A stretch of 64,000 nucleotides of DNA, taken from assembly GCF_900142985.1 (NCBI RefSeq), contig NZ_LT670849.1, positions 7,461,118 through 7,525,117 of the forward strand, read 5' to 3'. Of the stretch, positions 1-64,000 are shown piece after piece. This stretch comes from Bradyrhizobium erythrophlei (GTDB lineage: Bacteria; Pseudomonadota; Alphaproteobacteria; Rhizobiales; Xanthobacteraceae). How positions within the stretch are numbered: the first letter of the stretch is position 1; each line of letters starts with the position of its first letter. The notes beneath the pieces were generated by a model. The model ran no database searches. It was given only the letters and a program-made list of their open reading frames with translations, and had not been told where the DNA came from. Made by a program: the position numbers and the translations under genes.

Positions 1-546
1 GCGATGATGATTGCCGTCGCCGAGATAGCGGTCGCCGGGACTGCGGTTGCCCAGCAGACGCCCAAGACCAAGGGGCCGCCGGCGCAGGGTCAGGCAGCAC
101 CGGTGCCCGCTCCTTCCGGCAGCACTCCCGCGCCGCCCCAGGCAGGCTGGGCGGCGCGATGCAGCAGTCCCAGCCGCGACGCTCCGCTCGAATGCGCGAT
201 GGAGCAGAATGCGATCCTCACCAAGACAGGTCAGCTGGTCGTGCTGATCAACATTCGCGTGCCCGGCGACACCCGGACGCCCGTCGCACTGATCCAGTTG
301 CCGCTCGGTTTGAATTTGCAGGCCGGCGCCAAGCTTCAGGTCGACGACGGCAAGGGCATCGATCTGCCGATCCAGACCTGCGAGAACCGCGGCTGCTACG
401 CCAGTTTTCCGGTCGGAGTGGAAACGTTGAACGCGCTGCGGTCAGGCAAGCAGCTCAAGATCATGTTTCAGGACCTTTCGAAGGAAACCATCACGATCCC
501 GCTGCCGCTCAACGATTTTGCGGCCTCCTACGACAAGATCAAATAG
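1..546 (+). CDS. Invasion-associated locus B (IalB) family protein, 5' truncated by window edge
   Basis: The reading frame is open at base 1, so the true start lies upstream. The visible product begins inside a hydrophobic signal-peptide core (MMIAVAEIAVAG) ending in an AVAQQ cleavage-like site, followed by a Pro/Ala/Gln-rich linker to about residue 45. The rest (GWAARC, PLECAMEQ, a Cys pair in TCENRGCYASF, then KIMFQDLSKETI) matches the beta-rich IalB fold, which is periplasmic or secreted and of unclear biochemical role in Rhizobiales. The two-cysteine CENRGC motif probably forms a disulfide. It is monocistronic as far as visible and is followed by a tRNA gene. Confidence 0.85.
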   Translation, partial: AMMIAVAEIAVAGTAVAQQTPKTKGPPAQGQAAPVPAPSGSTPAPPQAGWAARCSSPSRDAPLECAMEQNAILTKTGQLVVLINIRVPGDTRTPVALIQLPLGLNLQAGAKLQVDDGKGIDLPIQTCENRGCYASFPVGVETLNALRSGKQLKIMFQDLSKETITIPLPLNDFAASYDKIK

Positions 547-703
547 GCCGCTTACCGCTACGGCCGCCTGGGGCAGGACCAATGCTGTTGCTTGCCAAAA
601 CCAGGATGAAGCGGGTAGAAGGTCCGATATACCAGACCGGATCGCGAGGACTTCATCCGCGACCGTCGATTTATCCGATATCTAAGTGAAATATCAGGAT
701 AAT

Positions 704-777
704 TGGGGAATGGTGTAACGGTAGCACAACAGACTCTGACTCTGTTTGTCTAGGTTCGAATCCTAGTTCCCCAGCCA
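704..777 (+). tRNA. tRNA-Gln (anticodon CTG)
   Basis: A 74-nt cloverleaf including an encoded CCA end. The acceptor stem TGGGGAA pairs with TTCCCCA; the anticodon stem ACAGA/TCTGT encloses the loop CTCTGAC, whose central triplet CTG reads the glutamine codon CAG. The T arm carries GTTCGAATC. The sequence downstream is gene-poor and contains phage-type genes, so this tRNA 3' end is a candidate attachment site. I did not find a second copy of its 3' end in the window by eye. Confidence 0.97.
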
Positions 778-964
778 AGTTCTCGAGAAATAAACCGCGA
801 GACCCGAGGCACCGGCAGCCATGATACCCGCGCGCAAACCAACCACTTCCGGCGCGGCAAGCCGAAGCTGCGAGCATCGAATTCATCGATGAAAACGGCG
901 GCGGGTTGGTCAAGCGAGAGCCTGGCGCGATTGTGCCGCCAGGCTCCGTCAGAAGCTTTCGCGA

Positions 965-1216
965 TCAATAGAATCCATAACAGCGCAGATCCATCCACGG
1001 GCCGCCCCAATAGGATCCGCCATGCCAGCCGGGCCCTACATAAGGCCCGCCGCAATACATGTCATAGGATGCCACACGGTAATGGCGGCGATGGGCGTAG
1101 CGATGCGCCCTTTGATAGGCCGGCACCTCAAGTTCGGCGGCCTTTGCGGTGTTGACCGCTACCGAAAACGAACCGCCGTTCTGCGGCGAAACAAGCCGAG
1201 GCGCATTCGCCGCCAT
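965..1216 (-). CDS. Small Gly/Tyr-rich protein, possibly degraded at its N-terminus
   Basis: An 83-residue product with a C-terminal half rich in Gly, Tyr, Trp and His (YCGGPYVGPGWHGGSYW) typical of small envelope proteins that bradyrhizobia encode in many copies. The family normally begins with a signal peptide; here the N-terminus (MAANAPRLVSPQNGG) is not hydrophobic and the preceding codon but one is a stop, so the start may have been lost by mutation. No clear Shine-Dalgarno sequence precedes the ATG. It may be a remnant rather than a working gene. Confidence 0.45.
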   Translation of the reverse strand: MAANAPRLVSPQNGGSFSVAVNTAKAAELEVPAYQRAHRYAHRRHYRVASYDMYCGGPYVGPGWHGGSYWGGPWMDLRCYGFY

Positions 1217-1279
1217 GAATCACGAGATGGGCGGTTACTGCGCTTTTGGCAGGTGCGGACCTCGATCAGCTAGACGAGT

Positions 1280-1497
1280 GATAGTGTTGCAAAAGTCGAA
1301 AGTTGCAGCGGTCCAAATTTTTGGCGAAAATCTGAAGCGCAAAGAGATCGACGATTCGCATGGTCTCGGTCGCGCTACCGAAGTCGCCCACGAATTTGGC
1401 GCAAGGCGATGAGGTCCCTCAGATCATTACACGAATAACGCGCCAGCTGCCCTCAGAAATTTTGTATCTCCTGCAAAACGACTTTTGCAACACTATC
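1280..1497. mobile_element. MITE-like element with 19-bp terminal inverted repeats
   Basis: A 218-bp segment bounded by perfect 19-bp inverted repeats: GATAGTGTTGCAAAAGTCG at 1280-1298 and its reverse complement at 1479-1497. The flanks carry the same 5 bases, CGAGT, at 1275-1279 and 1498-1502 (6 if the next G is counted), as expected of a target-site duplication. There is no credible transposase between the ends. It is therefore most likely a non-autonomous element moved by a transposase elsewhere in the genome; the TGTTGCAAAA core is of the type seen at ends of IS elements, but I do not assign a family. Confidence 0.8.
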
Positions 1498-1502
1498 CGA
1501 GT

Positions 1503-2850
1503 GAGAACAGACTTATCCGTTCAACTCGGACCGCCGCGATTTCCGGGTTCTGTCCGGGCCAGCTTTCTCGAGCCAGCTCTTGAGAGCGCTATCGACGTCA
1601 AAAGTGTTCTCGGCGAAAATCCGCATGACGCGCATGCGGCGCTCTCGCAAGTACTGCTCAAACAAGATCGATATGGACGACCGCGGTATCAGTCTCCGCG
1701 CAACTATCCTCTGGCATCGATGGATTAGGGAACCAAAATCAAAGAAACCCAAGATCATCATTGCCTAGGATGAAGGTTCGGCATCGGCCTTGTCAATGTG
1801 CCAGTTACGTGGACCAAGATCTTACGTGGACCAAGATCTAAGGTCTCATTTTGGAGCATGCTACCGCCTTATTAGCATTAATGGCCCTTGCTCCTTTCGG
1901 CTCCCCGCCCCGGGGCGAAGGGCTGGCGGCTCCACCTGCACTTCGCAAATGGAGCCGTTGCAAAAATTCAAAAAGCTAATGAGGCCTTCAGACGAAGCGG
2001 ATCTGTTAATCACGCCGCCTGCGTCAAAACGGCATTCGATCTACGCATTTGCGTCAGGCCGCCGACAATCAAACGCTATCGACTGTGGCTCTATGACAAC
2101 CTTCGCCATGGACCCAAGTTAGCTTTGGACAAACCGGTGACGTGCTCGCTCCCAAGATTCCATTCGGCCCTTCGCTTTATGAGGCAGGCATGAATGGATT
2201 ATCCGCTCCTCCTTCGCCGCCATCGTCCCAAACTGCGTGAGACACTGATCACTGGGTGTTGCGAAATGCAGAAGGCGGCGCGGATTCAGACAAACAACAA
2301 GATTGGTTATGTAGGTTCGGCACCACGCTAAGTGAGCTCAAGAAGAAACGCTATTCTACAGGAGATGTCCCAGGCTTCTATTTTCGCGCTCCCAAGCGTG
2401 CTGATCCTCCAGCTCTGCGCGACCGTCGTCGACGACCGAATCGAGCCAATCTAAAGCCTGCTGGCGCTCAAAAGCTTTGCCTAATGCGAGTCTGAATAGT
2501 TTTCCTTCGCGGGACCCGGTCCGGAATCCCTCGTTCCGAGCGCGCTCCAAACAGGACGTAAAACTGTCGTCGCGTCTTGGGCTGAAGATCCCAAAATGGT
2601 ACCTAGCGCCCCCGGGAGAAGCACGGCAGGTAATAAAATTAGGCCGTCGCCAGACACTCCATTGCTGTGACAAGCCAACCAATTGATATTGTTAAATTAT
2701 TACCGAGACGGATATTCTCTCGTGTGGCCTGAAATTTCAAGAGAGTCTGGATTTCTCCAACGTTTGGCTGTAATTAAATTTCGATTTAATCCATTGAGCG
2801 TCACGGTTTTAAATTTAATGCGAAAACATATTATTTCGAAAGGTCATTTC
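1503..2850. other. Gene-poor stretch with a short tandem repeat; no secure gene
   Basis: About 1.3 kb without a convincing coding sequence. A 17-bp unit (TTACGTGGACCAAGATC) is directly duplicated head to tail at 1805-1821 and 1822-1838. A minus-strand frame at 2356-2682 (about 108 residues, C-terminal part Ala/Glu/Asp-rich and soluble-looking) is open but has no recognisable family or good ribosome site, so I do not call it. The last 170 bases before 2851 are strikingly AT-rich and probably contain the promoter of the next small gene. Confidence 0.5.
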
Positions 2851-3033
2851 ATGACCGATAAGATAAAACCTCGAAGATGTGCAGAATTCCGCAAGCAATC
2901 CGCGAGCACCGAACGGCAACTGACAAACGCTGCAGCACCTGACCATGCGATCGAGTGCCCCAAGCAATCCGCCAACGACAACAGCCTTACCTGGCCGCTC
3001 ATTCCATTTCCCGATGGATGGCTTAGCGACTGA
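2851..3033 (+). CDS. Hypothetical 60-residue protein
   Basis: The start MTDKIKPRR was chosen over the longer frame from 2683 because GAAAGG lies about 8 bases before this ATG and the upstream part is AT-rich non-coding-like sequence. The product is polar, with Lys/Arg at the N-terminus, and ends in a hydrophobic tail (LTWPLIPFPDGWLSD). I recognise no domain. It is followed 61 bases later by another small gene on the same strand, so the two may be co-transcribed. Confidence 0.4.
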   Translation: MTDKIKPRRCAEFRKQSASTERQLTNAAAPDHAIECPKQSANDNSLTWPLIPFPDGWLSD

Positions 3034-3094
3034 CTGCTGATGCTGGCATTAAGCCTGTGAGTCTGTTTTAGTAATGTTTATTTGGAGTGACATT

Positions 3095-3337
3095 ATGAAC
3101 GAACGAATTGCACGCGTGCGTGCCCACCAACGCAATATCGAGCGATACGAAGGGCTGCTCAAATCCTGTTTGACCGAGATTGAATTGCGGTTCGTCAATC
3201 AACGCTTATTGGAAGAGAGAAAGTCTCTGGCGATGTTGCAACTTATGAACCCGAGCGATCCGGTTGAGATGATTCAGCTTCCACTTCCTGATGCCGTAGC
3301 TGTCGCAGCTACTGCACGCTTCCGGTCGGAAGCCTAG
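3095..3337 (+). CDS. Small coiled-coil-like rhizobial hypothetical protein
   Basis: An 80-residue product starting MNERIARVRAH, with TTGGAGTGA placed about 7 bases upstream of the ATG; the in-frame start at 3074 lacks such a site. Residues 1-50 form an amphipathic, Arg/Glu/Leu-rich helix (RNIERYEGLLKS, IELRFVNQRLLEERKSL) that looks coiled-coil-forming, as in short conserved proteins common in Bradyrhizobium. The C-terminus is Ala/Val-rich and variable. Function is unknown. Confidence 0.65.
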   Translation: MNERIARVRAHQRNIERYEGLLKSCLTEIELRFVNQRLLEERKSLAMLQLMNPSDPVEMIQLPLPDAVAVAATARFRSEA

Positions 3338-3399
3338 AATCAAAAAAAACCGCGGGGAGGCCGCCGTGTCGCTGGTCAATGAGGATCGCAGCGCGTGAA

Positions 3400-3720
3400 C
3401 TATTCGCTGCTTTGACCAGAAGCGCCTTCGCTGACGATGTCAGCTTTCGCTGTAAGGTGTTTAGAAAAAATCCGAATAACGGCACCACGAAGGATAGGTT
3501 TCTCGTCGAAAAGCTGTGAGGCAGCCTGTTCGATCTTTTCTCTCAATGCGAGAAACTGCTCCATACGCGCGCTACTTTCTGTTCCCTTTGCACCCGCGAG
3601 CTCATCAAGCGCGGCATCGCTAATCTGACACATAACAACCTGGTCGTCGTTCAGCATTGAAAATCTGAAAGCGTGTCGTTCCTCGTCATGGCCCTCGATT
3701 TCGTGACTGATCAGCGGCAT
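3400..3720 (-). CDS. DUF1488-like protein
   Basis: A 106-residue soluble protein. MPLISHEIEGHDEERHAFRF was taken as the start because GGAG lies about 10 bases before it, six codons inside the longest frame. The pattern of an N-terminal beta region containing RFSML and VMCQISDAALDEL, then a helical Glu/Ala-rich stretch and an I(R/L)IF-type C-terminus, matches the short DUF1488 family found in proteobacteria. No biochemical function is established for that family. It is convergent with the gene ending at 3337. Confidence 0.65.
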   Translation of the reverse strand: MPLISHEIEGHDEERHAFRFSMLNDDQVVMCQISDAALDELAGAKGTESSARMEQFLALREKIEQAASQLFDEKPILRGAVIRIFSKHLTAKADIVSEGASGQSSE

Positions 3721-4398
3721 GGGCAGCACTCCGCACAATCTAACGCCAGCAGTCTAAGGTTGCCTCAGCCCGCCAGTCGGATCAACGAATTTGCGGAGCT
3801 CCGTCCTTGAGCGTGACTTCTTCCTAAATTCCCTGCTAGCAGGGAATTTTTCAAAAAAATCTCGAAAGAAATGGCTTTAGAGAGCCCATATAACACGCCA
3901 CAAGTGCCTGACGCGCGGCCAATTTTCCCAATTCAGTTACGAAGACCCGAGGGAAAACGTGGGTCGAGAACAGGGAATTTTTCGCGCTTCAGCAGCGAAT
4001 TGTCGGCGCTCGAGCAGGGATTCATCGCGCGCTCTCTTCGCCACCGCCTAGGCCAGCACGAACAGCGCCACCAAGATGACTGGCGACGACGGCGGACCTT
4101 TCGTCGCTGACATCCCAAAAGCACTCTTGCGACAATGCTCGCGTGCTGCTGAGTCCAAAAGTTACAAATATTTAAGTTCCAGCGGCCGAGCCTATTTGTT
4201 AGCTTGGTCTGGAGCTTCGGGTGAGGGCCCCTGCCCTCGCCGCGCTACATCGCCTCGGGTCGCGAATTTCCCCAGGCTGGATCGCTCTATCGAGCAAGGC
4301 GCCAATATTCGCAAAGCATGACCAAGGAAGGTCTCGAGCGTCGCAGTCGATTTTAATCGACCGCGTGGGATCTTTTGTAAGCCTGAAAGGGTGCGGTC
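3721..4398. repeat. Non-coding stretch with a perfect palindrome and a repeated AGGGAATTTTT motif
   Basis: Bases 3826-3849 form a perfect 24-base palindrome centred on CTAG (arms AAATTCCCTGC / GCAGGGAATTT), followed by TT and a C-A7 run. It can fold as an 11-bp hairpin and could act as a bidirectional terminator. The motif AGGGAATTTTTCGCG recurs at about 3969-3984. The stretch between resembles a dispersed intergenic sequence type I associate with bradyrhizobial and Rhodopseudomonas genomes; that is recollection, not a search. No credible coding sequence is present up to 4398. Confidence 0.5.
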
Positions 4399-5862
4399 AT
4401 GCCTATCAAAGTAAGCGGCGGTCTAAGTGGTTTATTCGACAAGCCAGCGAAGACTATTACCCATGTTCCTGACGACGATCCGGTCGTCGTCGAGCGGCCG
4501 CGCGCGGAGCAACCTGATCCGTTAGGGCCGCAGATACGACTTGACGCCCGCATACGGGCCGAGTGCGTCGAAGTTGTCCCGATCGAAAAACTTCAGCCAA
4601 ACCCCAGAAACGCAAAGAAGCACCCGGAAAAGCAGATCGCGTTGCTCCAAGCGAACTTCGAGGAATTCGGGTTCACTACGCCTCCCTTGGTTGACGAGAA
4701 CTACGTGATCCTCGCGGGGCATGGGCGCTACGAGGCAGCCAAACGTTCCGATTTCGACCATTTGCCTGTCATCAAGCTCACAGGTCTTACGGCTGCCAAG
4801 AAACGAGCTGTCGCGCTTGCTGACAACAAGCTCGCCGCGATGGGCCGGTACGATTTAGACATTCTGTCCGAGGAGCTCTCGTTCTTATTCGATGCCAGTA
4901 CCGAACTCGATTTCGACCCAGGCATCATCGGCTTCGAGACCGTCGAAATCGATCAGATCATCGACAATGACACAAAGAAGGACCGCACCGATCCCGCCGA
5001 CGATTTCGCTACGCTGCCTCCAGAGACGCCAGCCGTAACATCTGCGGGCGACATCTGGGAGTGCGATAAACACCGCCTGCTGTGCGGGGACGCTACAAAT
5101 CCCGATGACTATGCCGCGTTAATGGGGCGTGACCAAGTGGAAATGGTCTTCACGGACCCCCCTTATAACGTGCCCAACGCCGGTCACGTGAGCAAGCGCG
5201 AAGGCGTGCGCGAATTCGCCATGGCGGCGGGTGAGATGTCGTCCAGAGAGTTTTCGGTGTTTCTGTCGATCGTGTTTGGCAACATCTTCGCCTACATGCA
5301 GGCAGGTGCGGTCGGCTTCTTTTGCATGGACTGGCGGCATCTGTCCGAGCTCTGGGCAGCCGCGCACCCAGTGTTCGGGGCGATGAGGAACCTCATCGTC
5401 TGGGTTAAACCCAACGCAGGCATGGGGAGCTTCTACCGATCGCAGCACGAGCTGATCTGCGTCTATGCCACTCCTGGCAAGCCGATCAACAACTTCGGTC
5501 TTGGTGGCAAGGGCCGACATCGGACCAACGTCTGGCAATATCCGGGCTTCAATAGTTTCGGGCGCGGGCGTGACGAGACGTTGGCCATGCATCCAACCGT
5601 CAAGCCGGTCGCCATGGTGGTGGACGCCCTAAAGGACTGCTCGGACCGCGGTGGCGTCGTGCTCGACCCGTTCGCAGGCTCGGGCACTACCGTGATCGCG
5701 GCTGAGCGCACCAAACGCCGCGCGCGTCTCATGGAGATTGATCCGCTCTATTGCGACACCATCGTGGAGCGTTGGCAGACATTCACCGGCAAGACCGCGC
5801 GTCTTGCTGAAACGAACGAGACTTTTGCTGAAGTGAAGGCCCGCAGGGGTGCGGGTCGTTAA
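4399..5862 (+). CDS. ParB-like / DNA methyltransferase fusion (phage-type orphan methylase)
   Basis: A 487-residue protein. The N-terminal third (about 55-150) is a ParB/Srx-like nuclease domain with LQPNPRNAKKHPEKQ and the VILAGHGRYEAAK motif. The rest is an amino-methyltransferase with catalytic DPPY at residues 253-256 and, after it, the SAM-binding LDPFAGSGTT near 421-430. This order (motif IV before motif I) is that of beta-class N4-cytosine or N6-adenine methyltransferases. Such fusions are typical of phages and integrated elements and usually lack a partner restriction enzyme; none is seen here. The ATG at 4399 is followed within 18 bases of its stop by the DUF5681 gene, indicating an operon. 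Confidence 0.92.
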   Translation: MPIKVSGGLSGLFDKPAKTITHVPDDDPVVVERPRAEQPDPLGPQIRLDARIRAECVEVVPIEKLQPNPRNAKKHPEKQIALLQANFEEFGFTTPPLVDENYVILAGHGRYEAAKRSDFDHLPVIKLTGLTAAKKRAVALADNKLAAMGRYDLDILSEELSFLFDASTELDFDPGIIGFETVEIDQIIDNDTKKDRTDPADDFATLPPETPAVTSAGDIWECDKHRLLCGDATNPDDYAALMGRDQVEMVFTDPPYNVPNAGHVSKREGVREFAMAAGEMSSREFSVFLSIVFGNIFAYMQAGAVGFFCMDWRHLSELWAAAHPVFGAMRNLIVWVKPNAGMGSFYRSQHELICVYATPGKPINNFGLGGKGRHRTNVWQYPGFNSFGRGRDETLAMHPTVKPVAMVVDALKDCSDRGGVVLDPFAGSGTTVIAAERTKRRARLMEIDPLYCDTIVERWQTFTGKTARLAETNETFAEVKARRGAGR

Positions 5863-5880
5863 GTGTGAGAGGGGGCTACA

Positions 5881-6345
5881 ATGACCAAGAAAGTGAAATT
5901 TCACCACATAGAAGACGATGCTGAAAATCCGGGTGATGAAGATAAGGTCGGCTATCGCAAGCCGCCGAAGCACTCGCGGTTCAGGCGTGGGCAATCTGGT
6001 AATCCGAGGGGACGGCCGCGGGTTGCTTACGAGAAAGATGATTTTCCAGTACGTCGATTCATGATGGAGCCGGTAGAGGTAACGCGGAAAGGCAAGAAAG
6101 AGCAGGTCACAACCTATGAGGCCATTCTCATGAGGCTTGCTGCCAAAGCGCTCGCAGGAGACAGCGCAAGTGCGAAACTTTTGCTCAAGCATACCGGGGG
6201 ACTCAAGGACTTCCGCGAAGAGTGGAAGCGTGTGATGACGGAAGCCGACATGAAGATGATCGAGATGGTGAGGGAAGCATCGAACGCTTGGGTTAACGAT
6301 CTCGCCGATAAAAAAGCTGGGAAGAAAGACGACGAAGAAAGCTAA
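5881..6345 (+). CDS. DUF5681 domain protein
   Basis: A 154-residue, highly charged protein. The N-terminal half carries the signature RRGQSGNPRGRPR (residues about 35-47) that defines DUF5681, a family repeatedly found next to phage-type methylases and terminase genes. The C-terminal half is helical (RLAAKALAGDSASAKLLLKHTG, EADMKMIEMVREA) and ends in a Lys/Asp-rich tail. The family is often suspected to act in phage packaging or DNA binding, but no activity is established. GAGAGGGGG precedes the ATG, and the gene follows the methylase by 18 bases. Confidence 0.88.
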   Translation: MTKKVKFHHIEDDAENPGDEDKVGYRKPPKHSRFRRGQSGNPRGRPRVAYEKDDFPVRRFMMEPVEVTRKGKKEQVTTYEAILMRLAAKALAGDSASAKLLLKHTGGLKDFREEWKRVMTEADMKMIEMVREASNAWVNDLADKKAGKKDDEES

Positions 6346-6424
6346 CTCTTTTCACGAGAGATGGCCGACCGACAGACGCCGTCCATCTATGCGCTTCTCG
6401 ACGAGACCCTTCGTCAAACAGCTA

Positions 6425-6458
6425 GCCGAGCTCCTGCCCGGGAGCTCGGCCCTTCTTT
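6425..6458 (+). terminator. Rho-independent-type terminator after the methylase/DUF5681 pair
   Basis: A perfect 10-bp stem, GCCGAGCTCC (6425-6434) with GGAGCTCGGC (6441-6450), closes a 6-base loop and is followed by CCTTCTTT. It lies 80 bases past the stop of the DUF5681 gene. The U tract is short and interrupted, so termination may be partial. Confidence 0.6.
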
Positions 6459-6920
6459 GCCGGATCTCCTCCGATCGCCGTCGCCCTGGCGGCTGCACCA
6501 GCAACGAGAATTTTCTTAGTGAAGCTCTCGATCGGTGCCGGTGGTGATGCACGACGCTGTCTCGTTAATGCACCGGCTGACCCGAAAATAGATCCTGCCA
6601 GCCCTCCCCAATTGCCCTGTCGTTCCGCGGGGATTGCGCCAGTCGCAGTCGCAGAGCAGCCAAGACCAAAGCCAAGCCCACAACGATAAAGTTGGCGGCA
6701 AAACCGACTTCCGAATTGGCTTTGTTTCGTCAATAACGGCCTGGGCCAAGGCGCGAAACGAGCAAGAATCTTGCTGCAGAAAGGACTGGCATTTCTTCGC
6801 CAAACGAGCGTTACTGATTCGTGTAAGGGGCTTTTGCCCGGGCATCTCCTCCCGCTCACATGCGGGCTCAAGGCAGTGCGGCAAGCAGTGTCGCATTCAT
6901 CATCTTGAGAGGAGATTCTG
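6459..6920. other. Non-coding or decayed stretch before the recombination genes
   Basis: No gene can be supported. On the minus strand around 6560-6710 a hydrophobic reading (FAANFIVVGLALVLAALRL) ends in a normal-looking tail, but it has no start codon in frame and a stop just upstream. It may be the remnant of a small phage membrane protein. The ribosome site of the next gene (GAGAGGAGA) ends this stretch. Confidence 0.35.
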
Positions 6921-7769
6921 GTGAGTATCAGTCCGTCGAATGGCGCAGTCGCGCCAAATCCCACAATCGTCCGTTTCAATCCTGCCGATCGGCGCCATTT
7001 TATCGGCGGATCGGACGCCCGCATCATCATGGGAGATGATCAAGCAGAACTCTTACGTCTATGGCGCGAAAAGCGGGGCGAGGCAGAACCACAGGATTTC
7101 TCTCGTAACCTGATCGTTCAGTTGGGCGTCGTAACCGAGGAGCTCAACCGCCGTTGGTACGAGAGCAACACGGGACAAACCGTAAAGGACACCCAGAAAC
7201 GCTTGCGCCATCCGGTTCACAAATGGATGGCGGCGACCGTTGATGGCATCGTGGAATCGAACGGAGCGGTGTACGAAGCCAAATTCATGTTGCCCTGGTC
7301 GTTCTCGGAAGAGGCCGCGGCCGAAAAGCACATGGCCCAGCTTCAGCACAACATGTGGGTGGCGAACACCCGCAACGCCGTGCTTTCGATCATCACGGGC
7401 GGCGGAAAGTGGGTCGAGATCCAGACCGGCGCCGATCCGCTCTATCAACACTTGTTGCTGACCGCTGAGAAGAAGTTCTGGCGTTGCGTGCAATCCGGTG
7501 AAACCCCTCACCTGTTCGGCCTCGAACCGCCCAGATCCCGCCTGGAAGCGGTACGCGTTGTCGACATGAGTTCGTCGAATAGTTGGGCCGAACTTGCGGT
7601 CGTCTATCGACGCACCAAGGCGGCTTACGAAGAACACGAAGCCAGCAAGGCTGATCTCAAAAAACTCGTTCCGGAAGATGCCAGGGAGGCCCTTGGACAC
7701 GGGCTTAAGGCCAAGCGCTCCAAATCCGGCGCTGTCAGCTTCGAGCTGGTCGAGGCTGCACATGCATAA
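6921..7769 (+). CDS. YqaJ-family recombination exonuclease
   Basis: A 282-residue protein with a GTG start directly after GAGAGGAGATTCTG. It has the YqaJ/lambda-exonuclease-like core: [12 protein letters not shown] near residue 27, [15 protein letters not shown] near 66, then AATVDGIV and YEAKF near 105-120, which supply the Asp and Glu-x-Lys of the PD-(D/E)xK metal site. LQHNMWV follows, as in the family. These enzymes degrade one DNA strand from double-strand ends so that a phage annealing protein can load. The next gene is such an annealing protein and overlaps this one by 8 bases, which fits a two-component recombination system. Confidence 0.9.
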
Positions 7770-9003
7770 CTCAAGTCAAACGATTGGGGCAATCGCGACC
7801 GCGCTGGCCAAAGCCCAGGCCGAGCTTGAGAACCCCGAGAAGACGATGGTTGCCACAATTCCCGCCGCCGATGGCGGACGGAGTTTCCGCTATGCATCGC
7901 TCGCAAGCGGATTGGACCTGGTTCGCAAATGTCTGGGTCAACACGAGATCGCGGTCATGCAGACAACGGCAATTGGCCAGGCCCAGATCGTCCTTACGAC
8001 CTTGCTCGTTCATGCCTCCGGTGAGTGGGTATCTTCCACGTGGCCGGTTTGCCCTGTGGCTGAACCATCCGCACACATCAAAGGGGCTGCCCTAACCTAC
8101 GCCCGGCGTTATGCGCTCTTTACCCTCGTCGGTATCGCCGGCGAGGACGATCTTGATGCTCCTGACCTCTCGACGGCAGGGCCGCCCGGTGAGCCCAAAG
8201 GGCGACAACCTGACACCGGACGCGCCTTGGGCAAACCGAACCAGCCGGCCAATAAGCCCACACACCACCGACCGCCGCCGCAACAGCCCCAAAGGCCTGC
8301 TCGTGGGGAACGGACGAAAGCCCCGGCCCTGCCCCTGGATGCCTCGGAAAGACTTCAGCAGCAGTTGATCTCGGAGCTGGCGCAAATCAGCGAAGCGGAA
8401 GCGCTTGCCACCTGGGCGCATCGGGTCTTGCCACTCAAGAACCAACTTTCGGCAGCGGATGCCCAAAAGGTCGAGGCTGCATTCGCGGCCAGGCTGGACC
8501 AGGTCAGCGCTCCGACATCGGTTCAGCCCGCCGATACCCGCGAAAAAACACCCAAGAGCCGACGCCGCCAGAGCACCCAGGTGCGTCCGATCACCAAGCC
8601 GGTGCGCGAGCGGGATCGCAACCATCTCCGATTCGTCGCATCCCGGCCCTGCCTCGTCTGCGGACGGTCCCCCTCAGACCCCCATCACCTCAAATTCGCC
8701 GAGCAGCGGGCCATGGGTCGGAAAGTCAGCGACAAATTCACCGTTCCGATCTGTCGAATACACCACCGCGAGCTCCATCGCCGCGGTGATGAGCGCATCT
8801 GGTGGGAGAGCCAAGGGATCGATCCCTTGCCTGTCGCAGCAGGCCTTTGGGCTACGACGCACGAGACCATCGTGCCCGCAGCACCGGTCGATGACGTTCA
8901 CCGCGCTGGCAACAATGGACGACGTTCGATCAGCGGAGCTGATGTTTCGGAGCCATTGCAAACTAACGAAACGAAGCCAATTGTCCGGCCGGAGGCAAGA
9001 TGA
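7762..9003 (+). CDS. ERF-family single-strand annealing protein with C-terminal HNH/zinc-like domain
   Basis: A 413-residue protein. The start ATGCATAA overlaps the end of the YqaJ gene, indicating translational coupling; the longer frame from 7594 is rejected because it runs within that gene. Residues 1-140 match [61 protein letters not shown] Pro/Gln-rich linker follows (about 165-195). Residues 296-355 carry [16 protein letters not shown] and [21 protein letters not shown], a Cys/His metal-binding arrangement as in DUF968/HNH-type phage proteins. ERF proteins anneal complementary single strands. The appended domain might be a nuclease or a DNA-binding zinc module; I cannot tell which. Confidence 0.88.
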
Positions 9004-9641
9004 CCTCTTTTCGGCAGATCGAAGCTAACCGGCGCAATGCCCGCCTGAGCACCGGACCTACTACCGAAGATGGGAAGGAAAGATCGCGGCGAAATGCTCT
9101 GCGTCATGGGCTAACCGCCGAAACCGTCATCGATGCGCTGGAAGACGCCGAGGACTATGCTGCTTTCGAAATGGCGGTCATGACCGACTACGACGCCCGC
9201 AACGCCGTCGAAAGGGAGCTCGTTCTAAGGCTGGCGAGCCTGCTATGGCGGCTACGTCGGGCTACCGCGATCGAAAGTGGCCTGTTCAAAATCCATGCGC
9301 AGCACTTGTTACAATTCCGGCGACGCCGACAGGCTCATCAAAGGCGCCAGAATATCATCGAAACCATGTACCGAGACGCCGTCGCGACCGAGGAAGACAT
9401 GCGGCAGGATGAAGACGAAATCACCGGCGGTCTAGACGCTGACCCTCGATCAGCCGCGAAGCCTGCTGATCAATCGGACGACCTCACACGCTCCTTCGTC
9501 CGCCTCTCCAACCTGCCGACCTATCCCCTCGACCGACTGAGCCGCTATGAAGCCACGCTGTGGCGCCAGGCTTGTCAGATCCTGTTCACACTGCGGTGTC
9601 TCGACCAGCGCAAGCCGTGGGAGAGACGTAGGTTGCGTTGA
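9000..9641 (+). CDS. Conserved rhizobial hypothetical protein ([12 protein letters not shown] motif)
   Basis: A 213-residue basic protein whose ATG overlaps the preceding stop (ATGA), so it belongs to the recombination operon. The N-terminus [38 protein letters not shown] is a conserved, Arg-rich signature that I associate with uncharacterised proteins in rhizobial genomes and phages. The middle (about 70-125) is helical with two Arg/Gln-rich segments, and a strongly acidic patch follows. It is probably nucleic-acid-associated given charge and context; that is inference. A truncated copy of its N-terminus lies immediately downstream. Confidence 0.8.
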
Positions 9642-9689
9642 TCTTGGCCAAGTCGAGGCCCACCGACGCTTAGAACCAGGGAGAGCGCC

Positions 9690-9830
9690 GTGGTCGTAAA
9701 CCGCCGCAACGTCCGTCTGAGTACAGGTCCTAGAACTGAGGAAGGTAAACGAAAGTCACGCCAAAACGCGGTTCGCCATGGTCTCGTGGCGGAAACCGTC
9801 ATCGGTGCCTTGGAAGATACCGACGACTAA
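9690..9830 (+). pseudogene. Truncated paralogue of the preceding gene
   Basis: A 46-codon GTG-initiated frame translating to NRRNVRLSTGPRTEEG, then RQNAVRHGLVAETVIGALED, matching residues 10-50 of the protein encoded at 9000-9641. Where that protein continues ED-YAAFE, this copy reads DD-stop followed by GCAGCA, so the Tyr codon TAT appears to have become TAA and similarity fades within about 10 bases. It is a tandem duplicate that has been truncated, 48 bases after the full-length gene. Confidence 0.75.
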
Positions 9831-10123
9831 GCAGCAATATGTCATCGGCAACATTTTTCCGAGTTCAGTCGCGATCCGAAACTTTGAAAGCTTGACCGCG
9901 ATAAACGACGCGATCGAGCCGCCCGATAATCTTACCCAGAATCGAAGTGCGGCGGGAATGGTCACTTTCCGAGAATGAACCTTTGGCTGTAATATCTGTT
10001 TCTAACAAAAAAGCAGGCCAAGAGGGGAAGCGCGCTCCAAATTACTGATGACTCGCAGCTTACGCCTACCGACTTGCAATAGCGGGCAGCTAAGCTAGGC
10101 TGGAACCACATTTGGAGGAGAAG

Positions 10124-10411
10124 ATGGAATCCAGAATAGAGTTAGCAAAAGAACCAAATTCCGGAAATTATGCGGTTGTCATCACATTTGTCTTTGGAGT
10201 GCTCGGGGTTGTCTACGGATTAGCCCAAATCGATCCGGCCGAAGCATCGAGTGCTGGAAGCACTGTATTTCTTATGGCAGGAGCACTTTGGGGGATAATC
10301 GGTTTAATATTCGGATCGATGATAAGTGCGGCAATCAACGGAGGCTTCTGGTCGATACCTATATTCCTAGTTCTATTTTTAGCTCTTCAGTCCAAGATCA
10401 ACGGCCACTGA
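10124..10411 (+). CDS. Small inner-membrane protein
   Basis: A 95-residue protein. The ATG at 10124 has GGAGGAG 4-10 bases upstream, so the frame's earlier TTG at 10112 lies inside the ribosome site and is rejected. Three hydrophobic segments are visible at about 18-36 (YAVVITFVFGVLGVVYGLA), 47-70 and 74-92. There is a short charged N-terminus and no signal cleavage site. I recognise no family. The 280 bases upstream hold no gene. Confidence 0.6.
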   Translation: MESRIELAKEPNSGNYAVVITFVFGVLGVVYGLAQIDPAEASSAGSTVFLMAGALWGIIGLIFGSMISAAINGGFWSIPIFLVLFLALQSKINGH

Positions 10412-10520
10412 ATGCGACTTATCAGTTGACGGTGTGTAGGTTGTGGTTGACCTTTGTGTTGAATTGACAATTTCTTCTACTTGCACCCCCCTATCAACCA
10501 TCCATATTGGCTGAAGTCGC

Positions 10521-11234
10521 ATGATACATCGACCGATAGGTCGTTGGCCTTATTACCGCAATAAACTGAAGTGGAAGCTCTTCCATATGCGACTGGCTGT
10601 AGAAGACAGGAGCAACCGTGCGTTTGATGAGCGCCACAGAGTTGAAACTGCGCGAGAAGAGGCTTTGGGCGAATTGGGTTTATCGCCTAACGACGCCCAA
10701 CGAGGCAACGGCGTCTACCGTGTAACATGGGATTGGTTGATCGAGAAAGCTTTGGCCCGGCTCGACATCGATTTTCGCCGCTACACTTTCATTGATTATG
10801 GCTCAGGCAAAGGCAAGGCTATGTTAATAGCTGCGCGCCGCCCCTTCAAATCGATTATTGGAATTGAATTTGCAAGACACCTTCACGAGATCGCCGCTGC
10901 AAACTGCCAGACGTACCGCAATCTGGATCAAAAATGTCACTCGTTGTTACCGATCTTTGGCGATGTGTTGCACTATCCCCTCCCCCCGGGCCCGATCATC
11001 TGTTTCATGTGCAATCCCTTTGATCATAAGACGCTGCGCGCTGTGTTCAACAACTGGCGCGAACGCTATCAGAGGGGTGAACAGGAGATCCGTATACTTT
11101 ATCTTAACATGCGCGACATTGCAGAGTCAGCCGAAGTTCTGGCAGAGCAGGAATGGCTAATTCCTATCGCACGCGATAGGCGCTTCGTCGTGCTAGCTCC
11201 GGCCGTTGCGCGTAACGCGAAGGAGGCTCGTTAA
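10521..11234 (+). CDS. Class I SAM-dependent methyltransferase
   Basis: A 237-residue soluble protein. Motif I of the Rossmann-type SAM fold is FIDYGSGKGKAM at about residues 89-100, followed by the acidic residue ending strand 2 (IIGIEFARHLHEIA), and ICFMCNPFD near 160 occupies the motif IV position. The basic N-terminus (GRWPYYRNKLKWKLFHMR) may contact a membrane or nucleic acid. The acceptor is not predictable. No close neighbours share its strand with short spacing, so it is probably a stand-alone gene. Confidence 0.8.
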   Translation: MIHRPIGRWPYYRNKLKWKLFHMRLAVEDRSNRAFDERHRVETAREEALGELGLSPNDAQRGNGVYRVTWDWLIEKALARLDIDFRRYTFIDYGSGKGKAMLIAARRPFKSIIGIEFARHLHEIAAANCQTYRNLDQKCHSLLPIFGDVLHYPLPPGPIICFMCNPFDHKTLRAVFNNWRERYQRGEQEIRILYLNMRDIAESAEVLAEQEWLIPIARDRRFVVLAPAVARNAKEAR

Positions 11235-11782
11235 TTCGGCTCCTCGCTCGCTCGCGCTCGCAGCGCAAACAAAGCGACTTTGTTGGCATGGCAGAGCGTG
11301 GACCGGAGGCCGACCAACGCTCTTCATGGCTCACTTCTTGCTGAAACTCTAGCAAGCGCTGCGATGCTTGTCGCCAGCATGAACGTACGGTTTTGCGCGG
11401 TGTCTTAGCTTCCATATCGGATTTATGCGTGGCAGCGTCTCGAACAGCTTTGTTTGTTACTGAATTTGCCCCTGCCAAGCCGATGGACCCGTCGGGGGCA
11501 ATACTTTCTGTCCTTTCGCCAAGTGTCAGCGCCTTCGAACCTGAGCAAGCATCGACCGAAATCACCCCAGGTGAGAGATACGCAAAGGCCACGCCCTCGT
11601 CATTTCTCAGGGGCCGGTTCGCCTCGCACTAAGAAACGGCCCTGCGACAAATTGGAGCAGGTGAGTTGTGTATCGATTCACAGTCTCAAAACTGCGATTT
11701 TGGTATTTAGATAGGAGGGGGCATCGATTAGACAACCTGTATGACCGAATCCGGCATATAGTATACTAAAAGGTGCGCTGCC
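11235..11782. other. Intergenic stretch without supported genes
   Basis: Open frames on both strands exist between 11164 and 11714, but none has a recognisable domain, a good ribosome site or a sensible composition. AAAGG at 11769-11773 serves the small gene that starts at 11783. Confidence 0.4.
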
Positions 11783-11923
11783 ATGCTCGACTTGATGATC
11801 TACGCCGTCTTGATCTTTGGCTTTCCTCTGGGAATCCTAGTCGGTTACCGCTGGCGGGATCGAATTTCGCAGCAACGACGGGCACGGCATCTAGCCGAGC
11901 GAGACAGCGCCAGAACCCGATAG
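11783..11923 (+). CDS. 46-residue single-pass membrane protein
   Basis: The product starts MLDLMIYAVLIFGFPLGILVG and continues YRWRDRISQQRRARHLAERD. One N-terminal membrane helix is followed by a basic cytoplasmic tail. It matches the first 45 residues of the protein encoded 110 bases downstream (FGFPIGLAVGYAWRDRISRARRIRFLAEQ), so the two are paralogues. AAAGG sits about 9 bases before the ATG. It is short, but the paralogy and ribosome site support it. Confidence 0.6.
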   Translation: MLDLMIYAVLIFGFPLGILVGYRWRDRISQQRRARHLAERDSARTR

Positions 11924-12032
11924 CCCACACGCGAGACAAGTTCCTATACCTCTGTTACGGTTTCCCGGCCGCATGGACCACTTAGCGGTGCAAAAAACTC
12001 CGCAGCGTTAAAGGTGCGGTACGGGGGACGAC

Positions 12033-12491
12033 ATGGGGATTGAATGGGTCGCAGTCGGCATCGTTCTGGTTGCCGGTGCTCTTTTTTTTGGTTTTCCTAT
12101 CGGATTAGCCGTCGGTTACGCGTGGCGAGATCGAATATCGCGCGCGCGTCGGATTCGCTTCCTTGCCGAGCAGGAACAAAGGCGCTGGGAATTGAACGCT
12201 GCGAACACAGCATTCGCTGGGCCAGATGGGCGCAGCGACAATCTGGTAAGAGAAATCACGGCAAGAAGCTTAGTTTCCGACCAGGTAATCGCCGAGGAAC
12301 CCGACGTTTCTCAAGCGACCATTAGCCGAGTTCGAAGGAAGGCAGCTGGGCCAAATGACCAAATTGCCAAGCCTGCTGACAAGGACGGCAAACGCCGCAA
12401 CGTGCCTACGAAGTCCAAGCTCAAAGTGATGACAAGTGATGTCCCGCAAAAGTCGGCTCTGGATCGCACGAGCATGGAACGACAACCGTGA
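12033..12491 (+). CDS. Membrane-anchored protein with a helix-turn-helix-like segment
   Basis: A 152-residue protein: one N-terminal membrane helix (residues about 5-28), the paralogous GFPIGLAVGYAWRDRIS motif, a basic stretch, then LVSDQVIAEEPDVSQATISRVRRKA around residues 80-104. That last segment reads like a helix-turn-helix with an SQATISRVRR recognition helix. The C-terminal 45 residues are Lys/Pro-rich and likely disordered. If real, it would be a one-pass membrane protein with a cytoplasmic DNA-binding segment. The start follows GGGGGACGAC. Confidence 0.6.
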   Translation: MGIEWVAVGIVLVAGALFFGFPIGLAVGYAWRDRISRARRIRFLAEQEQRRWELNAANTAFAGPDGRSDNLVREITARSLVSDQVIAEEPDVSQATISRVRRKAAGPNDQIAKPADKDGKRRNVPTKSKLKVMTSDVPQKSALDRTSMERQP

Positions 12492-12576
12492 GAGCGAAAC
12501 CACCGTCACCCGGTCGGCGTCCTTGCCGCGGGGTTCGGGGATGAAGTGGGACATGAAGCGACGGAGAAAAATTCAA

Positions 12577-12954
12577 ATGAAGGTGGCCTTCAGAAGAACC
12601 GCAATCGCAAGCTTAATCGTCCCGTGTGTGACGCTACTCTCGTTCAGCGGGTCTGGACGACTCGGCGTCGAGAGGGCCCAAGGTGCGGATCGGCCCCTGA
12701 CCCCATACACCGATGCTAGAGGTGCGCGTCGACCGCATCTGCGATCCGACCGCGGGTACGGTTTGTTTGCTACCGCGGTTGCCGCCACCACCTCGCCTTG
12801 GAATTACGATGACTATTATTGCTGGGGTTCTCCTCCTGGCAGCCATTACTACAGCAGCTATCCTGGTGGGTACTGCGTCCGTCGCAACTACGTCACAGGG
12901 CTCTACGGACACCCGACGCTATTTCCTCGCTACTACAGCGCCTCGGGCTGGTAA
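12577..12954 (+). CDS. Small secreted Tyr/Gly-rich protein
   Basis: A 125-residue product starting MKVAFRRTAIASLIVPCVTLLSF, a Sec signal peptide with an AQGA-type cleavage site near residue 37. Its ATG is preceded by GGAG about 11 bases upstream; an alternative in-frame ATG at 12541 would add a non-signal-like basic extension. The mature part ends in an aromatic repeat-like region (YDDYYCWGSPPGSHYYSSYPGGYC, with two Cys) typical of small bradyrhizobial envelope proteins. Function is unknown. Confidence 0.65.
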   Translation: MKVAFRRTAIASLIVPCVTLLSFSGSGRLGVERAQGADRPLTPYTDARGARRPHLRSDRGYGLFATAVAATTSPWNYDDYYCWGSPPGSHYYSSYPGGYCVRRNYVTGLYGHPTLFPRYYSASGW

Positions 12955-13132
12955 GCGATCCTAACCGCGACGAACGCATTAGTAGGTGTGCGAGTAAGGA
13001 CGAGTTGGCTGCAACTTGGCATCCCCATTCGCCGAGCAGCGTGGATTCCTCACTTTACTGGAAATCGATTCAAGCCCAAGGAAAGCCGCGCCGGCTCTTG
13101 GCGCCAGCGGCGACAACCATGACCGAGCCTCG

Positions 13133-13849
13133 CTAGTAAATGCCTGGCAGCAAACGGGCCGTCCCCGCCATGTAGTCTCCGTACCCTGGAAAGGTTTGGA
13201 ACAGCACTTGTTCCTCGTATTTCATCCGCTGAAGTTGGAATGACCATACCAATGCCAGCAGTAACAACGCCGAAACTGACATGTACTGCAGCGCAACTCC
13301 GGTGAGCGCGACGAGTTCGCCAAGATAAAGTGGATGGCGCACGAGGGCATAGGGCCCCCTGGCTACGAGTCGCCGAGCCTCTGGAAGGATGCTGATCGAA
13401 CGCCCGAGAACAAGCACCGCATAAATGGCGAAACCCGTGCCGGCAATAATCAACAGAAGCGAGACCACGTAAAGTGCATACGAAAGCTCTTGCTGAGGCA
13501 GCAGCACGAAGCCGACGCTAAGGGAGGTGCCGGCCACAGCCGCAAAGCGCGGATAGAAGCCTCGCGCGTCGCTTTGCGAAACGTGACGCACCGCGAACAT
13601 CACAACCAATACCACGAAGAAAACCAGCGTGCTGATGTGCGAGATGGTGCTAAGGACGAGAGTTGCCGGGAGCACGGACGAATCCGTCCGGATAAAAAGC
13701 TTAATTAGTGCGAGCTGATCACCGAGTGACGGCAGCATATTCGCTGCGCAAAACAGATACCAAGCGATGAGAGGGCCGGCAGCGACTAGATCGTAGAACT
13801 TGGTCCGCCGAAGCGCCTTGACACGCATTGTCATTGTCGCGATTGCCAT
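13133..13849 (-). CDS. Isoprenylcysteine carboxyl methyltransferase-like membrane methyltransferase
   Basis: A 238-residue protein with about five membrane helices. The C-terminal catalytic signature of the ICMT/PEMT superfamily is clear: ARGPYALVRHPLYLGELVALTGVAL near residue 160, then YEEQVLFQTFPGYGDYMAGTARLLPG at the end. In this superfamily the RHP-Y and E(E/Q)-L segments bind SAM and the substrate is a lipid or a membrane-buried small molecule; the bacterial substrate is generally unknown. MAIATMTMRVKAL was chosen as the start; the 55 residues before it in the open frame are Arg/Pro-rich and unlike the family. Confidence 0.82.
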   Translation of the reverse strand: MAIATMTMRVKALRRTKFYDLVAAGPLIAWYLFCAANMLPSLGDQLALIKLFIRTDSSVLPATLVLSTISHISTLVFFVVLVVMFAVRHVSQSDARGFYPRFAAVAGTSLSVGFVLLPQQELSYALYVVSLLLIIAGTGFAIYAVLVLGRSISILPEARRLVARGPYALVRHPLYLGELVALTGVALQYMSVSALLLLALVWSFQLQRMKYEEQVLFQTFPGYGDYMAGTARLLPGIY

Positions 13850-14123
13850 TTGGACCAATCTGCTGTCGCAAAGCGGCGCGGTTCGACAAAGACCAGACTT
13901 GCTGTCTTCTGCGAAAAGTCGCCTATGCGGTGCCCCGGATGGCAGATGCGAGAGGTTGGAGGGTCGATTAGAAAGTGGTTGCGTCGGCGGAGTTTGTCTG
14001 GTGCCGGCCAACATCCGAATTCAACCGCCAAGGCGTTTCTCTTAGGCTCTTGCGAGCCGCAGCGTAAGGCAGAAAGGAGCTCCTGAGTACCGAATTTCGC
14101 CGCGGCACTGATGACAACTACCG

Positions 14124-14915
14124 TCATTCCGGCCGCCCACGCTGCGGGGCCGGCGGCTGCGATCTAGTCTGGGAGGAGAGCTTCGGCAGAGGCTTAGCTG
14201 TTGACGTGGCAATCGACCGGGCTGCAGGGGCCGATGGCTTGGGTCGGACTTGCGGATCGGAATCCTTGGCAAGGAGTCGGGCCATTTGTTCTTGGCTGTT
14301 TTTGAGCTGCTCGGCGACTGCGGCATTGCTACGGGCCATTTGATCCTGGCTCGACTTGAGCTGCTCGATGCTGTCCTTGAGCTCCTCGATGTCGTGCTCC
14401 ACGACGGCAAGGAAGCCGCGCAACAACGGAACCAGCTGTTCCTGCCCCGAAGACGGGCCAGCGGCGGTTGGCCCGATGTCTGTCGGGCGCGTCTGGTCCA
14501 GAGAAGCTGGAAGTGCCGTTTGCGGAGATGTCGCGTCTGCGGCGGGTGCTTGAGCGGTAGACGGGCTCGATTGCGCGGAGACTGGGCTGGTCGCAGCCGG
14601 TGCCGAAAGCTGAGGCTCCCACCGCGCGATGAGTTGCTTGGCCCCCTCGCCGTGTGACTGCAAAATCATGCCGATGGCGCCGATGCACGCTGCCGTCAGC
14701 AAGCCGATGAGGCCCTGTAACGTTAACCTGCCAAGCCGTGACCGTAGGACGGGCCTTTGCAGGTTTGGGGGATTATGACCGGAGTCGAATTCAAACTTAG
14801 ACACCTCTTCATCCACGCGCCGGAAACGGCTGTCCGCGCGCCTAATCTGTTGACCGACTGGCTCAACCGCCGCGACCGCGGCATCGTCAGAACCAATTTG
14901 CTCCGAGTTCGGCAT
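14124..14915 (-). CDS. Single-pass membrane protein with C-terminal coiled coil
   Basis: A 263-residue protein. A charged N-terminal part is followed by one membrane helix (about residues 65-88, LQGLIGLLTAACIGAIGMIL), an Ala/Pro/Ser-rich linker, then a coiled coil (VEHDIEELKDSIEQLKSSQDQM and a degenerate repeat, EQLKNSQEQMARL, about 160-215) and a Pro/Lys tail. The two QLK(S/N)SQ(D/E)QMAR segments show an internal duplication. This architecture matches hypothetical proteins I know from Bradyrhizobium. GAGGTG lies upstream of the chosen ATG. Function is unknown. Confidence 0.7.
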   Translation of the reverse strand: MPNSEQIGSDDAAVAAVEPVGQQIRRADSRFRRVDEEVSKFEFDSGHNPPNLQRPVLRSRLGRLTLQGLIGLLTAACIGAIGMILQSHGEGAKQLIARWEPQLSAPAATSPVSAQSSPSTAQAPAADATSPQTALPASLDQTRPTDIGPTAAGPSSGQEQLVPLLRGFLAVVEHDIEELKDSIEQLKSSQDQMARSNAAVAEQLKNSQEQMARLLAKDSDPQVRPKPSAPAARSIATSTAKPLPKLSSQTRSQPPAPQRGRPE

Positions 14916-14972
14916 AGAATTCACTGGCGCACCTCGTCCGCCCATATCTCCACGAGAGGGCGGCCATCTCAT

Positions 14973-15335
14973 AGAATAACACCCTACCGGTCAAAACGCT
15001 CGGGCCAAACGACCGGTCCAAGAACTATAAAAGCCGCCTCAAGCTGACGCGAGGCCGGCTGGTTGTCGCAATGGCCACTCAGCGCTCTGGCCACAGCCGA
15101 ATTACCAGTGATCTATTGCCATCCGTTCGAGGCATGCGTGGCAACCGCCGAGTGTCACCCCGTTCCAAGCCCTTTTTAAAGAGCGAGGGCACTAAACGGA
15201 CGGAAGTTTCGCCACTTTAGCTAAACAACACCAAAAACCGCGGCTGTGTACATAATCCCGAAACGCGGAGCTATTTGCTAGTTCGCCGGAGCGGTATAAT
15301 ATCTGCGCTACTGCTTTCCCGGATAGGAACAAGTG
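14973..15335. other. Intergenic stretch without supported genes
   Basis: About 360 bases between the coiled-coil gene and the small secreted protein that starts at 15336. I see no gene, RNA or repeat that I can support. AGGAAC just before 15336 is the likely ribosome site of the next gene. Confidence 0.4.
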
Positions 15336-15620
15336 ATGAAACACCTCCTTGCGTGCTTTTTTTGCACTGCAGCGATCCTTGGCCAACCAAGTAAAGTGTC
15401 AGCTGAATATTATGGACCACCCGGGGGCTACTATTATTACGGCTCTGGAGCCGGAATCTGCTGCGCCGTATTACCGGTCGATCTAGGCTGGGCCTACACC
15501 CGCAATCGACCCGTTGGCGATGGCGCCGCCTATCCTGCTTTGCAAATGCCTGACGGAACGCTTGGCTGCGAGCATAGCAATTACCGGCCCATTCGCGGCT
15601 GGTGTCGGCGCATCTGGTAG
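15336..15620 (+). CDS. Small secreted Tyr/Gly-rich protein
   Basis: A 94-residue product. MKHLLACFFCTAAILGQPSKVSA is a signal peptide; the mature part starts EYYGPPGGYYYYGSG and contains Cys residues in ICCA, LGCEH and WCRR. An overlapping GTG one codon upstream is possible. A conserved central segment, DGAAYPALQMPDGTLGCEH, is unlike the low-complexity start and suggests a folded part. Function is unknown. Confidence 0.65.
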   Translation: MKHLLACFFCTAAILGQPSKVSAEYYGPPGGYYYYGSGAGICCAVLPVDLGWAYTRNRPVGDGAAYPALQMPDGTLGCEHSNYRPIRGWCRRIW

Positions 15621-15855
15621 CTTTCGAACAACGCCCCGTGATCGCCGCCGTTTTCTCAGCCTTAACCACCACCGCTTAGCGCCAACGCGCTCTTATCATG
15701 CGTGGCCGGCTTTACAACCATAAGCAACCGAAGGTAGCATACAAAGCCGTCGGCGCCTGGCGGCCAGTTATCATTTCCCGAGTGCCGCAGCTAGGTTGAG
15801 CGCGCAACATACAGCGGATCTGGCGCGAGAGGGACATACACAACGTCGACCATGA

Positions 15856-16626
15856 CTAAACGCGCCATCGCGCGGCTCCTCCGCTCAAGGCACCAGCTGT
15901 TCTCTGGCGAGGTGTGGACGAAGTCTCTCGGGCGAGACCGGGAAACTGCTGCGCCACACGCTTCGTTCGGAGCCGTCGTTGTATATCACTAAGGGCGAGC
16001 CTTGCGATCTCGGCCTCGAGAATTGCAACGGACAGATTATATCCTTGACCGGCTGAGGTGCTGGTCTCGTTGTAAGACGACTTTAGCAAGCGTTCGAGAC
16101 GGCCCCGAACAATAAGAATGGCAATTGCAAGGGCCATAGCTAGAACCAACAAATAAGCACTGACAAAGTCATACAAAGAGAAATACGGAGCTACAATTCG
16201 AGAAGCGCCTAACAAAGATGCGCAAAGCCAGCTGGCCACACTGATTGCGCCCAGCATTGCTGCAATGGTCGCCGCTCTGGCGGCATTCTTAGGTTTTTGA
16301 GCAAGCATCGGGAATGCAACAAGATGCAATAAAATGCCGTTCAGTGTCAGTATTGCCACCACGATCAACTTGGCAATTAATTTAGGCTTGCTAAGCAGGA
16401 GCGAAACATCAGTTCCGACGTCCATTAAAACCATCGGAATGCCGGTCGCCCAGAGAGCCAGAAGAAGCAACTTCACCAACTTTGCAGACTCAAGCAGAGA
16501 AGCAGAATCGATGCGCTTTGCGCGCAAGAAACGCGCATCCTCTTTGAGTATCGTCGCAAGTGCCAGGGCAAATGCAATGATATGCCCATATACTAACGCT
16601 TGGCGCGCTAAGACGCTGATTTCCAT
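15856..16626 (-). CDS. Polytopic inner-membrane protein of unknown function
   Basis: A 256-residue protein with about six hydrophobic segments between residues 8 and 185 (for example HIIAFALALATIL, LIAKLIVVAILTLNGILLHLVAF, YLLVLAMALAIAILIV) and a cytoplasmic basic C-terminus of some 65 residues. The ATG is preceded by AGGGTGGG. The pattern HIIAFALALATILKED followed by ATGIPMVLMDVG resembles small uncharacterised membrane families whose helices bear His residues, but I cannot name one. Confidence 0.65.
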   Translation of the reverse strand: MEISVLARQALVYGHIIAFALALATILKEDARFLRAKRIDSASLLESAKLVKLLLLALWATGIPMVLMDVGTDVSLLLSKPKLIAKLIVVAILTLNGILLHLVAFPMLAQKPKNAARAATIAAMLGAISVASWLCASLLGASRIVAPYFSLYDFVSAYLLVLAMALAIAILIVRGRLERLLKSSYNETSTSAGQGYNLSVAILEAEIARLALSDIQRRLRTKRVAQQFPGLARETSSTPRQRTAGALSGGAARWRV

Positions 16627-17068
16627 TTGGCCCACCCTGCTGCTTACTCATCGGGGAAATCGAGCGGAAGTTCGTCGAACAAACGGCGACTCTGAGAAAG
16701 CAAGGTAATTTTAAATGTCTAAGAATTTTTGAAGCGCCGAGGTTCGTTCAATCGGGCTAGCCCACAATCATTGCCGGTACCAGAGAACCGCAATTCAAGC
16801 CGGAGGCGCGCTATTCGCGTTGGGTCGATCGTCGCCGAATTTTGGTCTTGACGGAAGGCCATCGGACACCCCGCGTCGCGAATTGCAGGCATTTAATTAA
16901 ACAACCGTTGCCAAAGCCAATTCGAACTTCAATCAGACAGGCTGCGATTTGAGGCCCCGTCCGAAGGCGGTTTGATTAATCAGCCCTTAGCGAAAACACA
17001 TTAGAATTAGATTGGGCAGTCGGGGCGCGTGAGCTAGCTCATTGGGCCAGCCGAAGAAGGCGCGTAAA
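16627..17068. promoter_or_regulatory. AT-richer intergenic region upstream of OPX copy 1
   Basis: About 440 bases between divergent genes with no coding sequence. It contains the AT-rich block GCATTTAATTAAAC near 16890 and a further one near 16990, and must hold the promoter for the export gene. AAGAAGG at 17053-17059 is its ribosome site. None of this region is shared with the second OPX copy. Confidence 0.4.
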
Positions 17069-18367
17069 ATGATCAACGACCCGAAGAGCCCGTCAACTAT
17101 CCACAAACGGGGCCGATTTGGTGCTTATCGCGTCCTGTTGGGCGTGCCAGCATTTTTTTTGATAGCCGCATTGGGCGGCTGCGGGTGGATGTCGGTGACC
17201 GGTCCGTCCGCCACCGATATATTATCAGGCCAGCACGACCCGGTGAGCGTCAACTACGCAGTCGTCAAGGTCACCCCGAAAGTCATCGAGGTTCAATCCA
17301 GAAACCTACCGCGGTTGACTGCGTTTAGGGAGAATCAGCGGCCGCGCGATATTACTTTCGGGATCGGCGATATATTGGGCGTCACGATCTTCGAAGCCGC
17401 TTCAGGAGGTCTCTTCATTCCTGCCGAGGGCGGAGTGCGACCGGGAAATTTTGTTACCATTCCCAATCAAGCCGTCGATATCCACGGCAACATTTCGATC
17501 CCCTACGCGGGCTCCGTCCGTGCGAACGGACGCACCCAGGTCGAAGTGCAGGACGCCATCGTGACTGCCCTCAAGAACCGCGCGATCGAGCCACAAGTCG
17601 TTGTGTCCTTGGTCGAACAGAAAACGTCCATGATCAGCATCCTGGGCGAAGGACGCTCGGCGCGGATTCCAGCGACCGCCACCCCTGAGCGTATGCTTGA
17701 CGTCATCAGCCGAGCCGGGTTGGTGGCGACCGCCGGGACTGCGACCGGGGCCGCCGGGGCGGAAACCTGGGTGATTCTGGAGCGAAACGGTCGGCGCGCG
17801 ATTGCCCCCTTTGGGGCACTCGTTTACGAGTCAGCCAACAATATTTACGTGCATCCCAACGATACAATCTACTTGTATCGGGAGCCGCAGACCTTCCTGA
17901 GCTTCGGTGCCGTCGGTACGCAGCAGCAGGTTCCATTTGGGACCTGGCGGCTTTCGCTCGCGGAAGCGATCAGCAAGGCCGGCGGTCTTCTCGATGTCCA
18001 GGCTGACCCTGCCTCCGTGTTCCTCTATCGCGGTGAAGCGCGCGACGTCGCCGAAGCGATGGGGATCGACTGCAGGCCCTACGAAGGCCCCGTCATTCCC
18101 GTGATCTATACGATCAACCTGCGCGATCCTGCCGGCTATTTCCTGGCGAGCTCGTTTGAAATGCGCAACAAAGATATCCTCTACGTCTCGAATGCGTTCT
18201 CGGTCGAATCCACCAAGTTCATGACCTGGCTCACCACGGTCAACACCACCATCCAGGGTCCAATAACCACCGCGACCAGCGCCTATGGCTTGCGCAACAT
18301 CATCCAAGGCGCAGGAGCGGTACCCAGCGTCATAACCGCCGGCGCGACTACAGTGGCCACGCCATAG
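17069..18367 (+). CDS. Outer-membrane polysaccharide export lipoprotein (OPX/Wza-GumB family), copy 1
   Basis: A 432-residue protein. A basic N-terminus is followed by a lipoprotein signal (VLLGVPAFFLIAALGG-Cys, lipobox ALGGC near residue 38). The polysaccharide export domain is recognisable in RDITFGIGDILGVTIFEAASG, then GNISIPYAGSVRANGRTQVEVQDAIVTAL, and SLBB-type repeats follow (VSILGEG-like, IYVHPNDTIYLYREP, FGTWRLSLAEAISKAGGLLDVQADPASVFLYRG). OPX proteins form the outer-membrane channel for capsule or exopolysaccharide with a co-polymerase partner; no Wzc-type partner is in this window. It stands alone. A nearly identical gene lies at 49937-51187. Confidence 0.93.
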   Translation: MINDPKSPSTIHKRGRFGAYRVLLGVPAFFLIAALGGCGWMSVTGPSATDILSGQHDPVSVNYAVVKVTPKVIEVQSRNLPRLTAFRENQRPRDITFGIGDILGVTIFEAASGGLFIPAEGGVRPGNFVTIPNQAVDIHGNISIPYAGSVRANGRTQVEVQDAIVTALKNRAIEPQVVVSLVEQKTSMISILGEGRSARIPATATPERMLDVISRAGLVATAGTATGAAGAETWVILERNGRRAIAPFGALVYESANNIYVHPNDTIYLYREPQTFLSFGAVGTQQQVPFGTWRLSLAEAISKAGGLLDVQADPASVFLYRGEARDVAEAMGIDCRPYEGPVIPVIYTINLRDPAGYFLASSFEMRNKDILYVSNAFSVESTKFMTWLTTVNTTIQGPITTATSAYGLRNIIQGAGAVPSVITAGATTVATP

Positions 18368-18948
18368 ATTAAACGCCTGCCACCCTTAGAATTCGTTTAC
18401 ACAATAATGCTCTGGCAGTACCGGGATAGCTCTTACCCACCAAAAATGTTGGGGCGCGTGGCTTTGTCGGCGAAAATCCCGCTTTCGATGGAGCGACCGT
18501 CCTTTGAGATAGTAGTTACCTGCGAAACGGAAAAAGCGCGTTCGCATTTCCGCAAAGTTCGAAACGACGAGCATTCGCAGGTCGAAAATGCATTGGCGCC
18601 GCCCGCTGGTACTTGTCCTAAGTCAACGAGTCCGTCTCCCGAAGCTCTGCATTGCCGTCTTGATCATCGCATCGCGCAACCTCTGATAGAGGTTCGAATC
18701 TTCTATGATCCAAGCGGTACAACACCGTCTCATTGCATCCCCACTCCAGCCGTGAACGACCGGGAGTGTTGTGCGCCGCGCGGTGATGTTGGTTGTCGGA
18801 CTTGCCGGCGACAGGCTTGACACCTTCGTTTGCGAACCAACCCTGTGTTGTGGGCTCCGAGTAGTCTTGAGGAAGGCCCTTGGATGAGGATACCATGTGC
18901 CTTCGATTTTGGGGATAAGTTGGGCGAAGGGGATGTTTGGAGGATATT
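18368..18948. other. Intergenic stretch without supported genes
   Basis: About 580 bases after OPX copy 1. Overlapping frames on both strands (18407-18820 plus, 18618-18986 minus) show no domain or ribosome site. The region ends with TTTGGAGGATATT, a strong ribosome site for the Cys-rich gene. Confidence 0.4.
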
Positions 18949-19209
18949 ATGAGGTTTGTCGTTGCAAGTTTTCTGGTGCTGTCCAATTTTTGCGCCGTTA
19001 GCGCGGAGCCATTGGTGCCGATGCCGGCACAAAAGTACCACCTAGCGTGTAATGCTGGCCAAGGCAGAGTCGTGCAGTCCTGCCGCGCTAACTGCGATGA
19101 AACAGTGTTTGAATGTCGTAAACGCTGCGTCAGTCAATCGTGTATGCAGCAGTGTGGGCCGACCCATGGCACTTGCCTACAAAACTGCGTCAAGAACGCT
19201 GGCTGCTGA
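18949..19209 (+). CDS. Cys-rich small secreted protein
   Basis: An 86-residue product: signal peptide MRFVVASFLVLSNFCAVSA, then a mature chain of about 67 residues with ten cysteines, spaced as SCRANC, ECRKRC, SCMQQC, TCLQNC and a final GC. The repeated C-x3-C spacing suggests a compact helical-hairpin fold held by disulfides. GGAGG lies 6-10 bases before the ATG. I recognise no named family. Secretion to the periplasm or outside is inferred from the signal peptide. Confidence 0.75.
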   Translation: MRFVVASFLVLSNFCAVSAEPLVPMPAQKYHLACNAGQGRVVQSCRANCDETVFECRKRCVSQSCMQQCGPTHGTCLQNCVKNAGC

Positions 19210-19784
19210 CGAATTCCAACGCTCCTGAGATTAGGCTACTCGGCGCGTGCTTCGTAGTGCGTCCACCGCGGTATGCGGCCGCCTCAGCTTGCGCTTGACC
19301 TGCACCTCGCGGTCAAACCGGCGTCAGATAGCGTAGGGGCATCTTCATCCCGCAGCCGTGGAAAGTCTTGCCTTCTGTTTTCCGATGAAAACAACCTGAG
19401 ACTCACCTTCAAATGAGGTTGACGCTTGGCAAATTGTGTCGACATTGCGGTTATATTTGCTGTTTTTTCAGGTGGTCGAAGACCTTGTGGACAGCATAAA
19501 CGACCGCGGCCCGCGCGACTGATTGTCATTCCAGAGTGATGCGACTGTACCCGACCAACTTGCGTGCTTTCATTCGTCTGGTGAAGATCGCGTATCCCGA
19601 GACAAAGACGAGATACCTGCCCAAGCGGGCCACCGCAAAATTATAAGATAGAACGCATGTCTCAAAAACCTTGAGCAGCCACACTGACCGTGCCGCTATC
19701 GGTACTACACTGCGCAGACTCCGCGTACTCTTCTTCACGATCGCCCAGATCTGCATCGCCCGCTAATGGCTTTGTTTCAAGGAC
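19210..19784. other. Intergenic stretch without supported genes
   Basis: Minus-strand frames at 19284-19529 and 19526-19756 touch but have no family match, and their start sites are weak. The second is moderately hydrophobic. I leave both uncalled. Confidence 0.35.
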
Positions 19785-21200
19785 CTATTGAATAACTAGC
19801 CTCCAGAGGCCCGCGTCCATATTCGTCGAATACAAAATATGATGAATTTTATCGAGATGCAGTTCTGCCCCTCCGTTCCGCATCATCGGAGATCGCATCG
19901 GCGCCCACCTGTACGGAAGACCTTCCGGTGAAGAGTAATACGGAAGATAAGGGTCCGCACCCGGGGCGTTGTACGGAAATGCTCGACTGAAATAAATGGT
20001 CTTAGCGTCCCCGACGAGGCCCATGACTAGATTTTGGGTTTCGGGAAGCAAGGCCCAACTTTGACCATCAACACTGTGTAAAATCCCATTGGCCGTTCCT
20101 AGATAGAACGAACCATCGACGGCTCTGTATAGCTGCCCGCGTCCATGCGATATCGAAACGCCTGAGATTTTCAGCCAGGAGACACCCTTGTCCCTGGAAA
20201 CCCACAATCCGTTGCTCTGCGAGGTGAAAATCCAAGACTTGGAGTCGAGAAAGTCAATTAGTGCGCCCTCTCCACCAGCCCAAGACGGATTCCCATCGCG
20301 TAGCACCCAGCTGGCGCCGCCGTCCATCGTCTCGGCAAAGCAAAATTTCGCCCGGGGTGGAGGACATTCGGCGTGCCATCCTACCACCAAGTGAAGAGGA
20401 TCATTTGGATCCATCGAGATTGCGTAAACAAATCCCCCATAGGGTAATAAGGTGGTTATATTGTGCGGCAGAATTTGATCCCAGTCGACTCCACCATTTG
20501 TCGTTTTGAATACGCCGCCTGCTCCATAGCCCTGGTTAGTATAAATAGTTTGCGGATCGCTGGGATTGATAGCCATTGTCCAGCTTCTGCCGCTTGACAT
20601 CGCATGCGAGTTGCGACCGGTGCTGATCCTTTTCCAATGTGCGCCGCAATCCGTAGATTTATAAATCCCGTCCATCGACCGGCCTGCATAAATCGTTGAC
20701 GGATTGACTGGATCAATCACCATCGCCTGCATCCCAAAGAAATCACCCTTCGTCAAATCGACCTGAGGCGGTGTAATGTTTTGCCATACGCCGACTTGAT
20801 CACTGCGAGCAGTGCAGCCGACGACAAACGGCTGCACCTCAAGCGCCATAGTGACGGGATTTTGCTTATCTCCATTTGCCGTAACGATCACGTGGTATGT
20901 GCCGGGAATATTTGACGCAGTGTAGACCCAAAGAGGCCCACCGTGATCAGCATCGCGATGGTCAGGTGATAAGATAATAGATCCTGCTGCCTCTCCTTCT
21001 TTCAAGGACCACTCTACCCCCTTGTCGGAGGTGCCAGTGATTTTAGCAGCCAACAAGACTTTCTGACCGGGAAGCACAACGCTTGAGGACGCTTGAAGTT
21101 TCACGATAACCGAAGTTACAGCTTCGTTCGCTTGAGTTTGCTTGCAAAGGCCAGCCGTACCTGCAAACAACAGCACGAAAATAAGAACGCGCTTCTTCAC
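19785..21200 (-). CDS. Secreted Asp-box (BNR-repeat) beta-propeller protein
   Basis: A 471-residue protein with a signal peptide (KKRVLIFVLLFAGTAGLCKQTQA). Residues 28-125 look like an Ig-like/BIG domain. The rest is a beta-propeller with Asp-box repeats S/T-x-D/N-x-G-x-x-W: STDCGAHW (near 183), TTNGGVDW (233), TMDGGASW (293), SRDKGVSW (336), each preceded by a glycine-rich strand such as TIYAGRSMDGIYK. Asp-boxes occur in sialidases, GH74 xyloglucanases and VPS10-type proteins; I see no catalytic set that separates these, so carbohydrate binding or hydrolysis is an inference. GAGAGG precedes the GTG start. It lies near a type II secretion locus and may be cargo. Confidence 0.8.
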   Translation of the reverse strand: MKKRVLIFVLLFAGTAGLCKQTQANEAVTSVIVKLQASSSVVLPGQKVLLAAKITGTSDKGVEWSLKEGEAAGSIILSPDHRDADHGGPLWVYTASNIPGTYHVIVTANGDKQNPVTMALEVQPFVVGCTARSDQVGVWQNITPPQVDLTKGDFFGMQAMVIDPVNPSTIYAGRSMDGIYKSTDCGAHWKRISTGRNSHAMSSGRSWTMAINPSDPQTIYTNQGYGAGGVFKTTNGGVDWDQILPHNITTLLPYGGFVYAISMDPNDPLHLVVGWHAECPPPRAKFCFAETMDGGASWVLRDGNPSWAGGEGALIDFLDSKSWIFTSQSNGLWVSRDKGVSWLKISGVSISHGRGQLYRAVDGSFYLGTANGILHSVDGQSWALLPETQNLVMGLVGDAKTIYFSRAFPYNAPGADPYLPYYSSPEGLPYRWAPMRSPMMRNGGAELHLDKIHHILYSTNMDAGLWRLVIQ

Positions 21201-21678
21201 CGGTCACACCTCTCTTGATTGACGGCTAGAATTCCTCTGAATTAGGGCCGAGACGAATTCCCAACATATCAACCTCAGGTGCACGGTCGATCAAATATTC
21301 TCGGGCGACGTTTCAAATATAACAAGAGTTTGACATCAGTTGGTCTAAGACCTGAACGGCGTGTTGTTCTGCGGCATTGGCTATCCGTGGTCGTCTCGGG
21401 TTGCGCGACAGCCCCAGGCTAGTCCGGAGCGCCGAGCCCATCCCCGCCTCCTACTCCCGCTCTAGCTGCGTATTGCTGCTCGGCCTCGGCGGGGAGATAA
21501 TTATGCGCCAACGCCGGGTTTCAGCCTGTGCACGGAAGTTGAGCACTAATGGCGCCTCACTCGCTTGAATTGTCTTTAACCTTCATGATATGCAATATTT
21601 ATTTATATAATACCATACCCGCAACAAGGGCGACGACTCAGATTACGGATGCCCTGCAATCCAAGGTTTAGGTAACTA
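21201..21678. promoter_or_regulatory. Divergent intergenic region between propeller and GT2-GtrA genes
   Basis: About 480 bases with no supported gene. The part nearest the glycosyltransferase (about 21585-21625) is very AT-rich (GATATGCAATATTTATTTATATAA, of which TATAA-like boxes are prominent) and is the likely promoter. The plus-strand frame at 21377-21568 is low-complexity and not called. Confidence 0.4.
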
Positions 21679-22848
21679 ATGGCTGCGGATAATGACTCCG
21701 GGATTTCTCTTTCCAATCCGATAAAGCTTAGCGTCATTATCCCGTGTTACAACGAGGAAGCTACGCTTGAGGAATGCGTTCATCGCGTCCTTGCAATTCA
21801 AGACGAATTGCTAAAGTTAGAGCTCATCGTTGTCGACGATTGTTCAAAAGATAAGAGCCTGGAAATCGCAAGGGGATTGGCTCAACGCATCCCCGAGTTG
21901 TCGTTGTTGCAACATGAGGTGAATAAAGGCAAGGGAGCGGCGCTGCGCACCGGCATTGCCCATGCGACTGGCGATTTTGTTGCGATCCAAGATGCTGATC
22001 TCGAATACGATCCCATCGATCTGAAGAGATTACTGATCCCGTTACGCAATGGCGACGCGGACGTCGTCTTCGGATCACGTTTTTTATCGACGGAATTTCG
22101 TCGCGTGCTCTACTTCTGGCATTCGCTGGCGAACAGCTTTCTCACCACGCTTTCAAACATGCTTACCGATCTGAATCTCACTGATATGGAAACCTGCTAC
22201 AAGGTGTTCCGGCGACAGGTAATTCAGAGCATCACAATCGAGGAGAACCGGTTTGGTTTTGAGCCTGAGGTGGTTGCCAAAATTGCGCAGATGCGAGTGC
22301 GGATATATGAGACTGGAATTTCGTATCGCGGCCGGACTTATGCCGAGGGAAAGAAGATCGGCCTGAAAGATGCGTGGAGAGCCTTATATTGCATCTTAAA
22401 ATATAATCTTCCTAAAGTACCGTTGCCTGTGCAGTTTGTATTCTACGCCTGCATCGGCGGAGTGGCGGCGGTCGTCAATCTTCTGTGCTTTGTGTTGCTG
22501 CTCCGCATGGATCTTGGATTGACAGCATCAGTCCTAGCGGCGTTCTTCATAGCCGCAGGCGTCAACTACTATCTCTCAATCACATTGCTTTTCCGTCACA
22601 AGGCGAAATGGAACACAATCGCGGAGCTTTTAGTATACTTTATTCTTGTTGTGACGATCAGCTTAATCGATTTGGGCTGCACCCGGGGTTTCGTTGCCCT
22701 TGGTATCGATCCACCACTCGCCAAGGTCTTTTCGACGGTGATTGGTCTAGTCTTAAACTTTGCCGGGCGACGATTTATCGTATTTCCACAGAAGCCCAAT
22801 CCGGATTGGAAGCCGCAAGAATCTATTCGCCAGCGAAAAACACCGTGA
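21679..22848 (+). CDS. GT2 glycosyltransferase fused to GtrA membrane domain
   Basis: A 389-residue protein. Residues 18-240 form a GT-A fold of the dolichol-phosphate-mannose-synthase type: SVIIPCYNEEATLEECVHRV, LIVVDDCSKD, GKGAALRTGIAHATGDFVAIQDADLEYDP (the metal-binding DAD near 105) and FGSRFL. Residues 250-375 are a GtrA domain with four membrane helices (VQFVFYACIGGVAAVVNLLCF, NYYLSITLLFRHKAKW). Such fusions attach a sugar to undecaprenyl phosphate and help move it across the inner membrane. The following gene is a GT-C type enzyme that typically uses such lipid-linked donors, so the pair forms a plausible pathway. Confidence 0.9.
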   Translation: MAADNDSGISLSNPIKLSVIIPCYNEEATLEECVHRVLAIQDELLKLELIVVDDCSKDKSLEIARGLAQRIPELSLLQHEVNKGKGAALRTGIAHATGDFVAIQDADLEYDPIDLKRLLIPLRNGDADVVFGSRFLSTEFRRVLYFWHSLANSFLTTLSNMLTDLNLTDMETCYKVFRRQVIQSITIEENRFGFEPEVVAKIAQMRVRIYETGISYRGRTYAEGKKIGLKDAWRALYCILKYNLPKVPLPVQFVFYACIGGVAAVVNLLCFVLLLRMDLGLTASVLAAFFIAAGVNYYLSITLLFRHKAKWNTIAELLVYFILVVTISLIDLGCTRGFVALGIDPPLAKVFSTVIGLVLNFAGRRFIVFPQKPNPDWKPQESIRQRKTP

Positions 22849-22975
22849 TACTCCTTCGAGAACGTCTCAGACGTAAATGCATACCTAGGACTGCTCGTGC
22901 CAGCTGTGTGGCGCTGGAGAGATTCGATGAGTGCCCTTGATGACGGCACCTTGAAAGGGACGTCGTTGTCGCGAC

Positions 22976-24967
22976 GTGATCCTAGGCACGATGGACCTCG
23001 GGCTGTTGCGCCGAACACGTCTCAGTCCACCAGTGAAGCTGGCAATGTTTGAGCCGAGCTTCGGTAGCGCTTTCGGTTTTCCACCCGTGGTCCATGCAAT
23101 TTTTTTTGCGTGCCTCTTTTGGCTGTTCGCACTTTCACTCGGTCGACGACTGGTAATTATTTTTCGCCTTCGCTCTGACGATTTCACGGAATTAGAATCA
23201 AACCTGATCGCGATGGTTATCGGTACCGGATTTCTACAACTGGTGCCGTATTTGCTGGGATCTATTCATGCTCTGACTGCAAATACAGTACGCCTTGCAT
23301 GTTTACTGCTCATGTTACTGCTCTTGCCTGAAACAGTGCGAGTGTTCATTAGGGCGGGTCAGTGGCTTAGAACAGCGCTGAAGACCGCCGTGCCGACCGC
23401 GTTGAAAATCTGGAGCATAATATTTTCTGCTGTCCTTGCGATCTTCTTGGTTCATGCCCTCTCATTCGGTTCGTTCGGGGACGACGATGGCTACCACCTC
23501 AGTGCGCCAACCCGCTGGCTGCACGAAAACACACTGAGTTACCTCCCGACCTATACGAACACGAACGCGTCCATGGGCTTCGAAATGCTCTACGCGATCG
23601 CGCTCTCGTTTAACGAACCAGTGGCTGCCAAACTCCTGCACTACAGCTCGGGCCTTTGGACGCTGCTCTCGATTGGACTTTGCGCCCGCCGTCTTGGAGA
23701 CCCGACGGCGGGAATTATTGCGATTTCAGCCCTCCTCATTTCAAACCCTGTCGTGAACCTTTCGTTTATCTTTCCACTGGCATACGTCGATTTCCCGTCG
23801 TGCTGGGCAGCGATGCTGAGTGTGCTCGGGTGGCTCGTTTGGCGCCGGCATCCGAGCCAACAGCTGCTGTCGATCGTCGCCCTGTGCGCCGGCATAGCGG
23901 TCTCATTCAAGTTAACGGCGGCCCCGCTCATTATTGCTTGGATTTGCACGATAGCACTGGAGCTTCGTAGCCGCCGGGTTCCCTGGTTGGAGACCCTGAG
24001 GCAGCTTAGTGGTTTCAGCGCTATTGCAGCGGCGCCGGTATGCCTGTGGCTTTTGCGGAACTTCGTAGTGACGGGCAATCCGCTTTATCCGATGCTCGCG
24101 GATTTTATCAAGACGCGCGATTGGTCGGCCGGACAAGCTGAAATCTTTTCACGATACATGCACTACTACGCTTGGGGCGTTGCAAGCGGCGCCCAGCTCG
24201 GCGAATTGGCGCGCAAAACCTCGGTCATTTTAACAACACTGCTTGTCGCTGGTATAGCAGGTTTGCTTGCGTCGCGAACGCGAGACACCACCTCGCGAAT
24301 CCTTATCTTATTCGCGACGATTTTCACAGTCGTAAGCGCGTTTTTGACGGGACTGTATTTCCGCTACTGGCTGTTTGGAATAATTTGCTTCACCCTTGTA
24401 GGCGCGATCATGCTTTGCCGACTGGTTCAGGAGGCAGGTCATCGGCTGGCCACCGCAATTGCACTGATCTCGATCGCCTTGGTAGTGCAAGTCGATCGCG
24501 AACGACGCGAGCCGCAAAGACTCGTAACTGACCTGAATATAGCGACGGGCGTGCTCACTTCTGAGCGAGCGCATGCGGGTGATCCCGTTTGGCGGTTCTG
24601 GGTGAGAGTGCGTGAACTCACGCCTCCAAACGCGAAGATTTTGGTTTCGGCATTTTACACAACTTTCGGTGCTTCGAGCTTCGGATGCTTTCCGATCGAT
24701 CGTCAATGCTACACGACGGACAGCCATCTTCAACGGTTTATCCGGCTCGATACGTGGCCTGCTTTCTTGGAAAGCGTGCGAGGCGCCGGCATCCAATATG
24801 TCATTATCTCAAATCAGCAGTTCACAGCCAATCGCCAGGGATTCACCTTTACGGAAGGCATCAATGAGTATCCTTTCTGCGCTCGACTAGTTGAGGAATA
24901 TGCAGAAGTGATTGCGGCCGACGAACACCTATTACTTTATCGACTTCGAACACTCGACCCTTCGTAA
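22976..24967 (+). CDS. GT-C type polytopic glycosyltransferase
   Basis: A 663-residue protein with about twelve membrane helices and a soluble C-terminal 150 residues. The acidic loop motif GDDDGYHLSAPTRWLHENTL at about 168 sits in the first large periplasmic loop, as the catalytic acidic residues do in GT39/GT83-like enzymes, which transfer sugar from polyprenyl phosphate outside the membrane. The start is uncertain: GTG at 22976, ATG at 22991 or ATG at 23045 (MFEPSFGS) are possible and none has a good ribosome site. The upstream GT2-GtrA gene probably supplies its lipid-linked sugar. Confidence 0.82.
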   Translation: MILGTMDLGLLRRTRLSPPVKLAMFEPSFGSAFGFPPVVHAIFFACLFWLFALSLGRRLVIIFRLRSDDFTELESNLIAMVIGTGFLQLVPYLLGSIHALTANTVRLACLLLMLLLLPETVRVFIRAGQWLRTALKTAVPTALKIWSIIFSAVLAIFLVHALSFGSFGDDDGYHLSAPTRWLHENTLSYLPTYTNTNASMGFEMLYAIALSFNEPVAAKLLHYSSGLWTLLSIGLCARRLGDPTAGIIAISALLISNPVVNLSFIFPLAYVDFPSCWAAMLSVLGWLVWRRHPSQQLLSIVALCAGIAVSFKLTAAPLIIAWICTIALELRSRRVPWLETLRQLSGFSAIAAAPVCLWLLRNFVVTGNPLYPMLADFIKTRDWSAGQAEIFSRYMHYYAWGVASGAQLGELARKTSVILTTLLVAGIAGLLASRTRDTTSRILILFATIFTVVSAFLTGLYFRYWLFGIICFTLVGAIMLCRLVQEAGHRLATAIALISIALVVQVDRERREPQRLVTDLNIATGVLTSERAHAGDPVWRFWVRVRELTPPNAKILVSAFYTTFGASSFGCFPIDRQCYTTDSHLQRFIRLDTWPAFLESVRGAGIQYVIISNQQFTANRQGFTFTEGINEYPFCARLVEEYAEVIAADEHLLLYRLRTLDPS

Positions 24968-25030
24968 ACGCATAAGCGTCCCTGCTGGTTAGCAGATTAA
25001 CTGCCGATTTCTTATGAAAACTCGCTACGG

Positions 25031-25110
25031 CTCGTCGCCAGCGCCTACGGCTTACGGAAAATCATCCACGGCACTGGAGCGATACCGGGTGGTCATCCAG
25101 GACGACTACC
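25031..25110 (+). pseudogene. Remnant of an OPX gene 3' end
   Basis: The segment translates in one frame to SAYGLRKIIHGTGAIPG, matching SAYGLRNIIQGAGAVPS near the C-terminus of both OPX proteins (12 of 17 residues by my count, with matching DNA at most positions). Flanking sequence is not clearly OPX-like. It is too short to be a gene and is most simply the decayed end of a third copy. Confidence 0.6.
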
Positions 25111-25322
25111 ATCATCCCGTCGACCTCCACCCCTAAAGTCGGTTGCACTCGACACCGCCGCAGAAGCTGCCGGCCAGAAGAATTGCCAGGTCTGGTCTGT
25201 CCTGCTTGGATGGCAATCTCAATCGTTCCAATGTTCCAGATGTCGGTCGGGTTGGAAACAAGACCGCATTACCTGGAGTTTTGGACGTACCCGTCCGTAC
25301 GTTCGAGCCTTATTGACGATGG

Positions 25323-28300
25323 TCATTGGGAAGGCGCACCGCCTGACGGATATGCATTATTCGATCCGGGCAAAACAGGCACACCACCAGGAACATCGGC
25401 AAGGACGATGTTCACGTTCGACGTGATCATCGTTTGATCCGACCCGATTTGTACAACATTGGTACCGGGTACCAGATCGGTTACCGGGATGGTGACGGCA
25501 AATGTTTTCCAGGTAAATCCGAGCTGATCCGGATAAGGCCAAGGCACTGAATGCGCATGACCATTCACCGTCACGTTGAGCGTAGTGAACGCATAATATT
25601 CGTAGAAATTGAAAAGAACGCGAACGGCTGCTGGCGTTGGATTAGCCGGTAAGTTTAACACGTTCCAGCTTGCGGTTTGGTTAGGACCAGATATCTGGCC
25701 TAGATCAGTTGTGCTCGTAGCCGGATCCGGCCGATTGATGTCCAATGCATCGTAGCTAAAGTCACGATAGGTAAATGGTCCGTCAAAGGCGACATTATCC
25801 CATACAAACGTATGTTGCTTTTGCGAGGGGGGAGCTCCCTTATCGGCGTTGTAATGCACATCTTCGAGCCAGATTAATCCGCGTGTAAGTGTCAGATTTG
25901 CGTTGGTGATAACGGCGATGTGCCTAAGCGTGGACGGCGATGGTGCGACACCGGCGTCGGTGGCATAGACGTCAATCTGACTTTGAGAGATCTTGAGTTC
26001 GACATGATTCATGATTCCTGAATTGTCAGGAGATGAAATCACACAGTCGAGTTGTTGGACCGCCATATTGGTTCGGACGCCACCAATTCCAACGGTATCG
26101 TCCATGACGTAATTACGAACGACCACGGCTGAATCGACCGTCCAACGTGGCTGACTTAAATTATTTCCATTGGGGCAAGATCCGTATTGCCCGGCAACAA
26201 CAGCTGCACCAAACCGAATTCCAAAACCGTTTTGTGGGAGTGCTTGCCATGTACCAAAGTGATTGAACGGCGCAGGTACTGGAAGATCAGACATCCAAAA
26301 CTCAGGCCATACTGCATGGATTCCGTGAGAATCATTGCTGACGTCAAAGGAGACGGTCCCGGTCCTTCCAGCAAAATCAAACGGCTGTTTCGGATACATC
26401 GCTAACGTTGTTACCGTTCCTGCCTCAAACACGCCGGTCGGATTATCATTGCTGGCTTCGCGAAGCTGGCCATTGCAAATTACTACATCGTTAGGAGGCG
26501 TAACCGCAGTCGTCCCACCACAGGTTTGGAGTTGGGTTGACAAAGCCCATCCATTAAGAGTGCCCTGACCAAAATTGGCCTGACCAGCCCGAGATACGCC
26601 CCACACATTTGGATCAAGATCGCCAGTGCGGCTCTGGATTCCGGGATTCTTCTGGTCAAAGGTCTCACAGAAGGCAACTGCACCACCCAACTGCATGCTG
26701 CAATTTCCGCTAACAGGAGTTGGAGATCCGGTCCCAGTCGATCCGGAGCCTGACCCAGACCCAGACCCAGACGCCACCAATACCGACGCCGAGCAACTCG
26801 CGGTGCTGCCGCCATTAGAACCGCCGCAGCTCCATGTCCACGGGCCAGAGCCTGCCACGGACGACGACGTGCCGGCTGAGCAAAGATTGGTTGAAGGTGC
26901 AGACGACGCCTGCGTGGCGTTTGCTGATCCACACACGCCGCTGATCGCCACCGGGGCGGCATTCACTGCCACCGTCGCACTCGCCATTGGCGACGTGCCT
27001 CCGGTCCCGGTGCAGGCCAGCGTGTAAGTCGTCGTGGTCGGCGGCGAAACTGCAAGAGTACCACTGGTTGCTTTCGGTCCTGTCCAACCGCCTCCGGCGT
27101 TGCATGAGCTTGCGTTGGTCGAATTCCAGGTTGCCATTGAGATCTGGCCAGAGGTTATGCCGGTTGGACTCGCCGAAAATGCTACCGTAGGAAGTGGAAC
27201 GTTGCCGCTACCGCCGCTCGGATATGCATTATTTGATCCGGGCAGAACGGGCACTCCCCCCGGGACATTCAAGAGTACGATGCTTACGTTGGACGTCACC
27301 ATAGCTTGATCCGACCCAAGCGTTACAACATTGGTGCCTGGCACAAGATCTGTAGTCGGAATGGTTACGGCAAAGGTCTTCCAGGTGAATCCCTTCGTGT
27401 CGGGGTAAGGCCAAGGCACTGAATGTGCATGACCGTTCACCGCCACGTTGAGCGTTTTGAAGGGGTAGTATTCGTAGAAATTGAAAACCACACGAACAGA
27501 CTCCGCCGTCGGATTGGCCGGAATACTGAGCACATTCCAGCTTGCGGTCTGATTAGGGCCAGAAATCTTGCCCAAGTCCAACGTGTGAGTAGCTGCATCT
27601 GCTTGCTCAACATCCAAGGCATCGTAGCTGAAGTCACGATAGGTGAATGGTCCGTCAAACGCCACATTGTCCCAGACAAACGTGTGTTGTCTCTGCGACG
27701 GTACATTCGGACTAGATTCGGCCGCGTCCGCGTTGAAGTGGACATCTTCAAGCGAGATTAACCCGCGCGTAAGCGCCAGATTAGCGTTGGTGATGACAGC
27801 GATGTGCCTAAGCGTGGACGGCGATGCTGCGACACCGGCATCGGTGGCGTAGACGTCGATCTGGTTTTGAGAGATCTTGAGCTCGATATGATTCATTATT
27901 CCTGAATTGTCGGGCGGTGAAATGACACAATCCAGTTGTTTGACCGCCATATTAGTTCGGACGCCGCCAATTCCGTTCGTATCATCCATAACGTAATTGC
28001 GAACGACCACAGCTGAATCGACTGTCCAGCGCCGCTTATCCAGATTGTTCCCGTTCCCGCACGATCCCCATCCACCAGGTGCAACCGCAGCACCGAAGCG
28101 GATTCCAAAACCGTTTTGTGGAAGAGCTTGCCACGAATCATAGTGGTTAAATGGCGTGGGGACTGGAAGATTACTCATCCAGAACTCGGGCCACGTTGCC
28201 GAAGTGCCGTGTGAATCATTACTAACGTCAAAAGAGACCGTCCCGGTCCTTCCGGAAAAATCAAACGGTTGTTTCGGAAACATTGCCAACGTTGTTACTG

Positions 28301-30635
28301 TGCCAGCCTCGTAAACACCGGTCGGATTGTCATTGCTGGCTTCACGGAGCTGGCCGTTACAAATCATGATGTCGTTGGGCGGCGTGACGGTAGTCGTCCC
28401 ATTACAAGTTTGAAGTTGGGTCGCCGCCCATCCATTGTACTGGCCTCGACCATAATTAACATTGCCGGTAGCACGAGAAACTCCCCAGACATTGGGATCG
28501 AGATCGCCGGTACGACCGCGGCTTCCGGAATTCTTCTTGTCAAAGGTTTCGCAGAAGGCGACCGAACCGCCTAACTGCATGCTGCAGTTCCCGCTGACAG
28601 GAGTTGGCGTTGGATCTGAGGTAGATCCAGATCCGGACCCGGACCCAGACCCCACCAACACCGACGCTGAGCAGCTCGCGCCGGTGCCGCCGTTGGCACC
28701 GCCACAGCTCCAGGTCCACGGGCCCGAGCCTGCCACGGACGACGACGTGCCGGCCGAGCAAAGGTTGGCGGAAGGTGCAGATGATGCTGGTATGCCGTTC
28801 GCCGATCCACACATACCGTTGATCGCCACCGGGGGAGCACCACCGACGGCCACGGTCGTACTGGCGGTTGGCGATGTGCCGCCGGCGCCGCTGCAGGCCA
28901 GCATGTAAGTCGTGGTGGTTTTTGGCGCTACCGCAAGAGTGCCGCTAGGGTCTTTCGGCCCCGACCAGCCGCCAGAGCCGGTGCACGAAGAAGCGTTGGT
29001 CGAAGACCAAGTCGCCATCGATATTTGGCCGGAGCTTATGTTGGTTGGGCTCGCCGAGAATGCCACCGTAGGTGGCGTGGCTGGCGGGGAAGTTACCGTA
29101 CCTGTGGTCCCCAGAAGCAAATCAATGTTGGCGACTACTGGCGGAAAATCCATCGGGGCGTTCAACGGGACCAATTCTAACGTATTCGTCCCTGAAACGA
29201 CGTCCGATGTTGGAACATCAAGCGACCACGACAAAAAGCCCAATGGCGCTCCGGCCACGGCATTTATATCGGCAAGATCCCCTGCCGTAAAATTATAGTT
29301 TCTCCAAGTACCACCATTAAAGCGATACTGAATGCCCCAAGTCGTATCCGGTGTATGAGTGACCGTATTGAAAAATGCGTTCAACGTGAGTGTCGCTGAA
29401 GTGATGCCCGCGATATTAACATTTTGAAACGTCAGAGCATTTATTTTGGTTGTCGGGCTATAGATTCCTATTCCTGTCGTTCCGTTGAGAAGTTGATAAC
29501 CTAGATTTTGCACAGGGCCAGCCACGGGGCCATTGTATGTCGAAGTGGTCGTGTTGTTTGGAATCTCGTAGGCGCTCGGCACGGGAACCACCGGCCCGTC
29601 AAAGCCAATGTTGTCCCAGTGGTAAACCACGTCAGGGCCAACGCCATACTTCACCGTTGCATGATTTCTCGGGTTGAAGTGAACGTAGCCGCGTGTGAAC
29701 GGTAGGTTGATGTTCGCCGTGTACAATAGCTTATAGTTAGGGAAGGTCTTCCCGTTGTCCGTCGAGAAATCGGAACCGTAGACGGCGATGGAATTTTGTG
29801 AGACCTGCACTTCGAAATGGTTCAACGAGCCAAACTGTGTAGCAGCGCAACCATTGACGTGGTCGTACGTTGGAGCGACGATTGTGCCGACGTAATTGTT
29901 GTAAATGAAGGTGTTGAGGGGGGCGACAGAGGTCGGGCATTCTGGAAAAGTACTTAACCGTAGCGTAAGACCATTTCTAGGAACCGGGCCCACTTCGAAA
30001 TTTTGAAATTCCCTGAACGTTGTGGCCGGCGACGGGTCTTGTGTAAGCTCAAGCTCAATGAAGCCTCCAAGATTTTGAGCCACGGCATCAACGTCAAAAT
30101 GAATTGTGCCAGTGCGTCCTGCGAAATCGAATGGCTGACGAACCATATATGAGTTGACGCCGTAATTTTGCATTGCGACAGCCGTCATTAGTTGTGACGA
30201 CCGCGTGCCGCTCGGGTCGCAAATCAATGTGTCATTCGGCGGGAAAACGGACGTTTGCGTAATTCCAGCGCGACATTGTGGGATTGGGGCAACCGGAACA
30301 GGATTGGCGGTGCCGTATCCAGATGAACCAATTTCCCCCGATAAGCGAGCCGTCGACCATTTTTTAGGGTCCAGGTCGCCGCCGCGGCCGCCGACGGCGG
30401 CTGGCCCCTCGTCGAATGTCTCACAGAACGCGGCTGCGCTTAGACTGCAATTTGCAGATGGAGTGAAAGTTGTCGGCGCGCTTTGAGCATACGCTAACGA
30501 GGCCATCACCAACGATTGGAGTCCGATGGCGAAGGCAAAGGCCCGAGCGAGTCCATGTCGAGCGCGAATAAGCGAATAGTTTAGGTAAGCCAATGATCTG
30601 CTCCGAAATATTTTTCCAATCTTAGATTCGATCAA
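25323..30635 (-). CDS. Giant secreted modular protein with three lectin/hydrolase-like modules
   Basis: 1770 residues. The likely start is TTG with AGGGG 6-7 bases upstream, giving a long-n-region signal peptide ending MASLAYAQS. Module A (about 60-515), module B (about 680-1140) and module C (about 1308-1770) each begin NCS....FCETFD and continue DLDPxxW, PFDFxGRTGTxxFDV, and DNxxFDGP. This reads like a beta-sandwich of the concanavalin/LamG or GH16-like kind, followed by a second beta domain in B and C (WNVLxxPANPT, FNFYEYYxFxTLNV, TDLVPGTNVV). Linkers contain Ig-like domains (VAFSASPTxISSGQISMATW), a Cys-rich SxSxAGSGPWTWSCGG domain and Gly-Ser repeats. It lies directly after gspG on the same strand, which suggests type II secretion cargo. 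I see no certain catalytic residues. Confidence 0.85.
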   Translation of the reverse strand: MIESKIGKIFRSRSLAYLNYSLIRARHGLARAFAFAIGLQSLVMASLAYAQSAPTTFTPSANCSLSAAAFCETFDEGPAAVGGRGGDLDPKKWSTARLSGEIGSSGYGTANPVPVAPIPQCRAGITQTSVFPPNDTLICDPSGTRSSQLMTAVAMQNYGVNSYMVRQPFDFAGRTGTIHFDVDAVAQNLGGFIELELTQDPSPATTFREFQNFEVGPVPRNGLTLRLSTFPECPTSVAPLNTFIYNNYVGTIVAPTYDHVNGCAATQFGSLNHFEVQVSQNSIAVYGSDFSTDNGKTFPNYKLLYTANINLPFTRGYVHFNPRNHATVKYGVGPDVVYHWDNIGFDGPVVPVPSAYEIPNNTTTSTYNGPVAGPVQNLGYQLLNGTTGIGIYSPTTKINALTFQNVNIAGITSATLTLNAFFNTVTHTPDTTWGIQYRFNGGTWRNYNFTAGDLADINAVAGAPLGFLSWSLDVPTSDVVSGTNTLELVPLNAPMDFPPVVANIDLLLGTTGTVTSPPATPPTVAFSASPTNISSGQISMATWSSTNASSCTGSGGWSGPKDPSGTLAVAPKTTTTYMLACSGAGGTSPTASTTVAVGGAPPVAINGMCGSANGIPASSAPSANLCSAGTSSSVAGSGPWTWSCGGANGGTGASCSASVLVGSGSGSGSGSTSDPTPTPVSGNCSMQLGGSVAFCETFDKKNSGSRGRTGDLDPNVWGVSRATGNVNYGRGQYNGWAATQLQTCNGTTTVTPPNDIMICNGQLREASNDNPTGVYEAGTVTTLAMFPKQPFDFSGRTGTVSFDVSNDSHGTSATWPEFWMSNLPVPTPFNHYDSWQALPQNGFGIRFGAAVAPGGWGSCGNGNNLDKRRWTVDSAVVVRNYVMDDTNGIGGVRTNMAVKQLDCVISPPDNSGIMNHIELKISQNQIDVYATDAGVAASPSTLRHIAVITNANLALTRGLISLEDVHFNADAAESSPNVPSQRQHTFVWDNVAFDGPFTYRDFSYDALDVEQADAATHTLDLGKISGPNQTASWNVLSIPANPTAESVRVVFNFYEYYPFKTLNVAVNGHAHSVPWPYPDTKGFTWKTFAVTIPTTDLVPGTNVVTLGSDQAMVTSNVSIVLLNVPGGVPVLPGSNNAYPSGGSGNVPLPTVAFSASPTGITSGQISMATWNSTNASSCNAGGGWTGPKATSGTLAVSPPTTTTYTLACTGTGGTSPMASATVAVNAAPVAISGVCGSANATQASSAPSTNLCSAGTSSSVAGSGPWTWSCGGSNGGSTASCSASVLVASGSGSGSGSGSTGTGSPTPVSGNCSMQLGGAVAFCETFDQKNPGIQSRTGDLDPNVWGVSRAGQANFGQGTLNGWALSTQLQTCGGTTAVTPPNDVVICNGQLREASNDNPTGVFEAGTVTTLAMYPKQPFDFAGRTGTVSFDVSNDSHGIHAVWPEFWMSDLPVPAPFNHFGTWQALPQNGFGIRFGAAVVAGQYGSCPNGNNLSQPRWTVDSAVVVRNYVMDDTVGIGGVRTNMAVQQLDCVISSPDNSGIMNHVELKISQSQIDVYATDAGVAPSPSTLRHIAVITNANLTLTRGLIWLEDVHYNADKGAPPSQKQHTFVWDNVAFDGPFTYRDFSYDALDINRPDPATSTTDLGQISGPNQTASWNVLNLPANPTPAAVRVLFNFYEYYAFTTLNVTVNGHAHSVPWPYPDQLGFTWKTFAVTIPVTDLVPGTNVVQIGSDQTMITSNVNIVLADVPGGVPVLPGSNNAYPSGGAPSQ
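26730..26775. repeat. Gly-Ser linker microrepeat before module C
   Basis: A run of CCAGAC/CCGGAG-like hexamers inside the giant gene encodes alternating Gly and Ser on the minus strand. A second tract with the same role lies at about 28620-28660 before module B. Their repetitive nature makes length variation by slippage likely. Confidence 0.6.
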
Positions 30636-30644
30636 ACAACACCC

Positions 30645-31217
30645 CTAGTGGGCGGCGGCTGCTAATGTTTCACCGTTGCCGATGTCGGCTGCGGTGCCAG
30701 TCCCGCCCTCCTGGCCATCCGACCCTAATGATATGATTTGATAAGGGCGCTTCTCGCCAGGAACTCGGTAAAGGTAGACATGCCCCCATGGGTCGACCGG
30801 CACGGATGCATTCTTTAGATAAGGTCCGTTCCAAACCGAAACGCCTGCAGGTCGCTGCACCAAAGCGGTAAGTCCTTCGCTCGCGGACGGATAGCGGCCG
30901 GCATCAAGATAAAACAGATCAAGTGCGCTGCCGAAGCTCTCGATCTGCAGCTTCGCGGCCTTGACCTTGGCATCTCCGAGATAGCTGAGAACTCGGGGCC
31001 CGACTAAGCCCATCACCAGACCGATGATCGTGATCACCACCAGCATCTCCACCAAAGTGAACCCGCCCTCACCATGGCCTCGCATCGCTTGCTGTCTACG
31101 CCCAGCGCTGCCGACATAGGGCCGCGACCTACGGGATCGCCGTCTAAATGCGCCAAACTTCGACGAAACTATACCCATCAGGTTGAGAGATGCCCTGGTT
31201 ATGACATGCCGCGACAT
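30645..31217 (-). CDS. gspG: Type II secretion major pseudopilin GspG
   Basis: A 190-residue protein with the prepilin signature G-FTLVEMLVVITIIGLVMGLVGPRVL, cleaved after Gly and N-methylated by the prepilin peptidase. It is followed by DAKVKAAKLQIESFGSALDLFYLDAGRYPSASEGLTALV and WNGPYLKNASVPVDPWGHVY, the calcium-binding-loop region of GspG. The start MSRHVITRAS has GGAGAG 7 bases upstream; it gives an unusually long, Arg-rich leader of about 50 residues, and a start at 31085 (MRGHGEGG) would give a normal short one. GspG forms the pseudopilus that pushes cargo through the secretin. It lies between gspE and the giant secreted protein gene. Confidence 0.93.
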   Translation of the reverse strand: MSRHVITRASLNLMGIVSSKFGAFRRRSRRSRPYVGSAGRRQQAMRGHGEGGFTLVEMLVVITIIGLVMGLVGPRVLSYLGDAKVKAAKLQIESFGSALDLFYLDAGRYPSASEGLTALVQRPAGVSVWNGPYLKNASVPVDPWGHVYLYRVPGEKRPYQIISLGSDGQEGGTGTAADIGNGETLAAAAH

Positions 31218-31283
31218 TTTCTTACTCTCCATCTCTTGATGTCGATCTGCCATCGACAACTCTTGCCAAGGTTACACAAACGG

Positions 31284-33038
31284 CTACCGAACCGAGGTCA
31301 CCCTGAGCACTTCCGATACTGTCGTAGTTCCAGCCCGGCATTTCACGACGGCATCGTCGATCATCGTGGTCATACCGGCATGGATAGCGGCTCTGTCGAT
31401 TGCCAACGAATCCGCGCTGGCGCCGACGAAGGGCCTGACTTCTTCAGTCAATTCAAGCAATTCAAAGACTCCGGCGCGCCCGCGATAACCAATTCCATTG
31501 CAGCGCTCGCAACCGACCGCTTGATAGACGGTTTCACCAGTTGCAAAACCCAGAACGCGATAACGGGGATCGGCCGCAAGATCGCCCCCGGTGAGTGCGT
31601 GCTTGCGTTTGCAGCCGTCGCAGAGCACCCGAACCAGCCGCTGCGCGATGACGGCCCGCAACGTCGATTGCAGGAGAAAACCCTCAACGCCGAGATCAAG
31701 AAGACGCGGCACGGCGGCGGCGGCGGTTTCGGTGTGCAGCGTCGTCAGCACGAGGTGCCCCGTCAGCGCCGCATGCACCGCGATATTCGCCGTTTCGGCG
31801 TCCCGGATTTCGCCGACCATTATGACGTCGGGGTCCTGACGAACGAAAGCTCGCATCGCCGCGGCGAAGGTCAAACCGATTGCCGGCTTGACCTGCGACT
31901 GGTTGATGCCGGGTATTTCGTATTCGACTGGATCTTCAATTGTCAGAATCTTACGTGTTGGCTCGTTCAGGATCCCCAGCATCGTCGCCAAGGTTGTCGT
32001 CTTGCCGCTTCCGGTTGGTCCGGTGATAATGATCAAGCCGTGCGGCAGAGCCAAAAGACGACGAAGGGAAGATTGATCTCGACTGCCTAGACCGACCTTG
32101 CTTAGCTCGAGTAAGCCACGATCTCGCGGCAGCAAGCGGATCACCGCGCTTTCGCCGTGCTGCGTCGGCATTGTAGCAACACGAATATCGATTTCGGATC
32201 GTCCTATCCGCGCGCGTGCCGCGCCGTCCTGCGGCAGCCGGCGTTCCGCAATATTGAGGCTGGCAAGAATCTTGATACGCGAGATGACGGCCTGCGGCGG
32301 CGCGTTGGTTGGCACCGGCACTGCGCGGAGCATCCCGTCGACCCGCATCCGCACGGCGAGTCCGGTCCGAAAAGGCTCGATGTGAATATCGCTTGCCCGC
32401 AATTCTACGGCGCGCTCGAGCAAATCGTTGACGGCCCGTACAACCGGCGCCCCGCTCGCCAGATCTCGCAGACTATCAATATCGTCGTCGCGAGACCGAT
32501 GCTTCGGTTCATCGACGTCCACAGTGTTGGGACTATGCTCGTCGACCTGCTTTTCCAGAACCGTCGAAATGTCATCGAACGACGCTATGGCGACCTCTAC
32601 TGCACCGTTGCAAACAATCTCGACAGCACGGATCGACGCGGCATCGGTCGGATCTGATACCGCCAAACCAAAGCGATCCTGGTCCGCCCGGAACGGAAAC
32701 ACAGAGGACTCGCGTAAGAAGCGTGCGGAGAAAAGCTCGGCCGCACTCGTCGCATTCATCAAATCCTGAAGATTCAATCGTCGCATACCCCAGAAGCGAG
32801 CCGCTTCATCCGCGAATTTACCGGCGGGCAGGTCAGACTTCTCCCACAACAGCCGCAACTGATTTCCAGACACCCCATCAACGGAATCTTGAAGTCGCAC
32901 TCGTGTTGCAGCCACGTCGGACAACTGATCCAGCAGATACCGACGGAAATGCTCGACCGAACGCAACGGCACGACAGCTCCTGCCGCCGACGTTTGGCCA
33001 CTTGGCATTGGCTTCGACCTGTTTCCGGCGAATTCCAT
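31284..33038 (-). CDS. gspE: Type II secretion ATPase GspE
   Basis: A 584-residue protein. After an N-terminal N1E-like domain, the secretion ATPase core contains ASDIHIEPF, the Walker A GPTGSGKTTT at about residues 339-348, the Asp box ILTIEDPVEYEIPGINQSQV, the Walker B segment FVRQDPDVIMVGEIRDAETA, and the His box LTTLHTETA. The tetracysteine zinc motif is CDGC near 472 and CERC near 510. It is the hexameric cytoplasmic motor that drives pseudopilus assembly through GspL and GspF. Its ATG overlaps by one base the stop of a small upstream frame (TGATG). Confidence 0.96.
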   Translation of the reverse strand: MEFAGNRSKPMPSGQTSAAGAVVPLRSVEHFRRYLLDQLSDVAATRVRLQDSVDGVSGNQLRLLWEKSDLPAGKFADEAARFWGMRRLNLQDLMNATSAAELFSARFLRESSVFPFRADQDRFGLAVSDPTDAASIRAVEIVCNGAVEVAIASFDDISTVLEKQVDEHSPNTVDVDEPKHRSRDDDIDSLRDLASGAPVVRAVNDLLERAVELRASDIHIEPFRTGLAVRMRVDGMLRAVPVPTNAPPQAVISRIKILASLNIAERRLPQDGAARARIGRSEIDIRVATMPTQHGESAVIRLLPRDRGLLELSKVGLGSRDQSSLRRLLALPHGLIIITGPTGSGKTTTLATMLGILNEPTRKILTIEDPVEYEIPGINQSQVKPAIGLTFAAAMRAFVRQDPDVIMVGEIRDAETANIAVHAALTGHLVLTTLHTETAAAAVPRLLDLGVEGFLLQSTLRAVIAQRLVRVLCDGCKRKHALTGGDLAADPRYRVLGFATGETVYQAVGCERCNGIGYRGRAGVFELLELTEEVRPFVGASADSLAIDRAAIHAGMTTMIDDAVVKCRAGTTTVSEVLRVTSVR

Positions 33039-33340
33039 CAGAATGTCATCTCTCGAAATGACCTGGACCGGCGCAGATAGCGACCTTTACCTACCGCGAA
33101 ATGCGGCTTGAGTTTCCACTGTCGCACCGCATCTCTGGTCCCGGGAAACCCGAAGTCATTCGCTACACCGTCAATTGAAGGCGCGACTCCACCGAAACCA
33201 ACCAAGAGAGGTAGCCGTACTTCAACATCCAATTTCTGGGAGGTGATTATGTTGTCGCATGCCAACAGAGCACGTGCCCGCAAAACCGGCGCGACAGTCA
33301 GCCTATTGCCCATGTTTGCTTGCGCGAATTCTCTAGCCAC
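33038..33340 (-). CDS. Possible small protein translationally coupled to gspE
   Basis: A 100-residue frame whose TGA overlaps the gspE ATG by one base, an arrangement common in this operon. The product (GNRLTVAPVLRARALLACDNIITSQKL, then LLVGFGGVAPSIDGVANDFG) is basic at the C-terminus and matches no type II secretion subunit I know. A plus-strand small frame with a perfect ribosome site overlaps it, and at most one is likely to be real. Confidence 0.25.
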   Translation of the reverse strand: MAREFAQANMGNRLTVAPVLRARALLACDNIITSQKLDVEVRLPLLVGFGGVAPSIDGVANDFGFPGTRDAVRQWKLKPHFAVGKGRYLRRSRSFREMTF

Positions 33341-33377
33341 TATTTCCTCGTTCCATGACGCCGCCTTGCACCGTTAG
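33249..33377 (+). CDS. Possible 42-residue protein with a perfect ribosome site
   Basis: The ATG at 33249 is preceded by GGGAGGTGAT, an unusually complete anti-16S match, with 2-4 bases before the start. The product MLSHANRARARKTGATVSLLPM, then FACANSLATISSFHDAALHR, has a basic start and a weak hydrophobic centre. I recognise no family. It is antisense to the small frame before gspE. Confidence 0.3.
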   Translation: MLSHANRARARKTGATVSLLPMFACANSLATISSFHDAALHR

Positions 33378-33614
33378 ATGCAGAAGAAATCTCTTTCGAC
33401 AATTGTTCGGTCGCTTATATTCGAGACTGTGAAAGTTTTACGTGATCCCCCGCAATGCTCGACTCTTCGGTTTACAACTTCAGGCAGCGATGTCCCGTCG
33501 CATTGATAACGTCCCAACGATCGACACCGCATGCTTTTCAGAGCGTCGTCTAACCGCCATTCCGAGCTGCAACGAACCAAAACGAGTACTTTAGATGAGA
33601 CCGAACGGCGGTGA
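33378..33614. other. Gap inside the type II secretion locus
   Basis: With the uncertain frames just upstream this makes about 575 bases between gspE and the prepilin peptidase gene, the largest interruption in the locus. It probably separates two transcription units and may hold a promoter for gspE-gspG. No gene is supported here. Confidence 0.35.
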
Positions 33615-34208
33615 TCATCCGGTCGGCAGGTTAGTTACATAGAACGCAAACCATAAGGCGGGACACAAAAAGGTGCCAAACGGCATCTTTGTTGTTCGCT
33701 CTATTCGCCTGCCGCGCAGATGTCCCCACAAGATCGTCAGCAGCGCCCCGCCCGTTGCTAACCCAAAACACAACGGAATAACCTCGAAGGGAAGCCACGC
33801 GCCAACTGCTGCCGCTAGCTTTACATCGCCCAACCCAAGTCCCTCGCGATGCCTGACGCCCTCGTAACACCAACGCAGCAGCGCCAGAAAGCCAGCAACG
33901 CACACGGCACGCAGAACCGCGTCAGAGGCCGCAGACCAGGGGCTCAATTCCTCCAGAAACCACGCTGAACTGATGCCGCCAAGGGTCGCGCCCCAGGTAA
34001 TCACATTCGGCAACAGGAAGGTCCGAGCATCTACGTCCGCACCGGCCAACATCATCACGCCCAACGCGATTGACGCCACAGCGATCGGACCGGGAAGCGT
34101 TACAAGCGATACGAACCCAAGGGCTAATCCGCCGCCAACCAGGATCACCATATTCGGTTGTAGGTTCGCAGCCGACTCAACTCGATGTGTTGTATCAATA
34201 CTCGTCAT
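33615..34208 (-). CDS. gspO: Prepilin peptidase (A24 aspartyl protease, methylase domain absent)
   Basis: A 197-residue polytopic membrane protein with the two catalytic Asp motifs of the A24 family: GADVDARTFLLPN near residue 60 and GLGLGDVKLAAAVGAWL near 130. It lacks the N-terminal Cys-rich methyltransferase domain of classical GspO/PilD, as in many short alphaproteobacterial enzymes. It would cleave the leader of pseudopilins GspG-K. The ATG lies 5 bases after the gspD stop; an in-frame TTG start 9 bases earlier would overlap gspD. Coupling to gspD is therefore likely. Confidence 0.9.
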   Translation of the reverse strand: MTSIDTTHRVESAANLQPNMVILVGGGLALGFVSLVTLPGPIAVASIALGVMMLAGADVDARTFLLPNVITWGATLGGISSAWFLEELSPWSAASDAVLRAVCVAGFLALLRWCYEGVRHREGLGLGDVKLAAAVGAWLPFEVIPLCFGLATGGALLTILWGHLRGRRIERTTKMPFGTFLCPALWFAFYVTNLPTG

Positions 34209-34213
34209 TGATA

Positions 34214-36649
34214 TCAACTTGGCGGTGAGCCACGCGGACCTGCCGCAGATGGCACTCCAGTCCCATTGATTACCGAGCTACCGCCGCGCATTGACTGCAA
34301 CTTGTCTCTGAATTCCTCGGTTACAGCGCTGGCGTCCTGGCCGTTTCGGATCATTTGCGTCTTGATGAAAATGATGATCTCCGAGCGGGTTTTGGTGCTG
34401 GACGTGTTGCCGAGCATGTCACCAAGGATCTTGATGTCGCGAAGACCGGGTATTCCGGAACGGGTTTCCTGATTGTTTTCGCTGATCAGGCCTGCGAGCA
34501 GCACGGTTTGTCCGCTTGTCACTGAGACGCTCGAGTGCACGCGGCGCTGGGAAATCGTTGGAGTTAGCGTCTGTTGATCGGGGTTAACAACATTAGAGAT
34601 CTCTTGATCGATCTCGAGCTGGATCGAACCGTTGGCGTGGATATGCGGCAGTACTTTCAGGATGACGCCGGTGTTGCGCATTTCAATCGTGTTGACGGTT
34701 GGCGTGGTCGAACTGGTTAGAAGCGTCGCCGAACTCGTTGAGACCGGAATTTCATCGCCTACCTGAAGCAGAGCTGGCTGATTGTCGAGTGCGACCAACG
34801 AGGGCGATGACAGCACCTTAACGTCGGTCACTGTCTGCAGCGCATTGATGATGGCGCGCGGATTCCCCGCGGATCCCAACAGCAAATTCAAACCAGGCCC
34901 CACGCTCTGCAGCAGGGCGGACTGGGCTGTCACCGATGCGGCCGCAGTTGCAGACGACTGAACCGTCGAAGCACCCGAGCCGAGAACACCACCCCCGACT
35001 TTATTGCCGTTCAGATAAAACTGAACGCCGTACTGCAAGGCGTTGGTCAACGTGACTTCGGCCACAGTCGCGTCAATCGCCACTTGCAGTTTCGCCTTAT
35101 CAAGGTCGCGGACCGCGCGCTCAACCACTCGATATTCGGCCTGAGTGGAATAGACCACAATCGCATTGTTGGCGTTGTCGGCGGTAATTCGCACGTTCTG
35201 AAATGCGCCACGCACGGCGTTGCCACCAGACAGCAGCGAAGCGCTTTCCGGGCCTTCCCCCTCAGTTCCTTTCCGATCCGAGAAGGTGTCAAAAGCAGTA
35301 GATATCGGTTTGCCGCCCAGACCGCCGCTGCTGTTGGATGCCGTCGTCAAGCCTCGACTGCCGGCCCCCTTGTCAAGGGAGTCCAGGCGGGATTCCGAAC
35401 CGTTGACGCCCGGCGCGAGCTGTTTGCCGGGTGTGTCGGAAGCCGAACCGGATCGCTGAAGGAAGATATCGTTCAGGATTTTGGCTATCTGAGTCGCATT
35501 GCCATTCTTCAAGCGAAAAGTATGCATCGATGTGCCGGAAGAATCGAAGCGATCGAGGCGGCGCACCCATTCCGTCGTTTGTGCAAGCAATTTAGGCGTC
35601 CTGGTGACGACCATGACTGCATTCATGCGCGAGATCGGCTGGAACCGAATAACTCCCTGCCCCACACCACCGTCACGAGTCTCGAATATCCGTTCAAGTT
35701 CTCCGATCATCGTCTCGGGCGAAGTTGATTTTAGCGGATAGACTCCGACCGATTGATTGCGCAGCCATTCCACGTCGAACGTCGCGACCATATCGAGAGC
35801 TGCCTCACGCTCGGCTGTCGTACCCTGAACCAAAAGCAGATTACGGGACGGGACAACGCGGATCGAACCGGGCCTGGCCAAAAAGCTTTCTGCAGTCTTC
35901 GCTACCGTCTCCGCAGACGTATATCGCAGCGGCACCAGCGATACGCCGTAACCTGGTTCGCCAGCACCCGCAACCGAGCCACCGGCGCTACCTTCTGGAA
36001 GCGGCACGATCTTCATTAAATTTCCGCTACGCACGATCACCGCGTTCGACATGCGCAATACGCTTTCGAATGCTGGCAGCACGTCCTTGCGGGGTATCGG
36101 GCCCGACGAAGCCAGCGTCACGTGACCCTGCACGCGCGGATCGACCGTAAAATTGAGCTGAAGAATATCGCCGAGCAGGAACTTAGCGACGGTCTGCACG
36201 TCGGCGCCATCGAAATTAATCTCAACGCCGTCGCTCTTTGCGGAAGCAACCTGGTCGAGGCTGTCGCCTTTGATAAATGCAGCCTGCTGGAGTGACGCAG
36301 GCGTCATCGCGGGGTTGGGGCCGCGTCGGGAGTTTGGCACCACCTCAGGCCCAACGTCAGCACCGGGAAACAAGAGAGGCCCCGCGGTTTGACTGCCTAC
36401 CTGGGGCTGTTCTTCGGCTGCTGGGAAGCGAGGGCTCAAATCCGCTTTGCGAACAGTATTGAGAGCGTCGTGCGACGACGTCGTATCCCCGACGCGCGAA
36501 GTATCCCCGAAAAGACTAGCGCCAGGTCCAGCGCAGCCCATCAAGCCACCCACCAGCAACATCGCCGAGCAAGCCCGTAAAATATTAGGGTAATTTAATT
36601 CCTTACGGAAATTTACCCCCCCAAAATAAGTCAAAATGTGCTCCCGCAC
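34214..36649 (-). CDS. gspD: Type II secretion secretin GspD
   Basis: An 811-residue protein. A lipoprotein-type signal (AMLLVGGLMG-Cys, Cys near 39) replaces the usual Sec signal peptide. N0 (VEINFDGADVQTVAKFLLGDILQLNFTVDP near 145), N1-N3 domains (YPLKSTSPETMIGELERIF, IVVYSTQAEYRVVERAVRDLD) and the C-terminal secretin barrel (VKVLSSPSLVALDNQPALLQVGDEIPV, VGVILKVLPHI-like, QTVLLAGLISE, PGLRDIKILGDML) are all present. It forms the outer-membrane pore. The long-frame start is GTG; ATG at residue 30 would still leave a lipoprotein signal. Gly/Ser-rich loops between N3 repeats are longer than usual. A 237-base gap precedes it. Confidence 0.96.
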   Translation of the reverse strand: MREHILTYFGGVNFRKELNYPNILRACSAMLLVGGLMGCAGPGASLFGDTSRVGDTTSSHDALNTVRKADLSPRFPAAEEQPQVGSQTAGPLLFPGADVGPEVVPNSRRGPNPAMTPASLQQAAFIKGDSLDQVASAKSDGVEINFDGADVQTVAKFLLGDILQLNFTVDPRVQGHVTLASSGPIPRKDVLPAFESVLRMSNAVIVRSGNLMKIVPLPEGSAGGSVAGAGEPGYGVSLVPLRYTSAETVAKTAESFLARPGSIRVVPSRNLLLVQGTTAEREAALDMVATFDVEWLRNQSVGVYPLKSTSPETMIGELERIFETRDGGVGQGVIRFQPISRMNAVMVVTRTPKLLAQTTEWVRRLDRFDSSGTSMHTFRLKNGNATQIAKILNDIFLQRSGSASDTPGKQLAPGVNGSESRLDSLDKGAGSRGLTTASNSSGGLGGKPISTAFDTFSDRKGTEGEGPESASLLSGGNAVRGAFQNVRITADNANNAIVVYSTQAEYRVVERAVRDLDKAKLQVAIDATVAEVTLTNALQYGVQFYLNGNKVGGGVLGSGASTVQSSATAAASVTAQSALLQSVGPGLNLLLGSAGNPRAIINALQTVTDVKVLSSPSLVALDNQPALLQVGDEIPVSTSSATLLTSSTTPTVNTIEMRNTGVILKVLPHIHANGSIQLEIDQEISNVVNPDQQTLTPTISQRRVHSSVSVTSGQTVLLAGLISENNQETRSGIPGLRDIKILGDMLGNTSSTKTRSEIIIFIKTQMIRNGQDASAVTEEFRDKLQSMRGGSSVINGTGVPSAAGPRGSPPS

Positions 36650-36886
36650 CGCCGTGCCTGAACTCGAGACCGAGTTGATTGCGACATTAAACCTGGGCCA
36701 ATGGCAAAATAATACCGATGTGGCACGCTTCTTACCCCACAGTCCCCTTGATAACCGAAAGTTAACCTTAAAGGATGAACTGACGGTTAACCATGAGTTT
36801 TGTGGGGCGAGAGCAGTGCAATAAGTGGCGATCCAAAGGCAAATTTTGGCCCTTGCGTCTGACCAATACCAGCCGTCGCCAACGAT
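36650..36886 (-). promoter_or_regulatory. Intergenic region upstream of gspD with a CtrA-like half site
   Basis: The only sizeable gap inside the gspF-to-peptidase run. It contains TTAACCAT at 36787-36794 and a related GTTAACCTTAA at 36761-36771. TTAACCAT is the 8-base half-site form of the CtrA-binding motif of Caulobacter-type alphaproteobacteria. A separate promoter for gspD is plausible; regulation by CtrA is speculative. Confidence 0.35.
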
Positions 36887-37420
36887 CTAATCTTTCGCTT
36901 TGTTGCCGGCCGATGTCGGATTCTGCTGCTGCGGAAACTGCGGCGCGTAGGGTGAAATGGGACCGTCGCTTAAAATCCGTTGATCGGCTTCCCGATTAAA
37001 AAGCGTAAACGTGGCGAAGCGACCATCAAGTGACAAGATCAGCTTGCGTCCCACGATCCCACTAACCGTCCATCCGCCTATTTCATCGCCAACTTGCGCG
37101 CGTATGGTCTTCTTCTCAGGTCCAACTTGGACAACGACATGCGCACTCGCCCCATCCATTACAACGCCGGAGACAACTAGATTTGGTGGCGGAGTTGGAG
37201 ACGTTCGTGGTTCGGGATCGCGAGACATCTGCGGAATTGAAGCGCCGTGACGGCTCGGAGAAAATAACGGTCGATCCACAATCGCCGACAACCGCTCCAT
37301 CGTTTCGGTCGCGAGCGGGTTGGAAGGCGAGGCCTGCATGGTCGATGTCGATGGATCGGCACCAAGCGCCGCGGTCGTGCATAACAACAGAACAGCAGGC
37401 GTCAGGCAAAGGTGCATCAT
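36887..37420 (-). CDS. Type II secretion GspC-like inner-membrane connector
   Basis: A 177-residue protein. The ATG overlaps the gspM stop (ATGA), preceded by GCGAGGAAG. A signal or anchor segment (LCLTPAVLLLCTTAALGA) is followed by LSAIVDRPLFSPSRHG, as in the region before the HR domain of GspC/PilP-type proteins. A small beta domain follows (NLVVSGVVMDGASAHVVVQVGPEKKTIRAQVGDEIGGWTVSGIVGRKLILSLDG). In GspC the HR domain binds the N0 domain of the secretin, linking inner and outer membranes. No PDZ domain is present. Position between gspM and gspD fits; some annotations may name this GspN or GspP. Confidence 0.75.
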   Translation of the reverse strand: MMHLCLTPAVLLLCTTAALGADPSTSTMQASPSNPLATETMERLSAIVDRPLFSPSRHGASIPQMSRDPEPRTSPTPPPNLVVSGVVMDGASAHVVVQVGPEKKTIRAQVGDEIGGWTVSGIVGRKLILSLDGRFATFTLFNREADQRILSDGPISPYAPQFPQQQNPTSAGNKAKD

Positions 37421-37956
37421 GGACTTCCTCGCCGCCAAAACGCACGCAAGCTCATCGTTACTCGCAAGATCGGATCTTCCGCGTGGCCTGCCGTCGTGCT
37501 GGCCGGCTGTAACGTCAATGTATCGACGAATACGTAAGGTGTCCCGCTTTCAAGCTGATAAAGGACCGCACGCAACGCCCTCGTGTTCATGTCAAGTGTG
37601 GCCTGAATTCTGACTGTGTCGACAGCCTCATCGCCTTTGGCCGGTTCTGCCCCTGTCGAAACTAGTCCAGCCTGCTGAAGGTCGGCGAGTTGTGCCAAGT
37701 ACGCCTGTAGTTTGGCGTTCGCGATACCTGTGGTAGGCGCGTCAAGAAAAGCCGAGGGGGGTGCTGCGCCGTTTAACCGACCCGCACCTGCTCGCATTTT
37801 TGTGTCCAAACGCGAGAGTAGTTCACGATGTTCGGCTAGCTCCGAACCAGCATCCGAACGCATCTGAACAGATAGTCCGGCTACAAACAAACATGCCAGC
37901 AACAACACGGCCAATACCGCTACAGAAATAGCTTGTTCGCGGTCCAACCTTAGCAC
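37417..37956 (-). CDS. gspM: Type II secretion GspM-like protein
   Basis: A 179-residue bitopic protein: a short cytoplasmic basic N-terminus (MLRLDREQA), one membrane helix (ISVAVLAVLLLACLFVAGLSV), a coiled-coil-like stretch (ELAEHRELLSRLDTKM) and a ferredoxin-like C-terminal part (VRIQATLDMNTRALRAVLYQLESGTPYVFVDTLTLQP). This matches the T2SM_b type of GspM, which stabilises GspL in the inner-membrane platform. It starts 3 bases after the gspL stop and its stop overlaps the next start. Confidence 0.85.
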   Translation of the reverse strand: MLRLDREQAISVAVLAVLLLACLFVAGLSVQMRSDAGSELAEHRELLSRLDTKMRAGAGRLNGAAPPSAFLDAPTTGIANAKLQAYLAQLADLQQAGLVSTGAEPAKGDEAVDTVRIQATLDMNTRALRAVLYQLESGTPYVFVDTLTLQPASTTAGHAEDPILRVTMSLRAFWRRGSP

Positions 37957-37959
37957 ACC

Positions 37960-39027
37960 TCACTCCTTTTCAAGCCTGATACGAGGTTCGACGTGCGCCT
38001 CGATAGAAAATCTGAAGGATTTGCCGTCCGAGCCGCGCGTCGTTGGTGCGGAAAAATGCACGCCGGTCAGGTGTCCCGACTGTTCAAGCGGTGCAAGCAA
38101 TCCCGGCGCATCATCAGCCAGCCCGACCATTCGCAATGTCGCGCTTTCCAGGCGAATTTCGGTCAAATATGCGGAATCGGGCAAGGCACGCGACAATGCC
38201 TCAAGGAGGATTACGCTGGAACCGGAGGTCTCCTTCAAGAACCATGCGCGCTCTGCCGACGAACCTGAAGCCGCCGCAGACGGCATCTGGCCACCCTGAA
38301 TTTGCAGCTGCAAGGCTTTGGCGCGGACGGCGATACTTTCACTCTCGTCGCGAATATTTCCGGCCGATACAAACGCCCAGAGGGTCAAGCACGTACTCGC
38401 CGCGACGATACCACCGATGCCCAAACCAATCAGGCGGCTCAACCTTTCAGGATGATCAAGTGAACCGTCCGTCGATCGCGACCACAGGGTCACGGGTTTT
38501 CTCGCATCATCTAGATTTTCGATAAGTGAGTTCGCCACGATGCGATCGACTTGAACATTGAGCGTGGCCAAATGTTTTCGAAATGCGTCGATATTCGCCC
38601 GCGAAGCTATCAGGATCCGCACGTCAAACACCGAGGCATTTTCCGAGTTCACTTCGCCGTCGAAACCGTAAACTACGTCGTTCGGTGGCCAGGGCGACAG
38701 CCGTTCGATCTGATTGCGGACCACACCCGACAAAAACTTCTGTGCCCCCGCCGGGACCGTGATGTCCCGCCTTACGATCTTGTCAGGAGGAAATTCTGCA
38801 ACGACAAAACTGTTGTGGGGGGCATCCAATAGGTGCGCCGACGAATTTGGCTCGGGTCGATCCTGTGGACGAGTTATATCATGGCTGGATCTAGTCTCCC
38901 TTACGACGACTTGCTGATTTTCAAGTGCGATGGTTAGAGCACGCTGTTCACGGCGGTGCTCGTGCCAAGCAACTAAGAGTGTCGCCAACGTCTCGATCCA
39001 TCGCTTCAGAATGGCAGGCATCCGCAT
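37960..39027 (-). CDS. gspL: Type II secretion GspL-like protein
   Basis: A 355-residue protein. The ATG at 39027 follows the gspK stop by 4 bases, with CAGAGG just upstream; a GTG one codon earlier is also possible. The N-terminal part (about 1-200) resembles the actin-like cytoplasmic domain of GspL, with NQIERLSPWPPNDVVYGF and IASRANIDAFRKHL. A membrane helix follows (LIGLGIGGIVAASTCLTLWAF near 210), then a PilN-like periplasmic domain (LLEALSRALPDSAYLTEIRLESATLRMVGLADDAPGLLAPLEQ). GspL recruits the GspE motor to the membrane and pairs with GspM, the next gene. Confidence 0.88.
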   Translation of the reverse strand: MRMPAILKRWIETLATLLVAWHEHRREQRALTIALENQQVVVRETRSSHDITRPQDRPEPNSSAHLLDAPHNSFVVAEFPPDKIVRRDITVPAGAQKFLSGVVRNQIERLSPWPPNDVVYGFDGEVNSENASVFDVRILIASRANIDAFRKHLATLNVQVDRIVANSLIENLDDARKPVTLWSRSTDGSLDHPERLSRLIGLGIGGIVAASTCLTLWAFVSAGNIRDESESIAVRAKALQLQIQGGQMPSAAASGSSAERAWFLKETSGSSVILLEALSRALPDSAYLTEIRLESATLRMVGLADDAPGLLAPLEQSGHLTGVHFSAPTTRGSDGKSFRFSIEAHVEPRIRLEKE

Positions 39028-39031
39028 CACA

Positions 39032-39940
39032 CTACCTCTGCGTCATGGGACTGCCCCATATAGAAGCTTTGGCATATGGAATTGGCGTCCAAATCAGCAC
39101 GCGGTACGGTTGGCTATCTTGAGGTAGCACAACAATCACAGCGTGGGCCGCGGCGGCATAACCGCTCATCAATTCCGCCGTCAGATCCACCGACACGACT
39201 CGCTGCGACTTGACCGCAAGGTATTGCTGCGCCGGTCCAAGAAGACGTCCGAACCGATCGGGGTTTGAGAGAGAATTGCGTCGAGCCTTGATGAACTCTG
39301 CAGCCCGTTGGGCGTCAACGCCGGGCAGCGCCGCGATGACAACTAGTGGTGCAGTCAACGGATTGACGGTTGAGTCACCGAACACGGTTGTTAGTGGCGC
39401 AATTGCCTCGATCCACTCGGGCTCCATTCCCGGAACAGAGTGAAGTTGGCCTAGGTCGGCGAAGGGCTGATTAGTGGTAGATGGTGGGAGCGCTTGACTG
39501 GATGGATGACCTCCATTGTCGGGATTTGCCGCACTGCCGGGACTGCGTCTTTCGACGATGCGACGAGCGACGGTGCCAGCCGCCCCTTCCGGAGCGCCAA
39601 TCGAACGCAACATTGAAGCAAGAACCTCAACCGGTGCCTTGCCAATATCGATTCGGCCGCCCTCGTCATTGAGACGCACACGCACGGCGCCAGTACCGAG
39701 GGTAGCCGTCGTCTCGACCTCGGACAACGGAACATCGCCGGGAGTCTGCACGATGCCCGCGGCCGTCTCAAGTCCGGCGGTTAAAAGCGCCTCTGCCTGC
39801 ACCTGATCGCGTTCAACCGCCATCACACCGGCAAAGCCCCGGAAGGTGACCGATGCGGCCATCGCCAACGCCGAAAGCAGCGATATGGACCACAGCACGG
39901 TCACCAAAACCATTCCACGTCGTGAATCGCTGTGTGTCAT
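39032..39940 (-). CDS. gspK: Type II secretion minor pseudopilin GspK
   Basis: A 302-residue protein, long for a pseudopilin as GspK always is. The prepilin-like start is SRRGMVLVTVLWSISLLSALAMAASVTF with the leader cut after Gly; the usual Glu at +5 is replaced by Val, as is typical of GspK, which caps the pseudopilus tip. VRLNDEGGRIDIGKAPVEVLASML and the helix-hairpin-helix-like LPGVDAQRAAEFIKAR are the family's conserved parts. The ATG overlaps the gspJ stop (ATGA). Confidence 0.92.
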   Translation of the reverse strand: MTHSDSRRGMVLVTVLWSISLLSALAMAASVTFRGFAGVMAVERDQVQAEALLTAGLETAAGIVQTPGDVPLSEVETTATLGTGAVRVRLNDEGGRIDIGKAPVEVLASMLRSIGAPEGAAGTVARRIVERRSPGSAANPDNGGHPSSQALPPSTTNQPFADLGQLHSVPGMEPEWIEAIAPLTTVFGDSTVNPLTAPLVVIAALPGVDAQRAAEFIKARRNSLSNPDRFGRLLGPAQQYLAVKSQRVVSVDLTAELMSGYAAAAHAVIVVLPQDSQPYRVLIWTPIPYAKASIWGSPMTQR

Positions 39941-40674
39941 TGCGCCCGGCTTTCGGACTTAGAAGGGCCATTCGGCGGCAATAGACACGCAGGCTTCGCA
40001 TCGCTTTGCCCGCAGGCCGGCGGCGCATCAGAGCGAACAACAAAAGTCGCATCGCCGAGCAAATCAACGCCAGTTTCGCGGTTGCGCAAGATCAAACGAA
40101 CGTAGCGGGGCAACGTCAATTCCTCAATCCAATTGGAAGACCATACCGGCGCGCCCGCCGGCGTGCTGCGTCCGAATTGGAACGACATGTCCAGCTTACC
40201 TTCGATCAGAACCACAGGATCTTTTGGCGTCAAATCTTCGAAGTGCGTGCGACCTCCTGGCCACTTCGCGCGGCGTCTGACAAGCCGACGCAAATCGCCA
40301 TCCCGCTCGATGGTCAGGCTAACGAGCTCATCGTCACTGGAGCTTGATGCAACGCCCCCCGCACCCACGAAGACCACGTTTGCTGACCGACCTGCGCTTT
40401 CTTGCTCGGCGGCAAACGCGATGGCGGTACCATCCGCTGTTGGTCGTGACACAAAGCGAGCTGAACTGAAATCGCCGGCCAAACGTCCGACAGCGAGAAC
40501 AAGACGCTCGGCTTCAGTTGCCCCTCGCGTTCCGCGGTCGAAGTAAATCGCAACATTTCGGATAAGCGCTGCGCTGGCAACTATGATCACCGAGGCAATC
40601 GTCAGTGCGGCCAAAACCTCGACAAGAGTAAAACCTTCACTTCCAGAGTTAATGCCTCGGCCTTGCATTGCCAT
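39937..40674 (-). CDS. gspJ: Type II secretion minor pseudopilin GspJ
   Basis: A 245-residue protein with the prepilin signature SEGFTLVEVLAALTIASVIIVASAALI near residue 12, including the Glu at +5. The C-terminal globular domain is beta-rich (VVFVGAGGVASSSSDDELVSLTIERDGDLRRLVRR) and contains a Cys pair (ACGQSDAKPAC) near the end. GspJ forms the tip complex with GspI and GspK. It begins one base after the gspI stop and overlaps gspK by 4 bases. Confidence 0.92.
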   Translation of the reverse strand: MAMQGRGINSGSEGFTLVEVLAALTIASVIIVASAALIRNVAIYFDRGTRGATEAERLVLAVGRLAGDFSSARFVSRPTADGTAIAFAAEQESAGRSANVVFVGAGGVASSSSDDELVSLTIERDGDLRRLVRRRAKWPGGRTHFEDLTPKDPVVLIEGKLDMSFQFGRSTPAGAPVWSSNWIEELTLPRYVRLILRNRETGVDLLGDATFVVRSDAPPACGQSDAKPACLLPPNGPSKSESRAQ

Positions 40675-40675
40675 C

Positions 40676-41101
40676 TCAGGGTTTTCCGAGCCGTATCGTC
40701 TCAGCCATAATGACCTGGCCGGGCGCCCAGCTCACGCTTGCGACCACACGAAAAGTCAACCAATTTGATTGGTCCTGCCTACGGACCGAAGCGGCCTGTT
40801 CAGTGTCGACGCGCCAACGCAATCCGCTGGTTTCGCCTTCCTGGGAAGTGATTGCCAAACTGGAGCGATCGACTGGGGCATTAATTAGCGAGCGCAGGAG
40901 AACCTGCGCCGCGACGCGGCCCTCGGCATTTGCCATGATGCGGCGTGCCTGTGACAGGTGTGGCCCTACCGCGCTCGCAAAAACGACAAGCAGCGTGAGA
41001 GCGACGAGAGCTTCAAGCAGCGTAAATCCGGCCTGCCCATCTCTTCCGTCGTTATGGCCCGATCGCGACACCACCGGTGTACCAGTTAACACGGATCTCA
41101 T
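40676..41101 (-). CDS. gspI: Type II secretion minor pseudopilin GspI
   Basis: A 141-residue protein with the signature QAGFTLLEALVALTLLVVFASAVGPHLSQA near residue 25, Glu at +5 of the mature chain. The C-terminal part contains LRWRVDTEQAASVRRQDQSNWLTFRVVASVSW. It nucleates the tip complex. MRSVLTGTPVV was taken as the start and would overlap gspH by about 50 bases; a start slightly upstream at 41116 is also possible. The long overlap is unusual in this operon and the true start may be inside. Confidence 0.88.
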   Translation of the reverse strand: MRSVLTGTPVVSRSGHNDGRDGQAGFTLLEALVALTLLVVFASAVGPHLSQARRIMANAEGRVAAQVLLRSLINAPVDRSSLAITSQEGETSGLRWRVDTEQAASVRRQDQSNWLTFRVVASVSWAPGQVIMAETIRLGKP

Positions 41102-41540
41102 ATTCCGCCTTTTCACGAGATAATTTCAATACCACTCCCGTCGATGCGCCATCCGGATGAAAGCGAACGACAGCCTGACGTCCAGACCAGAGTGCGTCGA
41201 TACCGAGGATGTCGAGGGCGATGTCGCGCGGCAGCGCAACGATACCCCCTCCGTCACCAACCAGGATACGTCGTTTGGCATCGAGAGATACCTCCCGATC
41301 GCGCCCCGTCAGAATCGCCCCAAGCCGTTCGCGTCGGAGCAGCGAGGCGGTCTGCAGCGTCACAGCCTTCAAACCGGCGCGGCCAGTGCCCGGCATCATT
41401 GTTAACACAAGCGTGGCGACCAGAGCTATAATGAGCATCACCGCCATGACCTCGATGAGGGTGAAGCCGGCGCCTCGATCGGCGTTCCAGCTTCGCAACA
41501 CTGGCAGTACGACGCGGACCACCCTGATCCTCCGGTTCAC
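41052..41540 (-). CDS. gspH: Type II secretion minor pseudopilin GspH
   Basis: A 162-residue protein with GAGFTLIEVMAVMLIIALVATLVLTMMPG near residue 23, then LQTASLLRRERLGAILTGRDREVSLDAKRR, the GspH pattern of a helix followed by a two-sheet beta domain. The Arg-rich leader (MNRRIRVVRVVLPVLRSW) is about 22 residues, longer than enterobacterial ones. GspH lies below the tip complex in the pseudopilus. Its ATG overlaps the gspF stop (ATGA). Confidence 0.9.
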   Translation of the reverse strand: MNRRIRVVRVVLPVLRSWNADRGAGFTLIEVMAVMLIIALVATLVLTMMPGTGRAGLKAVTLQTASLLRRERLGAILTGRDREVSLDAKRRILVGDGGGIVALPRDIALDILGIDALWSGRQAVVRFHPDGASTGVVLKLSREKAEYEIRVNWYTGGVAIGP

Positions 41541-42745
41541 TGCGCAAGATCTGTCATACTAAGCAGAGAACTCATGATCGATACGATCAGCGTACCAATG
41601 ACAATACTGACCACAATGATCGTGATCGGCCCGATCGCACCCATCAAGCGATCGAGACCCAATCCGAGTTTGTGCTCGTAGAAACGCGACGCATGACGGA
41701 CGATGTTCGCAACGTCGCCCACCTCATCTCCTACTCTCAGCATTCTCACTGCGAGCGGAGGAAGCAGTGTCGTGTCCGCCAAGGCCTCTGCAAACCTCCG
41801 GCCGTTCCTCACCTGCTCGTGGACGCTGTCGAGCGCCGCGACATAACGTGGTTCGGTAACGATGTCTCGAAGGATCTTGAGTGCCGCTGGAAGTGGGACG
41901 CCATTTTCGAGCAGCAGACCGAGCGTCCCCACGATCCGTGCCGTCCGGCGATCACCAGCCAACTCTGAAATTCCGGGAAGCAACGTGACTGCGCCGATGA
42001 TCCGCGCACGCCATTCGCGGTTACGCAATACCAGCCAAGTACCCACAACCAAAAACAGGCAGATCCCCAAAAAGAGATCCAGATTGCGACGCAGCAAGGA
42101 CGAGCACGCCACCACGAAAGCTGCACCCGAGTTAAGGCGACCACCAAGATCGGCAAACACAGGTTCGAACTGTGGCACGACATACATCAGGAAAAAAAGC
42201 AGGATAACAATCGCCGAGCCGACCAGAAACAACGGATAGCGGATCGCAGAATTAATTCGATCGGTCAGGACCTCCTTGCGTGAGCGGTCTTCGACGATCG
42301 CACGCAGTACGGCATCCAATTTTCCCGATGCTTCACCTGCACGTACCATTGCGACATAGGCGGGTTCGATAGCGACGGTATGTTGTTCCAGCGCTTCTGC
42401 GAAACTGTCGCCGGCGGAAATCGATGCGCGCAGATCCTGAGCAAATCCCGCCAGGCCTTTGCTTGTGTTGTCGCTGAGCGTCTGCAGCGCCGCTTCTAGC
42501 GTCAATCCGGCACCGAGAAGGAGCGCCAACTGATGCAAAAAAATGGAAACGTCCCGTGATCGCGGCGCCTTTCCAGCAGACTTGCGGCTACGCGTAAGAA
42601 TTCCTGTGGTAACAGGCTCGGCATCGATGGTCAGGTGACCTAGATACTCAATACGCCGCACCACTTCTTCACGCGATGACGCATCCACCTCGCCGGCGAC
42701 GATCTCGCCCGCAGGCGTGACAGCGCGATAACGGAATTGCGGCAT
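41537..42745 (-). CDS. gspF: Type II secretion inner-membrane platform protein GspF
   Basis: A 402-residue protein starting MPQFRYRAVTPAGEIVAGEVDASSREEVVRRI, the GspF N-terminal motif, followed by two repeated cytoplasmic domains (FLHQLALLLGAGLTLEAALQTL and IVGTLGLLLENGVPLPAALKIL, each followed by VRAGEASG or LRVGDEVGD) and three membrane helices (near 170-190, 220-245, 370-395). It is the central platform protein contacting GspE, L and M. It heads the locus; AGGGGCG lies 7 bases before the ATG, so the promoter is in the 400 bases upstream. Confidence 0.95.
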   Translation of the reverse strand: MPQFRYRAVTPAGEIVAGEVDASSREEVVRRIEYLGHLTIDAEPVTTGILTRSRKSAGKAPRSRDVSIFLHQLALLLGAGLTLEAALQTLSDNTSKGLAGFAQDLRASISAGDSFAEALEQHTVAIEPAYVAMVRAGEASGKLDAVLRAIVEDRSRKEVLTDRINSAIRYPLFLVGSAIVILLFFLMYVVPQFEPVFADLGGRLNSGAAFVVACSSLLRRNLDLFLGICLFLVVGTWLVLRNREWRARIIGAVTLLPGISELAGDRRTARIVGTLGLLLENGVPLPAALKILRDIVTEPRYVAALDSVHEQVRNGRRFAEALADTTLLPPLAVRMLRVGDEVGDVANIVRHASRFYEHKLGLGLDRLMGAIGPITIIVVSIVIGTLIVSIMSSLLSMTDLAQ

Positions 42746-43158
42746 TGGGTGCGCCCCTAGAAAACTTGCGATTTGCGAACCACACGCTGTTGTCTGCCTG
42801 AATGCCGCTCGTCAATCGTTATCCGACGCTTCAGCACGTGTTCACATGGGCAACGCCAACTCCACTTCGCTAAGCGTCCGAGGCAATTATTGTGCACTAG
42901 TATCGCGTCCGGACCAAGATCGAGAATGCATCTGACGGGATGGCGAAAATCGGACCAACGCGCGGCAATCCCATGTTTCTCCGCGATCGCCCGGCAGCAC
43001 AATGATAAACCAAGTGGTATTATAAAACCTTTTAAATACCTTAGCCTCGGAAAGATAGTGCTACGTTCCAGGCCGAATTTCGGACCCCGCCCCTTGCATA
43101 CGGTTTCCATTTGTATGAGTGATTGAATGAATTAAGAAAGGCATTGGGGAGCACCGCA
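42746..43158. promoter_or_regulatory. Divergent intergenic region upstream of gspF
   Basis: About 410 bases between the gsp operon and a plus-strand secreted-protein gene. A minus-strand frame at 42757-43110 is open but has no recognisable fold. An AT-rich block near 43010-43045 (TATAAAACCTTTTAAATACC) is the best promoter candidate. GGGGAG at about 43146 is the ribosome site of the next gene. Confidence 0.35.
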
Positions 43159-43587
43159 ATGAAATCCAGAGGTTTTCATAAGGTCGTTTTGGCAGCAGCT
43201 TTGCTGGTTGGTGGCTCCTCAATCGCCTCTCTACGGGCTCAGGATAGCGACAAGCCGGCAGTATCTTCGTATCCCAGCGGGTTAGAAATAGCGTTTGAAT
43301 GGCAATATTCCTGCGCAAATGGAAGAGCCTGCTCATTCAGCTGTCCCGGATCGGGGGGAGCAAGCAATGTCACAAAGCTAAGCATCCATTTGGGAGCTAT
43401 TCCTCTGAACAGCACCGATCGCGCGGCTGGCATCTTTTATGAATTTTCGACCGTCCAGATTCCGCGTGCTAACGGCTTCGCTATCACGACTGGTATCAGC
43501 AACTTATCATGCCAGGTGCAGGGCATGAATCTTGATTATTCCGGGCCAAGAGATCCTCCGACGAGACCGACGGCCGCTAACAGATGA
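43159..43587 (+). CDS. Secreted hypothetical protein next to the type II secretion locus
   Basis: A 142-residue product. MKSRGFHKVVLAAALLVGGSSIASLRAQ is a Sec signal peptide, chosen because GGGGAG lies 7 bases before this ATG; the earlier in-frame start at 43123 would add a non-hydrophobic extension. The mature chain carries four cysteines (YSCANGRACSFSC and LSCQV) and a beta-rich pattern ending in a Pro/Arg tail. No family recognised. It is divergent from gspF, so it could be another secreted substrate; that is a guess from position. Confidence 0.65.
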   Translation: MKSRGFHKVVLAAALLVGGSSIASLRAQDSDKPAVSSYPSGLEIAFEWQYSCANGRACSFSCPGSGGASNVTKLSIHLGAIPLNSTDRAAGIFYEFSTVQIPRANGFAITTGISNLSCQVQGMNLDYSGPRDPPTRPTAANR

Positions 43588-43818
43588 TAATCATCTCGGG
43601 GGACCCAGGGCATTTTTGGCTGCCGCTGTCACCTCGATTAGCTCCCGCCAAAGGCTAGCATGCGAAACGCGGCTGTAATTGCCTGCCAGTTATTGCGATG
43701 ACGGTCTCAAATCAGTGCGGCGAATCCTTCGCTTGGTGAATCCGCTAAGCTGTTCGAAGTAGACAGCACGTCATCGAGTTGACTTTTGCATTCGTCTTGA
43801 TCTCAAACCGGCAGCCAC

Positions 43819-44079
43819 CTAGCGGGACGTCCATCCGCTCATTGTATAACGGGCCCAATATCCCGGACTACCGTACGGCATTCCATAGCCTGCGTAGAGC
43901 GGCGCGCAGGAATATCTATCCGAGCAACGCGGCATCGCGACGAGCTCGGGCGAGCGGGCCCTCGCCGCTTGAGACCTTCGGTAGTCACCCGAAAGTTCCG
44001 CACCTTCCGCGACGGTCGATCCCTTCCAAGCCATTCCGATCAAAAGGGTCGATGCGACAAGGACGTTAAAACATTTCAT
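43819..44079 (-). CDS. Small secreted Tyr/Gly-rich protein
   Basis: An 86-residue product with a perfect ribosome site (GGAGGAATTC directly before ATG). MKCFNVLVASTLLIGMAWKGSTVAEGAE is the signal peptide. The mature part contains two Cys (RCSDRYSC) and ends APLYAGYGMPYGSPGYWARY, a Tyr/Gly-rich tail like those of the products at 12577-12954 and 15336-15620. Function is unknown. Confidence 0.7.
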   Translation of the reverse strand: MKCFNVLVASTLLIGMAWKGSTVAEGAELSGDYRRSQAARARSPELVAMPRCSDRYSCAPLYAGYGMPYGSPGYWARYTMSGWTSR

Positions 44080-44316
44080 GGAATTCCTCCAACACCCCGA
44101 TTCAGGCAGTAAATGTAGCTAGACTTTATAGAGCTTGTGTTGAGAAACGCGAAGCATTAAACAGCGGCGGCGAGGCCGGCAACAAGATTTCTCGCCTGTT
44201 GCGAACCTACTACATCTTTGGCTCCGTCCCATTCATCCTAGCCGCTTAGCGTACAGCAAGCGACTGAAACCAGCTCGCCAGAACAGGGTTCGTTCTGCCA
44301 AACGCTACGTCCGGCG

Positions 44317-44693
44317 TGAAATCCACAACCCCGCGATCGCCTCGCAGCCCCCTCCTTCGCCACGCTCCGGCAACAGCCTGCGCTCGATCAATTCGCGGCC
44401 TTCGATCGTCGCACTAAGGAGGGCAACGCAAAGCTGGAAAGCGATCGAGCCGCCTTTGCAGCCGAGAAGCAGGAATTCTATAATCGCCAAAGCCGCTATC
44501 AGGAGCAACATCGGCAAAAGCTCGCTAGCGAAACCAGGAGCATCGGGAGCGTATGGCCAAGGCCGAGCAAGAGATCGCGCGACGCGATGATGAAAATCGT
44601 CGGAAGCGCGACGATCTCTCAAAGCAACCAACCACCGGATGTCCTGAAGCCTGGGCCCGAGGCGAAGTAAATCCACTCGCCGGGATTCGCTAA
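44317..44693 (+). pseudogene. Frameshifted coiled-coil protein gene
   Basis: Two frames give a continuous Glu/Arg/Gln-rich helix: the first reads LDQFAAFDRRTKEG, then SDRAAFAAEKQEFYNRQSRY and QEQHRQKLASET; the second continues ERMAKAEQEIARRDDENRRK and RDDLSKQ to a stop at 44691-44693. The switch lies near 44531-44540. The first frame is open back to about 44242, with GTG at 44317 a possible start. The composition on either side of the shift is so similar that a single ancestral gene is likely. No family recognised. Confidence 0.45.
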
Positions 44694-44947
44694 ATCGAAG
44701 CCCCGTCTCGCCAGGGCTGATGAAAGCGGGGCAATTACTGCTGGGGCGATTAAATCCAGCGTAGGCCGTAGATCGCTGTCGATTCGTGGCCGAGTTTTAG
44801 GCAACGTCTGTTGCGTATCGCGTTTTCAAACAAGGGGGATCGCAACGCGCCAACTATTCGAGTTCTTGATTCCTCGCATCCCTAGCCCGATAGACGCATC
44901 ATCAAGTTAGAAATCTCCAAAGATCAGGAAGACAGCTCCACCAATTA

Positions 44948-45367
44948 GAGGCTCCCTATTTTGCTCTTGTCTCGTCATGTGCGACCCCCGCAGAGTTACT
45001 GCTCTATCTCACTCCTCGCGCGCGGGTTTACGTGAGCTTCTTTAGCAGGCCCGTTCGGCTCTTCCGCTCCGATGCGCAAGCCGGATGGAGTAACGCGCCT
45101 AATATCGTGACGACGCGTATCAATGCAGCCGGAGAAGAGTGGAGCATCAGAACCGACGAGAACGGCCAAAGGCTCATTGCGCAAGAGCCTCGCGCCGACC
45201 GCTCGATTTTAATCCTCGGCGATTCGTTATCTTTTGGCGAAGGCATAAACATCGAGGATCGCTTCGACGTTAAAATGCTTTCCTCTCTCCCGGGCGCGCG
45301 TCATAAACACTGGCACGATGGGCTAGCCGATGGGCGCGATCGCGTCGCGTCCGCACGAAATGAATGA
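44948..45367 (+). pseudogene. Truncated SGNH/GDSL hydrolase gene
   Basis: An open frame without a proper start reads ATPAELLLYL, then FFSRPVRLFRSDAQAGW, TTRINAAGEEWSIRTDENGQR and RSILILGDSLSFGEGINIEDRF. GDSLSFGEGI is block I of SGNH hydrolases, with the catalytic Ser. The frame then runs into unrelated sequence and stops at 45367; blocks III and V (with the catalytic Asp and His) are missing. An ORF starting with GTG at 45032 is possible but would still lack two thirds of the enzyme. Such proteins often act as O-acyl transferases or esterases in polysaccharide loci. Confidence 0.65.
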
Positions 45368-45693
45368 ATCAAAGCACTGGCGGGCAACCGCTGGCAACAT
45401 ACTGGCGAAGCACCGCCCAGCTATTGTTCGCAAGGTCGGACATCGCCGGTCCTAACGCGTCCAAACTAAACCGTATAGGACGCCTCAATCAACGACCGAT
45501 GCGTTTTTCCACGCACCGTGCAGCAAGCTGAGGCAAGGTGCTTTTTCGTCAGAAAACCGGAAATTAATGTTGCACAAGCCGCTCCTGCTGGACTATAAGT
45601 TAACGAATATTTAATTAGACCGTTCCGATTTAATGAATTAAATAAGCCGCGGAAGAAATTTAAATTTCAGGTGAATTTGTATGGAGTTGCGGC
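45368..45693 (+). promoter_or_regulatory. AT-rich region upstream of the glycosylphosphotransferase
   Basis: No gene. The last 100 bases are AT-rich (TAACGAATATTTAATTAGACC, AATGAATTAAATAAG, and the palindrome AAATTTAAATTT near 45657-45668) and end in TATGGAGTTGCGGC, the ribosome site. It is the likely promoter of the polysaccharide-priming gene and a candidate for H-NS-type binding. Confidence 0.45.
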
Positions 45694-47151
45694 ATGTCGA
45701 ATGAGTTGAATATTCGCGACAAGATGGGGCAAATTCAGTATTCGATTCGGTCGACAGCAAGCCTTCCCACTGAAGCCATCCCCTACGCTTTGCGAGCCTT
45801 AGACGCGCTCATCATATCGCTCTCCGCTATCGCGGGCGGGGTCAGTTACCATTTGCTGATCGGCGACGCATTCGAGGTCGCGCCAGCCTGTGCCGTCGGC
45901 GCTCTCGCGAGCCTCGTATATATCTTGCGTTTGAACGGTAGCGACTATTACGAACTTCAGGAAAGCGCGAAGCCGCACTTGGAAGTGCGCGAGATATTGG
46001 TGTGCTGGCTCTCGACCGGACTGTTGCTCACGCTTATTGCTTTCCTTCTAAAGATCAGCGCAGCCTATTCCCGCGGCGCGTTTCTTATGTTTTATATTTT
46101 CGTCCCCATTGCGTTGCTGGCGGCGCGGAAAGCCACGAAAGTTGTTCTGGCACAAGCTGTAGCCGCGAAAACTCTCGGGCGACGCGACACAATCTTAATA
46201 GGTGAGCCAAACGAGATTTCGGCCTTGCAGACAGATGATCTAGTAGCCTTTTGTGGGGCTCCTGACGTCAGGCGCTTTACGCTGAGTGGAAGAAGCGAGT
46301 ACCTAGAAAGTTCATCTAACGACGTCGCGGCCATCAAATCTGCAGCCAATTTTGTGCGGCGACACAATTGCCGACAGATACTGCTGGCGTTGCCTTGGGA
46401 TGAAACCGATCGGATCGAATTCATCAAAGACCAGATCAAAACACTTCCTGTCGCTCTTCGATTGGTGCCCGACAAAAGCGTTCGAACCTTGTTAGATAGC
46501 ACGTCGTCCAAGGGGAAGACCGGGCCAGTCATAGATCTGCAGCGTGCCCCGCTGACTGAACTGCAACGTTTCGTGAAGCGCATCGCGGACGTCGTTGTGG
46601 CTGCGTTTGTTTTAATTTTTTTCCTTCCTCTCATGGCGCTTGCGGCCATTGCCATCAAGCTTGATAGCCCTGGTCCTGTAATCTTTCACCAAAAACGGAA
46701 GGGATTTAACGGCAAGCACTTCGTCATTTTGAAATTCCGGACAATGAGCGTCGAAGAGGACGGACCGGACGTCATCCAGGCGAAACGGAATGACGCCCGT
46801 GTAACGACGATTGGACGGCTTCTCCGTTCTTCGAGCATTGATGAATTGCCGCAGCTTATAAATGTATTAAGGGGCGACATGTCGCTGATAGGACCTCGCC
46901 CTCATGCCTTGGCCCATGACAACTATTTTGAGACAATGTTGAGCGATTATGCTTTCCGTCATCACGTCAAGCCAGGCATAACAGGCTGGGCTCAATGTAA
47001 CGGCGCCAGGGGTGCTACTCCGACAATTGAAGATGTCGCGAAACGCGTGCGTCTCGACCTTTGGTACGTCAATAATTGGAGCCTTTGGCTTGACCTTCTA
47101 ATATTGGCCAAGACGGCCGTCGAGGTCGTTCGGAAGCGCAACGCCTACTGA
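45694..47151 (+). CDS. Exopolysaccharide-priming polyprenyl glycosylphosphotransferase
   Basis: A 485-residue protein. About five membrane helices occupy the first 150 residues, then a Rossmann-like central part, then the bacterial sugar transferase domain from about residue 290: KRIADVVVAAFVLIFFLPLMALAAIAIKLDSPGPVIFHQKRKG, ILKFRTM, ARVTTIGRLLRSSSIDELPQLINVLRGDMSLIGPRPHAL, PGITGWAQCNGARG. This is the WcaJ/ExoY-type enzyme that transfers hexose-1-phosphate to undecaprenyl phosphate, the first membrane step of polysaccharide repeat-unit synthesis. It would work with the glycosyltransferases and the OPX channel further along the locus. Confidence 0.95.
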   Translation: MSNELNIRDKMGQIQYSIRSTASLPTEAIPYALRALDALIISLSAIAGGVSYHLLIGDAFEVAPACAVGALASLVYILRLNGSDYYELQESAKPHLEVREILVCWLSTGLLLTLIAFLLKISAAYSRGAFLMFYIFVPIALLAARKATKVVLAQAVAAKTLGRRDTILIGEPNEISALQTDDLVAFCGAPDVRRFTLSGRSEYLESSSNDVAAIKSAANFVRRHNCRQILLALPWDETDRIEFIKDQIKTLPVALRLVPDKSVRTLLDSTSSKGKTGPVIDLQRAPLTELQRFVKRIADVVVAAFVLIFFLPLMALAAIAIKLDSPGPVIFHQKRKGFNGKHFVILKFRTMSVEEDGPDVIQAKRNDARVTTIGRLLRSSSIDELPQLINVLRGDMSLIGPRPHALAHDNYFETMLSDYAFRHHVKPGITGWAQCNGARGATPTIEDVAKRVRLDLWYVNNWSLWLDLLILAKTAVEVVRKRNAY

Positions 47152-47480
47152 GTCGCGCATCCGAGAGGCTTCGCCTGGGATCTCGAAGAACGCAAGGTTA
47201 CCATTCCCTCCACAAACGGCCCAATGCGCCTCCATTCCCTGGGAGGACAACCCCCTCTGAATGTGAGGCGGCCAGTCAGCAACGATGCTTCGTGCGGCAT
47301 TTAATTCATCCGGTCGAGTCGGCGAACTGGGATGTCATGATGAGCCGCTGGCAACTGGAATGTCTTGCTATCGATAGCAGTACGATTTTAGCGAGTTGTT
47401 AACGGGTCGAATGGGACCTTTGATGACGGGAGTCGCGCACTTACACTGGACAAGCTGGCTCCCGAATGGAGCATCACGTC
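47152..47480. other. Intergenic stretch without supported genes
   Basis: About 330 bases after the glycosylphosphotransferase. Only very short frames occur. GGAGC at 47468-47472 serves the next small gene. Confidence 0.4.
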
Positions 47481-47789
47481 ATGATTTGGCTTTCGGCAGT
47501 AAGCTTGGTCGCTGGCGGCGTGTTGGCGTGGCACTTCAAAATCATCGTGTTGGCGCCTGCAACATTCGTTATTGCAGCTATTGCGATCATCGCCGGCCAG
47601 ATGCAAATCACTGGTATCCCGTCGATTATCCTCATAATCGGGATCGCAAGCGCAGGAGCACAGATCGGCTATTTCCTCGCAATGTTGTTTCAGCATGTTA
47701 TGGGTGCAACCATGCTCCGCAGCTCCTCTCTGTCTTCCAACAAGACGACGGGGCGCCCCCCATCAATTTCCGGAACGCCGATTTCGTGA
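47481..47789 (+). CDS. Small membrane protein
   Basis: A 102-residue product. MIWLSAVSLVAGGVLAWHF is followed by two or three more hydrophobic stretches (IIVLAPATFVIAAIAIIAG, IPSIILIIGIASAGAQIGYFLAML) and a polar tail. An in-frame ATG 15 bases upstream is possible, but its codons contain the GGAGC ribosome site. Similar tiny polytopic proteins are frequent in Bradyrhizobium; function is unknown. Confidence 0.6.
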   Translation: MIWLSAVSLVAGGVLAWHFKIIVLAPATFVIAAIAIIAGQMQITGIPSIILIIGIASAGAQIGYFLAMLFQHVMGATMLRSSSLSSNKTTGRPPSISGTPIS

Positions 47790-48219
47790 AGATTCTGATT
47801 CGGTCGTGAACCTTGCATGTGCGCGCTTGGGCAACCTCCCGATTGATTAGGCTTCCTCCCCAAGCACGTGTTAGCGAGGAGTTTAGCTAAGCCTGTCAGA
47901 TAGTTCTGCTGGAAACGCAATCACCAAGACCTATACCGTCGCCGGCGACAGCGCGCGTAACTCCGCAAGTGGCATCGTCCCCGCCAATCTTGAAAAGGTA
48001 GCGGTAAAAAACGGGGTTTAATTTTTTAATCGTTTTTTCTTTCAATTTTAACTAAAACTCACTAGGGTTCCGCTCGAAGCGAAAAGACGCTGCAGGTATT
48101 TTGCGTCTCTCAATTCCGCAGATCGATTTTTGCAATCCCTCGTCTAGTAGAGGGCAAAAGCAAAAGTTTGGTTTTTGGAAGACCCTGAAGCCCATCGCAT
48201 TGCGGCGGAATCAACAACG
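47790..48219 (+). promoter_or_regulatory. Intergenic region with AT-rich tract upstream of the H-NS-like gene
   Basis: The tract at about 48015-48060 (GGTTTAATTTTTTAATCG then TTTTTTCTTTCAATTTTAAC) is the most T-rich stretch of the second half of the window. It fits a promoter and an autoregulatory H-NS binding site. A short frame ending near 48020 (ITKTYTVAGDSARNS, then GIVPANLEKVAVKNGV) looks protein-like but has no start codon, and may be a gene remnant. Confidence 0.4.
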
Positions 48220-48597
48220 ATGCGCAAATTAAATCTGACCGGTATGGATTTTGATGAACTCTGGGACCTACACGAAGAACTGTCGAAAATCCTCGCAGAG
48301 AAGATTCGTGCGGAAAAGCGCAGGCTGGAAGAGAGACTCGCGCAGCTAAGCCATATGGGGCAGATCAAGGAAATTGCGATACCTGTTGAAGAACAGGGAG
48401 CAGATCGGCCAAGGCGCAAATATCCGAAGGTTCTGCCGAAGTACTTCAATCCAATCGCACCATTGGAGACATGGTCGGGACGCGGCAAGCAACCGCGATG
48501 GGTTGCCGCGGCACTCCGCTCGGGGCACAAGCTAGATGACCTGCAGATCTCAGAGTCCGGTGAGGCGTCTGCCGACAGGGTGCACGATCGTTCTTGA
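48220..48597 (+). CDS. H-NS-family nucleoid-associated protein
   Basis: A 125-residue protein. The start MRKLNLTGMDFDELWDL gives the usual rhizobial N-terminus; the helical N-terminal half (ELSKILAEKIRAEKRRLEERLAQL) mediates oligomerisation. The C-terminal DNA-binding motif is YFNPIAPLETWSGRGKQPRWVAAALRSGHKLDDLQI, matching the TWSGRG-x-PRW core of the H-NS DNA-binding domain that inserts into AT-rich minor grooves. Such proteins silence AT-rich horizontally acquired genes. It sits inside an accessory polysaccharide region, so a local silencing role is plausible. Confidence 0.88.
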   Translation: MRKLNLTGMDFDELWDLHEELSKILAEKIRAEKRRLEERLAQLSHMGQIKEIAIPVEEQGADRPRRKYPKVLPKYFNPIAPLETWSGRGKQPRWVAAALRSGHKLDDLQISESGEASADRVHDRS

Positions 48598-48610
48598 AAC
48601 TTCCAGGCAT

Positions 48611-48856
48611 TCAAGCCGTGCGACCGGACGCCGGAAGTGTCCGACGATCATATTCGGAATAGTTTGAAAGACTGCTCTGGATTTCGGAGAGCTCGTCCAG
48701 CAACACGTCATAAAGCTCAATCTGAGAGGCAAGCAAGCCAGCAGTCGAGCAGGTGCCCGCGACCAGGTGCAGCCGAATATGGGTCGCTTTGATCATATTC
48801 AAGGAATTACGGATCTCGAAGTTAAAGAAATCACTCGGATCACCCATGTTTCGCAT
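48611..48856 (-). CDS. Hypothetical 81-residue protein
   Basis: The ATG is preceded by AACGAGGTTGAG, a usable ribosome site. The product is MRNMGDPSDFFNFEIRNSLN, then a helical part TAGLLASQIELYDVLLDELSEIQSSLSNYSEYD. It is convergent with the H-NS-like gene, 13 bases away. I recognise no family; the acidic helical centre makes it more protein-like than the surrounding frames. Confidence 0.35.
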   Translation of the reverse strand: MRNMGDPSDFFNFEIRNSLNMIKATHIRLHLVAGTCSTAGLLASQIELYDVLLDELSEIQSSLSNYSEYDRRTLPASGRTA

Positions 48857-49195
48857 CTCAACCTCGTTACTTACCCAATTGCAGCTCTTTATGGTTTAGT
48901 CTGCCGTCCCCCATTCCGGTTCAGCAACCGGCATCGTTCTCCCGACTGGCAAAAATCGGGCCAATTTGAACGCTGCGTGAGTGGGCTTCAGGAAACATTT
49001 TACACGCTGTGGGTGAATCAGACGACATGTCCCACCGCTTCACATTTTCGAAAGGATACCTGCGTTCGGTCGAGCGCAACCCAAGCCCATTAAGCCGGGC
49101 GAGTGCAACGGGTTGAGATCACGAATTCGGCGCGAGTTGCCGCTTCCGTCCGGGCGCAAGCGGCGTTACCGTTTGGCAATCGATGGGGAACGGAA

Positions 49196-49351
49196 ATGCA
49201 TACCATAGTAGCCTTCATTGCCGCATTTGCTCTTGTTGTTCTCGCCATACTACAAGCCCGCTCGGTTCCTGATGCTAGTCCGGCTGGCCGCCGCGATTTC
49301 GTAACCGTGGTGATCATTGCCACGATCGTTACCATGGGGTACGCCTTTTGA
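49196..49351 (+). CDS. 51-residue two-helix membrane protein
   Basis: MHTIVAFIAAFALVVLAILQ, then ARSVPDASPAGRRDF, then VTVVIIATIVTMGYAF: two membrane helices joined by a short polar loop. GGGGAACGGA precedes the ATG. The open frame extends upstream to 49103 but that part is basic and unlike a protein of this type. Function is unknown. Confidence 0.55.
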   Translation: MHTIVAFIAAFALVVLAILQARSVPDASPAGRRDFVTVVIIATIVTMGYAF

Positions 49352-49936
49352 TGCGTCGCTAAGCGCTCACTGTTGCAGATGCCGAGATGGTCACGTTTCT
49401 TTCCGTCGAGCAAATAATTGGACTGTCCGCACGGATCCGTTGACTCCGGTGCCGAGACAAAAGACCTAGCGTGTGAGCCCCGAACGAACTCACTGCGTGC
49501 CTGCCGCGACCAGGCGGCGTGTAAGTATGTTACGCGATGCACCGGCCAATCCATTGGGGCGCTTCGGGACTTTTGAAACAAAAGGACACCGCTAAGCTAT
49601 TGAAAATAATGAAGTAATAAACTAGACTCGCGTGCTCGCGACCTGCGGCGTGATCCGGTGGCTGCACGACCGAGGCCGGCGATAGTCGCAGCTCCCGGCG
49701 ATTCGACCTGCGTTGTCGAGCACATCGCCCATTTCTGGATTCGCCGCACCATGCGGCACCGACGTTTTAAGTCCATCATTTACGCTAGGCCATATTAGCT
49801 TACCCATTCGCCGCGATTTCGTGGCATGCTTGCAACAGTATGCCCGGAAATCCAGAACTTTGACTTGCGGCACTACGCACTTGCCGTCGGTTCACGTAAG
49901 GTCTCGCTCGAAATAAGATAAACATCGGGGCTACCT
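49352..49936. other. Intergenic stretch before OPX copy 2
   Basis: About 585 bases without a supported gene. Several minus-strand frames overlap here, with Arg/Ser-rich shadow-like compositions. The duplicated OPX sequence begins abruptly at 49948; nothing in this upstream region resembles the region upstream of copy 1. Confidence 0.4.
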
Positions 49937-51187
49937 TTGGGCATTTTTCGCGTCCTGTTGGGCGTGCCAGCATTTTTTTTGATGGCCGCATTGGGCGGCT
50001 GCGGGTGGATGTCGGTGACCGGTCCGTCCGCCACCGATATATTATCAGGCCAGCACGACCCGGTGAGCGTCAACTACGCAGTCGTCAAGGTCACCCCGAA
50101 AGTCATCGAGGTTCAATCCAGAAACCTGCCGCGGTTGACTGCGTTTAGGGAGAATCAGCGGCCGCGCGATATTACTTTCGGGATCGGCGATATATTGGGC
50201 GTCACGATCTTCGAAGCCGCTTCAGGAGGTCTCTTCATTCCTGCCGAGGGCGGAGTGCGACCGGGAAATTTTGTTACCATTCCCAATCAAGCCGTCGATA
50301 TCCACGGCAACATTTCGATCCCCTACGCGGGCTCCGTCCGTGCGAACGGACGCACCCAGGTCGAAGTGCAGGACGCCATCGTGACTGCCCTCAAGAACCG
50401 CGCGATCGAGCCACAAGTCGTTGTGTCCTTGGTCGAACAGAAAACGTCCATGATCAGCATCCTGGGCGAAGGACGCTCGGCGCGGATTCCAGCGACCGCC
50501 ACCCCTGAGCGTATGCTTGACGTCATCAGCCGAGCCGGGTTGGTGGCGACCGCCGGGACTGCGACCGGGGCCGCCGGGGCGGAAACCTGGGTGATTCTGG
50601 AGCGAAACGGTCGGCGCGCGATTGCCCCCTTTGGGGCACTCGTTTACGAGTCAGCCAACAATATTTACGTGCATCCCAACGATACAATCTACTTGTATCG
50701 GGAGCCACAGACCTTCCTGAGCTTCGGTGCCGTCGGTACGCAGCAGCAGGTTCCATTTGGGACCTGGCGGCTTTCGCTCGCGGAAGCGATCAGCAAGGCC
50801 GGCGGTCTTCTCGATGTCCAGGCTGACCCTGCCTCCGTGTTCCTCTATCGCGGTGAAGCGCGCGACGTCGCCGAAGCGATGGGGATCGACTGCAGGCCCT
50901 ACGAAGGCCCCGTCATTCCCGTGATCTATACGATCAACCTGCGCGATCCTGCCGGCTATTTCCTGGCGAGCTCGTTTGAAATGCGCAACAAAGATATCCT
51001 CTACGTCTCGAATGCGTTCTCGGTCGAATCCACCAAGTTCATGACCTGGCTCACCACGGTCAACACCACCATCCAGGGTCCAATAACCACCGCGACCAGC
51101 GCCTATGGCTTGCGCAACATCATCCAAGGCGCAGGAGCGGTACCCAGCGTCATAACCGCCGGCGCGACTACAGTTACAACACCGTAG
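49937..51187 (+). CDS. Outer-membrane polysaccharide export lipoprotein (OPX), copy 2
   Basis: A 416-residue protein identical to copy 1 over residues RVLLGVPAFF to near the C-terminus except Ile to Met in the signal peptide (LMAALGGC) and the penultimate residues (VTTP against VATP). Only three base differences occur between 17128-18354 and 49948-51174. Copy 2 lacks the first 20 residues of copy 1: its upstream sequence is unrelated, and the start must be a TTG at 49937 or the ATG at 49982, the latter leaving only a stub of a signal peptide. Expression or membrane targeting may therefore be impaired. It ends 120 bases before the convergent decarboxylase gene. Confidence 0.88.
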   Translation: MGIFRVLLGVPAFFLMAALGGCGWMSVTGPSATDILSGQHDPVSVNYAVVKVTPKVIEVQSRNLPRLTAFRENQRPRDITFGIGDILGVTIFEAASGGLFIPAEGGVRPGNFVTIPNQAVDIHGNISIPYAGSVRANGRTQVEVQDAIVTALKNRAIEPQVVVSLVEQKTSMISILGEGRSARIPATATPERMLDVISRAGLVATAGTATGAAGAETWVILERNGRRAIAPFGALVYESANNIYVHPNDTIYLYREPQTFLSFGAVGTQQQVPFGTWRLSLAEAISKAGGLLDVQADPASVFLYRGEARDVAEAMGIDCRPYEGPVIPVIYTINLRDPAGYFLASSFEMRNKDILYVSNAFSVESTKFMTWLTTVNTTIQGPITTATSAYGLRNIIQGAGAVPSVITAGATTVTTP

Positions 51188-51306
51188 ATTCAGCGCCGGT
51201 CAAACTCAGTCCCGAGGCTACTGCTGGCCAAATTCTCCGACATTCTCAATCGCGCGACGTTAACACCAACATATCGCAGAAAAACGAGTTTATCCACGCG
51301 ACCAAG

Positions 51307-52290
51307 CTAAGGTTGGTCAACGTTCAAGGACGCACGCAGGTCCTGGTCAGACAGGAGGCTTTCAAAATATGCGATTGTTTGGACGAGACCTTCCTTGAGT
51401 TTCGTCCGCGGCGTCCAGGATAGCGCTTGTTTGGCTTTGGAGATATCTGGACGCCGCTGGCGCGGATCATCTTGGGGAAGTGGTTTGTGGATAATCTGGG
51501 AGGATGAACCGGTCAGACTGACGACGGATGATGCTAACTCAAGAATCGAGAACTCATCGGGATTGCCAATGTTTACTGGGCCCGTGACGTCATTTGTGGT
51601 CCCCATTAGGCTTATTAGCCCTCCGACTAGGTCATCCACGTAGCAGAAAGATCGCGTTTGAGCGCCGTCGCCGTAGATCGTGATGTTGTGACCAAGCAAG
51701 GCTTGTACAATGAAATTCGAAACGACGCGCCCATCATTGGGATGCATGCGCGGTCCATACGTGTTGAAGATGCGAGCGACCTTGATGTTTAAATTGTTCT
51801 GGCGGCGATAAGCGAAGAACAAGCTCTCCGCGCAGCGCTTGCCTTCGTCATAACAGGCTCGTATTCCGATCGGATTGACGTTGCCCCAATATTCCTCGGT
51901 CTGAGGATGAACGCTCGGATCACCATAGACCTCTGACGTTGAAGCCTGCAATATCTTGGCATTTACGCGCTTGGCGAGGCCAAGCATGTTGATCGCGCCG
52001 TGCACGCTGGTCTTGATCGTCTGCACCGGATCGTGCTGGTAGTGCACGGGCGACGCCGGACATGCGAGATTGTAGATTTCATCGACCTCGACGTATAGTG
52101 GAAACGTGACGTCGTGGCGGATCAGCTCAAAATTCTTGTGCTCGAGCAGCGACTCCACGTTCCTGCGTGCGCCGGTAAAAAAGTTGTCGACGCAGAGTAC
52201 CTGTGCCCCCTCCTTGATCAGCCGCTCGCATAAGTGAGAACCAAGGAAACCCGCGCCGCCGGTGACAAGAATTCGTTTTTCTAAATGCAT
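51307..52290 (-). CDS. UDP-glucuronate decarboxylase (UDP-xylose synthase)
   Basis: A 327-residue short-chain dehydrogenase/epimerase-type enzyme. [21 protein letters not shown] binds NAD; the catalytic Tyr-x3-Lys is in [19 protein letters not shown] near 150; [60 protein letters not shown] and [16 protein letters not shown] are the UXS signatures that separate it from 4-epimerases. It converts UDP-glucuronate to UDP-xylose, a sugar donor for surface polysaccharides. MHLEKRILV was taken as the start, 3 codons inside the longest frame. Confidence 0.9.
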
Positions 52291-52607
52291 CCGCCACACT
52301 TGCTGTTTTCAGGCCGCTTCGGCTTTGAAGTTCTGCTCCCCAAGCCAGCCGCCTGCATTTGACCGCTATATTTCTAATAATTGGAAACTATTTTTTTCAA
52401 TATCTCACGCCAAAGTCAATAAAATGTCGTTCTAATAGTGAACGGGATCGCCGGCCCTGGGGCAGCTCAACGCTCGCATGGTAATTCATCATGGATCCAT
52501 CTTGCGGCAATTAACCATGATGGGTCCCCACCCAGCATCGAACAAAGCATTCCCGCCTCGACCGAAAGAGGTTAGACAGGCAACGCTGAAAAGGTTTCGA
52601 GTATCGT
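52291..52607. promoter_or_regulatory. AT-rich divergent promoter region
   Basis: About 320 bases between the decarboxylase and the oxidoreductase gene. The block at about 52362-52440 (GCTATATTTCTAATAATTGG, AACTATTTTTTTCAATATC, AATAAAATG) is AT-rich and probably carries divergent promoters. AAAAGG near 52590 is the ribosome site of the downstream gene. Confidence 0.4.
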
Positions 52608-54086
52608 ATGGATGATGATCGCCGCGTCATTATTGTAGGCAGCGGACCAGCAGGCGCGATGGCGGCGTATCAGCTGGTGCGTAACGGCATTCCAGTAACG
52701 ATGCTGGAAACCGGCGCCGACATACAACGCGGCACGCTCGTCAGGATGGCCGGAAGAAACCTCTATCGACATCTTCCGCAAATGACGAAGCCGACCGGGT
52801 TCGTCGTCACCGGTGACCCACAGACCAACCTCGAATACAACTACGCCCTGGGAGGTCTTTCAAATCAGTGGACGGGTGCCGTTCCACGCTTCTGCGCAGA
52901 AGATTTCACTGCGGGTGAGCAGGTTCACGAAAAATACCGCTGGCCGGTTAACTACCACGATCTCGCCCCGTTCTACGAAATTGCCGAAAGGACAATGCAG
53001 GTCACCGCGGACCCCAGTGATGTCCCAAATCTGCCCGCCGGCTATTGTGACTATAGACACAAGTTGCCGGAAGATTGGCAGTCCGTTCGGCGGGCCGCGC
53101 TGAAAATTGGACAAGGTTTCACGACAATGCCCCTTGCCGACGGGCCGCCATTTCTCTTCCTGCGGCGCGGCACCTCATTCAACAGCTACTCGAAATTACT
53201 TGCGATACTTCGCGGGGAGCCCGGTTTCAAGCTGATAACAAAAGCCCACGCATTAAGGCTGGAATGGGATGGAACGAAAAAAAAGGCTGTTGCCGCTATC
53301 TATTGCGACCAGCAGACCGCGGCGCATCATCGCATAAGAGCGAACTCATTTATTGTGGCGTGCGGACCGATGAATTCTCCCAAGCTGCTGTTCAATTCAA
53401 CTAGCAGCGATCATCCAAACGGCATGGGTAACGGCGCCGGCCTGCTCGGTAAATATCTTCACGATCACCCCCGTGAGTGGTGGGCAGTTGATGTAGACGC
53501 CCCACTTACTTCATTATCGCCGCCTGCCTATTTAACTCGCCTCCCCCATGCCTCGTCGGATCCACTACTTGCTTCGTCGTGGACGCTCGGCGCGTTCGGA
53601 ACAATAGGTAAAATAAAGAGCCGGGTTGGACGAAAGACGACTTATTTCGGAGTACAGGTCTTCGGAACAATGGTGCCGGAAGAGAAGTACTATGTCGGTC
53701 CGGCGAAGGAGGAGAAAGACCAATTTGGTTTTCCCGCTCTTGAAGTTCACATCAGCTTCGATGAAAACGTCCTGAACAACATGGTCAGAGCGCGCAAGCA
53801 CCTAATGCAACTGATGCAAGATGCCGGGCATAGGGGGACGATCAGGGACATCGTCCCGACGCTTGTTCCCGGAACAGCAAAACACTATGGCGGGGCGACC
53901 CGCATGCATACTTCGCCCAAGTTCGGCGTAACAGACTGCTTTAACCGGCTCCATGGAATCCCAAATGTTCTGGTTGTCGATGCCGGTTGTTTCACGACCG
54001 GCGTGGAGAAAAATCCCACTCTGACCGTGATGGCGCTGGCCGCACGCGCGGCAGACCGCCTTGCCCGTGACCTGAAGGCCATGTGA
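52608..54086 (+). CDS. GMC-family FAD oxidoreductase
   Basis: A 492-residue protein. The FAD-binding dinucleotide fold starts at once: RVIIVGSGPAGAMAAYQLVRNGIPVTMLETG. LEYNYALGGLSNQWTGAVPRF follows, then NSFIVACGPMNSPKLLFNS. The GMC C-terminal domain has KHYGGATRMHTSPKFGVTD and NVLVVDAGCFTTGVEKNPTLTVMALAARAADRL, with the His and Asn expected at the active site. The enzyme oxidises a hydroxyl group of a sugar or alcohol. The aldo/keto reductase gene starts 12 bases later, so an oxidation-reduction pair acting on one substrate is plausible. Confidence 0.88.
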   Translation: MDDDRRVIIVGSGPAGAMAAYQLVRNGIPVTMLETGADIQRGTLVRMAGRNLYRHLPQMTKPTGFVVTGDPQTNLEYNYALGGLSNQWTGAVPRFCAEDFTAGEQVHEKYRWPVNYHDLAPFYEIAERTMQVTADPSDVPNLPAGYCDYRHKLPEDWQSVRRAALKIGQGFTTMPLADGPPFLFLRRGTSFNSYSKLLAILRGEPGFKLITKAHALRLEWDGTKKKAVAAIYCDQQTAAHHRIRANSFIVACGPMNSPKLLFNSTSSDHPNGMGNGAGLLGKYLHDHPREWWAVDVDAPLTSLSPPAYLTRLPHASSDPLLASSWTLGAFGTIGKIKSRVGRKTTYFGVQVFGTMVPEEKYYVGPAKEEKDQFGFPALEVHISFDENVLNNMVRARKHLMQLMQDAGHRGTIRDIVPTLVPGTAKHYGGATRMHTSPKFGVTDCFNRLHGIPNVLVVDAGCFTTGVEKNPTLTVMALAARAADRLARDLKAM

Positions 54087-54098
54087 ACGGAGAACGGA

Positions 54099-55130
54099 TT
54101 GCGCTACAGAGAGTTTGGCAAAACGGGGTGGCGTGTTTCCGAGATTGGATTTGGCGGAGCGCGTATCGGAGGGCTCCTTGCCGAAGACGGCGGTAGGGCC
54201 GCGTCGCTGAGGACGCTGGAGGCAGCCTACGACGCGGGGATAAATTTCTACGACACCGCAGACATGTACTCGCAAGGTGAAAGCGAGATCCTTGTTGGCA
54301 AGGCCTTTCGCAAAATGCGCGATAAGGTTTTGATAGCCACCAAGGGCGGCTACTGCCTTCCAGGACAGAAGAGACTTATTCAACTCATCAAGCCATTCGC
54401 AAAGCCCATTGTCCGGGCAATCGGCTTACGGCGCAATGCTATTCCTGAAGCTTTGTCGGGTACGGTTTCACAGGATTTCTCTCCCGGTCATATCAGAAAG
54501 GCCGTAGAGGCATCTTTGCGGCGACTGCAGTCCGACCACATTGATCTGTACCAGATCCATAGCCCGCCGCGAGATGAACTTCTCGGTGCCACGCTCCAGG
54601 ATACGTTGGGACTTCTCGCGCGTCTGAAGGTGGAGGGTAAAATTCGCGAATATGGAATTGCACTCGACTCTGCTGAAGATGCTGTTCACTGCTTGGGTTT
54701 GCAGGGGATTGCCAGCCTGCAAATGCCCTTCGGGTTGATGGATCTGGAGGCGTTGGACGGCGTGCTTGATAGAGTTGCGGAGCGTCAATGTGGAGTCATC
54801 GCGCGAGGGTGTTTCGGTGCAGGCGCAATGAAACCGTCGCTATCCGAATCGGATCTACGTGCAATCGAACCAAAGTGGCCACGCGTTTTACGGATCAGGC
54901 AGCTCGCCGAGGGGATGCAGCGTTCACCGCTCGAAGCGGCGCTTCAGTTCTCGCTCGCCGTCAACAAAATCGCCGTCACCATACTGGGGATGCGCACCCC
55001 TCAACATCTCGCGGCCAACCTGCAGTACTACGCCGCAAAGCCATTGTCGACGCAAGAGAAGGATGAGCTGTTGAACCACCGACGCGAAGATATGTCACTT
55101 GAATCTGCAGCAGCGCATGAAAGCGACTAG
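54099..55130 (+). CDS. Aldo/keto reductase
   Basis: A 343-residue protein with a TTG start preceded by GGAGAACGG, 12 bases after the oxidoreductase stop. MRYREFGKTGWRVSEIGFGGARIGG starts a TIM barrel; the catalytic tetrad is visible as Asp in INFYDTADMYSQGESEILVGKAF, Tyr in the same motif, Lys in LIATKGGY and His in DLYQIHSPP. VSQDFSPGHIRKAVEASLRRLQSDHID is typical of the family. It would use NADPH to reduce an aldehyde or ketone, perhaps the keto sugar made by the preceding enzyme. Confidence 0.9.
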   Translation: MRYREFGKTGWRVSEIGFGGARIGGLLAEDGGRAASLRTLEAAYDAGINFYDTADMYSQGESEILVGKAFRKMRDKVLIATKGGYCLPGQKRLIQLIKPFAKPIVRAIGLRRNAIPEALSGTVSQDFSPGHIRKAVEASLRRLQSDHIDLYQIHSPPRDELLGATLQDTLGLLARLKVEGKIREYGIALDSAEDAVHCLGLQGIASLQMPFGLMDLEALDGVLDRVAERQCGVIARGCFGAGAMKPSLSESDLRAIEPKWPRVLRIRQLAEGMQRSPLEAALQFSLAVNKIAVTILGMRTPQHLAANLQYYAAKPLSTQEKDELLNHRREDMSLESAAAHESD

Positions 55131-55184
55131 TGAAAATTGGTCTAACCAAGGGCGTACCCGCCTCATTCTCGGCCGCCTTCGAGG

Positions 55185-56357
55185 TCAGCTAAGGTGACGA
55201 GCTAATCGTCGCGACGTTACCTCAGCTCCGGTCACGAAGCGGAACAGCGGACCAAAGCACATGAATGACAGCGGACCCGTAAAATGGAGACCCGGGACAG
55301 AAGATTCGAAATCAGCACTAAGAGTGGGCGCTCCCTCGATACAATCGATCCGATCTAATATTTCCGGAGTGAGAAACTTGAGGCGAGTTACATTGGCGTC
55401 GTAGCCAGTGCCCGCGATGACAAAATCTACCTCCACATTCCTTAGACTACCTTCCCCGTCCCTCAACTTGAGCTGCACGCGTTGACCAGCGTTGCCGGCC
55501 TCAACCACCTCGTGGCGCACATGGATCGGCACCTTCCCTAGTACACGATCTTTGATCCACCACGGTGACGCAGGCCCAAAATGACGTTTGACGAAACGCG
55601 TACGTCGTTCTCGTGGAAGCCTGTATACGATCAGAGGAAGTTGCTGAAGAATCCAGCTGTTTCTCCCAGCACCCAGCACCGTCATGGGATTCTTGATTCT
55701 CTCCCATAGAGGACGCTCCCGCGGAGTACGACCATGGAAGATGGCTTCCTGGCCGCGAACAAAGACTTCACTGCTACCCCCGGCCTCTTGCACCAGAGCG
55801 CCGGCCTCGATAGCAGATGAACCGGCTCCGATGACCGCCACGGTCTTGTTTCGAAATTCGCTATAATCCGATATATCGAAAGTATGCCGCATGCGGTCCG
55901 ACTGCAGCTCTCGCAATACATCGGGGATCTGAGCCAATCCTGAAAGACCGGTACAAACCACCACTTTGCGGGAGTGCAGATGCTCGCCCGATGACAGTGC
56001 CAGTTCAAATCCATCTGGCCGCAAGCTAACGTTGGTGACCAGAACTTCTTCCACATCCGGCACAAACCGTTTCTGCATCTCTAAGCCATAAGCGGAAAAA
56101 CTCTGCATCGTACACGGTTCAAAGTCCTCAAGCCCATGCTGCCGGCACCAATGAGGAAACGAGTGGCCATACTTTGGTACATAGATGTTCGTTGCAAACG
56201 CCAACGATTTGAGATTGATGCCGATCGGCATATTGAGCCAGAAGCGCATTGGCTCGCCGAAGATACGATATTTTACCCCCCGCGCACGGAGGTGAGCAGC
56301 CAACGACAGCCCATACGGACCCGCTCCAACAATCGCAACATCGGTCCTTGATTTCAT
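55185..56357 (-). CDS. FAD-dependent oxidoreductase (flavin monooxygenase-like)
   Basis: A 390-residue protein with two dinucleotide folds: DVAIVGAGPYGLSLAAHLRARG at the N-terminus (FAD) and KTVAVIGAGSSAIEAGALVQEAGG near 175 (NADPH). RFWLNMPIGINLKSLAFATN and FVIAGTGYDANVTRL, near the C-terminus, match lysine/ornithine-hydroxylase-like and FMO-type enzymes. The substrate cannot be predicted. MKSRTDVAIVG was taken as the start. It is convergent with the aldo/keto reductase gene and 81 bases downstream of the ATP-grasp gene on the same strand, so those two are likely co-transcribed. Confidence 0.82.
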   Translation of the reverse strand: MKSRTDVAIVGAGPYGLSLAAHLRARGVKYRIFGEPMRFWLNMPIGINLKSLAFATNIYVPKYGHSFPHWCRQHGLEDFEPCTMQSFSAYGLEMQKRFVPDVEEVLVTNVSLRPDGFELALSSGEHLHSRKVVVCTGLSGLAQIPDVLRELQSDRMRHTFDISDYSEFRNKTVAVIGAGSSAIEAGALVQEAGGSSEVFVRGQEAIFHGRTPRERPLWERIKNPMTVLGAGRNSWILQQLPLIVYRLPRERRTRFVKRHFGPASPWWIKDRVLGKVPIHVRHEVVEAGNAGQRVQLKLRDGEGSLRNVEVDFVIAGTGYDANVTRLKFLTPEILDRIDCIEGAPTLSADFESSVPGLHFTGPLSFMCFGPLFRFVTGAEVTSRRLARHLS

Positions 56358-56438
56358 CCTGACAATCACCTTCGTCTCGACTTTAATGAAGCAAAATTCA
56401 ACGAGAATATTGATGAGCAGGCTTACTGGTTGGCGAAA

Positions 56439-57746
56439 TCAAGCGCGTTCCACACGAGCTTGCACACGTTCCAATGCATACTGTTTAAAAAACGCGCGAG
56501 GATGCCGTAGAAAGTGGATTAGATTTTGCCCGACGTCGACAAAGGCGGGTAGCGCGTCATTAGGATCCTTAATGGCGTCGACCATTTGACCGTCCGATCC
56601 GTTGGCCCAGTGCAGCCAGCACGCAGCATCGTTAGATGACATCGTCCGGAAAATGCGCTGCATATTCACCATCGTGGTAAGTATGAAACGGTTACAAAAA
56701 CCTGCGACATCCTCCTGCTCTCTCGAGTTGCCACTTGCCATCAGTCGAGTTACGTCCGCCTGATTTCCCGTAGCAGCAGCATAGGCTAGCGCCGGCGATT
56801 CCAGGCCACGGGCAACATCGAACGCAATCTGGTGATAAAAACGCCCGTTGAAATCAATCAGCATTGCCCTTCCTTCGGCAAGAATGAATTCCATCTCAAA
56901 GACCCCGTAGTACCCAATACGCTCGCACAAGCGCTTTGCCTGTTCGGCGAGAAACGGATCTACTGGGGCCGGTTCGAAACCCAATCCTGTTCCGATACGT
57001 CGTGGTTGTTGCAGAACCTTTCGGGCTGCGCGCAAAACCATTCCACCACTGATTTTTTCACGGAAACCGGAAAGCGAATAAACGTTATTGATCGCTTCAG
57101 GGTAGTATTTCTGAACGAGCGGCGTCATGGCTACAGAAGATTGTTTGACGAATTCAGTGTCGGCCGCATAATCCCTCATGTAACTATCAAATATCGCTTG
57201 CACGGGCTGGTCACAGCTTTTGACCACAGTCCCTTTAGTACCCGTTCGCTGCGCAAGCTGTGAGCGGGGTTTGATCAATACAGTTCTACCCGCGTCTTTG
57301 GCCAGTCTCGCTGCTTCTGTACTATTTTCTGGGAACCATGTCGGGGGGGTCTCAATTCCGACCGCCTGCGCATTTTGCATGAGGAGTCCTTTGTCGAGGA
57401 TGCTCATGATGGTCTCGAGGCTCGGCTGATAAAGGTCGAAGTCGGCGCTCAACTCGTCGCGATAACGAGCCAAAGCGAAAGATACGGCGTCACTCGTCGC
57501 ATAAATTGCTCGACGTGGTCCGGTTCGCGCTTGCATTAATAACCACTCCGCCCAAGCGCTGGAGTTCTCATATGGAGGGCATATCAAATGTTGACTTGAG
57601 TAGCGCGAAAACCTGCCATGGCAGATCCTCAATGGATCTACTGTCATGACCCTAACCCCCGCTCGGCCCAACGAGCGCATGGCTGCTAACGTCCCATAAT
57701 AATTCGCGTTAGGCAGGAGAATCGCTGCAGAGCGAGTTTCGTTCAT
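56439..57746 (-). CDS. ATP-grasp ligase-like protein
   Basis: A 435-residue protein with a pre-ATP-grasp Rossmann-like start (AAILLPNANYYGTLAAMRSLGRAGVRVMTVDP) then an ATP-grasp core: TVLIKPRSQLAQRTGTKGTVV (P-loop-like lid and Lys), VYSLSGFREKISGGMVLRAARKV, and EMEFILAEGRAMLIDFNGRFYHQ, where Glu and Asn coordinate the magnesium. This is the arrangement of carboxylate-amine ligases such as those acting on amino acids or sugar acids. The substrate is unknown. In this setting it could add an amino acid to a uronic-acid residue or build a small molecule; both are inference. Confidence 0.82.
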   Translation of the reverse strand: MNETRSAAILLPNANYYGTLAAMRSLGRAGVRVMTVDPLRICHGRFSRYSSQHLICPPYENSSAWAEWLLMQARTGPRRAIYATSDAVSFALARYRDELSADFDLYQPSLETIMSILDKGLLMQNAQAVGIETPPTWFPENSTEAARLAKDAGRTVLIKPRSQLAQRTGTKGTVVKSCDQPVQAIFDSYMRDYAADTEFVKQSSVAMTPLVQKYYPEAINNVYSLSGFREKISGGMVLRAARKVLQQPRRIGTGLGFEPAPVDPFLAEQAKRLCERIGYYGVFEMEFILAEGRAMLIDFNGRFYHQIAFDVARGLESPALAYAAATGNQADVTRLMASGNSREQEDVAGFCNRFILTTMVNMQRIFRTMSSNDAACWLHWANGSDGQMVDAIKDPNDALPAFVDVGQNLIHFLRHPRAFFKQYALERVQARVERA

Positions 57747-58744
57747 CGCGAGATCTCGCATAATGCGGCTGTTGAGGCGCGTGCAGTTCGAATCCGCGAG
57801 AGGTCAAATTTGGCCAACCAGGCGCCCTTATTAGATTGCAGCATTCGAACAGCCATGCCGACGATGGTAAGAATGGTCGTCGCCAACATATCGCTTTGCT
57901 CAGGCATGCTGATTGTCTCGGGCGGTATTCGCGAAGTTCAAGACGTGCGCATTTCTTGCTCGATTACTGTCAAGCTATGTTGATCTGCAATAAGCCGAAT
58001 TAAATCAGGTATACTGTTTATCGTACCAAAACCGCATCAAGTCGCCCAAGGTTCGACAACAAAAACGCTGGGAAGGAGATTGAACGCAAGCTTGCCTTGT
58101 CGTTAAGAATAACAGTCGCTCTTCGCAGAAGGTTTTTCTCGGTTAGCGACGCTAAATGTTATCAATTATGTGTACTCCGGTTTGCAACTCGTCGACGCGC
58201 GAAGACTAATGCGAAAATACATCAAGGGCTGTGAAGCGTGGCACAAGTTCAAACTCGTGAACATAGGACATCGGTCTCTGCGATCACGTGATGTCCTTCT
58301 GAACCCCCGGCGATCCTCCACGTGATTAACGTTTAGCCGAACTTGAATCGTGCGCCCCGGGTTAGACACCCCAGCTAGGGATCGCTGGCAGGTGCTCAGG
58401 GCCTCGTCACGAACAAATCGCGAATAAAAAGAGTATTTAAATACCTTTAATTTGCTATAGCTACGGGAGGGCCACAATTGCCCGCCTGTGCGTTTTCCGT
58501 GCCCAAGCGGTATTTCAGGCGTCGTACCCCAAACGTTTTCCTACGCCCCTGGGAAAGGCTGGTTGGCGGACAGGTTGGGCAGTCGCGATCTTCGTCTAGT
58601 GTGCGGCTTCGCTTCAGTGCGGTTGCGCGTAATCGGGGCCTTCGCGGCGCTCAAGTTCGGACGCCAGAGGCACGTTTTTTAAATGCCAGTTCCGTGGCCG
58701 GTTGCTGCCACCTGACTAGGATGCTTGGGGAAATGCGAGCCGGA
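57747..58744. other. Gene-poor 1-kb stretch
   Basis: No supported gene. Frames at 58166-58477 (minus) and 58478-58879 (plus) have no domain or ribosome site. Local AT-rich blocks near 58010-58040 and 58430-58460 may be relics of promoters. The region separates the redox/ligase genes from the glycosyltransferases. Confidence 0.4.
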
Positions 58745-59737
58745 TCAGCTTTCAGAGCTGCTAACCTTCAGAGGGATCGAACTTTCTTGTTCCTTATCGA
58801 CGAACCTCAAAGTCGTCCTATCAAGTGGAGTGCGCAATCCCTTTATAAAGCCCTCCAGGAACGCCGACATGCGTACTAGTCCTTGTGGTTGGCGAAGATG
58901 AAGCAGGTCCCGAATAGGCGGCCACAGGGCGTATTTGGCAAACTCCCATGCCGGAATGTACGCGAGCCCGATGTACCCACACCTGAGCAACTTCGAATAC
59001 GCCGCGCCTATGGCCAGGAAGTCTCTGCGTGCCAGCGACTTGCCCTGTTGCCACGTGCGAAAACCGAAGTGTTTCACCGTGATTGATGACGTCTCATAGA
59101 TGTAATAACCGGCAACGAGCGCGCGGATCCCAACGTCGCGGTCGTCACCTGATGGAAACCGTGATCCCGGACCGAACATTGGGTCAAATCCGCCGATGTC
59201 TTCAATCATGCTGCGACGAACTGCAATGCCAGCGCCCATACCGTGCACGTCTCGCGCGTCATGCATCGACGTTAACAGTCTCTCGCCAGGACGAACGTAA
59301 ACTGGAACAAAGCCGGCCTCCCGATCGTGCTCGCCGGCCTCAACGCAGCAAAAAGCAACCGCTATCCGGGCGTTCGCAGCGAATATGGAAGCGAATGCCG
59401 TAAGCCAATCGGCCGGTACCGTACAATCATCATCCGTGATTGCGATAATCGCGCCTTTGGTCTCCCTCAGACCGACATTAAGCGCATTACCTTTGCCGAT
59501 CGTTGCACTTTTCAAATACGTCAGGCGACGATCGGCGGCGAATGGCGTTAAAGCATCCTGTGTCTCGATGCCCTTGCTCTGATCTACGACAATCAACTCA
59601 AAATTGGGATACGTATTTGCCAATATAGACGATACAGTGTTCGCCACCGATCGATCGCGACTGCAAGTGCAAACGAGCGCTGATATCAGCGGCGGATCAT
59701 CTTGCGTGGCAATTCCATTCATTATCTGCCTAGTCAT
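58745..59737 (-). CDS. GT2-family glycosyltransferase
   Basis: A 330-residue protein with a GT-A fold: LISALVCTCSRDRSVANTVSSILANTYPNFELIVVDQSKG, then GKGNALNVGLRETKGAIIAITDDDC (metal-binding DDD near 120), GMGAGIAVRRSMIEDIGGFDPMFGPG, and VKHFGFRTWQQGKSLARRDFLAIGAAYSKLLRCG. It transfers a sugar in the cytoplasm, presumably onto the growing repeat unit. MTRQIMNG was taken as the start; the ATG 15 bases further (MNGIATQ) is equally possible. Fragments of a closely related gene lie just downstream at 60040-60880. Confidence 0.88.
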   Translation of the reverse strand: MTRQIMNGIATQDDPPLISALVCTCSRDRSVANTVSSILANTYPNFELIVVDQSKGIETQDALTPFAADRRLTYLKSATIGKGNALNVGLRETKGAIIAITDDDCTVPADWLTAFASIFAANARIAVAFCCVEAGEHDREAGFVPVYVRPGERLLTSMHDARDVHGMGAGIAVRRSMIEDIGGFDPMFGPGSRFPSGDDRDVGIRALVAGYYIYETSSITVKHFGFRTWQQGKSLARRDFLAIGAAYSKLLRCGYIGLAYIPAWEFAKYALWPPIRDLLHLRQPQGLVRMSAFLEGFIKGLRTPLDRTTLRFVDKEQESSIPLKVSSSES

Positions 59738-60039
59738 TGACGGCTTTGCCCGGCTCCATAATTTCGAGCTTAACGGTTTTTCTTGGCGTCTGCTGGCGAG
59801 TTGCTGTATCCTCAAGTCTAGCAAAGTGTCAATTTGAGAAGGTCCGACGATTGTGTCTTTGGTGAATGCACGTTCGTTAAGGATACTGAGGGTCGGCCGT
59901 TCGTAATTTCAGATACAATCAATAGCTGGGTAAAGACCCGCGAAATGGTTTACAGGTTCGCTTGTATTTGAATATTGCTTTGAATAACCACGATTTCGAA
60001 TGCGCATGAACCAAGGTACTCTTCGAGTTTCTGTTGCCC

Positions 60040-60740
60040 TAACTTAAGACGATTTTTGTCAATGAGGGCTTCAACCGGCTGATCGTGATCGATCAAAGCA
60101 ATGGTAACGAAACGGAAGCTGCTATAGTCTCCCTAAACGACAATTCCCTGCAGTTCATCTCATCCGCACAGCATCGCGAGGTGTCACCCAAGGTCGAAAC
60201 CTTGGCCCGGAGCTTGCGCAAGCCGATATATCGCCTTCACCGACGATGACTGTCGAGTTGCACCGGACTGGATTCCAGCGCGGACATCGATTTTCGCTGA
60301 CGCCCCCGGAGGTCGTGGTGGTATGCGGTTGCGAACGTCTGGCCAAGCCGTCAGGGATATAGGTTTCACTGAGAAATTCGAATCTCAGGACTCGTATGGC
60401 AGGGTCGCTATCCACCGTTTGGCCGCGATTGGGGCATTACCGCTAATCTAGCGGTTCGATGTGCTCGCTCGCGTGGGCAAGTTCGATCCGTTGCTCGGTG
60501 CTGGTTCAGCCTTACGCTTCGGGGCGAACCAGATTGCGCGATGGCATCAAGATCGTGAATGCTTCCGAGGTAAGCGTCGACCATATCGGTGTGCGAAAAC
60601 ACGGAGAAGAGTCGCGCAAGCTGATCCGAGGCACCGGCGCTGCACTGTTCAAACACATCCGCATGGGAGACATCGCTGCGCTCAAAGTATATCTTCGGTT
60701 TGTCGCCGCCAACACACGGCGCGCTTGCGCGAACTTGGTT
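60040..60740 (+). pseudogene. Degraded GT2 glycosyltransferase gene
   Basis: Read across frames, the plus strand yields successive GT2 motifs: FNRLIVIDQSNGNETEAA, RGVTQGRNLGPELAQADI, IAFTDDDCRVAPDWIPARTS, VLARVGKFDPLLGAGSALRFGANQ, and VNASEVSVDHIGVRKHGEES. These match the order of motifs in the gene at 58745-59737. At least three frameshifts and internal stops separate them, so no functional protein is possible. It is a decayed paralogue in opposite orientation to the intact gene. Confidence 0.75.
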
Positions 60741-60880
60741 CGTGCTCGCCGGAAAGGAACCGCGACCCGGGCATTTGCAGCGAATATGGAGGCGAATGCC
60801 GTAAGGCAGTTGGCCGGTACCGTGCAATCATCATCGATGATTGCGACAATCGCCCCTTTGGTCTTTCGAGTAGCTCATGG
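60741..60880 (-). pseudogene. Second GT2 fragment, inverted relative to the first
   Basis: The minus strand encodes KGAIVAIIDDDCTVPANCLT, then AFASIFAANARVAVP, almost identical to residues about 110-145 of the intact GT2 protein encoded at 58745-59737 (KGAIIAITDDDCTVPADWLT, AFASIFAANARIAV). It abuts the plus-strand fragment. Presence of this short, little-diverged piece suggests a recent partial duplication or recombination event. Confidence 0.75.
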
Positions 60881-61019
60881 AGAACGTCATTGGGCGCATA
60901 GTTGATGTGTTCACACTAAACTTCCATTACTTCATCAATTCCGATTCCACGCGTGCACTGGTAGGCCCGAGTTGAGCCCAAGTGGCACGCCGAATCGGCT
61001 TTTCTTTGTGAGGCCCGAG

Positions 61020-61901
61020 CTAACCGACATACGTCCGCAGCATTGTACGGAGACGACGCGGCATTATTATTCTCGCCGAATCTCGAAGGAAGCGACTGAC
61101 CTTCCAGGGAACACTCCCCGACACAAGTTGCCGCCAAGGCGTCTTCCGCCGATATCCATGATATTCGCCCTTGAGCGCATGCTCGCTGAACCAATGCCAA
61201 GGTTTTTCAGCAGTAACAAAATGAACGACAGCTGCCTCCGGGACCAATCTAAGCCGTGGATCTGACGGCAAAACCTGCCAATTCCACTCAGATGGAAGTT
61301 CTATCCATTTGTTCACCAAGGTCGCATTTAATGCATCTTGATCCCAATACGTCGCCTTATCGGGATTTTCTCTGACAAAGCCGATCGCTTTTTCGGCGAC
61401 ATAGTATTGCCTCCAAAACTTCAAATTGACCAGAAGAACACCCGAATTGAAATACTTAGTTCCGTCCGGCAGTCCGAGGATTTTTCGCGCGTCGTCCTCA
61501 AAATTGGGAACTGCGGCTAGCGCGTAGCCTGAGATATCTGTATTCCAAAGGTCCGCGAGGGAGCGCCTCACAATAATGTCGGAGTCAAGGTAAAGAACCT
61601 TGTGCAAATCAGCAGGCAACAGTTTTGGAGCTAGTAGCCGGAAATAGACGGCAGGTGAGGCCCATTTATCAACGCGCAGGCCGTCGAAGTCCGCAGTTCG
61701 CACTTCGTAAAACGAGATTTTGCTTCCGTAGCTCCCAACAAAAGCAGCCAGTTTCGCGCACTCGTGCTGGTTGATTGAATAGTATAAAAAGTGTATTCTA
61801 GTTATAGAGTTGTGTTCAAGTAATGAGCACAGCATTGTGGCAGCATGGGGTAAGTAAAGTTTATCGCACGCGCAGAGCACCTCCATTTTGATAGACCCCA
61901 T
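61020..61901 (-). CDS. GT8-family glycosyltransferase
   Basis: A 293-residue protein. MEVLCACDKLYLPHAATMLCSLLEHN, then VDKWASPAVYFRLLAPKLLPADLHKVLYLDSDIIVRRSLADLW (LDSD is the metal-binding DxD), KYFNSGVLLVNLKFWRQYYV and WDQDALNATLVNKWIELPSEWN are the GT8 (lipopolysaccharide galactosyl/glucosyltransferase) signatures. HFVTAEKPW near the C-terminus supplies the conserved His. These retaining enzymes use UDP-hexoses. Start candidates are GTG at 61904, ATG at 61901 and ATG at 61886; GGGG upstream favours the last. Gene-free AT-rich DNA follows upstream. Confidence 0.92.
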   Translation of the reverse strand: MGSIKMEVLCACDKLYLPHAATMLCSLLEHNSITRIHFLYYSINQHECAKLAAFVGSYGSKISFYEVRTADFDGLRVDKWASPAVYFRLLAPKLLPADLHKVLYLDSDIIVRRSLADLWNTDISGYALAAVPNFEDDARKILGLPDGTKYFNSGVLLVNLKFWRQYYVAEKAIGFVRENPDKATYWDQDALNATLVNKWIELPSEWNWQVLPSDPRLRLVPEAAVVHFVTAEKPWHWFSEHALKGEYHGYRRKTPWRQLVSGSVPWKVSRFLRDSARIIMPRRLRTMLRTYVG

Positions 61902-62084
61902 CACATATTGTGCAATTTTCTGCCGCTCTGAACGGTTACTACAAATTCTGCAAAAGCCAGTATAATGCTGCCTTTGTCATTTTCCTCAATTCTTTGCACA
62001 TCAGGTTTCTTTGCCGGAATGTCCCGCTCGTTGATGAAGTTCGGTAAGCGGTCGTTACACTACGATAAGCCTACGCTGCTTGAT

Positions 62085-62560
62085 GCCGATGCTCAAGGAG
62101 GGAGGCGGAGTTGGATGGCGTTTAGTGCGGCTTTGAGAGCCGGCAGTTGTTTGCAGGTTTTCGGCCGCCGGAAGCGCTTGGCCGTCTCGATCATGCCGGC
62201 AGCGCGTTATCGCTTGCCGTTGCCGCATACGCACCTGCTCGTGCCGTTCGTTCTCTCTGATGCTGGTGTACACAAGCGAACGCCGCCTGAACTGCTTCGG
62301 CAGTCGCAGTTGTTTGACGGTGTTGATTTCGTCGAGCAGTCCGACAATGTTGCCCGCCGCGCCCGGCGCCTCGCTGCACCAGGCAACCCCGTTTCTAATC
62401 AACCGCTCGGCGCGATGCGCATCGCCGATATCCCAGGCCTGGCGCAGCACCTTGCGGACCGGCGCAAGCAAACGCTTCGTAAGCGCTTGACGATGTTGCA
62501 AGCCTTGTTGGACCTTGCAGCGCCGGACCGGCGGATGCCGGCCAAAGCTCCGGCGGATCG
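62085..62560 (-). pseudogene. IS256/Mutator-type transposase remnant
   Basis: Across shifted frames the minus strand encodes segments typical of the C-terminal third of IS256-family transposases: LRQAWDIGDAHRAERLIRN, APGAAGNIVGLLDEINTVKQ, LRLPKQFRRRSLVYTSIREN, and then, in another frame, a KQLPALKAAL-like stretch. The family normally reads ..LDEILTV..LPxxLRRSLxxTNxIEN... The catalytic first two thirds are absent, and frameshifts interrupt the rest. It lies between two glycosyltransferase genes and shows past transposition into this locus. Confidence 0.7.
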
Positions 62561-62689
62561 CCTTGTCAACGCCGTCGCTCCTAAGACAATGAAGAGACCG
62601 CAGATCTAAAGGTGATTCGAATTTCTTGCGGATTTTCGTGTTAGCCAATTGTGATTCCGGGAATCGAGGTACTAGGAGGAAAAAAGCTT

Positions 62690-63697
62690 ATGCCCGAACC
62701 GTTCGTAACTGTTGTAACTCCGGTCTACAACGACGAACCTTATCTCGAGGAATGTATCAAGAGTGTCCTAGGGCAGTCGCACTCTTATTTTGAGTACATC
62801 ATTTGCGATAATCACAGCAACGATCGTTCAGGCGAGATTGCAAGGGATTACGCTACCAAAGATGCGCGGGTCCGAGTGGTGAGTCCACCGGAGTTTTTGC
62901 CTCAAGCCAAGAACTTTAATTTCGTTCTCAACGAAATCGACGAACGGGCGAAGTATTGCAAGATGCTGCTCTCTGATGACTGGATGTACCCGCACTGCCT
63001 GCAGCAGATGGTCCAAGTAGCAGAGTCCAACCCCCAGATTGTGCTGGTGAGCGCCTATCGCTTGATCGGGAACAAGCCTGACTGTTTCGGGGTCCCGGTC
63101 GAGCGATCTTCGTTTCCTGGCAAGGAGGCCTGTCGTTGGCAGCTCCTTGGCACGGCCTATCCTTTCGGGAGTCCATCTACCGTCCTGTACGCAGCTGAGG
63201 CCATCCGTAAGCGGGCACCGTCATTCTTTCCCGAAGACCGCTTCTTTGAGGACGTTGACATCGCCTTCCGACTCCTCGCCGACGGCGACTTCGGGTTCGT
63301 GCACCAGGTTCTGACTTTCAGCCGCTATCAGGCCGATTCCATTACGGACGTTGCGAGCCATTTCAATTTCTGGCCGCTTTTGCACTACCTAATGATGGAG
63401 CAGTACGGCCGGAACTTCCTCGCTCAGGATGAGTTCAAAAAGCGTTATGATGAAGTGACCGCAGAAATGTATCGCGGGTTGGGCGAACAGTGGCTCAAGG
63501 ACGTGGTTCGCCGAGAGAGGAAGAAGGGTTTCTGGGAGTTTCAGCGCCAGCACCTCGGAGACATTGGTGTGGAGATTCGTCCGGCCCTCCTCGCCAAGGG
63601 CGTGGTGAGCGCCGCATTGAACATGATCGGCTCGCTTGGCACTCTTGCGAAGAAAGCACGAAACGAGGTGACCAAAGGCGCGGTCAGGTCGCTCTAA
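62690..63697 (+). CDS. GT2-family glycosyltransferase
   Basis: A 335-residue protein. The ATG at 62690 follows AGGAGGAAAAAAGCTT, so the earlier in-frame start at 62651 is not used. FVTVVTPVYNDEPYLEECIKSVLGQSHSYFEYIICDNHSNDRS begins a GT-A fold; KMLLSDDWMYPHCLQQMV contains the metal-binding acidic pair; FGSPSTVLYAAEAIRKR and EDRFFEDVDIAFRLLADGDFGFV follow. The C-terminal 100 residues are helical and basic, ending in a possible membrane-associated helix. It probably adds a sugar to the polysaccharide or to a glycolipid made by this locus. Confidence 0.9.
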   Translation: MPEPFVTVVTPVYNDEPYLEECIKSVLGQSHSYFEYIICDNHSNDRSGEIARDYATKDARVRVVSPPEFLPQAKNFNFVLNEIDERAKYCKMLLSDDWMYPHCLQQMVQVAESNPQIVLVSAYRLIGNKPDCFGVPVERSSFPGKEACRWQLLGTAYPFGSPSTVLYAAEAIRKRAPSFFPEDRFFEDVDIAFRLLADGDFGFVHQVLTFSRYQADSITDVASHFNFWPLLHYLMMEQYGRNFLAQDEFKKRYDEVTAEMYRGLGEQWLKDVVRRERKKGFWEFQRQHLGDIGVEIRPALLAKGVVSAALNMIGSLGTLAKKARNEVTKGAVRSL

Positions 63698-64000
63698 CCC
63701 AGTCTGGCCACCCTTTGCGGAAGGGTCCGTTTCTGAATAGTTCTATCTGCGCGTTCGCAAACCTGTGGCATGCTGCGCAGATCGCGACTCGGCTAGATCA
63801 AACGTCGCCCTCTCGACGGATGAATTGGATGCTCCCCTTCGAGTCGACGCGACGCGATCGGGCGTTTGAGGGCGTCGCCACAGACGGCCAAATATATAAA
63901 AATGGTTCAAGCCGACGACGCCGGTTTGTCCGGATTACTTGCGGCTACTTTGCGCCCACTGTGCAGTGAGAGCGACATTCGCTTTTCCCGAAACGTGTCT
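63698..64000. other. Window end without a supported gene
   Basis: About 300 bases after the last glycosyltransferase. An overlapping frame (63490-63969) is a shadow that runs inside that gene. GGCCACCCTTTGCGGAAGGGTCC at about 63705-63730 contains a CCCTTTGCGGAAGGG stem-loop that might terminate transcription, though no U-run follows. Confidence 0.3.

Follow-up and report, generated by a model that had tools for sequence, protein, structure and literature searches.

Among described systems, those closest to the present locus are type II secretion systems (T2SSs) with a recognised cargo. The Vibrio matrix proteins RbmC and Bap1 are secreted and T2SS-exported, and some such proteins are encoded in the rbm cluster, which is tied to biofilm structure. 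In the Klebsiella Pul system with pullulanase and the Pseudomonas Hxc system with LapA, the cargo gene adjoins the gsp genes. The present locus resembles both in having a T2SS with a putative cargo gene beside the gsp genes; however, the enzymes exported there belong to known families, whereas the candidate cargo here is built of tandem modules and its family has no name. PMC12802150 mentions PulA. No description of a locus like the present one was found in the literature at the level of abstract openings.

The window, by which we mean the whole 64,000-nucleotide stretch of DNA analysed, comes from a Bradyrhizobium-group soil bacterium. The terminal gene of its gsp operon encodes a 1770-residue secreted protein (the giant), and the operon and the giant gene lie inside an exopolysaccharide (EPS, or slime) locus. 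Compared with RbmC and Bap1, the putative cargo is here encoded within the gsp operon, and the EPS locus houses the T2SS as well. We consider it probable that this T2SS exports a carbohydrate-binding matrix protein working in the manner of RbmC and Bap1; export and binding are both read from gene context, and the likeness to the Vibrio proteins would be one of function only.

The operon runs gspF-H-I-J-K-L-M-C-D-O-E-G on the minus strand (42745-30645), followed by the giant, which begins 9 bp after gspG. Neighbouring genes overlap by up to 65 bp or lie at most 24 bp apart, with two longer gaps, of 237 bp between C and D and of 576 bp between O and E. The genes were assigned as follows:

41537..42745, minus strand, gspF (PF00482, 160 bits, over the Pfam cut-off; under the NCBIfam equivalog cut-off)
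41052..41540, minus strand, gspH (NF047827, 63.8 bits, under the cut-off of 160; N_methyl; order)
40676..41116, minus strand, gspI (N_methyl; NF047828, E 9.1e-6, under cut-off; position)
39937..40674, minus strand, gspJ (N_methyl, PF07963; position)
39032..39940, minus strand, gspK (PF21687, 34 bits, over the cut-off of 26.2)
37960..39030, minus strand, gspL with PilN domain (PF05137, E 1.1e-12, over the Pfam cut-off)
37417..37956, minus strand, gspM of XpsM type (NF040576, 106.7 bits, over the cut-off of 60; also matched by Pfam)
36887..37438, minus strand, short GspC-like protein without PDZ (NF041515 and TIGR01713, both under cut-off)
34214..36649, minus strand, gspD secretin (TIGR02517, 421.6 bits, over the cut-off of 351.35)
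33615..34217, minus strand, gspO prepilin peptidase (PF01478, 50.3 bits, over the cut-off of 26.5)
31284..33038, minus strand, gspE ATPase (PF00437, 426 bits, over the Pfam cut-off; best NCBIfam model TIGR02533, 555.9 bits, under the cut-off of 630.25)
30645..31259, minus strand, gspG major pseudopilin (TIGR01710, 147.6 bits, over the cut-off of 88.85; PF08334)

GspH, GspI and GspJ were assigned from gene order, the N-methylation motif and weak family matches. The components that mark a T2SS were present, namely GspD, GspG with a T2SSG domain, a clustered ATPase, GspF, a prepilin peptidase, GspL and GspM, and minor pseudopilins. Family matches and gene order thus bore out the sequence-only reading, which had placed the core subunits in one orientation. 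Its description of GspC as lacking a PDZ domain also holds, since the GspC models matched only over the first part of the 183-residue protein and under their cut-offs (NF041515 positions 30-176 of 311, E 1.8e-5; TIGR01713 positions 67-151 of 259, E 0.0012), and no Pfam match was found. Pilus models list GspC as forbidden (PMC4793230). No GspS was recognised among the general family matches at the locus. The same reading had suggested an undescribed system; this is not supported for the secretion system itself, whose gene set is standard. The short GspC was rejected as an unusual trait, as the GspC open reading frames of near relatives are of 205 (G335) and 195 (G533) residues, and short hypothetical proteins follow gspM in three of four plasmid T2SSs. 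These Bradyrhizobium and Methylosinus plasmid systems have the same kinds of genes but differ in their D, E, F, G order and in the giant, which had no match in 72,556 plasmid records.

The giant gene has a TTG start codon, and the database version of the protein (P0001) is 1756 residues long. A Sec-type signal (...AFAIGLQSLVMASLAYA-QS) was spotted by eye. The architecture of the protein was as follows:

25323..30635, minus strand, giant secreted protein (signal; module A, 56-512; linker; module B1, 680-1130; linker; module B2, 1308-1755)
27246..28598, minus strand, module B1 (N-terminal domain 27648-28598; CBM35-like domain 27246-27647)
25371..26723, minus strand, module B2

Modules B1 and B2 were 83% identical. 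Module A was 33% identical to them, with alignment scores of 306 and 326, far above those of shuffled controls (means about -76, standard deviation about 20, 200 shuffles). The three modules noticed on first reading are therefore related, but they are not uniform, being of two kinds in the order A-B-B. They are joined by Ig-like and Cys-rich linkers, and the B modules have conserved Cys in common. The size of the protein is likewise not constant: 1770 residues in the window, but 717 residues with one B module in G337. Other genomes of the genus carry a 1445-residue protein with A and B (G339) or a protein with two Bs (G533). No Pfam or NCBIfam family matched the giant over its cut-off. A first scan of genome contigs with the whole giant as the query found no relatives. 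The module family had 1090 homologues at E 0.001 among 8000 scored candidates.

By PDB profile search, the C-terminal domain of module B matched 2w3j (E 8.4e-6) and the galactanase 7bys (E 3.6e-5). We take 2w3j and the C-terminal part of 7bys to be CBM35 modules; the records themselves read carbohydrate binding module and galactan 1,3-beta-galactosidase. The C-terminal part of the module remotely resembles CBM35 domains, as tested on B and assumed for A. It differs from them in this remoteness and in the attached 300-residue N-terminal domain, the largest part of each module, which had no match among solved structures in the PDB profile search. Pfam, run on all 19 module B members, gave nothing better than E ~0.006; PF14683 was weakly matched by four of the 19 (best E 0.0063) and was over its cut-off in one whole homologue, P0041 (31.9 versus 27 bits).

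The N-terminal domain could be an enzyme, and the giant might then be a T2SS-exported hydrolase or lyase degrading or trimming EPS or plant or soil polysaccharide, with the CBM35-like domain binding the substrate. We consider this unlikely. It would agree with the polar residues of the module B N-terminal domain that are invariant across phyla (e.g., R42, D90, N236, D285, H287), with the fusion of two module proteins (P0031 and P0036) to GH5 cellulase, and with the GH9 and apiosidase-like proteins encoded in the EPS region. However, Pfam recognised no catalytic family in the modules, the PDB profile search recognised none in the N-terminal domain, and domains present in two or three tandem copies per chain more often serve binding or structure.

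Module genes were found in four of 265 genomes of the genus, in each case as the next gene after gspG, and always in a T2SS of the same clade (support 99/98); as these four share ancestry, the counts overstate independence, and two of them are fragmented MAGs. The T2SS subtype was defined with gspL. The arrangement was kept in G533, where the T2SS adjoins an EPS locus that has diverged from that of the window and the T2SS proteins differ from their window counterparts by 17-48%. Module B was absent from 40 other relatives, a sample that happened to omit the three carriers found later, and from 288 other genomes of the class, except for a match in G318 that was too weak to be retained as evidence (E 7.6e-4, 110 residues). 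A small secreted protein, sp154, tracked the module gene:

43123..43587, plus strand, sp154 (small secreted protein that contains Cys; divergent from gspF)

Strong sp154 matches were present in six of the 265 genomes, including all four with the module, in which sp154 is divergent from gspF; three weak matches (E 4.1e-4 to 8.9e-4) with internal stops were dropped. One member of the same T2SS clade, G335, has neither the module gene nor sp154. The module gene was also absent from all 15 genomes with the sister T2SS subtype.

The GspD model TIGR02517 gave no match in eight of 12 module-bearing genomes, all eight being Actinobacteria or Chloroflexota by record title (the orders named there belong to Actinobacteria). 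The module family is wider than the Bradyrhizobium T2SS, and the idea of a T2SS-specific module was rejected. The sequence-only reading of a secretion system dedicated to its own giant is thus upheld in part: T2SS clusters elsewhere do not always lack the gene, since it directly follows gspG in all four carriers, but the clade and its sister include systems without it, and the view of the putative cargo as belonging to T2SSs found no support.

The giant might instead be a bystander of the operon that leaves by another route or stays periplasmic or surface-bound, while the T2SS exports other proteins. We regard this as improbable. The eight GspD-negative genomes and the 15 sister-subtype genomes would agree with it, as would G335, which lacks the module gene and whose T2SS encodes a di-haem oxidoreductase and a TonB-C-domain protein in the O-E interval. 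Yet the position after gspG is the same in all four genomes despite the divergence of the T2SS proteins. The giant contains no autotransporter or C-terminal sorting domain recognised by Pfam or NCBIfam, and, with a single GGxGxD match, no RTX array. The eight GspD-negative genomes belong to phyla that we take to be monoderm, so no outer-membrane route would be needed there.

The EPS setting, already noticed on first reading, was confirmed and extended beyond the genus. The relevant features of the window, apart from the T2SS, are:

17042..18367, plus strand, polysaccharide export protein, Wza type, first copy (PF02563)
19785..21200, minus strand, secreted BNR/Vps10-like propeller (PF15902, 29.2 bits, under the cut-off of 33)
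45694..47151, plus strand, bacterial sugar transferase of the EPS locus (PF02397)
49937..51187, plus strand, polysaccharide export protein, Wza type, second copy (near-identical to the first, on which alone Pfam was run)
52608..54086, plus strand, GMC oxidoreductase (a homologue lies close to a module gene of actinomycete L021)
58745..59824, minus strand, family 2 glycosyltransferase (homologues lie close to module genes of Chloroflexi)
62651..63697, plus strand, family 2 glycosyltransferase (a homologue lies close to a module gene of Chloroflexota L023)

The two Wza-type genes are 99.1% identical over 1253 bp and flank 32.8 kb containing the T2SS, the giant and the propeller, so recombination could mobilise or delete this stretch; that the T2SS and the giant have nothing to do with each other and merely travel on an EPS island acquired horizontally, joined by transfer and not by function, is nevertheless very unlikely, given a giant gene within the operon and not merely nearby, and an arrangement that persists beside the diverged EPS locus of G533.

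Of 11 module loci outside Bradyrhizobium (180 kb), six contained matches of at least 130 bits to 42 open reading frames of the EPS region, 18 in all, compared with one match in one of 20 control loci (330 kb), the 130-bit line having been set after the scores were known. The controls were the surroundings of glycosyltransferase matches in four of the same genomes, and replaced an earlier control, T2SS loci of other genomes, judged unfair. The counts were 21 versus 10 at 100 bits and 26 versus 27 at 60 bits, the latter equal to 1.44 versus 0.82 per 10 kb, a less than two-fold excess. The other five module loci (L020, L025, L028, L029, L030) had no match of at least 130 bits to the EPS locus. 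Within the genus, the EPS glycosyltransferase at L087:10412-11605 had 78-82% identical orthologues in the other three module-bearing genomes, and a best match of 30% in G335 and G385. The module family probably belongs to EPS loci rather than to T2SSs.

On the matrix-protein reading, the giant would be expressed as the last gene of the gsp operon, at whose 3' end it lies, presumably by co-transcription. Sec would take it across the inner membrane by the signal in its sequence, and it may fold in the periplasm with disulfides. The T2SS would then move the folded protein through the secretin, as linkage and co-occurrence suggest. Outside the cell, the A and B modules may bind the polysaccharide of the locus at several points, and this multipoint binding could give the capsule or slime its organisation or anchorage. 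Where bacteria have no T2SS, Sec alone presumably suffices to release the module protein; in Bradyrhizobium, a T2SS may have been tied to it for outer-membrane crossing.

A wider reading is tentative, and we hold it as possible though doubtful: the A and B modules may be an undescribed cross-phylum class of extracellular proteins assembling a single group of related exopolysaccharides, for which diderm soil bacteria captured a T2SS operon and sp154 as a dedicated export arm, so that slime synthesis and matrix-protein export would form one co-inherited unit. If the proposed function is right, it would provide a role for a large unnamed family of secreted proteins, as counted above, and the Bradyrhizobium group would be shown to have a T2SS devoted to a single polysaccharide matrix. 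With one operon and one cargo, the locus would also be a manageable system in which to ask how T2SS cargo is marked, for which the homologues in bacteria without a GspD match would be a comparison set.

Candidate partners of the giant are sp154 and perhaps the BNR propeller. A role of sp154 as the pilotin was rejected, as no lipobox was seen by eye and second copies lie away from the T2SS in three genomes (G000, G337, G533); its search against the PDB gave nothing useful (best E 0.17). Propeller homologues were identified near module genes in Rudaea and in an actinomycete, and the proteins P0035 and P0044 combine one with module B in a single chain.

The type II secretion (T2SS) operon runs in the order gspF-H-I-J-K-L-M-C-D-O-E-G and is followed, after 9 bp, by the gene for a protein of 1770 residues (window 25323-30635, minus strand; here the giant protein). 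This gene order lies within the final 64 kb of the 7.525 Mb genome (G000), assembled as a single contig. The T2SS machine is ordinary. Two more GspE-type genes, with equally strong matches, are present in G000, each near a further GspL match; the giant protein occurs once in the genome. The gspO-gspE interval of 576 bp (window 33038-33614) contained no convincing gene; the same site holds two extra genes in G335, a same-genus genome.

The N-terminus of the giant protein shows a Sec-type signal by eye, and behind it three modules are arranged in tandem:
residues 56-512, module A
residues 680-1130, module B, first copy
residues 1308-1755, module B, second copy
By eye, each of the two linkers, A-B and B-B, combines an Ig-like with a Cys-rich part. 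The two B copies are 83% identical, and the A and B modules share 33% identity, with alignment scores well beyond those of 200 shuffles. In the giant protein, neither Pfam nor NCBIfam gave a family over its cut-off. A profile built from the C-terminal parts of 18 modules gave matches to 2w3j, a carbohydrate-binding module (E 8.4e-6), and to 7bys, a galactanase (E 3.6e-5). We take the domains matched in both to be CBM35. PF14683, a polysaccharide-lyase-associated CBM-like domain, was over its cut-off in the homologue P0041 and weak in 4 of 19 module B sequences. Among solved chains, none matched the N-terminal module part (~300 residues) up to E 10.

With the giant protein as query, 64 proteins were matched, itself included, in a search that scored the 7999 candidates with the most shared words and lengths of 0.55-1.75 times the query. 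Module A or B was present at E 1e-5 in 44 of the 64 (both kinds in 30, two Bs in 7, one B in 7). Fusions to a GH5 cellulase (P0031, P0036) and of module B to a Vps10/BNR propeller (P0035, P0044) were identified. The module B profile matched 1090 proteins among 8000 scored candidates, and the names among the 120 matches listed were 'hypothetical protein' or Ig domain only. The libraries searched contain no description of the cargo family. Against genomes, the module B alignment found 15 loci, in Alphaproteobacteria, Rudaea, Actinobacteria, Chloroflexota and Eremiobacterota.

GspD (TIGR02517) was over its cut-off in 3 of the 12 module-locus genomes, namely those of loci L016 and L017 and Rudaea. 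There were zero matches in eight, all of them Actinobacteria or Chloroflexota by record title, and the Eremiobacterota genome had matches below the cut-off only; all 12 are metagenome-assembled genomes (MAGs) with completeness not given. Monoderm genomes are stated to be without diderm-like secretion loci (PMC4793230). The GspD distribution fits a need for the T2SS that depends on an outer membrane.

Within the genus, module B was found in 4 of 265 genomes (G000, G533, G337 and G339; G533 is complete on 1 contig), directly 3' of gspG in all four (L082/L083; L017; L016 and L085). The proteins have 1770 residues in G000 (A-B-B), 1445 in G339 (A and B), an ORF of ~1500 with two Bs in G533, and 717 with one B in G337; those of G337 and G339 carry W_rich_C (PF07483) domains at the front. 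In G533, gspO was not seen in the gspD-gspE interval. The window GspL matched 20 of the 265 genomes at E 1e-40, five at 54-100% identity (the four carriers, the G339 match being partial, and G335) and 15, the sister subtype, at 42-50%. The former five formed one clade in a GspF tree of 15 rows (support 99/98). The chance of four random genomes all landing in this five-member group is 2.5e-8, which is not a significance level because the genomes are related. The module was absent from the seven sister-subtype regions read (G385, G377 on a short contig, G003, G346, G412, G402, G004) and, by genome-wide module B search, from all 15 genomes. A nucleotide-sugar epimerase-family gene (PF16363/PF01370; window 51307-52299) has 72-73% homologues that adjoin gspM, or sit one gene away, in six of these seven regions (L064, L065, L066, L068, L070, L075), a T2SS-sugar link without the module.

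G335 was nested among the carriers with modest support (87/85), and the module gene was absent after its gspG; the nesting suits, and does not demonstrate, loss of the gene. Between its gspO and gspE lie a di-haem oxidoreductase and a TonB-C-domain protein (L062:1643-4307), which may be an alternative cargo. The plasmid T2SS of strain 186 likewise has a cytochrome c peroxidase beside it.

A second co-occurrence concerns sp154 (window 43123-43587, plus strand), whose gene is oriented away from gspF; its product is small, carries a signal by eye and has four cysteines that are conserved. Strong matches (E < 1e-20) were found in 6 of 265 genomes, the four module carriers plus G355 and G522; three further matches (E 4e-4 to 9e-4) had internal stops and were dropped. 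The gene was divergent from gspF in all four module genomes (window; G533; G337, L112; G339, L074). It was not found in G335 in this search, and T2SS genes were not seen in the stretches read around it in G355 and G522. G000, G337 and G533 each have a second copy at another site; in G000 this copy (G000:C1:49652-50047) is found past the exopolysaccharide (EPS) genes, at 49.6 kb counted from the start of the chromosome. The family comprised 742 homologues at E 0.001 among 8000 scored candidates, and the 120 listed were all unnamed and without a Pfam domain. The module protein P0004 and the sp154 relative P0216 each come from a contig of 21,990 bases and are therefore probably on one contig. A remnant of an SGNH-type gene (window 45032-45367, by eye) has a homologue in G337, 313 residues long and encoded upstream of gspF (L112); the alignment covers residues 27-119 of that homologue, with no match to the rest.

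With the genome taken as circular, the EPS genes of the window and those at the start of the chromosome (L086, L087, L108) make up one region. It encodes a sugar transferase, Wza-type export proteins, several glycosyltransferases, PhyH-type oxygenases, a GMC oxidoreductase, GH9 and apiosidase-like enzymes and, by eye, a chain-length-type kinase. We compared 42 mechanically called ORFs from this region with 11 module loci outside Bradyrhizobium and with 20 control loci. The module loci come from 10 genomes, one of which contributes both L023 and L027; the short contigs L024 and L026, from the genome of L025, were omitted. The controls lie in four of these genomes (G572, G574, G575 and G576), around other matches to a glycosyltransferase among the 42. 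Matches numbered 26 in 180 kb of module loci versus 27 in 330 kb of controls at 60 bits, and 21 versus 10 at 100 bits. At 130 bits, a line chosen after the scores were known, there were 18 in six module loci (L018, L019, L021, L022, L023, L027) versus 1 in one control locus (L141). The single such match in L018 was the BNR/Vps10-like propeller, and none was found in L020, L025, L028, L029 or L030. In G572 the best whole-genome match to the glycosyltransferase L087:10412-11605 lay within the module locus, and in G574 it was on the same contig as the module. Orthologues of this glycosyltransferase are 78-82% identical in the three other module-bearing genus genomes (G533, G569, G570), and the best match is only 30% in G335 and G385; therefore, with this single enzyme as the measure, the module gene accompanies the EPS locus within the genus. 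G335 has the T2SS with neither the module gene nor, by the same measure, the EPS locus. The propeller, a secreted protein (window 19785-21200, minus strand), is found again close to module B genes of distantly related taxa (L018:11155-12519, L021:20428-21233). In the Rudaea locus L018, three ORFs ending at 11329, 12519 and 18332 share near-identical -IFxxGFE tails (by eye), perhaps a sorting signal.

No description of the coupling of a T2SS operon, modular cargo, sp154 and an EPS locus was found in the open-licence literature searched. We propose that the gsp genes and the giant gene would be co-expressed, and that the giant protein would be exported by the operon's own T2SS, bind the EPS and play a structural role. 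The rbm genes of Vibrio cholerae are placed between the vps clusters. The V. cholerae T2SS exports RbmA, RbmC and Bap1 (PMC6901666). This export is the best analogue, in function and not in membership. The giant protein may instead be an enzyme, a rival reading that stands because the N-terminal domain of the module is without a family assignment and has invariant polar residues; the CBM35-like match lies in the C-terminal part.

Two Wza-type export genes (window 17125-18377 and 49945-51197), 99.1% identical over 1253 bp, flank 32.8 kb containing the T2SS, the giant gene and the propeller; recombination between them could excise or amplify this stretch. Fragments at window 60079-60508 and 60752-60865 look like decayed copies; they resemble the homologue, in G533, of the adjoining glycosyltransferase (58745-59824). 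At the other end, window 704-9641 holds a tRNA-Gln (704-777) followed by ORFs resembling, by eye, mobile-element genes (DNA methyltransferase, recombination-type proteins), and is possibly the edge of an island.
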